DNA of 40,845 bases from Chloroflexales bacterium ZM16-3 (GTDB lineage Bacteria > Chloroflexota > Chloroflexia > Chloroflexales > Chloroflexaceae). Below, piece after piece: positions 1 through 40,845 of this stretch. A program made the position numbers and the translations under genes. Position 1 is the first letter of the stretch. Every line of letters starts with the position of its first letter. Location of the stretch: assembly GCA_004138175.2 (NCBI GenBank), contig RYFE02000043.1, forward strand, positions 1 to 40,845, written 5' to 3'. The notes beneath the pieces are model-generated. The model did not search any database. It was not told the origin of the DNA and was given only the letters and a program-made list of their open reading frames with translations.

Positions 1-149
1 ACCTTTCGATAGGTCACATCCGCGCGCCGCAGGTGTACAACGATGCATGGGAGAAAGCCGAGCGGTTCCATCGGCTGATGGCCGAGACGCATCGCTATGC
101 CGACCATGAACGCGTCTCGCCGGGCAGGAGCAGCAGCAGGGAGGGTTCT

Positions 150-1034
150 ATGAGCGCACGCTCTGTCTATACGCCGGGGCTGTACTACGGGCTGACGTTT
201 CTGGGCTCTTACGCCATCTGGTTGGTCGCGTACTATCTCCAGGCGCAGGGCGCGCCGAGCGCGCCGCTGGTGGGGATGTCCGGGATGCTCGTCCCGTTTG
301 TGATCTCGCTAATCATGATCGTTCGCTCGGGCAACCCGGCGCTGAGGAAGGATTTTGTCAACCGGCTCGTCAACCTCGGCCTCATTCAGCCCAGGATGCT
401 GCCGGCATTCTTCCTGATCCCGCTCACGATCGTCGTTGCGATCTTCCTCTCGCTGCCCTTTGGCGGATCGCCGGAGCAGCTCCGGCTGGCCGAGGGCTTC
501 TCATTCTCGACCGGGGCGGTGCCGGTGCTGCTCTTCCTGGTGCTGGCCGCCTGCTTCGAGGAGCTGGGCTGGCGCGGCTATGGCTTCGAGAGCCTGCAGA
601 GCCGCTACACCTACCTGACCGCATCGTTGATCTTCGGCCTGCTCTGGTCGATCTGGCACATCCCGCTGATCGTCGCCGAGGGCCAGTACGCCAATGAGCT
701 CTGGCAGCAGAACATCTGGTTCGCCCTGAACTACTTTGTCGCCTTCATCCCGCTGGGCGTGATCGTCAGCTGGATCTGCATCAAGAGCGGCAAGAGCATC
801 CTGGCGGCGGTGCTCGTTCACTTCCTGCTCAATATCGCCCAGGAGACGTTTGCGGTCGCCCAGACAACCAAATGCATCCAGACGCTGGTGCTCGTGGTTG
901 TCGCCATCGGCATCGTCGCCTACGATCAGGAGCTCTTCCGCTCAAAAGCGCACCTTGACCTGGGTGAGGGACACGCGTTATCGCCTGCGGCAGCGCAGGA
1001 GAAGGGAGCCACGTCCGATGCCTCCACTCCGTGA
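150..1034 (+). CDS. CPBP-family (CAAX-type) intramembrane metalloprotease
   Basis: A 294-residue polytopic membrane protein. The ATG at 150 is preferred because AGGGAGG lies 6-8 nt upstream; an in-frame GTG at 33 adds 39 polar residues with no ribosome site. The family signature is visible: EELGWRGYG (the glutamate pair and the arginine of motif 1), then WSIWHIP (motif 2 histidine), then a late VLVHFLLN helix carrying the third motif. CPBP proteins are membrane glutamate-type proteases; bacterial members serve in bacteriocin immunity, prenyl-protein processing or unknown roles. The 3' end overlaps the next reading frame by 17 nt, so the two were probably co-translated. The substrate cannot be inferred. 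The family call is secure. Confidence 0.9.
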   Translation: MSARSVYTPGLYYGLTFLGSYAIWLVAYYLQAQGAPSAPLVGMSGMLVPFVISLIMIVRSGNPALRKDFVNRLVNLGLIQPRMLPAFFLIPLTIVVAIFLSLPFGGSPEQLRLAEGFSFSTGAVPVLLFLVLAACFEELGWRGYGFESLQSRYTYLTASLIFGLLWSIWHIPLIVAEGQYANELWQQNIWFALNYFVAFIPLGVIVSWICIKSGKSILAAVLVHFLLNIAQETFAVAQTTKCIQTLVLVVVAIGIVAYDQELFRSKAHLDLGEGHALSPAAAQEKGATSDASTP

Positions 1035-1634
1035 CCGGATCGAGCGCGCCCTGCGCCAGGGCTTCCGCCTGCTCAACCGCCTGATGGTGCTGCTCTGGCG
1101 GCTGGGCCTCGGCCCCTCGCTCAGCCTCGCCCCACGATCACCGGCCGCTACCTGATGCTCACCCACACCGGGCGCAAGAGCGGCATGGCCCGCCGCACCC
1201 CGCTCAACTACGCCCGGGTCGATGCGACGATCTATGTGACGGCGGGCTTCGGCCCGATCAGCGACTGGTACCGCAACATCCTGGCCGAGCCCCAGGTCGA
1301 GATCTGGCTGCCCGACGGTCGCCGGGCGGCGCGGGCCGAGGAGCTGCCCGACAGCCACCCGCAGCGCCTGGCCCTGCTGCGCGAGGTGCTCAAGGGCAGC
1401 GGCTTCGCCGCGCTGCTCGCCGGCGTAAACCCCTACACCCTGAGCGACGTGCGGCTGGCCCGCGCCACCGCCACCTACCGCCTGATCGCTATCACGCCTG
1501 GCGAGCAGCTGCGCGGCCCCGGCGGCCCCGGCGACCTGGCCTGGGTATGGTGGCCCGTGGCCGGGGCCGCAATTGGTCTCGTGTTGGGATCCGGGATCGA
1601 CACATCCCAGCAATCCCGATCAGAGCAATCCTGA
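1018..1634 (+). pseudogene. Deazaflavin-dependent nitroreductase-like protein (DUF385 family), frameshifted
   Basis: Two overlapping frames together make one family member. The first, from ATG 1018, gives an N-terminal helix (RLLNRLMVLLWRLGLG) and stops at 1153-1155. The second contains TITGRYLMLTHTGRKSG, the conserved THTGRKSG segment, and continues to 1634. Joining them needs one extra base near 1130-1134, inside a CCCC run. The intact product would be about 205 residues of split-barrel F420/FMN-type fold. The longest open piece starts at ATG 1155 (159 residues) and lacks the N-terminal helix. The family includes mycobacterial Ddn, which uses deazaflavin F420; use of F420 here is only inferred. 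The last 40 residues (GPGGPGDL..WWPVAGAAIGLVLG) are hydrophobic and may be an anchor. The gap to the next gene is 4 nt. Confidence 0.72.
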
Positions 1635-1638
1635 GGTC

Positions 1639-2235
1639 ATGAGCAAACTTCACCATACAACCACTACGCCATCGCATGCGCCCACTGGGATGACCATTGA
1701 TGCAGCCCAGCGTGAAATGCGCACGGCCTTCCTGGGCGGCTTCGGTGGTCAGCTCGTCGCCGGGCTGATCTGGCTGGCCGCCGCAGCCCTGGGGCGTTGG
1801 TTCGCCCCGATCTACGGCATGGCGGCGCTCTTCTTCGGGAGCATGGCGATCTTCCCGCTGACCCAACTCGTCGTCCGGCTGCTGGGCCGTCCTGGTGCGG
1901 TACGCCCGACGAATGGGCTCTGGGCGCTCGGGGCCCAGACGGCCTTCACCGTGCCGCCGAGCTTCCTGCTCGTCGGCGCGGCCACGCTCGCCCAGACGCA
2001 CTGGTTCTTCCCGGCAGCGATGATCGTGGTCGGCGTCCACTACCTCCCCTTCATCACGCTCTACGGCATGCGCATGTTCGGGGCACTCGCCAGTGTGCTG
2101 GTCGTGGCGGGGGCCGGGCTGGGGCTCTACGGGCCGCCGCTGTTCAGTCTGGGCGGCTGGGTGACGGGTGTGGTGCTGCTCGGCTTCGCCTTCCTGGGTC
2201 GTCACCTCGTCCTGCAGGAAGAGCGGCGGGAGTGA
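1639..2235 (+). CDS. Multi-pass membrane protein (DUF7010-like), function unknown
   Basis: A protein of about 198 residues from ATG 1639; an in-frame upstream start at 1573 lies inside the preceding gene. A short polar leader (TTTTPSHAPTG) is followed by the conserved-looking block AAQREMRTAFLGGFGGQLVAG and about six hydrophobic helices, with charged loops such as RLLGRPGAV. The pattern EMR-AFLGG-GGQLV-G recalls a small uncharacterised membrane family annotated as DUF7010; this is memory, not a search result. Only 4 nt separate it from the nitroreductase frame, so it belongs to the same transcription unit. An internal ATG at 1690 is an alternative start. No catalytic motif is visible. Confidence 0.7.
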   Translation: MSKLHHTTTTPSHAPTGMTIDAAQREMRTAFLGGFGGQLVAGLIWLAAAALGRWFAPIYGMAALFFGSMAIFPLTQLVVRLLGRPGAVRPTNGLWALGAQTAFTVPPSFLLVGAATLAQTHWFFPAAMIVVGVHYLPFITLYGMRMFGALASVLVVAGAGLGLYGPPLFSLGGWVTGVVLLGFAFLGRHLVLQEERRE

Positions 2236-2484
2236 TACGGTTGGGGCGTGCCAAATCGCCGGCACGCGGGTCGTATATCGCCTTTTCTAATCTTTATCGG
2301 CCTGGAAGTTCTTGTCGGCCGTTCGCCCGAACTGCTGGCCGAGCCCATCGCCTTAAACGCGGTGGTCGCTCGCCGGGCAGACGGTGACGGTTGAAGTACG
2401 TTACCCCGGCATGGAAACGAGAAGAGCTGAGGAACTGCTGCCGCGCTTATCAAGCTGTCGGTATCGTGAGACAGGAGGCATATG

Positions 2485-2649
2485 ATGACTGCTAAAGGTC
2501 GTGGTACCTTGAGTATAGTGATTGCGTTCTTCTTACTAGCCAGTATGCTGTTCAGCTGGAACACGCTCCTGGTGGGAGGCGCGGCGATCATCGCCTTGAT
2601 TATCCTCGCGGCGTTTGAGTTCCGTGCTCCTCCAACGCATCGCTCCTAA
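2485..2649 (+). CDS. Small membrane protein (54 residues)
   Basis: AGGAGG at 2473-2478 sits 6 nt before ATG 2485 (another ATG at 2482 is too close). The product has a basic N-terminus (MTAKGRG) and two hydrophobic stretches (LSIVIAFFLLASMLF and LLVGGAAIIALIILAAF), then a short basic tail, so it is probably a two-helix inner-membrane protein. A perfect-stem terminator starts 27 nt after its stop, which supports it being a real, separately ended gene. I recognise no family. The sequence just upstream (2240-2470) is lower in GC and has no convincing gene. Confidence 0.7.
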   Translation: MTAKGRGTLSIVIAFFLLASMLFSWNTLLVGGAAIIALIILAAFEFRAPPTHRS

Positions 2650-2675
2650 TGTGCTTCACTTGCCGTTGTATCCTT

Positions 2676-2715
2676 GAGTGCGCCACCGAAGTCACGGTGG
2701 CGCACTCTATATTTT
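2676..2715 (+). terminator. Rho-independent terminator
   Basis: A perfect 13-bp stem (GAGTGCGCCACCG with CGGTGGCGCACTC) closes a 6-nt loop and is followed by TATATTTT. It ends the 150-2649 gene group and could also stop minus-strand transcripts arriving from the other side. Confidence 0.85.
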
Positions 2716-2751
2716 GAGAGAGAGCGAGATGCTCGCACGGCTTCGCGTCCT

Positions 2752-3297
2752 TCATGATCCAGATCGCACTACCTCTTTGTCAGCTTGTCTCCGATGTAGG
2801 CGATGTAGAGGGGTGCATCCTTTTGGATCGGATAGCTGAAAGTGGATCGCTACCTGCTCCGGGGTCAGAATCGGTGCGCCGACCACTCCCTTCACGGCCT
2901 TGCGGATGCCGTTCAGGATGTGGTCGCTGTGAGTCTCGATGATCACCTGAGCGCCCGCCGCCGCCGCGCGAGCTAGAAAGACGCCCATCGCCGACTGGCC
3001 GGCCGGGTGTAGGTGTAGCTCGGGGTTCTCGACCATCACCAGCGGGGCCACATGGGCGTCACGCTGCGCTAGCCCCACGGCGCCGAGGCATGCGGTGATC
3101 ACCGGCAGCACGTGGCTGAGGCCATAGCCCACATGGGCCGGCCGATGGTAGTTTGTCGCTGCGCTGGTGCGTAGCGGCATCACCAACAAGTTGGTGCGTG
3201 GCAGTGACTCAATCTCGAATCCGCTCCCTGGGAAGAACGCCCCAAGCCATGCCTCAACCTGCCGCTTGAGAGGCAGGCCGGCGTCAGGATGCCGCAT
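2752..3297 (-). pseudogene. C-terminal remnant of a DUF3696-type AAA/SMC-like ATPase
   Basis: The reading frame holds the C-terminal half of an ABC/SMC-like ATPase of the DUF3696 type: VGYGLSHVLPVI (signature region), PLVMVENPELHLHPAGQ (Walker B with the LHLHPA signature) and VIIETHSDHILNGIR (switch/H-loop histidine). Walker A and roughly the first 200 residues are absent, so it cannot bind ATP normally. The 3' end also looks shifted: near 2800 the other frame reads APLYIAYIGDKLTKR then stop. It abuts a DUF262 fragment (3300-3557) in a different frame, and the two seem joined by a deletion. Such ATPases often pair with DUF262 proteins in defence-like loci; that link is recalled, not tested. 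Confidence 0.75.
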
Positions 3298-3299
3298 CT

Positions 3300-3557
3300 C
3301 GGCGGGTATCTCAAGGTCTTCGTAATTGCAGCCTGAAAGCCTGGCATCGCCAGGAGGTCGTAAAAGCGCTGATGAAATTCATCGGCGTGCTCTGTGACAA
3401 ACTCCTCGCTGTAGCGGGTCATCAGCACCGAATAGATATCGAAAAGAGCGATGTTGATGACGTTGCGGCTGGCATTTGGGTCGGTATGCTTGCGGAAGGC
3501 GTGGCGCTGGAAGATTTGGTAGTTGTTGCGCAGGCTGCGCTCGAAGGGTTGGGGCAT
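3300..3557 (-). pseudogene. C-terminal fragment of a DUF262 (GmrSD-like) protein
   Basis: About 85 residues are readable. RNNYQIFQRHAFRKH, then NVINIALFDIYSVL and a closing FYDLLAMPGFQAAIT, match the C-terminal pattern I know from DUF262 proteins (an AFRK motif, then N-K/I-ALF-vws-v). The ParB-like N-terminal catalytic half is missing. Past 3310 the frame degenerates and the DUF3696 fragment takes over in another frame. Gene order and strand fit a DUF262-DUF3696 pair collapsed by one deletion. Upstream the fragment meets an unrelated plus-strand ORF. It is not expected to work. Confidence 0.6.
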
Positions 3558-3571
3558 TCGGTGGGCGATCC

Positions 3572-4000
3572 ATGTTGCTGGCTGGGTATGCTTGGTGTGA
3601 ACGAGAAAGGAACGGCGATGACGACGATTCGGATGACGACGGCGCGCCAGGGCTCCAGCTGCTCGGGCTCGGGTTGGCGCTGGCCGTGGTGCTCGTGGCG
3701 ACGCTCGCAGTGGTGCTGCCGGCGCTGGCCCTGGCGCTGACCCTGGCGCTCATCGCGGCGGGCGCGGCCATGGCGATGCAGCAGGCGCGGGCCGTGGCGC
3801 GCGCGGCGCGGGCGGCTGTGGCGGGCGCGCCGCGCGCGGCGGAGGCCCCGCAGCCCACCATGCTCCTTGCGTTGGATGACGGTGTGGTGCTCAGCGCGTG
3901 GCCGGTGCCGCTGCCCGGCGATGGCGCGCACCCTATGGTGCTCACGCGGCAGGGCTACCTGCTGCTCCGCGCTGGGGGCGAAGTCTTCCATCGGCTATAG
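3572..4000 (+). CDS. Hypothetical membrane protein
   Basis: About 142 residues from ATG 3572. An acidic stretch (NGDDDDSDDDGAP) precedes a long Ala/Leu/Val-rich block of roughly 45 residues that could form two transmembrane helices, then an Ala/Arg-rich segment and a soluble C-terminus (LLALDDGVVLSAWPVPLPG..YLLLRAGGEVFHRL) resembling a small beta domain. The start is uncertain: there is no good ribosome site, and the 5' part overlaps the antisense DUF262 remnant. The Ala-rich composition could arise by chance in GC-rich DNA, but the well-formed C-terminus argues for a real gene. No family recognised. Confidence 0.45.
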   Translation: MLLAGYAWCERERNGDDDDSDDDGAPGLQLLGLGLALAVVLVATLAVVLPALALALTLALIAAGAAMAMQQARAVARAARAAVAGAPRAAEAPQPTMLLALDDGVVLSAWPVPLPGDGAHPMVLTRQGYLLLRAGGEVFHRL

Positions 4001-4070
4001 GGCATGCGCGATCACGGTTTTGGATCACACAAGACGTGGAAGGGGTCCACCATAAAGCGCCAGCGCCGAT

Positions 4071-5267
4071 CTACGGCGCAGATGCCGCCGGTTGGGCCAG
4101 GGCACCATGCGCCGCCAGCACCTGGAGCGCACCGGTCACGAGCTGATTTGGGTCGGCCTCCTCGCGCGTGAAGGCCGCCGCGATGGTAACTCCGCTGCTG
4201 GGGAAATACCACATCGCGCTGCGGTATCCTTCCAGCAAGCCGGTGTGCCCGAGCGCTAGCCGCGCCTCCGGGGGGAGGCCCGGCGCGGGCAAGGTGCGCT
4301 GCATCACCCCGAGGCCGTACGCGAAGTCTGCGCCCCCCCATTCGCTGCCGGTCGGCGTACAGGCAAGCATCCTATTCAAGGTCGCTGGCTGGAGCAGCGC
4401 GCCCCACACCAGCCCCTGGGTAAAGCGCGTGAGGTCGGTGACGGTCGCGCTGAGCCCGCCGGCCGCCCAGGCGACCGACATATTCAGGGCGGTGCGGTCT
4501 TCCCCGCCCCCATAGCCGTGGGCGATATCGCCGGGGTCGGCGCTCGGCGGCGACAGGGCGGTGCCGCTCAGACCGAGGGGCGTGATAATGCGTTGCTGGA
4601 GTTCCTGCTCCAAGGTGTGATGTGTGACCTGCTCGATGATCAGGCCCAGCAGGATGTAGTTGGTATTGGAATAGGCCCAACGCCCGGGTGCCCCAGGCGC
4701 AAACAGCTGCGGGTGATGCAGCGCCTCAGCGACCAGCTCCTGTGGGGTCCACTGATGATCCGGGTGCTGATGCGCGCGGGCGATCAGGTCGTCGGTGAGG
4801 TAGTCGGGCACCCCACTGGTGTGGCTGAGGAGCTGGCGGACGGTGATCTGCTCGCCTCCTGGGACGAGCCCCGGCAGCCAGTGCGCGACGCTGTGGTCAA
4901 GCAGCAGCCAGCCCTCCTGGACAAGCTGGAGCGCGACGGCGGCGACGAAGGGCTTGGTGATGCTGCCCACGCGCACGCGGGCGTCTGGGGTGAGCGGCGT
5001 GCCGGTGGTGCTATCGGCCACCCCACGGGCGCTGCGGTAGACATCGCCGTTCGGCAGAGCGACGGCGATCAGCGCGCCTGGCGCGCCGGTGTCAGCCCGC
5101 GCTGCCTCAATGAGGTGGTCCAGGTCGGCGACAAGGTCTGGCCCGAGCGTGGATGCTGCGGGGAGTGCGGTGGGCGACCGGGCAGCGGCGGGCGCGGTCG
5201 GCAGGGCGATCAGCATGAGCAGCATGAGCAGCGGCAGGAGGCTGCGGTGAAGGGGCGCACGAGCCAT
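4071..5267 (-). CDS. Secreted serine hydrolase, beta-lactamase class C / DD-peptidase family
   Basis: 398 residues with a signal peptide (basic MARAPLHRS, a Leu-rich core, TAPAAA cleavage region). The active-site set of the penicillin-binding/class C group is complete: S102-I-T-K105, Y199-S-N201 and H341-T-G343. The length suits the single-domain Beta-lactamase family. It is probably exported and acts on peptidoglycan peptides, D-amino-acid peptides or esters; the exact substrate cannot be told from sequence. No partner genes adjoin it. Convergent transcripts from the plus strand end within 75 nt of its 3' end. A perfect palindrome at 5445-5477 lies upstream. Confidence 0.92.
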   Translation of the reverse strand: MARAPLHRSLLPLLMLLMLIALPTAPAAARSPTALPAASTLGPDLVADLDHLIEAARADTGAPGALIAVALPNGDVYRSARGVADSTTGTPLTPDARVRVGSITKPFVAAVALQLVQEGWLLLDHSVAHWLPGLVPGGEQITVRQLLSHTSGVPDYLTDDLIARAHQHPDHQWTPQELVAEALHHPQLFAPGAPGRWAYSNTNYILLGLIIEQVTHHTLEQELQQRIITPLGLSGTALSPPSADPGDIAHGYGGGEDRTALNMSVAWAAGGLSATVTDLTRFTQGLVWGALLQPATLNRMLACTPTGSEWGGADFAYGLGVMQRTLPAPGLPPEARLALGHTGLLEGYRSAMWYFPSSGVTIAAAFTREEADPNQLVTGALQVLAAHGALAQPAASAP

Positions 5268-5444
5268 GCGGAGAACTCTCTCTCTGGTCGTCAGGTGCCT
5301 CAGGGGTACACGGGTCTTGCGCCGTGCTCGCGCGCTGAACAGCGGTCATTCGCCGTCGTGAACGCTACGATACCATAAAAAGGAGCAAGCAAAAGCCGGA
5401 CACATGTCGTTGTCGGCGGTGTGATCGTTGGTGCGGCCATGCCT

Positions 5445-5477
5445 CGCGGCCCCCGAGCGATTCGCTCGGGGGCCGCG
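5445..5477. repeat. Perfect 16-bp inverted repeat, possible bidirectional terminator
   Basis: Arms CGCGGCCCCCGAGCGA and TCGCTCGGGGGCCGCG are separated by one base. There is no U-tract on either side, so termination would be weak or factor-dependent. It lies between the serine hydrolase and the small ORF at 5562, both on the minus strand, so it could separate their transcripts. Confidence 0.6.
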
Positions 5478-5561
5478 ACGTGTTGTGTCCCTGCTTACGG
5501 GATGTTGAACCCGGCCTGCCCATACCTCAATGGGGCATTGGGCAGACCGCGCTCATTCGTA

Positions 5562-5783
5562 TCAGCCACACTTTCCGGAGTCGTAAGGACAATCTAGGCA
5601 GGCCCGGCGAAGCCACCAAATCTTGTCGCCAAGACGATCACGCTTCTCTTGCATTCTCCAGAAATCGTCTTCAAAAATATAGACATCGGTTGGGGAGATC
5701 ACCTCCAGCTTACTGCCGATTGATGCGTACTCCTCTTCGCATCGACGGATCCATTCCCATCGTTCACAAGAACCAAAACACAT
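5562..5783 (-). CDS. Small cysteine-rich protein, unknown function
   Basis: 73 residues from ATG 5783, preceded by a strong ACGGAGG 8 nt upstream, which rules out the longer in-frame start at 5840. Cysteines occur near both ends (MCFGSC..RRC at the N-terminus; RRACLDCPYDSGKCG at the C-terminus), so the ends could jointly bind a metal or form disulfides. Between them lies an acidic, aromatic helix-like stretch (FEDDFWRMQEKRDRLGDKIWWL). There is no signal peptide, so it is probably cytosolic. A plausible promoter lies 60-90 nt upstream. Not recognised; a zinc-binding regulator or toxin-antitoxin partner would be a guess. Confidence 0.6.
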   Translation of the reverse strand: MCFGSCERWEWIRRCEEEYASIGSKLEVISPTDVYIFEDDFWRMQEKRDRLGDKIWWLRRACLDCPYDSGKCG

Positions 5784-5842
5784 GGTATTAACCTCCGTTA
5801 ACGATATAGAGATCGCCAACGCAGGAATAGTTTGTAGCATGT

Positions 5843-5870
5843 TATATATGAAGCTGCAGTCACTTCACAA
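5843..5870 (-). promoter_or_regulatory. Putative promoter of the 73-residue gene
   Basis: On the minus strand, TTGTGA (5865-5870) and TATATA (5843-5848) are separated by 16 nt in a locally AT-rich stretch, about 60 nt upstream of the ATG. The motifs are reasonable but not perfect. Confidence 0.4.
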
Positions 5871-5893
5871 GACGATTTTCCTCATCTCAATCG

Positions 5894-5916
5894 CCAGCTT
5901 AAGGCTGGGTTTTTTT
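5894..5916 (+). terminator. Short hairpin with T7 tract
   Basis: CCAGC-TTAAG-GCTGG followed by G and seven T residues. It is oriented for a plus-strand transcript, yet no plus-strand gene precedes it within 1.8 kb, which hints at an unrecognised short RNA between about 5800 and 5890 or a relocated terminator. Confidence 0.55.
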
Positions 5917-5977
5917 GTTGTCTCTCGCCTGACATCGCTATTCGAGGCGGCGGCAGACCTAAGCCTCAAAGATGCGT

Positions 5978-6042
5978 GAACCATGTCAAAGCCAGGTCAG
6001 CGGCGAACCGCTGACCTGGCTTTTTTTGCTTTGACATGGTTC
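5978..6042 (+). terminator. Strong terminator nested inside a second inverted repeat
   Basis: The inner hairpin has a perfect 14-bp stem (AGCCAGGTCAGCGG with CCGCTGACCTGGCT), a CGAA loop and T7. It is framed by outer arms GAACCATGTCAAA (5978-5990) and TTTGACATGGTTC (6030-6042). The outer arm also forms a TTGACA box reading rightward. The whole 65-nt unit is almost palindromic, interrupted only by the T-tract, as in mobile terminator or MITE-like units. Apart from the small gene's own upstream region, I see no gene in 5784-6190. Confidence 0.75.
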
Positions 6043-6191
6043 AGTGATGGATGGTATGTCATCCTAGCGTATACCCTAAACGGACGTCAGGAAGCTGAGG
6101 AAATCTGCGTCAGAATAGGGTTATTTTTCGCACTACCTGACATCGACCGCCCAGGGTTTAGGAGACTACCCTGACACATCTGTCAGGAGAG

Positions 6192-6563
6192 CCCCTCACC
6201 GGCGAGGACTCGTCGATGACGAAACTGCTGCTGTCGGTGAGGGGTGCGTTCGCCAAGTACGCACGGACGCTGATCACGGAGCGCCAGCGCGAGGGCCTCG
6301 CCATGGCCAAGCAGCGCGGTGCCTACTGCGACCACAAGCTCGCGCTCAACGATGTGCAGGTGACCGATTTGCGGCGACGGGTCAGCGCGGGCAAGCAGAA
6401 GGCGGCGCTCGCCCGCACGTTCGGTATCAGCCGCGAGACTCTGTACCAGTACCTCAAGCGGGAGGGTGAGCTACCGCGACGAGCGCTGCCGGCGCGGTGG
6501 CTTCGCGGGGTGATCGCTATTCCATGCCTCGTCGTCACTTGTCATCATCGCCGCCGACATTGA
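6192..6563 (+). pseudogene. C-terminal remnant of a serine recombinase (resolvase/invertase)
   Basis: From about 6192 the frame reads LTGEDSSMTKLLLSVRGAF, the end of the resolvase catalytic domain, then the E-helix (YARTLITERQREGLAMAKQRG) and a helix-turn-helix (KAALARTFGISRETLYQYLKR). The first ~110 residues, including the catalytic serine and the arginine cluster, are missing, so it is inactive as a recombinase. Translation could start at ATG 6216 to give a DNA-binding stub. The last ~25 residues are unrelated read-through. A second decayed resolvase, unlike this one in sequence, lies at 27179-27655. Confidence 0.8.
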
Positions 6564-6711
6564 ACGTCCCGCCCATCGTGCCCGTGTTGACGCCGGCGCT
6601 CGGCCCGATGACCCTGCCCTGCCCCGAGACGTTGACGCTGCCCTGCACGCCCCCGGTCTGGATGTTCGCCTGCTGGGCGAGGGTCTGGAGCTGCTGGGCG
6701 AAGGGCTGGCG
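6535..6711 (-). pseudogene. C-terminal fragment of an unidentified protein
   Basis: A 58-codon open stretch with no start codon, directly preceded by a TAG. It reads RQPFAQQLQTLAQQANIQT, then GGVQGSVNVSGQGRVIG and ends GTFNVGGDDDK. Gln-rich helix, then Gly/Val/Ser beta-like repeat, then an acidic tail: this is protein-like and frame-specific, unlike GC-shadow ORFs. I do not recognise the parent. It begins inside a 24-bp palindrome (6703-6726), which may mark a rearrangement junction. Confidence 0.5.
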
Positions 6712-6726
6712 CTATAGCGCCAGCCC
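6703..6726. repeat. 24-bp perfect palindrome
   Basis: GGGCTGGCGCTA joined directly to its reverse complement TAGCGCCAGCCC, with no spacer. It sits between two gene fragments that point away from each other (6535-6711 minus; CpaF remnant from 6830 plus). Confidence 0.7.
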
Positions 6727-6829
6727 CCGCCCCGCAGTGACTATGATGGGTTCTGGCAGATGCCAGACCAACGCCAGGCAAGTATTGGGTTCCGCCTCTG
6801 CCTCTCGGTGTCGCAAAAGGAGCAGACCG

Positions 6830-7515
6830 ATGACTGATCAGGCCGCCCCGGATACACCAACTATCGTCGTGGACGCGCAGGTCGAAGCGGTGCTGAACGC
6901 CTTGCGCGCCGACTGGCTGGCCGCGCTGGGCCTCACCGATGCCTACGAGGCGACGAGCTCCTCGGGCTGAGCATCCTGGAGCCGCTGCTGCAGAACCTGC
7001 GCATCGCCGAGATCATGGTCAACGGCCCCGCGCAGATCTTTGTCGAGCATCGGGGCAGGCTCCTGCAATGTGACATCGCGTTCGAGAACAGCGAGCACCT
7101 GATGCGTGTCATCCACCGCATGCTGCTGCCGCTGGGCGAGCGGGTCGATCAACGCGCGCCGCGGAGCGACGTCAGGCTCCCCGATGGGTCGATGCTCAGC
7201 GTGATCATCCCGCCGCTGGTACTGAATTGCCCATGCCTCACGTTACGCAGGGTTCCAAGTCAACTGTTGACCATCCACGATCTCATCCATATCAGCGAAG
7301 TCGTACACTCGCAGGAGCACGGCTACGAGCTCCGCGACATCATCGCCTTCAAGTCGACAGGCACCAATGCGCAGCGCAAGATCACGGGTGAGCACGTCTT
7401 GGTGAATCCGCTCAGCGATGAGTGGCGCGAGCGGCTGGAGCGAGCGAATGGCTTTCTGCCGCCGTTTGTGCTTGCGCAGACAGCCATAGCACCAGATGGC
7501 GAGGATGTGCCGTAG
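6830..7515 (+). pseudogene. CpaF/TadA-type secretion ATPase with core deletion
   Basis: AAAGGAG precedes ATG 6830. The N-terminal block (VVDAQVEAVLNALRADWLAALG) shifts frame near 6950 by loss of one G and continues as DELLGLSILEPLLQN, AEIMVNGPAQIFVEHRG, then LPDGSMLSVIIPPLVLN, the N-terminal domain of CpaF-like VirB11 ATPases. After PCLTLRR..QLLTIHDLI the sequence jumps to HISEVVHSQEHGYELRDIIAF and ERLERANGFLPPFV, the CpaF C-terminus. The central RecA-like domain with Walker A, Walker B and the Asp/His boxes (about 230 residues) is gone. CpaF powers Tad/Flp pilus assembly; no other pilus gene is present. Certainly non-functional. Confidence 0.85.
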
Positions 7516-7732
7516 GCGTAGCGCTCCTGGGGGTCTATCGCGTGCCGGTGCCAAAGTCGAAGGGGGCCGATGTGTCTACCCGCGATGGTGCCCCTACGCG
7601 ATCAGGATCATCGAGCTAGAATCGCACGCGCCTGATGCCCTCTGACGGCAGTGCGAAGACGAAGATCCTGCCGCTTACCTGTGCGCCGCTTAGTTGCGAC
7701 GCGCCTTTCCGATCGCTGCCAACTACCGCGCC
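7516..7732. other. Intergenic region, no feature seen
   Basis: 217 nt between the CpaF remnant and the convergent end of the giant secreted protein. I find no clear hairpin terminator, gene or repeat here. Confidence 0.5.
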
Positions 7733-8103
7733 TTAATGCTCGACGGCGACGTGCTTGGTTGTGAACTGTACTAGCGGGTTCGCACCGATATCCTGGCGGA
7801 GCGTCTGACGCCCGCCGGCGTAGCTGACCCGGAAGGTGTAGGTGCCTGGCAGCAGTTCCATGGTCGCCGGGGTGGTGCCGGTGCCAAAGGGCTGCCAGCC
7901 GCCGACGTTGTACTCGGCATCGCCCGCCAGCGGGGCACCGGCCGAGTCGCGCAGCTCGACGGTGACGTGCTTGGTTGTGAACTGCACTAGCGGGTTTGTG
8001 CCAATATCCTGGCGGAGCGTCTGACGCCCGCCGGCGTAGCTGACCCGGAAGGTGTAGGTGCCTGGCAGCAGTTCCATGGTCGCCGGGGTGGTGCCGGTGC
8101 CAT
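7733..8103 (-). pseudogene. Displaced C-terminus of the giant exported protein
   Basis: In the frame lost by the deletion at about 8103, the coding sequence resumes as MELLPGTYTFRVSYAGG and carries two more copies of the 72-residue repeat to a natural stop at 7733-7735. Each repeat has a VxVELRDSAGAPLAGDAEY strand region, NVGGWQPFGTGTTPA, and YAGGRQTLRQDIG. The repeats look like small beta-sandwich stalk or anchoring modules; the fold is inferred. Restoring 76 nt would join this segment to the main frame and give about 1,870 residues. Confidence 0.8.
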
Positions 8104-8165
8104 GACGTGCTTGGTTGTGAACTGCACTAGCGGGTTTGTGCCAATATCCTGGCGGAGCGTCTGAC
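7748..8165. repeat. 216-nt tandem coding repeat, one copy internally deleted
   Basis: The marker GACGTGCTTGGTTGTGAACT recurs at 7748, 7964 and 8104. The first spacing is 216 nt (72 codons) with near-identity; the second is only 140 nt, so 76 nt (not a multiple of three) are missing between a GTGCCGGTGCCA end and TGACGTGC. High identity between copies favours slippage, or collapse during assembly. Confidence 0.85.
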
Positions 8166-11100
8166 GCCCGCCGGCGTAGGTCATACGGAAGCGCAGGTAG
8201 CCGCTAGTCTGAGCGAGATTCGTCACCAGGTAGCCGTCAGCGTCGGTGCTGCCGAGCGTCTGCCATCCGCGGGCGTAGTACTCGACGCTACCGTCGGCCA
8301 GCCCGTTGCCCGCGCTGTCGAGCAAACGGATCACCACGGTGGCTGGGACGACGCTGATGTTGAACGCCGCACTGCTCGTGTTGCCAGCTGCGTCGATCGC
8401 CGTGCAGGCTACCTTGGTCGTACCGAGCGCGAAGAGCGAGCCGGAGGCAGGCGTGCATGCCACGCTCGGTGCCGCATCGACCATGTCGGAGGCGGCTGGC
8501 AGGCTGTAGATCACCACCGCCCTGGCCGGGTCGCTCGTGGCGATGGTCATATCCTGCGGCAGATTGATCAGCGTCGGCGGAGTCGTATCCTCAACCGTCA
8601 CCATGAAGCTCGCGCTGGCGCTGTTTCCAGCGGCATCGGTGGCCGTGCAAGTCACCGCGCTTGTGCCCAGCGGAAAGATGGTGGTACTCACTGGGGCGCA
8701 GCTCACCGCCGGGCTGGGGTCGCTATCGTCGCTGGCCGAGGGTAGGGCGTAGTCGACGCCCACCCCGTCCGGGCTGAGAGCCTCGGCGGTGATGTCGGCG
8801 GGGACGCCGCTCAAGACAGGCGCGGTTAGATCTAAGATCGGCGCAGTCACCGTGACCTGAAAGGTCGCGCTGCTGCTATTGCCGACCGTGTCAGTAGCGC
8901 TGCAGGTCACCACGCTTGTGCCGACCGTGAACAAGCTGCCAGCCGTCGGGACGCAGGCGACGGCCGGGGCCGGGTCAACACTATCAGTCGCCGTGGGCAA
9001 GGCATAGCTCACAACCGCGCCGCTGGAGCTGTCGGCAGCGACGGTTAGGTTGGCCGGGATGTTCGCCAGCAGCGGCGCGGTCGTATCCTGGACGGTTACG
9101 CTAAAGGTCGCGCTGCTGGCGTTGCCGGCGGCGTCGGTGGCCGTACAGACCACCTCAGTCACCCCGAGGGCGAAGGTCGCCCCTGAGGCGGGCAGGCACG
9201 CGACACTCGGCGTCGGGTCGATCACGTCGCTAGCGGTCGGCGGGGTGTAGCTCACCGCCGCGCCGGTGGACGATGTCGCCTCGGCCGTGATGTCGGCCGG
9301 CGCGCTGATGCTCGGCGGGGTGATATCGACGCTTGGGTCGATCTCCGTGATCGCGAAGGGCGAGAGCGAGAAGGTGCCCCCGCAAATCTCCTGGGCCGCC
9401 ATGTCCACGTTTGTGGTCACATCTTCCCATGCCCCGTTGGTGAAGTGCAGCAGGCGCAGGCGCGACTGGTCGGTAACCACGATGTCGCTGTAGTTGATGC
9501 AGATCCCGATCGTGCCGCTGTATGTGGCGCTCGTGGAGATATGATAGAGCGCGCGCAGGATATTCTGGTCTGGCGGAGGAGCCACATAGTTAAAGCTGGA
9601 AGAGCTGCTGGCACCGCTTGAGCCCTGCACGATCACCCTGGGATAGGTAATCCTTACCGGCCGCGCGCGCATCGCCGGATCAATTGGCTGAACCACCACA
9701 TTCGTGCCGACCGGGGTGTTGTGTGGCTCGACGGCGCCGATGCTGCACATGCCGTCGGGACGACCCAGCCCGCGCTGGTCGAGGTTGCTCACCGGGTCGA
9801 GCGCGCACACCGACGGGTTGCCGGCGTCAATCGCCGGGCTGCCCACTCCCGGCACGCGGGTGAGCGTCGGCCCGAGGTTGTCCTGAAGCGGGCCGAGCAA
9901 CGGGTTTCTGCCTGGCAGATCGACCGGGTTGGTCAGACGGCAGGTATTATCGCTATCCAGGTTGTAGCCATTCGAGGTGATCGGATTGGAGTATGGACAG
10001 TCGGCTCCCGATTCCTGCGAGGCGATGAGCGTATTGACGAGCGTCGCAGGCCCAGGGCTGTAAAGGCCGCCATTCGTGTTGGCGCTGATGGTCGCATTGA
10101 TCAGGGTGAGGGAGGTGCCGTTATAGATGCCGCCACCCTGTGCGCTGCTGTTCCCGCTCAGCGTGCTGTTGACCAGGGTCATAGTGCCAACATTGGTGTT
10201 CAGGACGCCGCCGCCCTGCAATACGGAGCTATTCTCGCTCACCGTGCTGCGAATGATCATCGCGTTGCCGGAGCTGTTCAGAATACCGCCGCCCTGGTAT
10301 TGGGCCGTATTCCCACTCACCGTGCTATCGATGAGCGTCATACCGCTTGTCGTCAGGTTATAGATACCAGCGGCGCTCTCGGCAGTGTTATTGGCAACAG
10401 TGCTGCGGATCAGCGCCAGCGTGCCGCCGCTGTTATTATGGATGCCACCTGCGTTGCGCACGCTATGGTTATCGTTCACCAGGCTGTCAGTTAGCGTCAT
10501 CACAACTGAGTTGAGGAGGCCGCCGATCTGCGTCGCGCTATTCCCAGTTACGGCGCTTCCTTCCATTGTCACCGTGTATGTTGGGCCACCCAATGTCCCA
10601 AGCCCGCCCACCTGCGCGGCGCTGTTGTTTGCGACCGTGCTATCGATCATGGTTAGATTACTGCGGATATCCATGCCGCCATAGGCGTCCGCAGTATTAT
10701 TAAGCACCTGGGTGCGGGTCATGAGGATCGGGTCTACCTGGTCAGTACCGAGCGTGGCAATACCTCCACCCGAGTTGGCTGTATTGCTGATAATCGTGCT
10801 GTCGGTCAGCGTAGTCGGGCCTGAGGTATAGAGGCCACCGCCCTGGCCCTGGGGCGACATATTATTGCTGACCACCGTGTCGGTCATGATCAGCGTCCCC
10901 AGGATGCTGCCGCCGTAGGCCGTTTGGTTGACGATTCCGCCGCCCAGATGGCCGCTATTGCCATTGATCGTGCTCTGCCGCACGGTCAGCGTCCCGCCGC
11001 TGTTGTTGATCCCGCCGCCGAACGTGGCGCTGGTATTGCTGATCACCGTGGTGTGATCGAGTGTCAGGCTGCCCCAGCTGTAGATGCCGCCGCCGCCGAA

Positions 11101-13260
11101 GTTATTGTCCTGCCCGCCGCGGATCGTCAGGTTATTGAGCGTGAGGTTGCCAGTTGGCCCGACGCTCAGCAGGCGAAAGAGCGGAGCATCGCTGCTGCGC
11201 TCGATCACCGCGCCAAAGCCGTCGAGGATGAGGGTGTCGGTGATGATCGGCAGGGCGTTAGGGCCGCGCAGGATCGGCGTCGTGTCGGCATAGGCGTCGC
11301 TGAACGTGTAGGTGCAGTTATTGGCCAGCGCGATGCGGTCTGGCCTCGGGTCGTTGCGCGAAGCTACGATCGCACTCACCAGATCATTTGGATCGCAACT
11401 AACCAGCCTGGTGATTGGGTTCGACACAGGCGCCTCGCTGATCGCTTTGATCAGATCGGGCGAGTCATACTCAATCACAGATTGCGTAGCCATAGGCGGC
11501 TCACTCGCTAACGCGCCAATCTCTCCGCCCTTGAATTTCAAGTGAGCCCAATCATTCCAATCCATAAGTAATGTGTCGGTAATGACCTTCTTGCCAACCT
11601 CCTTGACTTGAAAGGAGCCGCTAACAGCCTTCGTTTGGCAAATCCCATCGGGGCCAGCGGTGATATCATTTCCTTTCTGGATATCATCACCTGTTGGGGT
11701 TACGGTGAGCGTTGGGGTTACGGTAGCCGTTGCTGGGGGTGCGATCGAGACACAGATTGTGGCTGCGTTAATGTCACTCGTACCATTAGTGAACTCATCT
11801 GTTAGTGTGTCAATGGCAGCGTCATTACAGTTCCAGTCGATGACTGTCCCTAGAGCCGCCAATGCCAACGTGGGTACATCGCTTTGTTGAAAGCCGACTC
11901 CCAAGCAGTAGTATTTAGTTCCATACGCTCCCAAAGTCTTAATACCGGCTGCCTCGCTAAGATTGTCCTTATCGAGAGGAGACACAAGTCCATGCGAGTA
12001 GTCCAGCACCGCTGGCTTTCCGCTCACCGGCAGGCCGGTAAATGAAAAGCTATAATTCATTATACTAAGATAATTTGGTTTGAAGTTCACTTCCTCAAAT
12101 CCGCCATGCGCCAGGCCAAGATTATGCCCAAGCTCGTGCATGAAGTTTGCAGCCTCGGTAATAGCCAAAGTAGTGTGTAAGGCCGCAGGGTTAGCAAGAA
12201 TGATATCGCTGGCAGGAATCAAGCGGCTCACACCAGCATTACTCGCTTTATTCCATTGATTTGCTGAGAGCACATAATGAAAGACTCCGTTACGCCCTGC
12301 GGGCAGAAAGTGGATCGGCTTGTAGACCCCGTCGAGCTCACAAAAAGCTAAGGCGTACTCCTTCCCGTAGGGCCCTGTTGTGTCGCACGATGGATTGTTC
12401 TGAGTTGCCTGTCCGATAATATTTACACCCGGTACAGCGCCGGCGCTGCTCAGGCTGCCCCACGTTTGCCCAGTCGCATAGTTGAGCACACTATCTGGGC
12501 CGTTATCGATATGCAGATTTATGCCAACTGAGCCCGTCGGGCTGCGGTGCGGTGCAATATCAAATGCATGGGTAATCATCTCCAACGCCGGAGGATCCAG
12601 GCGTAGCGATCCAGTAAATGATAGCCCAGTTGTCGCTGTCATCCAATCAGTATGAATGAAGATATCAGGTCTATTCGGATCGGCGCCCATCGCCGGTAGA
12701 TTCACAAACACCATGCCGCCATTGCCGTCGGGCCGATTGACTCCATTTCGCTCCCAGTTATCGGGGATGGCATCGCAGTCCTGATCGGTATCGGTGGGGT
12801 CGCCGTTAGAAGCATGACATCCGATCGTGACGGTGTATGTCGTCGTATTACCTGAGCCGCCCGCGCCGCTCATGCTAAAGTCATTCGTGTGATTTGTGCT
12901 AATCTCGTAGCTGTTGCTGCCCACGAATGGATTGTTCCAGTGGATATAGAAAGTTGTCGCCTCTTCTCGATACGCTTGCGCACTGAATCTGACCTCGCCC
13001 TCGGTTCCGGTCAGAATGCCGTCAGAAGCAGTGGCCCAGGTCACTACGCCTAATGCTGGAATCGTTGAAGGCGGGTTGACATCCCAACGGCCACCAAGCA
13101 GATGCGCACTCCCGTTAACCAGATCAAGATCAAACCCTGTCTGATTGTTGAGCACAATCGTTACGCTACGGGCGGCGGCGTATGCCGGCGCGGGCATTGT
13201 TGCGTTGAACAAGGCTATCAGCCACATCCCGAGCACGGTCCAGATTAAACGCTGCCGCAT
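7987..13260 (-). CDS. Giant exported metzincin / beta-helix / HYR-repeat protein (frameshifted near the C-terminus)
   Basis: Start chosen at ATG 13260 (GATGAGG 6 nt upstream) rather than 13272. Domains in order: signal peptide ending PAPAYA-A; beta-rich domain; TSP3-like DTDQDCDAIPDNWE; metalloprotease core with H375-ELGHNLGLAH (HExxHxxGxxH zinc site) and an SIMNY Met-turn, typical of metzincins; Thr/Pro linker; right-handed parallel beta-helix of many GGGI-N-T/S-TV-NN turns (about residues 700-1090); SPAIDAGNP..LDQRG closure; a beta domain ending LSPFAIT; four tandem HYR domains (about 1310-1640), each with VxCTATDAAGN; then the first C-terminal YAGGRQTLRQDIG repeat. At about 8103 a 76-nt deletion shifts the frame, so the last ~40 residues are read-through. 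There is no LPxTG. Probably an adhesin/protease at the cell surface. Confidence 0.88.
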   Translation of the reverse strand: MRQRLIWTVLGMWLIALFNATMPAPAYAAARSVTIVLNNQTGFDLDLVNGSAHLLGGRWDVNPPSTIPALGVVTWATASDGILTGTEGEVRFSAQAYREEATTFYIHWNNPFVGSNSYEISTNHTNDFSMSGAGGSGNTTTYTVTIGCHASNGDPTDTDQDCDAIPDNWERNGVNRPDGNGGMVFVNLPAMGADPNRPDIFIHTDWMTATTGLSFTGSLRLDPPALEMITHAFDIAPHRSPTGSVGINLHIDNGPDSVLNYATGQTWGSLSSAGAVPGVNIIGQATQNNPSCDTTGPYGKEYALAFCELDGVYKPIHFLPAGRNGVFHYVLSANQWNKASNAGVSRLIPASDIILANPAALHTTLAITEAANFMHELGHNLGLAHGGFEEVNFKPNYLSIMNYSFSFTGLPVSGKPAVLDYSHGLVSPLDKDNLSEAAGIKTLGAYGTKYYCLGVGFQQSDVPTLALAALGTVIDWNCNDAAIDTLTDEFTNGTSDINAATICVSIAPPATATVTPTLTVTPTGDDIQKGNDITAGPDGICQTKAVSGSFQVKEVGKKVITDTLLMDWNDWAHLKFKGGEIGALASEPPMATQSVIEYDSPDLIKAISEAPVSNPITRLVSCDPNDLVSAIVASRNDPRPDRIALANNCTYTFSDAYADTTPILRGPNALPIITDTLILDGFGAVIERSSDAPLFRLLSVGPTGNLTLNNLTIRGGQDNNFGGGGIYSWGSLTLDHTTVISNTSATFGGGINNSGGTLTVRQSTINGNSGHLGGGIVNQTAYGGSILGTLIMTDTVVSNNMSPQGQGGGLYTSGPTTLTDSTIISNTANSGGGIATLGTDQVDPILMTRTQVLNNTADAYGGMDIRSNLTMIDSTVANNSAAQVGGLGTLGGPTYTVTMEGSAVTGNSATQIGGLLNSVVMTLTDSLVNDNHSVRNAGGIHNNSGGTLALIRSTVANNTAESAAGIYNLTTSGMTLIDSTVSGNTAQYQGGGILNSSGNAMIIRSTVSENSSVLQGGGVLNTNVGTMTLVNSTLSGNSSAQGGGIYNGTSLTLINATISANTNGGLYSPGPATLVNTLIASQESGADCPYSNPITSNGYNLDSDNTCRLTNPVDLPGRNPLLGPLQDNLGPTLTRVPGVGSPAIDAGNPSVCALDPVSNLDQRGLGRPDGMCSIGAVEPHNTPVGTNVVVQPIDPAMRARPVRITYPRVIVQGSSGASSSSSFNYVAPPPDQNILRALYHISTSATYSGTIGICINYSDIVVTDQSRLRLLHFTNGAWEDVTTNVDMAAQEICGGTFSLSPFAITEIDPSVDITPPSISAPADITAEATSSTGAAVSYTPPTASDVIDPTPSVACLPASGATFALGVTEVVCTATDAAGNASSATFSVTVQDTTAPLLANIPANLTVAADSSSGAVVSYALPTATDSVDPAPAVACVPTAGSLFTVGTSVVTCSATDTVGNSSSATFQVTVTAPILDLTAPVLSGVPADITAEALSPDGVGVDYALPSASDDSDPSPAVSCAPVSTTIFPLGTSAVTCTATDAAGNSASASFMVTVEDTTPPTLINLPQDMTIATSDPARAVVIYSLPAASDMVDAAPSVACTPASGSLFALGTTKVACTAIDAAGNTSSAAFNISVVPATVVIRLLDSAGNGLADGSVEYYARGWQTLGSTDADGYLVTNLAQTSGYLRFRMTYAGGRQTLRQDIGTNPLVQFTTKHVMAPAPPRRPWNCCQAPTPSGSATPAGVRRSARILAQTR

Positions 13261-13275
13261 CACACACCTCATCTG

Positions 13276-13303
13276 GTTCTACATTAATGACCTGGATAGT
13301 CAA
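13276..13303 (-). promoter_or_regulatory. Possible promoter for the giant exported protein
   Basis: On the minus strand TTGACT (13298-13303) and TAGAAC (13276-13281) are 16 nt apart, but the -10 is poor and lies so close to ATG 13260 that the leader would be about 10 nt. A weak candidate. Confidence 0.3.
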
Positions 13304-13536
13304 GTTTCCCCCGTGCAGTTTGGCTGAGGTGACAGCGGAGCCGCCATCAAAAAGCCGCCCAGGTAGCGCATGTGGTGCGGCCAGGCAATCAAACATTGGG
13401 GATGCTGTCACCAGTGTGCCATGGGCGGGGGCGAAATCACAGGGGCTACTTCAGGAGCGCTATGGGAGGATTCGGGGAGCGTTGTGGGAGGAGTGGGGGT
13501 GTCCTCTGCGCACAGATAGATAGGTAGTGATACTTG

Positions 13537-13650
13537 GCAGTAGAGCAGAAGTAACGCTGTCACCCTGAGCGAAGCGAAGGGTCCCGGTCGGGATTCTTCG
13601 CTTCGCTCAGAATGACATGACGCTTCACAGCGTTACTTCTGCGGTATTGC
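13537..13650. mobile_element. MITE copy 1 (114 bp) with 8-bp target duplication
   Basis: Ends GCAGTAGAGCAGAAGTAACG and, reverse-complemented, GCAATACCGCAGAAGTAACG form near-perfect terminal inverted repeats; inside is a hairpin of GAGCGAAGCGAAG with CTTCGCTTCGCTC. It is flanked directly by GATACTTG at 13529-13536 and 13651-13658. It has no coding capacity. Further copies with the same ends are at 27081 and 31829. The sequence on its left (13304-13528) shows no gene. Confidence 0.88.
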
Positions 13651-13675
13651 GATACTTGATTCTACACTCCCAATC

Positions 13676-14060
13676 TGCCACGTGCAGGATTATTCTGCGC
13701 ATGTGTGGCTCTTGCTCACTTTCGCTGATCAATGCGGGGAATCGGCGCGATTGCTCTTGCGGCATGGCTCTACAGAGCCATGCTCATGTCGGCTTCAGCG
13801 AAAGTGAGCAAGAGCCACATATAGTAATCCTACCGGGGTTATGAAGCCGTCTAACCGGCTACCACTTCCTGATGCGGCGGAGGTGGAGCTTGATGATACA
13901 GGCTTCACGACCTGCGTGGGACTGCTATATGTGCAGAATAATCCTGCATGTGACAGTATATGCAGCCCATCTATGGCCATGGAAAGCTCCCTTCATCGTC
14001 ATTTGATTCTACGTGGGTCTGATGGCCGAACGGATGTTTGGATCGCCAAAAGCGCATGAG
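13676..14060. mobile_element. Nested ISL3-derived inverted repeats and a relic ISL3 left end
   Basis: Three layers are visible. (1) Perfect 25-bp arms at 13704-13728 (TGTGGCTCTTGCTCACTTTC...) and 13795-13819 enclose about 66 nt that contain a second hairpin (GCATGGCTCT / AGAGCCATGC). (2) An imperfect ~32-bp pair at 13818-13849 and 13903-13934 forms an adjoining hairpin. (3) Outer arms around TGCAGGATTATTCTGC (13684) and GCAGAATAATCCTGCA (13932). From about 13956 to 14052 the sequence resembles the 5' end of the ISL3 relic at 26745-26860; on the minus strand it starts MAIDGLHIL, like that copy's MPMDGLHVI. GGCTCTTGC termini are typical of ISL3 ends. No intact gene. Confidence 0.65.
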
Positions 14061-14114
14061 TGCTCGCGCATCCACCGCCACCACAGCCGTTGAGTCTTAT
14101 CCTTGCCCAATTCG

Positions 14115-14150
14115 TCTACTTTTTGTATAGCTCGTGCGGTGAAAAGTAGA
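14115..14150. promoter_or_regulatory. Inverted repeat upstream of the regulator promoter
   Basis: Arms TCTACTTTT (14115-14123) and AAAAGTAGA (14142-14150) lie 23 nt before the -35 box of the following promoter. It could be an operator or an old terminator. Confidence 0.4.
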
Positions 14151-14172
14151 TTAATAAATGGCGTTTTATGGC

Positions 14173-14201
14173 TTGACAATGCCCTAAACGGGCATTACAG
14201 T
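14173..14201 (+). promoter_or_regulatory. Near-consensus sigma-70 promoter with operator-like dyad
   Basis: TTGACA (14173-14178), a 17-nt spacer and TACAGT (14196-14201). The spacer is itself a dyad: AATGCCC-TAAAC-GGGCATT (14178-14184 and 14190-14196), the right position for a repressor that blocks polymerase. The leader to ATG 14357 is about 150 nt and contains GGGCTC-ACCAC-GAGCCC and TCCGCCC...GGGGCGGA pairings, so post-initiation control is possible. Confidence 0.75.
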
Positions 14202-14356
14202 GTAGAGGCATCCCAGCAACACCAATGTAATAAGCGTAGCCCGAGATCCGCCCAAAAGCCTGAGCGTTGAGACGCTGCGGGGCGGACGATGGGCTCACCA
14301 CGAGCCCCCCGGCACACTGTGGCGCCGAGGCCTATAGCGCATACCCAAAGACGCGT

Positions 14357-15874
14357 ATGATAACCCTGACCACCCAACAGCGCGATGTGCTCCTCCTCCT
14401 GCTTCACGCCGATGCGCCCCTTGCGGCGACCGAGATCGGCCAGCGGGTTGAGCTGAAGCCGCGCCAGGTACACTATATTCTGGGCGCCGTGCGCGAATGG
14501 CTCGCCCGCCGTGGCGTCGCCCTCCAGAACATCCCCGGCGTCGGCGCGCAGGTGCGCTGCAGCCCTGAGCAGCGCCAGCATTTGCTGGACGAACTGCGGG
14601 CTTACTCGCGGCTCCAGCTGGTGCTGAGCGCCGACCAGCGCCAGCAGATCCTGCTCTTCACCATGCTCACCGCCGCCGAGCCGCTCGTGATCCAGCGGCT
14701 CCAGGAGACGCTGACGGTCTCGCGCAGCACCGTGCTCAAGGACATGGACGCGACGGCCACTTGGCTCGCCCGCTTTGACCTGGATCTGGTGCGTCGGCAG
14801 CACTCCGGCTCCTGGATTGAGGGGCCTGAGCTGGCTACCCGGCAGGCACTGACCGCCCTGCTCTGGGGCGATATGTCCAGCGGGCGACCGATCTTCGCCA
14901 TCCAGTACGGCGACGGGCTAACCTGCGCGCTGCTCTCTGACGCCGATCTGCTCGCCGCCCTGGCCCCCGTGCGTGATCTAGTCGAGGGCTGCGATTTCGA
15001 CACCCTGATCGCCCGCGTCTCGTGGGCCGAGGCCGACCTCGGCTGGCACTTCAGCGATGAGTCGGTGCTCTACCTGGCACTGGCGCTCTTCGTCCAGGGC
15101 TGGCGGATCAGGGTCGGCCGGTACGTGGGCTGTGATCCTGAGATGATCGCCTGGCTGAGCGGCCACGCCGTCTGGCCGACGGCCGAGGTCCTCGTGTCGG
15201 ACTACGCTCTGGATGTTCTGGCCATCCAGAGCGAGATCGCCGCCGCCGCAATGCTCCTGCTGGCCTGCCCCCACGAGGGCGGCGTCGCCATACCCGAGCT
15301 GCACGACATGATCGAGGCCGCCCTCGACCAGATCGCCCTGGCCTACGCGAACGACACCTTGCGCGCCGATGAGCCCCTGCGCGACGGGCTGCGCTCACAG
15401 ATCTGCACCGCCGCCCTGGCCAGCCGCTTCGGCATCTGGCTGCCCCCGCGCTCGTCCGACGACCTCCCTGCGGACGAGGGCGACATCGAGCGGTGCCTGA
15501 CCGACCAGATCGACGATCTCTTCTTCGCCCATACGGGCGCGCGGCTCGCGGATCGCCACCGCCATAGCCTGACCCTGCTACTCCACGCGGCGGCGACCCG
15601 CGCCCGCACATCCCGCGCCCGGCGCGTGCTGGTGATCTGCCCGAGCGGCATGGCCACCACCCAGCTGCTCATCGCCCGGCTGCGCTCGCGCTTCCCGCGC
15701 CACAGCAGCTACGAGGTCGTCCCGCTGCGCCAGCTCGGCGCCGCGCAGATCGCCTCGGCCGACCTGATCATCTCGACCATTCCGCTCTCTTTAGACGCGT
15801 CGACGCCGGTGGTCCAGGTTCACCCAAGCCTCACGCCCGCCGATGTGGCCGCCCTCGACCCCTGGCTAGACTAA
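14357..15874 (+). CDS. PRD-domain transcriptional regulator (MtlR/BglG-like) of the PTS operon
   Basis: 505 residues from ATG 14357 (an in-frame start at 14267 lies in the leader). Order: N-terminal winged HTH ([36 protein letters not shown]), a second HTH ([21 protein letters not shown]), PRD region(s) with histidines ([20 protein letters not shown]; later a [13 protein letters not shown] helix), and a C-terminal EIIB-like domain with C428 in [15 protein letters not shown]. No EIIA domain is visible, so it is shorter than full MtlR. Such proteins are DNA-binding activators whose PRDs are phosphorylated by HPr or EIIB. It lies directly upstream of the transport genes and very probably controls them. 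The start has only a weak ribosome site. Confidence 0.88.
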
Positions 15875-15878
15875 TTTT

Positions 15879-15919
15879 TATGGTGCGGCTCGGCGGCGTC
15901 GCCGCCGAGCCGCACCATA
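15879..15919. terminator. 19-bp perfect palindrome between regulator and EIIC gene
   Basis: TATGGTGCGGCTCGGCGGC, a 3-nt loop, and the exact complement, starting 4 nt after the regulator's stop. There is no following T-run, so it may attenuate rather than end transcription. Downstream (15920-16068) are two more hairpins (GGGGCGGC-GGA-GCCGCCCC; CGCCTCG-GTGCACG-CGAGGCG) and a C10 run; no convincing promoter for the EIIC gene was found there. Confidence 0.6.
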
Positions 15920-16083
15920 AAGAACATGTGGGGCGGCGGAGCCGCCCCAAACCCCCACTGGGGTGTGATAGAGGAGTCCCGCCTCGGTGCACGCGAGGCG
16001 CGCTCATAGATGGGGTGCAGCGTCCGGCCGGCACCACCCCCCCCCGGATTTTGGACAATGACGTTACCGGAGGAGATGTTCAC

Positions 16084-17154
16084 ATGCGCGAGCGAATTCA
16101 GCAGTTCGGCAGCTTCCTGGCTGCGATGGTTATTCCCAACATCGGCGCGTTTATCGCGTGGGGCCTGATCACCGCCCTGTTCATCCCCACCGGCTGGCTG
16201 CCGAACGAGGGCTTCGAGAAGCTCGTCGGGCCGATGATCGTCTACCTGCTGCCCATCCTGATCGGCTACACCGGCGGCAAGCTGATCTACGACACGCGCG
16301 GCGGCGTGGTGGGCGCGGCGGCCACCATGGGCGTGATCATCGGTGCCGACATCCCCATGTTCCTGGGCGCGATGGTCATGGGGCCGATCGGCGGCTACCT
16401 GATCATGAAGATCGACGAGGCCCTTGAGGAGAAGATCCCGGTTGGCTTCGAGATGCTGGTGAACAACTTCACGGCCGGCTTCCTGGCGGTCGGTCTGGTG
16501 CTGGTCGCCAACGTCCTGATCGGCCCGATCGTTGAGGCATTCAGTACGACCCTCGGGGCCGGCGTGCAGCTGCTGATCGATATGCGGCTGCTGCCCCTGG
16601 CCGACCTGATCATCGAGCCGGCCAAGGTGCTCTTCCTCAACAACGCGATCAACCACGGCATCCTGTCGCCCCTGGGCGTCGCCGAGGTGCAGGAGAACGG
16701 CAAGGCCATCCACTTCCTGCTCGAGTCGAACCCCGGCCCCGGCCTGGGCCTGCTGATGGCCTACTGGTTCGCCGGCGAGGGCGACCTGAAGAGCACCGCC
16801 CCCGGCGCGGCAATCATCCACTTTCTGGGCGGCATCCACGAGATCTACTTCCCCTACGTGCTGGCCCACCCGATCATGATCCTGGCGATGTGGGCGGGCG
16901 GCATGGTCGCCGACTTCTGGTTCGTGATCTTCGACGCTGGCCTGGTGGCCACGCCCTCGCCCGGCTCGATCTTCGCCTACCTGGCGGTGACGCCCCGCGG
17001 CTCCTACTTCGCGGTGTTCGGCGGGGTGGTGGTCGGCGCGCTGGCATCCTTTGCGGTCGGCACCATCATCCTGCGGCTCTCCCCGGTGCGCCGCACGGCC
17101 GAAGAGGCCGAGGCCGATGTCGTGGCGATGAAGGGCCGGCCCCTGGCGGTATAA
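16084..17154 (+). CDS. mtlA: PTS mannitol-type permease, EIIC subunit
   Basis: 356 residues, GGAGGA 9 nt before ATG 16084. A polytopic membrane protein with the mannitol-class EIIC marks: [19 protein letters not shown] near the start, [15 protein letters not shown], and [15 protein letters not shown] at residues 249-263, which holds the conserved GIHE substrate/phosphotransfer motif. It stops after the EIIC domain; in enteric MtlA the EIIB and EIIA domains follow in one chain, here they are separate genes just downstream. It translocates and phosphorylates a hexitol with EIIB. Mannitol is the default family substrate, but the neighbouring dehydrogenase and kinase make another hexitol possible. 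Confidence 0.92.
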
Positions 17155-17158
17155 CCAT

Positions 17159-17217
17159 AGGGGCGCGACGCGCCCCTCCAAGAAAGGGAGGGGCGCGTCG
17201 CGCCCCTCCAAGAAAGG
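17159..17217. repeat. Two tandem 29-nt palindrome units
   Basis: AGGGGCGCG(A/T)CGCGCCCCT followed by CCAAGAAAGG occurs twice with a 30-nt period (17159 and 17189), differing by one base. Each unit contains a GGGGCGCG/CGCGCCCC hairpin. The second unit's AAAGG provides the ribosome site of the EIIB gene. Confidence 0.8.
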
Positions 17218-17226
17218 ATCCTCGTC

Positions 17227-17547
17227 ATGACAACATCAATTCCGGCGGCAGAGGTCAAAACCATCGTCTTCGCCTGCGAGGCCGGCATGGGCTCAAGCCT
17301 GATGGGCGTGAGCGCGCTGAAGAAGAAGATCAAGGCGGCCGGCCTGAGCGTCGAGGTGGTCCATAAGGCGGTGCGCTCCATCCCGACCGGCACCCGGCTG
17401 GTGGTGACGCACAAGGGCCTGGCGGCCCAGGCCCACACCCGCGCCCCCGATGCGGTGGTGATCGCCTTCAGCGCCTTCCTGAACGACCCGGTCTTCGATA
17501 AGCTGGTGGCGGCCCTCAAGGCCGGCGATCCGATTGAGGGGGTCTAG
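17227..17547 (+). CDS. PTS mannitol-type EIIB subunit
   Basis: 106 residues. TIVFACEAGMGSSLMG carries the phospho-cysteine C17 followed by the AGMGSS phosphate loop characteristic of mannitol EIIB. The C-terminal half (HKAVRSIPTGTRLVVTHKGL) fits the rest of the Rossmann-like domain. It accepts phosphate from EIIA H62 (next gene) and passes it to the substrate bound by EIIC. Ribosome site AAAGGA 9 nt upstream. The length equals the EIIB domain of fused MtlA proteins, so this is an unfused subunit, not a fragment. Confidence 0.92.
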   Translation: MTTSIPAAEVKTIVFACEAGMGSSLMGVSALKKKIKAAGLSVEVVHKAVRSIPTGTRLVVTHKGLAAQAHTRAPDAVVIAFSAFLNDPVFDKLVAALKAGDPIEGV

Positions 17548-17550
17548 GAC

Positions 17551-17994
17551 ATGGCGATCATCTCTACCGACAGGGTGCGCCTGGGGGCGGTCGCCGCCGA
17601 TAAGGCCGACGCCATCCGCCAGGCCGGCGAGCTGCTGGTGGCCGGCGGCTGCGTTGAGGCGGCCTACGTGGACGGCATGCTCGGCCGCGAGACGGTGATG
17701 TCCACCTACCTCGGCAACGGCATCTCCATCCCCCACGGCCAGTTCGAGGACCAGGGCTACATCAAGAGCACCGGCATCTCGGTGCTCCAGGTGCCGGCCG
17801 GCGTCGAGTGGGAGCCCGGCGAGCTGGCCTACCTGATCGTCGGCATCGCCGCCGTGGGCGACGAGCACATCGGGGTGATGGCGAACCTCGCCGAGGTGAT
17901 CGAGGACCCGGCGGCGGCCGAGGATCTGGTGCGTGCCACCAGTCCCCAGGAGATCGTGGGCCGACTGAGCCGCGAGGCGGCGCCCGACGCGTAG
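17551..17994 (+). CDS. mtlF: PTS mannitol-type EIIA subunit
   Basis: 147 residues, 3 nt after the EIIB stop; GAGGGGG (17536-17542) inside the end of the EIIB gene serves as ribosome site, so translation is coupled. The phosphorylation site is STYLGNGISIPHG with H62, and the C-terminal helix ends LVRATSPQEIVGRLS. This is a standard mannitol/fructose-class EIIA that takes phosphate from HPr (fused gene downstream). Length and motif order match single-domain MtlF. Confidence 0.92.
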   Translation: MAIISTDRVRLGAVAADKADAIRQAGELLVAGGCVEAAYVDGMLGRETVMSTYLGNGISIPHGQFEDQGYIKSTGISVLQVPAGVEWEPGELAYLIVGIAAVGDEHIGVMANLAEVIEDPAAAEDLVRATSPQEIVGRLSREAAPDA

Positions 17995-18053
17995 GGGCGA
18001 CCCCGTGTGGTCGCCCGAGGCTGGGCTGGACGACCACACGAGGTCGCCCCTAT
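17991..18053. repeat. 23-bp imperfect inverted repeat
   Basis: Arms GTAGGGGCGACCCCGTGTGG... (17991-18013) and the complementary segment at 18031-18053 match at 21 of 23 positions around a 17-nt loop. It overlaps the EIIA stop and ends 22 nt before the HPr-EI start. It may dampen downstream expression. Confidence 0.75.
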
Positions 18054-18074
18054 GGTTATCTGATAGGTCATGCA

Positions 18075-20066
18075 ATGAAGCAGATAGATCTGATCATCCA
18101 GAACCGCACCGGCCTGCACGCCCGCCCGGCGCGCGTGCTGGTCGATACGGCCAAGCAGTTCACCTCGGCGGTGCGGCTGCGCCACGGGGCCAAGGCGGCC
18201 AACGCGAAGAGCCTGATCTCGGTGCTGGCCCTCGGCGTCACCAGCGGCGGCGCGGTGGTGCTTGAGGTGGACGGGGCCGACGAGGATCTGGCCGCCGACA
18301 CGCTCTGCGCGGCGGTGGCCGATGGCCTCGGCGAGGGGGCGCACACTAAGGTACCTGCGCCCTCCGCCCCTGCCCCCGCCTCTCCGTCGGCCGTCGGGGA
18401 GCTGCACGGCGTCGCCGCCGCCCCTGGGATCGCCATCGGCCCAACCTTCCGCCTGCGCCGGGCCGCCGTCCAGGTTCACGATTACTCTTCGGGCGCGACG
18501 CTGGAGAGCGAGCGCCTGCGCCGGGCACTGGCCGACGCGGCCGGCCAGCTGGTGGCCCTGCGTGAGCAAGTGCTCCAGCGCGCCGGCCCCGAGGAGGCGG
18601 CGATCTTCGATGTCCACCACGAGCTGATCGCCGACGCCGAGCTGCACGCCGATGTGTTCGCTCGCATCGACGCCGGCCAGAGCGCCGCCGCCGCCTGGCA
18701 CGCTGCCACGGTCGCGGCCGCCGATGTTATGGCCGCCCTGCCCGACCCGACCCTGGCCGGGCGCGCGGCCGACCTACGCGACGCCGGCGAGCGCGTGCTG
18801 CGCCTGCTCAGCGGCGACGCCGCGCCCAGCGCCGAGCTGCCGCCCGAGCCGGTGATCCTGCTCGCCTACGACCTCAGCCCCTCCGAGACGGCCGCCCTCG
18901 ACCCGCAGCGCGTCCTGGGCTTCTGCACCGCCGTGGGCGGGCCGAACGCCCACGCCGCCATCCTGGCCCGCGCCCTCGGCCTGCCGGCGATCGTCAGCGC
19001 CGGGCCGGCCATCCTCGACCTGGAGGACGGCACGCCGGCCATCCTCGATGGGGCCACCGGCTCCCTGCTGACCAGGCCCGGCCGCGATGCCATGGACGAG
19101 GCCCGCGATCGTCAGCGCCGGGCCACGGACGCCCGCCGCGCCGCCCTGGAGTCCGCCGCGACGCCCGCCATCACTACCGACGGCCACCGGGTGGAGGTGG
19201 CGGCCAACATCGGCAGCGCCGAGGACGCCCGTCGCGCGGTGGAGTCCGGCGCCGAGGCGGTGGGCCTGCTGCGCTCCGAGTTCTTGTTTCTCGACCGCGA
19301 GCAGGCGCCCTCCGAGGCGGAGCAGCGCGCCGTCTACGCCGAGATCCTGGCGGCTATGGGCGGGCGGCCGGTTGTGCTGCGCACCCTCGACATCGGCGGC
19401 GATAAGCCGCTGCCCTACCTGAGTCTGCCCGCCGAGGAGAACCCCTTCCTGGGCGAGCGCGGCATCCGGCTCTGCCAGGCTCACCCGTACCTGCTTGAGC
19501 AGCAGCTCAGGGCGGCCCTGTCGGCCGCGTCCAGCGGCGAGCTGCGGATCATGTTCCCCATGGTCAGCGATATCGCTGAGCTGCGGGCCGCCCGCGCCGC
19601 CGTCGAGCGCATCCGCGCCGAGCTAGGCGCACCCGCCGTCCAGGTCGGGATCATGGTCGAGGTGCCCTCTGCCGCGCTCATGGCCGACGCCCTGGCCGCC
19701 GAGTGTGACTTCTTCAGCGTCGGGACGAACGACCTGACCCAGTACACCATGGCGATCGACCGCACCCACCCCACCCTGGCCGCCCGCGCCGACGGCCTGC
19801 ACCCCGCCGTGCTGCGCCTGATCGACCTCACCGTGAAGGCCGCCCACGCCGCCGGCCGCTGGGTGGGCGTCTGCGGCGAGCTGGGGGCCGACCCGGTCGC
19901 CGTGCCGATCCTGATCGGGCTGGGGGTGGACGAGCTGAGCGTCAGCGCGCCGGCCATCCCGTCGGTCAAGGCCCAGGTCCGCGACCTGAGCATGGAGCAG
20001 TGCAAGGAGCGCGCCCGCGCCGCCCTGGCCTGCGCCACGGCGAGCGAGGTGCGGTCGAAGATGTAA
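18075..20066 (+). CDS. Fused HPr-enzyme I, general PTS phosphocarrier/kinase
   Basis: 663 residues from ATG 18075; an open extension to 17808 overlaps the EIIA gene and is rejected. HPr (residues 1-90) has H15 in NRTGLHARPAR and a serine at 46 (NAKSLISV), the position used for HPr-kinase control. An Ala/Pro linker follows, then enzyme I: N-terminal helical/swivel domain with the phospho-histidine H293 in GGPNAHAAILAR (usual GG-TSH-AI), the PEP-binding barrel GLLRSEFLF, VLRTLDIGGDKPLPY, EENPFLGERGIRLC, SVGTNDLTQYTMAIDR and GVCGELGAD. It moves phosphate from PEP to EIIA. A separate general PTS locus is not needed if this is expressed. No GAF domain. Confidence 0.93.
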   Translation: MKQIDLIIQNRTGLHARPARVLVDTAKQFTSAVRLRHGAKAANAKSLISVLALGVTSGGAVVLEVDGADEDLAADTLCAAVADGLGEGAHTKVPAPSAPAPASPSAVGELHGVAAAPGIAIGPTFRLRRAAVQVHDYSSGATLESERLRRALADAAGQLVALREQVLQRAGPEEAAIFDVHHELIADAELHADVFARIDAGQSAAAAWHAATVAAADVMAALPDPTLAGRAADLRDAGERVLRLLSGDAAPSAELPPEPVILLAYDLSPSETAALDPQRVLGFCTAVGGPNAHAAILARALGLPAIVSAGPAILDLEDGTPAILDGATGSLLTRPGRDAMDEARDRQRRATDARRAALESAATPAITTDGHRVEVAANIGSAEDARRAVESGAEAVGLLRSEFLFLDREQAPSEAEQRAVYAEILAAMGGRPVVLRTLDIGGDKPLPYLSLPAEENPFLGERGIRLCQAHPYLLEQQLRAALSAASSGELRIMFPMVSDIAELRAARAAVERIRAELGAPAVQVGIMVEVPSAALMADALAAECDFFSVGTNDLTQYTMAIDRTHPTLAARADGLHPAVLRLIDLTVKAAHAAGRWVGVCGELGADPVAVPILIGLGVDELSVSAPAIPSVKAQVRDLSMEQCKERARAALACATASEVRSKM

Positions 20067-20111
20067 TGGGTAGGTTGGGGCTGCGGCTTAGCCGTAGCCC
20101 CAACCTACCCA
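20067..20111. repeat. 22-bp near-perfect palindrome
   Basis: TGGGTAGGTTGGGGCTGCGG... (20067-20088) pairs with 20090-20111 with a single mismatch and a one-base centre. It fills the gap between the HPr-EI stop and the dehydrogenase's ribosome site (AGGAG 20121-20125). Confidence 0.8.
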
Positions 20112-20131
20112 TGAACCCATAGGAGTAGCAT

Positions 20132-21868
20132 ATGAGTCGCGATACGACCTACCGCAGCCTGGGCGCGCCCGCGCCCGCCAGCTGCCTGGCCTGGAACATG
20201 TACGGCCCCGGCGTCGAGCAGATCGGCCGCGCGGGCGCGCCCGAGCAGGTGTCGGTGGACGAGCCCGGCCCCGGCCAGCTGCTCGTGCGAGTCGATGCCG
20301 TTGGCATGTGCTTCTCCGACGTCAAGCTCATCCAGCAGGGCGGAAAGCACCCCAAGCTCTATAACCGCGACCTGGCAAACGACCCGACCCGCCTTGGCCA
20401 CGAGGTGTCCATGACCATCGTGCGGGTCGGCGAGCAGCTGCGCGGGCAGTTCGCGCCCGGCCAGCGCTTCGCCATCCAGCCCGACATCTATGTGGGCGGG
20501 CGCAGCACGGCCTACGGCTACACCATCCCCGGCGGCCTCATCCAGTACCACCTGGTCGGCCCCGAGGTGCTTGCCGCCGACGACGGCGCCTATGTGCTGC
20601 CGGTTGATGATCGTATGGGCTACGCCGAGACCGCCCTGACCGAGCCCTGGGCCTGCGTGGAGGCGGCCTACACCCAGCGCCGCCGCCTGGAGCCGAGCCC
20701 CGGCGGCACCATGTGGATCGTCGGCCGGCCCGGCGACATGGCCGAGTACAGCTTCAGCGCGGGCCTGGACGCCCCGGCGACGATCGTGCTCACCGACGCG
20801 CCGCCATCCATGGCCGGGCTGGCCGCCACGACGGGGGCGAGCGTGGTCGTGCGCGACGGCGTTGGCCCCGATGGCTACGCCGCCCTGCGCGACGAGCTGA
20901 CTGGGGGCCGCGGCTTCGACGACATCGTCCTGCTCGACCCGCGCTCGGCCGAGGCGGTGGGCGCGGCGGCCCGCGTGGCCACCCACCGGGGCACCGTGGC
21001 CATGGTTGGAAAAACCCCGCTGGACGGCCCGGCCCAGATCGACCTGGGGCGCATCCACTACGACTACATCGCCTACCTGGGCACGAGCGGCCCCGACGTC
21101 GCGGCGGCCTACGGCGCGGCGCGCAATCGCTGCGAGCTGCGCCCCGGCGGCCTAGCCGTCTTCGTTGGCGCGGGCGGGCCGATGGGCCAGATGCACGTGC
21201 AGCGGGCGATCGAGCTGCCCCACGGCCCGGCCACGATCATCGCCACCGACCTGAGCGACGCCCGGCTAGAGGCGATCGCCAGGCGCTTCACGCCGCTGGC
21301 CGAGGCCAACGACCGTCGGCTGCTGCTGATCAACCCGGCTCGCGATGGTGCCGGATCGCTGGAGGCCCTGGTGTCCCAGGAGAGCGACGGGGCCGGTGCC
21401 GACGACGTGGTGGTGAGCGTGCCGGCCGCCGGGCTCATGGCCGACTCGGCCCGCCTGCTCGGCCCCGACGGCATGCTGGTGCTCTTCGCCGGTGTGCCCA
21501 ACGGCACCATGGCCCCGCTCGATCTGAGCAATGTGTATATGCACAACGCCCAGTTCACCGGCACCTCCGGCTCGGCTCTGGCCGACCAGGCCCACGTGAT
21601 CGCTAAGACGGTGGCCGGCGAGCTGTCACCCAACCGCTCGGTGGCCGCCGTGGGAGGGATCGAGGCCGCCCGCGAGGGCGTGGCGGCGATGATGGAGGGC
21701 CGCTACCCCGGCAAGGTCGTCATCTTCCCACAGCTGAGCGGCCTGCCGCTCCAGAGCGTCGAGGATCTGGCCGCCAGCCACCCGGCCATCGCCGCCGCCC
21801 TCGGCCCGGACGGCAGCTGGAGCGCCGAGGCCGAGCGGGCGCTGATCGAGGAGTTCTGGCGGCCATGA
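20132..21868 (+). CDS. Long zinc-type medium-chain dehydrogenase, probable hexitol-phosphate dehydrogenase
   Basis: 578 residues, far longer than the usual ~350. The N-terminal GroES-like catalytic domain has GMCFSDVKLIQQGGKHP (cysteine ligand) and LGHEVSM (GHE); the four-cysteine structural-zinc loop is absent. Two Rossmann-like segments follow: a degenerate one near residue 191 (TMWIVGRPGDMAEYS) and a better one near 345 (VFVGAGGPMGQMHVQRAIE). The C-terminal ~60 residues are helical. AGGAG lies 7 nt upstream and the stop overlaps the kinase start. From position, it probably oxidises the phosphorylated hexitol delivered by the PTS to a ketose phosphate; resemblance to L-sorbose-1-phosphate reductase-type enzymes is possible. 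The substrate is inference. Confidence 0.75.
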   Translation: MSRDTTYRSLGAPAPASCLAWNMYGPGVEQIGRAGAPEQVSVDEPGPGQLLVRVDAVGMCFSDVKLIQQGGKHPKLYNRDLANDPTRLGHEVSMTIVRVGEQLRGQFAPGQRFAIQPDIYVGGRSTAYGYTIPGGLIQYHLVGPEVLAADDGAYVLPVDDRMGYAETALTEPWACVEAAYTQRRRLEPSPGGTMWIVGRPGDMAEYSFSAGLDAPATIVLTDAPPSMAGLAATTGASVVVRDGVGPDGYAALRDELTGGRGFDDIVLLDPRSAEAVGAAARVATHRGTVAMVGKTPLDGPAQIDLGRIHYDYIAYLGTSGPDVAAAYGAARNRCELRPGGLAVFVGAGGPMGQMHVQRAIELPHGPATIIATDLSDARLEAIARRFTPLAEANDRRLLLINPARDGAGSLEALVSQESDGAGADDVVVSVPAAGLMADSARLLGPDGMLVLFAGVPNGTMAPLDLSNVYMHNAQFTGTSGSALADQAHVIAKTVAGELSPNRSVAAVGGIEAAREGVAAMMEGRYPGKVVIFPQLSGLPLQSVEDLAASHPAIAAALGPDGSWSAEAERALIEEFWRP

Positions 21869-22794
21869 TCTACACCGTCACGCTCAACCCGGCCCTCGAC
21901 CGCGAGCTGCTGGTGCCCAGCCTTGAGGACCGCGAGCTACTGCGCGCCAGCGAGGTGCGGGTGGACTACGGCGGCAAGGGGTTCAACGTCTCGCGGATGC
22001 TGGCGGCCCTCGGCGCGCCCAGCGTGGCGATGGGCTTCGTCGGCGGATTCACCGGCGCTGCCTTGCGCACCGGACTGGAGGGCCTGGGAATCGCCACCGA
22101 CCTGACCCTGATTGCCGGCGAGACGCGCACGAATGTGAGCATCGTCAGCACCGACTGCGGCAAGACGATCAAGGTGAATGAGCCGGGGCCGACGGTGAGC
22201 ATGCAGGAGCTGGGCACGATCCTTGGGCGCGTGCGCGCGCTGGCCCGGCCGGGCGACTGGTGGGTGCTGGCGGGTAGCCTGCCGCCCGGCGCGCCGCCCG
22301 AGATCTACGCTGCGATCATCGCGGCGGCACAGGCGACCGGCGGGTGCGCCGTGCTCGATACCAGCGGGGCAGCCCTGCGCGCCGGACTTGCCGCCCGGCC
22401 CTTCCTGGTTAAGCCGAACGGCGAGGAGGCCGCCACGCTCACTGGCATGCCCGTGGGCGACCGTGCGCAGGCCAGGGCGGCGGCGGCGGCGATCGCCGGC
22501 CCCGAGTGGGTGGCGATCTCGCTCGGTGCCGATGGCGCCCTGATCGGCGGGACGGATGGCTACTGGCACGCCTCCTCGCCGCCGGTGCGCATGGCGAACC
22601 CGGTCGGCGCGGGCGACGCTCTGGTGGCCGGTCTGGTCTGGCGGCTCAGCCTGGGCGACCCGCCGGACGAGGCGCTGCGCTGGGGCGTGGCCTGCGGGGC
22701 CGCCGCCGCCGCCAGCCCCGGCACCGGCCAGGGCTCCCTGGCCCAGGTGGCCGACCTTGCCGGACAGGTGCTAGTAACACAATTCGCCGCCTGA
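21865..22794 (+). CDS. PfkB-family hexose-phosphate kinase (FruK/LacC type)
   Basis: 309 residues starting at an ATGA overlap with the dehydrogenase. MIYTVTLNPALDRELLV is the typical opening of 1-phosphofructokinase/tagatose-6-phosphate kinase proteins; VDYGGKGFNVSRML is the substrate-binding GGKG-N motif, LVKPNGEEAATLTG follows, and MANPVGAGDALVAGL has the GAGD anion hole and catalytic aspartate. It would phosphorylate a ketohexose phosphate to the bisphosphate for aldolase cleavage. If the imported sugar were simply mannitol, fructose 6-phosphate would need ordinary PfkA, so this kinase hints at tagatose 6-phosphate or a 1-phosphate intermediate. Confidence 0.9.
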   Translation: MIYTVTLNPALDRELLVPSLEDRELLRASEVRVDYGGKGFNVSRMLAALGAPSVAMGFVGGFTGAALRTGLEGLGIATDLTLIAGETRTNVSIVSTDCGKTIKVNEPGPTVSMQELGTILGRVRALARPGDWWVLAGSLPPGAPPEIYAAIIAAAQATGGCAVLDTSGAALRAGLAARPFLVKPNGEEAATLTGMPVGDRAQARAAAAAIAGPEWVAISLGADGALIGGTDGYWHASSPPVRMANPVGAGDALVAGLVWRLSLGDPPDEALRWGVACGAAAAASPGTGQGSLAQVADLAGQVLVTQFAA

Positions 22795-22828
22795 GCCCCG
22801 GCCCGGGCGCAGCACCAACTGCTCGTGA

Positions 22829-22975
22829 TGGGTTGATGGCGGGTTGGATCTGCGCAACGGCGAGACGCTGCTGATCGACTATGGCACCTGGCATGGCGGA
22901 CATAGCTCGCCGTGGGTATTTCACGACAGCAACGAGAACGGCCTGCTCGACCCGGACGAGGTCTTTGAGTGGTAA
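22829..22975 (+). pseudogene. C-terminal fragment of an unidentified protein
   Basis: After a TGA the frame reads WVDGGLDLRNGETLLIDYG, then TWHGGHSSPWVFHDSNENG and ends LLDPDEVFEW. DSNENGLLDPDEVF resembles a single calcium-binding EF-hand-like loop. It has no start codon and no upstream homologous part; the preceding ~30 nt separate it from the kinase. Probably a gene tail left by rearrangement. Confidence 0.45.
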
Positions 22976-22999
22976 GACGCGCAGTGATACGAATGGAGC

Positions 23000-23286
23000 A
23001 TGGAGCATGCAAAATTCTGCAAGGTTCGTGGCCTCTCCCGTTCGTCGGCCACGGTCGCCATCGCGGCCTTCACATTTCTCTTCGAGGTCACCATCCGGCG
23101 TCCCTGGGCCCGCCTTGACCTGTATCGCCCCCGTCAGATCCAAACCTTGCCCGTCGTGCTCAGCGTCGACGAGGTCTGGCACATGCTCTCCTTCATCCAC
23201 CAGCCCTCCTACTATGCCTGTCTCGCCACCATCTATGCCTGTGGCCTGCGCATCAGCGAGGGCGTCCTGGGCCGCACTCTTCGCGG
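23000..23286 (+). pseudogene. Truncated tyrosine recombinase/integrase
   Basis: The frame from ATG 23000 reads KVRGLSRSSATVAIAAFTFL (SAM-like core-binding domain), TIRRPWARLDLYRPRQIQT, LPVVLSVDEVWHMLSFI and YYACLATIYACGLRISEG, ending at the first catalytic arginine. The rest of the catalytic domain (K, HxxR, H, Y) is missing; a 93-bp hairpin element follows at once. The C-terminal HxxR..Y half is not found in the window. Inactive. Confidence 0.8.
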
Positions 23287-23379
23287 GGAGAGCACTAAAA
23301 AGTCGGGGGGGGTGGGTATGGATGGGCGCAGACATGGCACGAAGGTATGAGGTATACCCCCGACTTTTTAGTGCTCTCC
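23287..23379. mobile_element. 93-bp hairpin element with 23-bp perfect terminal repeats
   Basis: GGAGAGCACTAAAAAGTCGG... (23287-23309) and its exact complement at 23357-23379 frame 47 nt that are themselves partly paired (GGGTAT / ATACCC). There are no obvious flanking direct repeats. It cuts the integrase fragment. It is unlike the GCAATACCGC MITE or the ISL3 ends, so it represents another family. 23380-23437 contains only a short CAGTTG/CAACTG hairpin before katG's stop. Confidence 0.75.
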
Positions 23380-23437
23380 AGGTATGAGCGAACGTCTCTG
23401 CAGTTGTCCGGCAACTGAGGTCAGCCAGCGCACACGA

Positions 23438-25684
<2,247 letters not shown>

Positions 25685-25689
25685 CTAAC

Positions 25690-26124
25690 TTAGGCTTGGC
25701 AACTGGGACACGTACCCCAGTAAATGACCTCTGCCTCATCAATCACGTACCCGTGGTTATCATCTGCGGCCAGGCAAGGTGCTTCGCCTGTGGCACAGTC
25801 GGTATCGACCAGGGAACCACACCCTCGACACACGAGGTGGTGATGATTGTCGACCCGATCTTCGTAACGAGCGGCCGACCCGGCAGGTTGAATCCGACGG
25901 ATCAGGTTGTGCTCAGACAGCACATGCAGGGCGTCGTAGACGGCTTGACGGGAGATGGCACCGATCTCCGCGCGAACCTTCTCACAGATCTCGTCTGCCA
26001 TGGCGTGCGGAGAGGCCTGCACCGCCCGGTAGACGGCAAGCCGCTGTGCCGTCACATGAAGCCCCGCCTTCCGCAGCGCTTCAGAAACATCAGTTTGATG
26101 AGGCTTTGTATGTGATGAGTTCAT
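25690..26124 (-). CDS. Fur-family peroxide-responsive regulator (PerR/FurA-like)
   Basis: 144 residues from ATG 26124; an in-frame TTG at 26145 adds seven residues but lies inside the promoter. Winged helix: [19 protein letters not shown] and [19 protein letters not shown]; metal-binding domain [12 protein letters not shown] with CxxC, and a second CPSC pair at the C-terminus forming the structural zinc site. The HHH and nearby Asp/Glu residues could form the regulatory metal site of PerR. Linkage to katG mirrors furA-katG of actinobacteria, and autoregulation of both genes is likely. PerR versus Fur or Zur cannot be settled by eye. Confidence 0.88.
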
Positions 26125-26130
26125 TCGTTT

Positions 26131-26162
26131 TATATAATCCGCCAAATTCTAGATCTTGTCAA
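26131..26162 (-). promoter_or_regulatory. Promoter of the perR-katG unit, probably giving a leaderless transcript
   Basis: On the minus strand TTGACA (26157-26162) precedes GATTAT (26134-26139, 17-nt spacer) or TATATA (26131-26136, 20 nt). The -10 ends only 6-9 nt before ATG 26124 and there is no ribosome site, so transcription should begin at or within a few bases of the start codon. The AT-rich -10 would overlap a Fur-type box. Confidence 0.6.
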
Positions 26163-26199
26163 GATTTAGCTCTTAGACAAGGTTTCAGAGGGGCCGGTT

Positions 26200-26870
26200 T
26201 TAAATGATGGTGCCGCGCTCGATGTCGATCAGGATGGTGCCATAGGTCTGGCCTTTGCGCCGCGCCCAGTCATCCACACCCAGGATGCGCGGGGTGGGTG
26301 CATCAGGCATCTCGGTGCGGCGCACGAGTCGGAGGAGCGTGTCGCGGCTGGCCGCGTGATCGAGATCCTCGGCCAAGCGCTGGCCAGCGGCCCCGCCCAA
26401 GGCGACCCCAATGCGCTGCTGCTGCGCCGCAAAGCGCGCGGTGCGGCGTGCCCAAGGGCGGGCAACCTGCGGCAGGCGCTCACAAAAAATCTGACGCGAG
26501 CAGGTTGCACTGGAGCACGTGCACTTGCGCACATGCAACCGCACGCGAACGCCCACATCGGCCCACGGCAGATCGGCCAGAGTCCGGGTGTAGGTGCTAT
26601 GCACGCGCAGGGACGCAGCTGCACACCTCGGACAGGTCGGTGCCACTTGGGTCGAGGTCACCTTCAAGGTTACGGTGCGGCGCTGCTCGTCTGCCACAAC
26701 CCGGTCGACACGCAGATCGGTCTGGCTCGGCAGGAGGAAACTGGTGATCACATGCAACCCATCCATCGGCATCGGACGCTCCTTTCATCGTCGTTCGGCT
26801 CCACCTGGGTATGACGACCGAAAGGGTGTTCGGGATCACCAAAAGTGCGCAAGAGCCACTTGACAAGATA
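26200..26870 (-). pseudogene. N-terminal third of an ISL3-family transposase with its left end
   Basis: From ATG 26772: MPMDGLHVITSFLLP, a zinc-finger module (CPRCAAASLRVHSTYTRTL; CTCSSATCSRQIFCERLP), an HTH-like RIGVALGGAAGQRLAE, and the start of the DDE domain RILGVDDWARRKGQ with the first catalytic Asp. It stops at 26200 (IERGTII) where a full protein would have ~350 more residues. The upstream ~95 nt (to 26870) hold GGCTCTTGCGCACTTTTGG, which resembles ISL3 termini. 26866-27080 contains no convincing gene. Confidence 0.88.
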
Positions 26871-27080
26871 CCGCTGGCGAACTCTGCATGAGCGCCCTTC
26901 TCTCAAACAGCTTGTACTCCCCCACAGGGTGGTTGCGGTTTTTCGCAGAGAAGCGCTGTGGCGACCTCGCCTGCTGGAGCAGGAGGCATGAGGCGCGACT
27001 TTTCGACGCAAGACGACCAGAAAAACGCAGCGTGCCGCTCCGTTGAGGTTCGCCAGCGGTATCTTGACAACTGTAATTTA

Positions 27081-27154
27081 GCAATACCGCAGAAGTAACG
27101 CTGTGAAGCGTCCTGTCATCGCTCAGGGTGACAGCGTTACTTCTGCTCTACTGC
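27081..27154. mobile_element. MITE copy 2 (74 bp, internally deleted) with 8-bp target duplication
   Basis: Same ends as the 13537 copy, in opposite orientation: GCAATACCGCAGAAGTAACG at the left and ...TTCTGCTCTACTGC at the right. The central GAAGCGAAG hairpin is lost. Direct repeats GTAATTTA at 27073-27080 and 27155-27162 flank it exactly. Confidence 0.88.
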
Positions 27155-27178
27155 GTAATTTACAACCGGTAACGCGGC

Positions 27179-27655
27179 TCAGCGGGGAACCTCTACTGAA
27201 GTCGCGCCTTTCGTCAGCGCGCGCTCTGTGTGTAGGTAGCGGTAGACTGTTGCTTTGGAAATCTGGTAGTCATGCATCAGCGTGCGAATAAGCACGCCTT
27301 GCTGGCGCCGCTCTTGAAGCTCGGCTACCTGTGCTGGCGTAAGCTGCTTGCTGCGGCCGAACATCACGCCCCGAGCCTTGGCGAGATGGATGCCGTCCAT
27401 CTGGCGCTCGGCCCGCAGCTCGGTCTCGAACTGGGCGATGGCGCCGAGCATGTGGAAGAGCAGCCGGCCCGTGGCGTCGTTGGTGGAGATCTGCTGGTCA
27501 AGCACCTGGAGGTGGACGCCCTTCCGCCGCAACTCCTCGGCAATCTGGCAGAGGTGGAGCGTCGAGCGGGCCAGGCGATCCAATCGGGTGACGACGAGGG
27601 TGTCGTCTTCGGCTCTCCCGCACTTCCCGTGCAGATGGTGCCGATCAGGATGCAC
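27179..27655 (-). pseudogene. Serine recombinase lacking its N-terminus
   Basis: The usable homology starts near 27620: GRAEDDTLVVTRLDRLARST, QIAEELRRKGVHLQVLDQQI, FHMLGAIAQFETELRAERQ, then the HTH LTPAQVAELQERRQQGVLI and ISKATVYRYLHTERAL. The first ~50 residues with the catalytic serine (the YARVS region) are absent. The N-terminal side runs straight into the end of the ISL3 transposase, in another frame, so an ISL3-associated deletion probably removed it. Confidence 0.85.
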
Positions 27656-29318
27656 GGGCTAACACACGTTGGCGGAGCAGGTCGAATTTGGCACATCCAT
27701 ACATGCTCCGCTTGATCAGCTTGAGCCGATTCACCTGCCCCTCCACCTGGCCATTGCTATAGGGTACGGAAAGGGCGGCCACCATCGCCGCCTTGTCGCG
27801 CTCCAATCCTGCCACAAAGCCCTGGATCTCGGGAATACCACTGGCCGCCCCACGGGTGAGCCAAGCATCGAATGTGCTCGCCTGCCGCGTGCGTACCATC
27901 TGGATGAAGTCCTGCGCCAACTGATAGGCCGTCGCCACGATGGGAGCCGCGTGGCACAATCGTTCCAGAATGCGCTGATCATCCGCCTCCAGTTCTTTGG
28001 GGCGGCGCACCAGGAGCCATGCCGCCTGGCGTGCCGACAGACGGCGTTGGGGCGCCGACGGTGGTGTCCGTGTTGGCACCGGGGGGCGGCCACGACGCCG
28101 CGTACGCGGCGTCGTGGCCGGATCTGCGGCAGGAACCAGCTGCCGGTGCTGGGCGACCCAGCGCGAGACCAGCGCGGGCGATCCGGTGTATCGGTGCACG
28201 TCCCGCAGGTTCCGCCAGAGCTGCATGGCGTTATCTTAGCCTGCAGCAAGCTGCTGTTCGAGATAGGGGATGAAGGGGTCGAGTTTGCTGCGCCCAGCGC
28301 GGCGGGTGCCCCGCTCGGGAAACGGTTCCGCCACCGCGAACTGGCGCACGGTTTTGCGGCTGAGCTGGAGCTGTTTGGCAATTGCCCGCATGCGCATCCC
28401 TTGTGCCAGCAGTTCCTGCACCGCCGTATAGCGCGCATGCCGCCGCGTCCGCCAGTCCTGGCTCGCCTGTGCGGTCTTGGTCAGCGAGGGTTCGGGAGGC
28501 ACCTCTGGTGGAGGAAGTGCTGGTGGAGCCTCCGATACCGGACATGGCGCGAGTGATGGGGTGGGCATCACCGGGCGGTGTCTGGCAGCGGCGCGTCCAC
28601 TGTCTCGGGTGATGGGCTTGGCTTCGTCGTGGCGGCCTGGAGCGCATCTTGATGCCGTTCGAGCAGACGTTGGAGCATCTCGCGCACGTTCTGGAGCAGG
28701 TGAAAGCGGTTAGCAACCTGGATCGCATCAGGTGCCCCACGGCTGGCCCCATCGGCATATTCGCCCGAGCGGTCGCGGGTGATGACCTCGACGCCCGGAT
28801 GCGCCGCCAGCCACTGTGCCACCACCTCGGCAGATCGTTCTGGCACGAGGTCGATGGGCTGGTGCGTCTCCAGATCTACAAAGATCGTGCCATAGACCTG
28901 GCCTTTCCGCAGCGCGAAGTCATCGATGCCGAGGCAACGCGGCGTGGCGCTCTCGCCAGCGGGGTTCTGACGCGCCAGACAGAGCAAGGTGTCCGCGCTC
29001 ACCGCTATCCAGGCCGATCTGGCGGTGCTCCGCCCACTGTCGGGTCGTGCGGCGCGCGTAGGGCCGGATCAGTTCGGGTACGGGTTCACTGAAGGTGGTG
29101 CGCGGACAGCTCAGGTTGTCGCAGCGGAAGCGCCGAACATGGAGGTGCAGTTGCACCGGCACCTGGGCAAGCGGGAGATCGGCTAATCGACGCTGGTAGT
29201 AACTATGAACCCGCTGGGTCGGCATCTGACATGTGGGGCAATCGATGATCGTCGCCGTGGTCTGGAGGTCAGCGACGACGCCATCAGGGGCAATAGCGAC
29301 TGCGGTCAGATGGAGCAC
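27645..29318 (-). pseudogene. Degenerate ISL3-family transposase in four blocks
   Basis: Read from 29318 downward. Block 1 (29318-29010): zinc finger CPTCQMPTQRVHSYYQRRL and CDNLSCPRTTFSEPVPEL. Block 2 (29002-28568), another frame: CLGIDDFALRKGQVYGTIF with the first DDE Asp, VITRDRSGEYADGA with the second, then ANRFHLLQNV. About 20 codons are missing between blocks 1 and 2. Block 3 (28571-28236), shifted again: Pro-rich linker and HTH MRAIAKQLQLSRKTVRQF, ending LAAG then TAA. Block 4 (28226-27645), same frame as block 3: SARQAAWLLVRRPKEL, YSNGQVEGQVNRLKLIKR with the catalytic Glu. Two frameshifts, one deletion and one nonsense codon inactivate it. Both terminal repeats are lost. Confidence 0.9.
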
Positions 29319-29320
29319 GG

Positions 29321-29690
29321 CCTGTCATCGTCTGTGACCTGCCGCCAGCCCGCAGCCCCATCCTCGCGACCGCACTGGCGGCCGCCACCCGCTGCGTGGC
29401 CCCGGTGCAGCCTGAGGATCTGGTGCTCCAGGCGCTCGCCGACCTCAGCGAGTCGTCCGCGTACGCGCAGCAGGTGAACCCGACGCTCCCCGATGTGAGC
29501 GTGCTGCGCAACCGCTACGCGCCGCGCCGCGCCGTAGATATGGTCTACGACGAGGAGCTACGCACGACGTACGCGGGCCAGCTGCTCCAAACGATTATCC
29601 CGATGCGGGCCGCTGTCCGCGAGTCGGCGGGTTTTCAGCAGAGCATGCAGCAGACGCAGTCCGGCCTGGAGCGCGCAGCACCAATCGCTC
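29321..29690 (+). pseudogene. C-terminal half of a ParA/Soj-type partition ATPase
   Basis: The open frame starts abruptly next to the ISL3 remnant: PVIVCDLPPARSPILATALA (Walker A' partner strand and switch), RCVAPVQPEDLVLQALADL, VSVLRNRYAPRRAVDMVYDE and LQTIIPMRAAVRESAGFQQS. These follow the second half of ParA in order. The N-terminal deviant Walker A is missing, and homology ends near 29670. It could be a relic of a plasmid or integrative element. No parB is visible. Confidence 0.75.
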
Positions 29691-29751
29691 GGGCGCGTTG
29701 TGCGCCATGCGAAGACGGGTCGTTACACGGGTCGTCACCAGGGGGCTGGAC

Positions 29752-30492
29752 TCAGGCGGCGGCCGACGCGCGCTCCTCCCACCGATCCGCTCGCACCCCT
29801 TTCACCAGGAGCCACACGGGGAAGGCGATCTCTGCGACGGCGATCACCAGCGCAATAATGGCGGGGGTGGTGGCATAGCTGGGGACGAACAGCAGCGCCA
29901 GGCTGTCGAACAGATAGCCGCAGGCGGCGAGGAGAAACAGGACGCCGAGCACGCGGGGGATATACCCCGACTTGTAGATCAGATAGCCAAGCAGAAATAC
30001 GTGGGGCACCAGAAAGACGATGCCGATCGTGAACCCGTAGCTGTGCGCGTCGAGGAAAAAGCGGCTGAGCGCCTCGCGTTGCCCGAGCGAGAAGCCGGCC
30101 AGTTCGCTGTCGCCGAGCAGGCGCAGCACAAAGAAGTAGTTGAGCAGGTTGACCCCGTGGATCGTGGTCATGATCAGCCGAAACACCGCCGCCGACAGCG
30201 CGAGCATCCGGCTCACGGGCGCGAAGAGGACGTACAGTATCAGCGAGAGCGCGACCTCGCTCAGCAAGACGACGAGCTCGCCGCCGAGGGCGACGCGGAG
30301 CAGCGCGCCGGTGGTGGTCGCGGGAGCGCCTCCTATGTTCAGCTGGCCGGGCACGTAGACATGGGCAACAATAGCGGCGACCGTGATGACGAGGTAGAGG
30401 GCGCCGGCGAGGCGGGCCAGGCCGAGCGGCGCGCGCCCGGCGATAGATCGGGTCGGCTGCGTGGTGCGCAGGGTGGCAGTCGTTACATTCAT
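29752..30492 (-). CDS. DUF4386 membrane protein
   Basis: 246 residues, AAGGAG 7 nt before ATG 30492. Six to seven hydrophobic segments; family-typical stretches are RLAGALYLVITVAAIVAH near the N-terminus, MTTIHGVNLLNYFFVLRLL in the middle, FFLDAHSYGFTIGIVFL and YLIYKSGYIPRVLGVLFLLA near the end. DUF4386 proteins have no established function. It is intact although surrounded by decayed mobile genes, so it is probably under selection or a recent arrival. Confidence 0.88.
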   Translation of the reverse strand: MNVTTATLRTTQPTRSIAGRAPLGLARLAGALYLVITVAAIVAHVYVPGQLNIGGAPATTTGALLRVALGGELVVLLSEVALSLILYVLFAPVSRMLALSAAVFRLIMTTIHGVNLLNYFFVLRLLGDSELAGFSLGQREALSRFFLDAHSYGFTIGIVFLVPHVFLLGYLIYKSGYIPRVLGVLFLLAACGYLFDSLALLFVPSYATTPAIIALVIAVAEIAFPVWLLVKGVRADRWEERASAAA

Positions 30493-30527
30493 CTCAACTC
30501 CTTTCCTTTGTTCATACGCCCCGTGGT

Positions 30528-30571
30528 GTGAGCCGGAGCCGACGGCGCTGGCTCACTGCACCCGTAGTATA
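30528..30571 (-). promoter_or_regulatory. Promoter/operator candidate for the DUF4386 gene
   Basis: A TATACT -10 candidate (30566-30571, minus strand) has a poor -35 partner. Just downstream, GTGAGCC (30528-30534) and GGCTCAC (30550-30556) form a dyad in the leader that could be an operator. Moderately suggestive only. Confidence 0.35.
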
Positions 30572-30744
30572 GCCGTGCGGCGCGCGGGCTTGTAGCTACG
30601 AAAGGAGGGAGAAGGGAGGGTCAGCCCGCGCCGAGCGGTGAAGCGGATAGTACGAAGGTAGGTAGTGGCTAGATCTCGCATGGTGACGCGTCTCTCCCCC
30701 ACGGGAACGCCGTACGAAATGATTGACACCTCGCCGTGTTTTGC

Positions 30745-31160
30745 TTACGCGCGGAGCGAGCGATTGTAGCGAAAGAGAAACAGCCGGAGACACACTTCAT
30801 GCATCAGATCGGTTTTTGAAAACGAGAGGGTTTTGCGCACAAACCGTGCCAGACGTTGGCGAATCGTGTTGTTAAACCGCTCACTATGGGCCGTTTCACC
30901 CGTTTCTTTGCCCACCGCTTCATGCTGGTCATCGGGGATGATCATGTGATAGGCTTCCCAAAAGTCACTAACGTGCGCTCAAGCCCCCGAAGACTGCTGC
31001 GCTCCTCATAGGCACGCAGAATCTCTTCTTTTCGTTCCTCAGGTACCCATTTGGTGCAGGATTGGCCCGGCTTTGTCGCTGGCAGGTACGTTCGCGTGTT
31101 CGCCACTACCCCGTGCTCTACGTATCTCAGCCTCGATCCATTGCGCTCGCGCCGGCTCAA
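30745..31160 (-). pseudogene. IS1-family transposase with internal deletion
   Basis: The N-terminal part reads WVPEERKEEILRAYEERSSL and RGLERT (HTH). It then jumps, with a frame change near 30960, to SDFWEAYHMIIPDDQHEAV, GKETGETAHSERFNNTIRQR and FVRKTLSFSKTDLMHEVCLR, the C-terminus of IS1-type DDE transposases. About 100 residues with the first catalytic acids are missing. No clear terminal repeats were found in 30572-30745. It overlaps the stop of the response-regulator gene by 4 nt. Confidence 0.85.
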
Positions 31161-31798
31161 TCCACGAGCCTGTGTCGCAGGGCGATCACGGCGGCCTGCG
31201 TGCGGTCTGCCACTCCCAGCTTGGCGAGAACCCCGCTCACGTAATTGCGCACGGTGCCCTCGGAGAGCGATAGCCGGGCGGCAATGTCCGTGTTCGAGAG
31301 GCCCTTTGCCAGAAAGCCCAACACCTCCCGCTCGCGCAGGCTGAGCGTCTTGCCAACCGTCGAGTCGTGTGCGACGTTTGGCTCGGCGATATGCATGAAG
31401 AGCTTGCTGGCCACCCCCGGATCGACAAAGGTCTGCCCGGCAACTGTCCCTGTGATGGCGCTGATCAATCCATCACGCGGCGTGCCCTTGAGCAGATAGC
31501 CCGAGGCACCGGCGCGGATCGCGTCGAACAGCCATTCGTCGGCGTCATAGGTCGTTAGCGCCAGGACGCGCACCGCCGGGAACCGCTCGCAGATCTTCCG
31601 GGTGGCCTGAATGCCGCTCATGCCCGGCATGTTCAGATCCATCAGGACGAGATCGGGCTGCTGCTGCTCGACGAGTGCCACCGCCTGCGCGCCGTCGCTC
31701 GCCACTCCGGTCACTTCGATCTCAGGCGCGGTGCTGAGAATGGCGCGCAGTCCCTCGCAGATAATATCCTGATCGTCGCAGATCAATACGCGAATCAT
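31157..31798 (-). CDS. NarL/FixJ-type response regulator
   Basis: 213 residues from ATG 31798 (GGAGG 8 nt upstream; a longer in-frame start at 31840 lies in the MITE). Receiver: acidic pocket CDD (D8-D9), phospho-acceptor D54 in VLMDLNMPGMSG, K104 in GYLLKGTPRDG. Output: LuxR-type HTH LSLREREVLGFLAKGLSNTD and LSLSEGTVRNYVSGVLAKLG. No histidine kinase is adjacent. It is divergent from the giant protein at 32221, whose promoter region it may control. A MITE sits 30 bp upstream of its start codon and may have replaced its promoter or cut it from a kinase gene. Confidence 0.93.
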   Translation of the reverse strand: MIRVLICDDQDIICEGLRAILSTAPEIEVTGVASDGAQAVALVEQQQPDLVLMDLNMPGMSGIQATRKICERFPAVRVLALTTYDADEWLFDAIRAGASGYLLKGTPRDGLISAITGTVAGQTFVDPGVASKLFMHIAEPNVAHDSTVGKTLSLREREVLGFLAKGLSNTDIAARLSLSEGTVRNYVSGVLAKLGVADRTQAAVIALRHRLVD

Positions 31799-31828
31799 AG
31801 GCCGGCCTCCGCTGTATAGCCAGGAATC

Positions 31829-31942
31829 GCAGTAGCGCAAAAGTCACCCTGCACGGTGTTCGGTCATTCTGAGCGAAGCGAAGAATCCCGGCCGGGACGC
31901 TTCGCTTCGCTCAGCGTGACAGGGCGAGTTTTGCGGTATTGC
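31829..31942. mobile_element. MITE copy 3 (114 bp) with 8-bp target duplication
   Basis: Ends GCAGTAGCGCAAAAGTC and, on the other strand, GCAATACCGCAAAACTCG are close to those of copies 1 and 2; the central GAGCGAAGCGAAG / CTTCGCTTCGCTC hairpin is complete. Direct repeats CAGGAATC occur at 31821-31828 and 31943-31950. Confidence 0.9.
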
Positions 31943-31972
31943 CAGGAATCATAGCTCAGACCTCCAGTTGCA

Positions 31973-32016
31973 TGATGTGACAGATGTCATACATGCAGCT
32001 GCCCTACGTCACATCA
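31973..32016. promoter_or_regulatory. Operator-like dyads between the divergent genes
   Basis: TGATGTGAC (31973-31981) and GTCACATCA (32008-32016) form a spaced inverted repeat; within the left half, TGACA-GA-TGTCA (31978-31989) is a tighter palindrome. They lie between the response regulator and the giant protein gene, a natural place for a NarL-type dimer. 32017-32212 has no other clear site; a TATAGT near 32080 lacks a -35 partner. Confidence 0.45.
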
Positions 32017-32220
32017 AGACCGGATGGTGCTCATACGCTTTTGAGCGCTCGGTCACTATCTCGCCCGCTGCAAATCCATTATAGTGCTAGGACGCACAAT
32101 ATAACCATCATCAAATCGACCAACATCCAGTGCTGTAGGGGGCGCGAGGGGGGAGCCGAGCGTCAACCACATGGCTGGGGCTGGGCGTAGATGGAGCAGC
32201 GTTAAGCTTGGTGAGGAGAT

Positions 32221-35200
32221 ATGCGCTTCGGCGATTTTGGGGGGGGGATGCTACGTAAAAAGTCCGCGTATGGCCGCCGATCTCATATCGGGCGGCTTCG
32301 GCTGATGTCTGCGTTCGCGCTGGTCGCCGCGCTCGCTCTGTTCGCCGCGCTACTTGTGCCGCAGCTCGTCTACTCGGGATCGGCCGACTCTCGCGCGCAG
32401 ATCCGCCAGGCATGGAACAACGCGCGCGCCGCCGGCGGCTACACGTTCCGCGCCCAGATCGTTCAGACGACCATCCCCCTGGCCATCCCCGCAAATATTG
32501 GCCGCAGCAGCAAGCAGCAGACTCTCCAGATTGAGGGCAGCACCGATTTCTCGAATCAGATGCTTGAGCTGGCGCTCTGGCCCGAGGGTGCCAACACCCT
32601 CGATCGCAGCAGCGCGACCCAGATCAAGGTCGAGAACAATACGTCCTACTCGCGGCGCGGCGATCAGGCATGGCAAGAGATCCCGGATTTCGCCGGCGCC
32701 TTCGCCCCCGATGGCGATTTCCTCGCCTACCTGTCCGCCGCCAAGGAGATTGTCAACCAGGGCAGCGACACGCGCGCGGGGATTGCCTTCACGCGCTACA
32801 GCTTTGCGATCAATGGCCCGCGCTTCGCCGCCTTTGTGCGTAACGAGCTGGAGCAGCGCAAGGCTCGGCAGGGCGAGCTGGCCCCCGGCCAGCGGCTCGA
32901 TCTGCCTGCGCAGTACCGCGATATGACCGGCGAGGGCGAGCTGTGGGTGCGGGACGATGGCCTGCCGCTGCGCCAGATCATTAGGGCGAGCTTCCCCGAT
33001 CAGGGCGACCACCGGGTGGAGGCCACGTTCAGCGTGGACTTCTCAGGCTACCTGAACGCCGCGCAGGTCGCGGGCGGGCCCGCCGGGCTCTTCGGCGTTG
33101 CGCAGCTCCGCGCCGCCCTCGGCGCGCTCGCCCCCTCGCCCCTGCTCGCCTCGCAGGCCCTGATCATCATGCTGATGATCGGCCTCGCCTACCTGACCAT
33201 CCGCCATGCGCGCTCCCGGCGGCTGTACACCGCCCTGAGCATGTACATGGTCATCTCGATGATCATCACGCCGCTGCTCCAGCCACAGCAGGCATACGCG
33301 GCCGGGAGCGATCAGCGCGAGCAGGCGCAGCTCCTCCAGCAGCAGCAGCAGCAGGCCGCCGCCCAGCAGGCGGCTGACCAGATGCGCGCCGCGTCTGAGG
33401 CATTTGACCCGCACCTCAGCCCGCTCGCCGCCGCCGCCCAGGACGACGCCGTGACGCGCGTTGTGGCCGGGCAGCTGCCTGCCACCTCCGCGGCCTCGCC
33501 CGCTCAGCAGGCCGCGCCCTGCGCCGACACGAGCGATAGCGACGGCGATGGCCTGACCGGCTGCCAAGAGAAACTCTTGGGAACCGACCCGAATAAGGCT
33601 GATAGCGACCGGGACGAGCTGAGCGACGGCCAGGAGGTGGCCGGCTTCTCCTTCGGCGGCAAGACCTGGTACACCGACCCCAACCAGATCAGCACGCTCA
33701 AAGACAATGTCCTTGATGGACTCAAGTGCCCGCTGAATACCGGCACGGGCCAGCACGACTGCGCCGTGGACACCGACGGCGATGGCACGCCCGACGCGCT
33801 CGACCGCGATAGCGACGGCGATGGTGTGCCGAACCAGATCGACCTCTCGCCCCTGCGCACCAGCCCGGCGACTTTTGGCAAGGACAACCCCGTCTCGCTG
33901 GTGGTCAATGGCTTGCAGCCAAATAAGCCGACCTCTGTCGAGTTTCAGATCCGACCGACGACGGACGCGCATCTGTACCAGGCGCTCAATGTGCTGGACT
34001 GGGCTGATGGCGATCATCAGGGGCAGATCCAGCGCGATGACGACTATAAGGATGCGAACGGCGAGCGGATCAAGACCTTCTTCGACGCCTGCGCGAACGG
34101 CACGGGCAGCGCCACACCATGCGCGCTGTCGCCCGACGCCAATGGCGATATTCGCCTCGTGCCGATGCTGGAGATCCGCGTGCCAGCGGCATCCACTATT
34201 CTGCCATCGCAGGCTGAGCTGAACGCCCTCGGCGGCATCGTCGTGCAGAAGCCCGACTCGACCGGCACCAGGGTTGTCTACGTGTCGCTGCAGATGGTGA
34301 ACGAGCCCAACACCGACGCGCGCGTCGCTTTCTATGGCAAGATGCTCTATCGGCCGGGATCAACCTGGGGCGGCGCGCAGCAGGTGCGCCTGGTCTGGCT
34401 GGTCTCGATGCTGGTGGATGTCTGCCAGGAGGCCAAGGGCGCGATCTGCACCTCGTATAAAGACGCGAACGGCGTCGATTACCACAACCAGATCCAGACT
34501 GTCCACACCTACTATGACGACTTCAAGCTCACCGCGCTCAACGTGCGCGAGGACAGCGGCAGCGATGTCGCGCTGGCCTACGAGGACCCGGCGGTGGACA
34601 GCGACCTCAACGACGACTTCGCGCTGACGGCTCTGGCCGGCGGGCTGGATGCCGTCTTTCTGACTGGGCGCGACTGCGACTCGCTGATCAACGGCGTCTG
34701 TGTCAGCAATGGCAGGACCGATATCACCGTCAGCGGGCGCGGCGTGGGCGCGCCGCGAATCGTCGACCGCTTCGACCGCCTGCAGAATAGCGGCGTGTCC
34801 GACATCCTGCGCTGGCAGATCCCGAACATTCTGCGCGTGGAGAGCCGCTCCTACGAGCACCGCGATCAGGCGATCGCCACCCTGGCGATCACCGATACGA
34901 AGTCGATCTTGGATACGAACTTCACGCCGCGCTGGAGCGCGAGCGCGCCGATCACGCCCACGATCCTGTATGCGCGCGAGGATCGCTTCCGCGCCGCCAA
35001 CCTGTCGCAGCAGGGCACGGGGACGGGCGTGCAGAGGAGCGGCAGCCAGCTGACTGTGGACTTCAACGCCGATAGCGGCACGCCCGTCATGACCTCGGCC
35101 AGCCTGAGCTGGGCCCCCTTCGCCTACGACGGCGTGAGCTGGCAGTCGGTGGGCATGGCCGACTACTGGAAGGAGCTGGATCGGCGCATGGTCGCGGCGC

Positions 35201-35424
35201 GCGAGCCGGGCGACTCGCAGCGGATCGCCGACGGCAAGGTGGCCGTCGCCCAGATCTACTATACGCTGATGAACGGCGGCCTGAGCAATGTCGTCCAGAT
35301 CGGCAGCGCCCCGACCAAACCCGACGTCGATTTTGTGAGCGATACCGAGCACGCCGGGGTCGTCAGCGGGGCAGCGACCTACGGCCCCAGGGCGGCCAAG
35401 ATCATAGCGACCCGGCTTGCCTTT
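32221..35424 (+). CDS. Giant exported TSP3-repeat protein, N-terminal portion (frameshifted)
   Basis: Two starts are possible: ATG 32221 (GAGGAG only 2 nt upstream) or ATG 32248 after a G-run; the second gives the shorter signal anchor RLRLMSAFALVAALALFAAL. A beta-rich domain follows (AGGYTFRAQIVQTTIPLAIP), then two hydrophobic helices (about residues 315-360; LIIMLMIGLAYLTIRHARSR), a Gln-rich stretch, and calcium-type TSP3 repeats (DSDGDGLTGCQEKLLGTDP; DTDGDGTPDALDRDSDGDG). The rest is a long beta-rich region without known motifs. Near 35420 an extra T in CCTTTCG shifts the frame; the true continuation is LAF-VNGFIGLGATGVY. The open frame itself runs to 35622 with GC-biased nonsense. Confidence 0.82.
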
Positions 35425-38400
35425 CGTGAACGGCTTCATCGGCCTGGGCGCGACGGGCGTCTACACCGCAACCGTACACAACACGACCGACCCCGCCGTG
35501 GGCGGGAGCCTCTTCGTCACGGAGGGCAAGCTGACGAGCACGCTCCCGACGCAGCTCGGCGGGCAGACGCTGGTGTCCGATATAAGTCTGCAGCCGACCG
35601 GCACAATCGCCAGCACCGCTAGCTTTACGGCCGCCACAAATGCCGGCTCGGGCAAGGTTCTGGTGAATAGCGCCCTGGCCGCCCAGCTCTACGACCCCGC
35701 GCCCTCGTATGTCTATCGCGGCAACTACAGCCTGAGCAGCAGCCTCCAGGTCACCATCGACGCTGATCGCCCTACGGCGGACACGGCGACCACCGCTGTC
35801 CGGTCGAGCGCGATCAATATTATTGGCGGCACGGCGAGCGACCCGACCTCGTACATCTCACGGGTCCAGGTGAGCATCGACGGCGGCGCCTTTACCGACG
35901 CCGACATCAGCGACTGTCGGCAGTCGGGGAATGCGCCATGCGCCTGGGCCTTCGCCTGGGACGTGCCGGCGGGCAGCGCCACGTATGCCGTCGCAGTTAA
36001 GGCCACCGACGCCGTGGGCAACGAGCAGGTGCAGGCGACGGTCAGCAATGTCGGGATCGACGACCTAGCCCCCAGCGTCACCAGCGGCGTGGCCGGCAAC
36101 CCGATCGTCGCCGCCGGGAAGAATGCGGACGACCAGTGGACGCTGCCGCTGAGCGGGAGCGCCAGCGACCCCGGCAGCGGCTCGACCTCAAGTGGCCTCG
36201 ATCGGGTCGAGGTCATGGTCGAGCCGAACGGCAGCGGCTGGCAGCCCGCGCAGCTGATCGCGAGCACGGGCGCGAGCACCTGGCAGATCGACTACCCGCT
36301 GTCGGCCTTCGACTCGACGAACGATCCCCTGCTCGACCCGACCGGCAGCTACACCTTCACGGTGCGCGCGGTCGATAAGGCCAGCAACGTCACCGCAGCG
36401 ACGAACTATGCCATCGGCACCGTCCGCATCGACACGAGCGCGCCCGCGATACGCCTGACCGGCTCCAACCTGCCCGGCTTCGACATCAGCGCCACGCGCC
36501 TGATCACCAGCCCCATGACGCTCAGCGGCGTGGTGACTGAGACCGGCAGCGTGACGACCGGCATCGCCAGCGCCGAGATGTCGCTGACTTGGGACAAGGT
36601 CACCGATGTCTACGCGAACACCGTGCTGGCGATGCCCTTCGACGACCCGCCTGGGGCCACCACCTTCCGCGATGTGTCGCGCAACGCCTGGGGCGCATCC
36701 TGTGATCTGGCGGCGCAGCAGTGTCCGGACGCAGGCGCGGCGGGCCGCTTCGGCAAGGCGATCCGCCTCACGAGCACCGAGCAGGTCGTGATCGCCCCGA
36801 CCGTGCCGATCTCGACGACGGGCTACGCGCTGGTCGGCTGGTTTAACGCCGGCCAGGACGGCGGCATCTTCGCCGTGAACAACGCAAGCGCCACCGACCG
36901 CCAGATCTACCTGAGCGGCGGGAATGTGTGCGCCGATGTCCTGGGCAGCTCGCGCGAGACGATCTGCTCGGTGAACGTGAACTACGCCGACGGCGGCTGG
37001 CACATGGTCGCGCAGACCCTCGGCGGCGGCGGGCAGCTGCTCTACGTCGATGGGCGGCTGGCCGCGAGCGGCAGCGCGACCAGCTCAAGCCTGAGCGGCG
37101 CGGCCAACCTGATCTTCGGGCGCGCGCCGCAGGCCACCACCAACTCGCTGCGCGGCTCGCTCGACGAGTTCAAGCTGTTTGATGTCGAGCTGTCGGCAGA
37201 GTCGGTGCTCGGCTTCTACCAGTCCTGGCAGCCGGCCAGCCTGGCCAGCGCGGGCAGTAGCGTGAACGCGACGACCTGGAGCGCGGTGGTGCCGTTTGGC
37301 CTGGAGGGATACTACTCGATCGACCTGACCGCCAGCGATGCGCAGGGCAACCGCAACGACGACCGCTTCGAGTGGTCGCAGTGGCGCGGCGAGATCGACA
37401 CCGCGCCGCCCAGCCTTGAGATCCTGATCGAGCCCGGGGCGTCGTTTGGGGGCACACGGATCACCGGCATCGCCGAGGATCTCAACCTGGACCGGGCCAG
37501 CCTCCAGCTGCCCTGCTTCGGCCCGAACGGCGAGGTCAACGACATCAACCCCAACTATCTGGTCGGTGGCCAGATGTCCTACAACACGCTGACCCGCCCC
37601 GGCGCGCCGCTGCGGCTGAATAAGGTCGTCAGATCATGCACCATACCGGGCTACCCGACGGGTACGTTCACCATCCGCGCGTGCGACACCTATGGCCACT
37701 GCGCGGCGAAGACCTCACCGCAGTATCAGGCATACATCGCGTCTAGCTCGGGCATCGTGCGCGCCTCGGCGAGCGACGGCGCCGGGCAGCAGCTGATCCT
37801 CGACCCGACGAAGGCCAATCCGACCGGCGGGATCGCGATCGACTCCCAGCGCCAGCAGATGTACTGGGTCGAGGCGACGACGATCCGGCGCGCCAACCTG
37901 GACGGCACAGGGATTGAGACGATCATCAGCGGCCTGAGTGCGCCGAGGCGGATCGCCGTGGCCGAGGCGGCGGGCAAAGTCTACTGGAGTGAGCCGGGGG
38001 CGATCAAGCGGGCCAACCTCGATGGCTCGGGCGTCGAGATACTGGTCGCGGGCACGGGGATCGCCTCCCTATCGCTCGACGTGGCGCGCAGCAAGATCTT
38101 CTGGGCTGCTGGCAAGACGATCTCCAGCGCCAACCTGGATGGCAGCGGGCAGAGCACCTTCGCCTCGCTGGAGACCGTGACCGACGGCTTTCAGGGTGCC
38201 GGCTCGACGAACTTCCTGCACCCATTCCGCGATGTCGCCGTGAACCCGGTCTCCGGGCGACCCTACTTCTCGCTCTACGCAACCTGCGTATCGCCCACGC
38301 AGGTCTACATCCTGGAGGGCTGCCAGTTCCTCTATAACGGGCCGAGCCTGAGCACGGGATACGCGTTCCGCGTCCCGCCCACGCCCGGCGCGGCGAACCT

Positions 38401-39158
38401 GAGGATGGCGAGCAGCTCCACGTTCACGCCCCAGGTTCGGATTGAGGTCGGCAGCGAGAGCGCCGTAAGCTACGACACCGTCGCCTTTGCACCCGACGGC
38501 ACCCTGTTCTACGCCAAGCGCGAGGGCGGCCTCTACCGCGGATGCACCTACCTCAGTGCCGGCACGGCAACCTCATCCGACGGCGGCATCTGCTACGCGG
38601 GCGAGCCGACGATCTTTGGCGGCAATGTCCGGGGCGTCGCCTTCACCCTGGTGAAGCCGCCGGTCGTGACGAACCCCGACCTACGGATCAGCAAGACCGC
38701 CTCGGCGCCGACCATCGTCGCCGGTGGGACGCTGACCTACACCCTGGCCGTGCGCAATGTCGGCGCGGTGACCGGCGGCGGCGTCATCGTCACCGACACA
38801 CTGCCGACGAGCGTGACCTTCCTCTCCGCGAGCACGACGCGCGGCGAGAGCTGCCCCGCGCCGAGCGGCGCGCTGTTCCAGTGTTCGCTGGCCCCGATTG
38901 ACTCGGGCGCGGGCGTGGACGTCTTCATCCGCGTCCAGGGCACTGTAAGCGCGGTCGGCCCGATCCAGAATAACGCCAGCGTCGGCGGCAGCCAGGCCGA
39001 CTCGGACACGACCAACAACAACGCGATCAATGTCGTCAGCGGCATCACGCCCACGCCGACCGACACGCCAACCAATACGCCGACGGCGACCAACACGCCA
39101 ACCAATACGCCCACGCCGACGCGCGGCATCGCCACCCCGACGCCGAGCGGCGCATTCA
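35417..39158 (+). CDS. Giant exported protein, LamG / beta-propeller / DUF11 portion
   Basis: The continuation of the preceding gene in the +1 frame. In order: Ig-like modules (VQVSIDGGAFTDADI; VRAVDKASNVTA), a LamG/concanavalin-like domain around 36.6-37.2 kb (VLAMPFDDPPGATTFRDVSR, GWHMVAQTLGGGGQLLYVDG, LRGSLDEFKLFD), another Ig-like domain, YWTD-type propeller repeats (MYWVEATTIRRANLDGTG; VYWSEPGAIKRANLDGSG), a DUF11 domain (DLRISKTASAPTIVAGGTL..DTLPTSVTF) and a Pro/Thr linker (TPTPTDTPTNTPTATNTPTN). The native sequence ends at 39158, where a TnpB element is inserted; the open frame reads into the element to 39247. A surface adhesin or stalk role is inferred. Confidence 0.82.
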
Positions 39159-39272
39159 CAGAAAAAGACCCGCGTGGAAGCCGCAGGGCTTTAGCCCTAG
39201 CGGAGGAAACGCGGGCGCGGCGCAAGGACGACTCGCACCTCGCATGAGCGCGCCGCGATTCCAGCTGCTGGC

Positions 39273-39301
39273 TTGCACGATACGTCCATGTGTGCTATAC
39301 T
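39273..39301 (+). promoter_or_regulatory. Promoter of tnpB
   Basis: TTGCAC (39273-39278), a 17-nt spacer and TATACT (39296-39301). The start of transcription would fall within a few bases of GTG 39309, suggesting a leaderless mRNA. Confidence 0.6.
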
Positions 39302-39308
39302 TCACTTT

Positions 39309-40427
39309 GTGAAACTCATTGCCCAACTGAAACTCCTTCCTACACCCGAACAGGCGGATGCGCTGCTGCGCACGCTGGAAACGACGAACGCGGCCTGCAA
39401 CTCCATGAGCCAGGTCGCATGGGACGCCAAGACGTTCGGCAAGTTCGACTTGCAGAAGCTCTGCTATGCGCCGGTGCGCGAGCGGTTCGGGCTGGCTGCA
39501 CAGGTGACGATCCGTGCGCTGGCGAAGGTCGCAGACGCCTACAAGCTCGATACGAAGCGGCTGCGCACCTTTCGCCCCCATGCGGCTATCGCCTATGACG
39601 ACCGGATCTTGTCGTATGCCATCCCCGACTCGTCGGTGTCGATCTGGACATTGGAGGGGCGGCAACGTATCCCATTCGTCTGCGGCACGCGCCAGCGGGA
39701 GTTGCTTGCCACGCGCCAAGGGGAAACCGATCTGGCGTTCGTGCGCGGCGAGTGGTATCTGTTCGCCGTGTGCGACGTGGATGAACCCGACCCCCAGGAC
39801 GTAGACGATGTGATCGGGATCGACCTGGGGAGAACCAACATCGCCACCGATAGCGACGGCACGATCCACAGCGGGAGCACCGTCAAGAGCGTGCGCTATC
39901 GGCATCGGCGGCTGCGCAACCGTCTGCAAAAGAAAGGCACGCTGGCGGCGAAGCGGCGGCTGCGCAAGCTGGCCGGGCAGGAATACCGCTTCGCCAAGGA
40001 CGTAAACCACACGATTAGCAAGCGCATCGTTCGGGAGGCTCAACGCACAAAGCGTGCGATTGCCCTTGAAGACCTCAAGGGGATTCGTATGCGGGTGAGG
40101 GCTCGGAAGTCTCAGCGCACCGTCCTGCATAGCTGGTCGTTCTTTCAACTGCAAGCTTACATTGCCTATAAGGCCCGGCAGGTAGGCGTCCCCGTTGTTC
40201 TGGTCAATCCCCGTAATACCTCGCGTACATGCCCGACGTGCGGGCACAGCGCCAAGGCGAACCGGGCAACCCAGGCGAGTTTCACGTGCGTTCAGTGTGG
40301 CTGCGCTGGTCATGCTGATACAATCGCTGCCGGGAACATTCGTGTTCTCGGTAGGGCTGCCGTCATGCAGCCGTACATCTCGGAGAGCGCCGGGCGCTCT
40401 AGCCAGAGACAAGCCGTGGGGCTTTAG
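39309..40427 (+). CDS. tnpB: TnpB RNA-guided nuclease
   Basis: 372 residues from GTG 39309 (VKLIAQLKLLPTPEQADALL, the usual TnpB opening); an open extension to TTG 39273 overlaps the -35 box. The split RuvC triad is present: D172 in GIDLGRTNIATD, E254 in AIALEDLKGIR and D337 in AGHADTIAAGNI. The zinc ribbon is CPTCGH..CVQCG. A basic arginine/lysine helix (SVRYRHRRLRNRLQKKGTL) fits guide-RNA binding. TnpB cuts DNA next to a TAM using an omega RNA made from the 3' part of its own gene and the right end. The stop codon lies inside the right-end hairpin, so gene and guide RNA overlap. No inactivating change is visible. Confidence 0.92.
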   Translation: MKLIAQLKLLPTPEQADALLRTLETTNAACNSMSQVAWDAKTFGKFDLQKLCYAPVRERFGLAAQVTIRALAKVADAYKLDTKRLRTFRPHAAIAYDDRILSYAIPDSSVSIWTLEGRQRIPFVCGTRQRELLATRQGETDLAFVRGEWYLFAVCDVDEPDPQDVDDVIGIDLGRTNIATDSDGTIHSGSTVKSVRYRHRRLRNRLQKKGTLAAKRRLRKLAGQEYRFAKDVNHTISKRIVREAQRTKRAIALEDLKGIRMRVRARKSQRTVLHSWSFFQLQAYIAYKARQVGVPVVLVNPRNTSRTCPTCGHSAKANRATQASFTCVQCGCAGHADTIAAGNIRVLGRAAVMQPYISESAGRSSQRQAVGL

Positions 40428-40460
40428 CCCCTGCGGTTCATGACCAAGAATGTGTTCTAC
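40414..40460 (+). ncRNA. Predicted omega RNA 3' hairpin and guide
   Basis: The right-end hairpin CCGTGGGGC...GCCCCTGCGG (40414-40436) should be the last scaffold stem, and the ~16-20 nt beyond the element end (from TGACCAAGAATG at 40441) should serve as guide. The 5' boundary of the RNA lies within tnpB and cannot be placed by eye. Based on characterised TnpB systems; nothing here shows transcription. Confidence 0.55.
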
Positions 40461-40845
40461 ACGCGGCTGGACGTGAGCGCCAACCCGGATCGCGGCTAGG
40501 TCGTGAGCTATGCGGTGAATGGTGGCGGGGGCGGGTTCGATATCGGCGTACAGACCTCCGACCCGCGAGGTATGGCCTACGACCCGATCAACGCCAAGCT
40601 CTACTGGGGCGACCGCACCGCGAACACGATCATCCGCTCGAACCTCGACGGCTCGGCGCAGCAGACCGTGCTCAGCATCACCAACCCGTACTGGCTGGCG
40701 CTCGATGCGACGATGGGCACCTTGTACATCACCAGCTGCCCATCCTCCTGCGACATCCTGCCCTACGACCTCCAGAGCGACACGCTGGGCAGCGCGCTTG
40801 TGACAAGTAGGGCCTATACAAACGTTACTGTCACCAGCCGCCACG
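40441..40845 (+). pseudogene. Separated continuation of the giant exported protein (runs off the window)
   Basis: In the host frame it reads TKNVFYTRLDVSANPDRG, then an in-frame TAG at 40497-40499, then VVSYAVNGGGGGFDIGVQTS and further YWTD-type propeller repeats (KLYWGDRTANTIIRSNLDG; PYWLALDATMGTLYITSC). The YWTD repeats match those before the insertion, confirming that the propeller or a second propeller was interrupted. The extra stop means it would not be restored even after element excision, unless it is a sequence error. Confidence 0.8.

Follow-up and report, generated by a model that had tools for sequence, protein, structure and literature searches.

The stretch of DNA studied here, 40,845 nucleotides from the Chloroflexales bacterium ZM16-3 and called the window below, contains three short repeats and raises the question of what moves them and where their hairpin core comes from. 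An initial annotation read them as independent insertions of a MITE family, and this reading holds: the three copies are real, have inverted ends, are short and non-coding, and are flanked by perfect 8-bp repeats that differ from each other (Table 1). The six ends of these copies are the only matches in the window to the end motif GCARTANNGCANAA at 0 mismatches. The core GAGCGAAGCGAAG had been described as common to all three; copies 1 and 3 contain it twice each, and copy 2 lacks it. An ISL3 transposase remnant adjoins copy 2, and copy 3 lies just upstream of a minus-strand response-regulator gene (longest ORF 31157-31840). Nothing in the whole window reaches an Rfam gathering score. The three stretches belong to a large mini-transposon family, which is probably mobilized by an enzyme whose gene lies elsewhere in the lineage.

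Table 1. MITE copies, their REP-like halves and flanking target duplications, in window positions.
Feature	Position	Strand
8-bp target duplication GATACTTG, copy 1 left flank	13529..13536	.
MITE copy 1, 114 bp, minus-strand reading starts with GCAATACC-end	13537..13650	-
Copy 1 REP-like half TGTCACCCTGAGCGAAGCGAAGGGTC	13558..13583	+
Copy 1 REP-like half TGTCATTCTGAGCGAAGCGAAGAATC	13592..13617	-
8-bp target duplication GATACTTG, copy 1 right flank	13651..13658	.
8-bp target duplication GTAATTTA, copy 2 left flank	27073..27080	.
MITE copy 2, 74 bp, both ends complete, hairpin core short by ~40 bp	27081..27154	+
8-bp target duplication GTAATTTA, copy 2 right flank	27155..27162	.
8-bp target duplication CAGGAATC, copy 3 left flank	31821..31828	.
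MITE copy 3, 114 bp	31829..31942	-
Copy 3 REP-like half GGTCATTCTGAGCGAAGCGAAGAATC	31862..31887	+
Copy 3 REP-like half TGTCACGCTGAGCGAAGCGAAGCGTC	31896..31921	-
8-bp target duplication CAGGAATC, copy 3 right flank	31943..31950	.

The family size of three given at first has to be corrected to hundreds. The draft genome that contains the window (G000), which seems to fall in the same genus as Ca. Oscillochloris fontis, has roughly 220-285 copies, and the end motif at no more than one mismatch is found 607 times genome-wide versus 58 for the reversed control. The genome search for ends and flanking 8-mers proposed in the initial annotation was made on 1.16 Mb (19% of the genome), with facing-end pairs picked blind to their flanks. 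Perfect 8-bp duplications flank 48 of the 60 pairs, 10 more have one mismatch and two are poor (2 and 4 mismatches), while cross-pairing gave 8 identical 8-mers in 3540; ends and duplications coincide exactly. Parts of the sample not chosen for matches (C1, C40 and the window) account for 35 pairs, with 29 perfect, 5 one-mismatch and 1 poor. Insertion targets are S-WWWWWW-S octamers, a composition which, like the insertion models discussed below, was derived from pairs selected for having duplications. Element lengths range from 74 to 246 bp and are mostly 114, the longest being nested pairs, and some MITEs of 177-181 bp combine the family ends with a different core. Nested or abutting insertions among family copies, the precise duplications and the identity of 11 of the 33 114-bp copies indicate recent transposition. 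Two candidates for a full IS, C1:386418-387900 and C37:80835-82291, were rejected, their duplications being mismatched and no transposase-like ORF being recognized by eye.

As the initial annotation stated, the window has no full partner IS; the ISL3-type ends found there, GGCTCTTGC, differ from the MITE ends (GGCTCTT in ISL3 versus GCARTANNGCA). A full IS with the same termini does exist and is intact in a relative, G037. This partner is a 1.9-kb element with the 24-28-bp ends of the MITEs and a single gene for a DDE transposase of ~603 aa. The two intact copies, each with a perfect 8-bp duplication, measure 1899 bp (L092, duplication CTAAAACT) and 1912 bp (L125, duplication CTAATTAT). In all, the transposase ORF was seen between MITE-type ends at five places, namely C40 and C76 of G000, twice in G037 and once in G040; the G037 and G040 copies have 8-bp duplications. 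Since the G040 copy (L127, duplication GTATTGCC) is a deletion derivative that has lost the segment with the second Asp and CxxH, the link between IS and MITEs is carried by only the two intact elements, both in G037. The copies in the window's own draft genome are damaged and no intact IS was seen there: the reading frame of the C76 copy is broken, matching begins at residue 11-12 in the C40 copy, and neither has a matching duplication.

Judged by its sequence, the partner transposase is a distant relative of the IS256/Mutator-like (MULE) enzymes, and the IS256-like guess of the initial annotation was the nearest of the families it named. The Pfam Transposase_mut model gives a weak score, 23.7 bits, which passes the cut-off of 21. 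Elements of the IS256 family duplicate 8-9 bp and encode a DDE transposase with CxxH between D2 and E. The likeness here consists of a weak match around the second catalytic Asp, the D, D, CxxH, E layout and the 8-bp duplication, while the NCBIfam IS256 score of 27.3 bits falls short of the cut-off of 150 and there are N-terminal C..C pairs and a Pro-rich linker (by eye). The ISH6 family also makes an 8-bp duplication, but its NCBIfam model yields a local match of 24.2 bits, far under the cut-off of 240. Plasmids of Nostoc and Rhodovastum encode proteins, named 'transposase' or 'ISNCY family transposase', that are 27-32% identical to the partner transposase and agree with it in the catalytic residues. 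One of those from Nostoc is bordered by inverted ends and the 8-bp duplication ATCTACAC, yet its ends, CCCTAGCTATCTAATTGG, differ from those of the MITEs and IS. In 9 of 10 two-part distant relatives the N- and C-terminal halves lie in different reading frames, unlike the Oscillochloris proteins, in which the frame stays the same. Where the aligned segment includes them, relatives other than L127 keep D, D and E; CxxH, placed between D2 and E, is kept except in L122 (C to G), and the NN of NNxxE varies in L122 and L154. A PDB sequence search returned chance-level matches only (best E 0.77), and an AlphaFold model made with three sequences was unusable (mean pLDDT 35.7).

Every transposase match of at least 57% identity lies in a genome that also has MITE ends. 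Many MITE ends and zero transposase matches were found in G002, G035, G036 and G039, and G034 has a match of 34-38% only. Searching the window's genome with DDE_Tnp_1, Transposase_mut and ISL3 gave 14 loci, of which only L078 and L079 have a transposase flanked by MITE-type ends. At five loci (L072, L074, L081, L082 and L084) the ends belong to complete short MITEs next to the transposase match or within it, and L083 includes a single end of a MITE of this kind; the remaining loci have no MITE-type ends or lone weak matches. Two other Transposase_mut matches, L076 and L077, have no MITE-type ends within the locus.

The core consists of two REP-like stem-loops in inverted orientation, TGTC-ATTCT-GAGCGAAGCGA-AGAAT-C, with a GCGAAGC inner hairpin. 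It is present in 73 of 400 Chloroflexota genomes (reversed control 0). Compensatory changes affect 6 of the 7 stem pairs and occur in 24 of 39 variant rows with two mismatches (0 in slid controls); in minority variants compensatory pairs replace the AT first and second stem pairs. At up to two mismatches the core is absent from five of the six IS copies examined, L127 having one weak 2-mismatch match. The core does not belong to the IS and is a separate widespread repeat. The window's genome has a second 8-bp-duplicating MITE family with GGTAGTGG ends that carries the same core. In G031 the core lies inside CCAAAC-end MITEs with TA on both sides in 17 of 20 pairings, and in G132 inside CTAGA-end elements (both ends in 4 of 5 loci) with no duplication beyond CTAG itself. 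One core-bearing element in G369 (L162) has ISL3-like GGCTCT ends and the 8-bp duplication TCCTTTAT, a lead from a single copy. Automatic searches for ends and duplications at 30 further loci with one core each (L159-L188) gave mostly inconsistent single matches. Genomes without the family ends have the core as inverted dimers or CGTC-/TGTC-tagged units, and in places it stands free of any MITE ends. In a plasmid collection, a core search at E <= 0.1 found short partial matches in two Calothrix records. Read as enclosures, the end types seen around the core are the 8-bp IS256/Mutator-like type, a second 8-bp type, TA-flanked, CTAG and perhaps ISL3-like ends.

The core resembles CGTC-tagged REPs in its CGTC/TGTC tag, in the AT first and second stem pairs and in forming mostly dimers, often of unlike units; it differs from those described in the consulted part of the 2013 survey by GA opposite GA and the GCGAAGC inner hairpin (PMC3733652). 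CGTC-tagged REPs are defined by an 8-9-bp stem, a 4-5-nt loop and an unpaired tail CCA; the core here has 5 + 2 Watson-Crick pairs, GA opposite GA, a 3-nt loop and, in its consensus, C as the first base after the stem. The same part of the survey places CGTC repeats in five phyla, Chloroflexi not among them, and names no dedicated transposase, with a broad spectrum of transposases offered as one option (PMC3733652). GTAG REPs flank a RAYT gene. An association of the core with RAYTs was unsupported: of 11 Y1_Tnp loci, spread over 6 of 8 genomes, two have a core within 1.5 kb, one being a GGTAGTGG-end MITE (L229) and the other a lone half without recognizable ends ~0.5 kb past the match (L227, outside the genome sample). 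QMITE2 of Coxiella burnetii is likewise a MITE containing a REP, of the GTAG type; as presented in the accessible part of its description, it is one MITE family with one REP, whereas here one REP type is shared by several MITE families whose ends are unrelated (PMC10969869).

We consider it very probable that these elements are non-autonomous two-part MITEs, in which the ends of an IS256/Mutator-like IS have come to enclose a REP-like core found across the phylum, with presumed mobilization in trans and presumed spread by enclosure. The outer 24-28 bp on each side would be the terminal inverted repeats of the 1.9-kb IS. Its transposase, supplied in trans, would act on the GCARTANNGCANAAGTMACGCTGT ends by a predicted DDE chemistry and insert the elements, with duplication of 8 bp, at AT-rich octamers that have G/C at both ends. 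The stem-loop pair would be enclosed by IS ends here, by the second 8-bp end type, and by other end types (one TA-flanked) elsewhere in Chloroflexota; the REP may have spread partly through being enclosed, as the shared core between different ends suggests.

The MITEs could instead be moved by an ISL3 or another IS family, the transposase with matching ends being a coincidence. ISL3 was among the candidates of the initial annotation, duplications of 8 bp fit this family, and its remnant sits beside copy 2; the ends differ, however, and a different transposase, the IS256/Mutator-like one, sits between matching ends at the five places described above, three with duplications, so this explanation is very improbable. 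It is also conceivable, though unlikely, that the hairpin is original to the transposon, for example as a transposase-binding or regulatory site, and that its occurrence elsewhere reflects end-swapping or convergence. The core is indeed almost never naked: of 132 core half-sites in the genome sample, 104 belong to paired elements, 20 to family remnants and 6 to the GGTAGTGG family, leaving 2 (one locus) outside recognizable elements. This is opposed by the IS without the core, by the 177-181-bp MITEs, by the occurrence of the core in genomes without the family ends and by the phylum-wide stem covariation.

A different possibility is that the elements are kept for a function in RNA or DNA, such as a terminator, an mRNA stabilizer or an attenuator, and that transposition is incidental. 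Predicted RNA folds are very stable (z -6.8 to -11), but good folding is common to any palindrome. The elements are mostly intergenic, with both flanks outside crude gene calls in 26 of 37, and a response-regulator gene lies just downstream of copy 3; scattered copies with precise duplications, identical 114-bp sequences, nested or abutting insertions and copies in or at other transposase genes (L072, L074) speak against it, and we regard this function as improbable. Somewhat better placed, while still doubtful, is the idea that copies already in place draw the transposase to their ends, giving arrays of element, 8 bp and element. End-to-end junctions within 30 nt have a gap of exactly 8 in 9 of 13 loci in G000 and in 2 of 2 in G037. 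C1 and C40 together have four such pairs against an expected 0.18 (sequence only) or 0.67 (intergenic only, C66 included). At C40:303192 and C40:188921, two of these four pairs, the partner is the transposase-start end of an IS copy, and a third such junction, C39:28125, has a gap of 15. Against guidance, the gaps at the six junction matches found in G036, G039 and G040 are 0, 1, 12 or 25 and never 8, and an intergenic target model expects ~5.7 pairs genome-wide versus 9 found (strict pattern). Because this model accounts for a considerable share of the abutting pairs, end guidance is kept as a rival only.

The literature covered, titles and abstract openings outside subscription journals, names neither the MITE family nor the shared core. 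For the two-part MITEs proposed here, an abundant family is tied to a transposase and its target is defined, so that the transposition system becomes testable. Whether a transposase-less CGTC-type REP spreads in Chloroflexota by repeated enclosure between unrelated transposon ends, with core and ends as independently evolving modules, is an evenly balanced question. Modular MITEs of this kind would offer a concrete route for broad-spectrum mobilization of CGTC REPs, which bears on how these repeats may spread without a transposase of their own.

The initial annotation described three MITEs in the window, each inside its own 8-bp target duplication, and these were recovered at the coordinates in the table, the duplication being perfect at each and different among the three. 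The end motif GCARTANNGCANAA, searched without mismatches, is confined within the window to their six ends. The GAGCGAAGCGAAG core that they were said to share occurs twice in each of copies 1 and 3, but not in copy 2, a 74-bp element in which about 40 bp of core are missing relative to the 114-bp copies.

Elements of the window, its genome (G000) and other genomes, with their coordinates
Location	Element	Ends	Flanking duplication
Window 13537-13650	MITE copy 1		perfect, 8 bp
Window 27081-27154	MITE copy 2		perfect, 8 bp
Window 31829-31942	MITE copy 3		perfect, 8 bp
Window 13707-13816	110-bp palindromic element, 56 bp from copy 1	ISL3-type, GGCTCTTGCTCACTTTCGCTGA both sides	flanks without matching duplication
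Window 27645-29002, minus strand	ISL3 transposase split into separate frames, adjoining copy 2		
G000:C2:123810-123986	MITE of the 177-181-bp class; second palindromic core, GGCTGAAGCCGC / AGGCCGC type		
G000:C37:83839-83970 (L051)	132-bp element; hairpin core absent from ends shown	GGTAGTGTCATTAGGTTTTCGCCAC	perfect, 8 bp, GGAGTTGG
G000:C39:28110-28124 and right flank of C40:304995	GTAAAAG heptamer repeat common to two IS copies		
L072 1797-1910	114-bp MITE in or at end of DDE_Tnp_1 transposase match		perfect, CAAGAAAC
L074 1011-1124	114-bp MITE in or at end of DDE_Tnp_1 transposase match		perfect, CAGAAAAC
G369:C16, L162 1393-1563	171-bp element, core inside (one copy)	ISL3-like, GGCTCT	perfect, 8 bp, TCCTTTAT

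The family is large in the window's genome, a 6.27-Mb draft in which the window is contig C66. The end motif occurs 303 + 304 times with at most one mismatch (reversed control, 32 + 26), and the 24-base end pattern 213 + 221 times with at most two (control, 0). On contigs C1 and C40 (751 kb) 34 paired elements were found; extrapolated to the whole genome, this gives about 284. Sixty pairs of facing ends, 60-260 bp apart and picked from 1.16 Mb without reference to their flanks, carry duplications that are perfect in 48 cases, have one mismatch in 10 and are poor in two, while only 8 of 3540 control cross-pairings are identical. A search that selected for duplications paired 63 elements and left 51 end motifs unpaired; the latter are chance matches, IS ends and copies that have decayed. 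Element lengths form clusters at 114-115, 123 and 177-181 bp, and since 11 of 33 114-bp copies are identical, some of the movement is recent. The 177-181-bp elements have the ends of the 114-bp copies and a different palindromic core, which may be another enclosed repeat because it also occurs elsewhere in the sample; some of these outside copies are decayed MITEs. Among 49 distinct perfect duplications, 40 begin and end with G or C; the inner positions are 82-87% A+T, compared with 44% A+T in the 50-bp flanks and 65% G+C in a genome sample.

Some elements abut and share a duplication. End-to-end junctions within 30 nt were found at 13 loci in the window's genome, with a gap of exactly 8 bp in nine (7, 15, 16 and 20 in the others), and both junctions in G037, which like G033 is a genus-mate, have 8-bp gaps; in G036, G039 and G040, the gaps at six junction matches are 0, 1, 12 or 25. 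These counts are lower bounds because the search pattern was strict. For 300 insertions, octamer preference alone predicts 1.7 abutting pairs, and 5.7 are expected if intergenic DNA alone counts (crude gene calls). Re-use of duplications is real, and special targeting may be unnecessary for much of it.

The partner IS of this MITE family was identified: MITE-type ends flank a transposase gene, and the element is complete in uncultured Oscillochloris KT5_bin-278. In a scan of named genomes, this copy (L092) is 1899 bp long, with a perfect duplication, CTAAAACT, and a 603-aa ORF with an ATG start. A second complete copy, of 1912 bp with duplication CTAATTAT, lies on G037:C207. A G037 protein is 100% identical to P0002. 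The 1655-bp copy in G040 (duplication GTATTGCC, open 519-aa frame) lacks the second-Asp and CxxH region and is thus a deletion derivative. By eye, the ends of the IS match those of the MITEs for 24 bp at one terminus and for about 28 bp at the opposite one. The window's own genome has two Transposase_mut matches between MITE-type ends, both damaged: the frame is broken in C76, and in C40 the match starts at residue 11-12 and the outer flanks differ. Three short 5' remnants (C39, C44, C40:188921) were also found. We infer that the partner IS mobilises the MITEs in trans.

The transposase matches Transposase_mut weakly (23.7 bits), and its similarity to the IS256 (27.3 bits against a cut-off of 150) and ISH6 families (24.2 against 240) is also weak. 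The catalytic residues D, D and E are present in every aligned segment that spans their positions, except in L127 (G040); CxxH is kept except in L122, and L122 and L154 vary in the NN preceding E. A distant relative on a Nostoc plasmid (32% identity) likewise carries inverted ends and is flanked by an 8-bp duplication, but its terminal sequence differs. In 9 of 10 distant relatives matched in two parts (L094, L122, L123 and L152-L157 among them), the N-terminal and C-terminal halves lie in different reading frames, with differing directions of shift and, in L094, an additional stop, which points to either programmed frameshifting or decay. Each Oscillochloris transposase is encoded by one ORF and has a Pro-rich linker at this place.

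Of 82 genomes from the order, 17 contain the 24-base end pattern, nine of them in abundance (>10 per strand); these nine belong to a single family. Transposase matches occur in 10 of the 82. Matches of at least 57% identity, some of them short fragments, are found in G000, G001, G003, G016, G033, G037 and G040, all of which have the ends; matches of 34-35% are found in G041 and G053, which have none. G034 has a transposase match of 34-38% only, and the end-rich genomes G002, G035, G036 and G039, assembled in 480-1200 contigs, gave no match.

The core is a repeat distinct from the IS: five of six IS copies have no match to it at two mismatches or fewer and the sixth has one weak match. With up to two mismatches allowed, 73 of 400 Chloroflexota genomes contain its half, TGTCATTCTGAGCGAAGCGAAGAATC, against 0 for the reversed control, and the MITE core is a pair of such halves with tags outward. 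By itself, a half shows no unusual stability (z -0.2 to -0.8), so the case rests on covariation. Among the matches listed, the 39 two-mismatch genome-variant rows (24 genomes) include 24 with exact compensation, affecting 6 of the 7 pairs of ....(((((..((...))..)))))., and control structures slid by 1-3 positions gave none. These counts are inflated by related copies, yet different pairs and genomes show different changes. Variable stems are complementary in 127 of 134 halves of the G000 sample, in three versions, and in 65 of 72 halves in loci of other genomes. The sequence GCGAAGC forms an extraordinarily stable DNA mini-hairpin. Such mini-hairpins are described in PMC10527192, where this string appears in the text.

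The core also lies within other elements. The window's genome has a second MITE family that contains it, 104 bp long and with GGTAGTGG at its ends (16 matches against none in the control); eight of its loci comprise three with perfect 8-bp duplications, one with a single mismatch, three non-matching and one without a right end, and two further perfect duplications were found (C24:119538, L229). In G031, CCAAACRAT ends enclose the core, and in 17 of 20 pairings, some of which overlap, TA flanks the element left and right. At four of five loci in G132 the core has a CTAGAAGTGCGGCCG-type end to its left and another to its right, and no duplication beyond CTAG was found at these loci. Inverted dimers in both orientations occur at two loci in G185, and G344 and G397 have units tagged CGTC, GGTC or TGTC, alone or in clusters, with inconsistent ends. 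Naked core was seen at one locus of the G000 sample (2 of 132 half-sites) and, outside the sample, at L227.

A survey of CGTC REPs (PMC3733652) lists five phyla with such repeats, Chloroflexi not among them. Its authors report no transposase dedicated to these repeats; one option they propose is that a broad spectrum of transposases mobilises them. Within the MITEs the core is modular, and we infer that it was captured by transposon ends.
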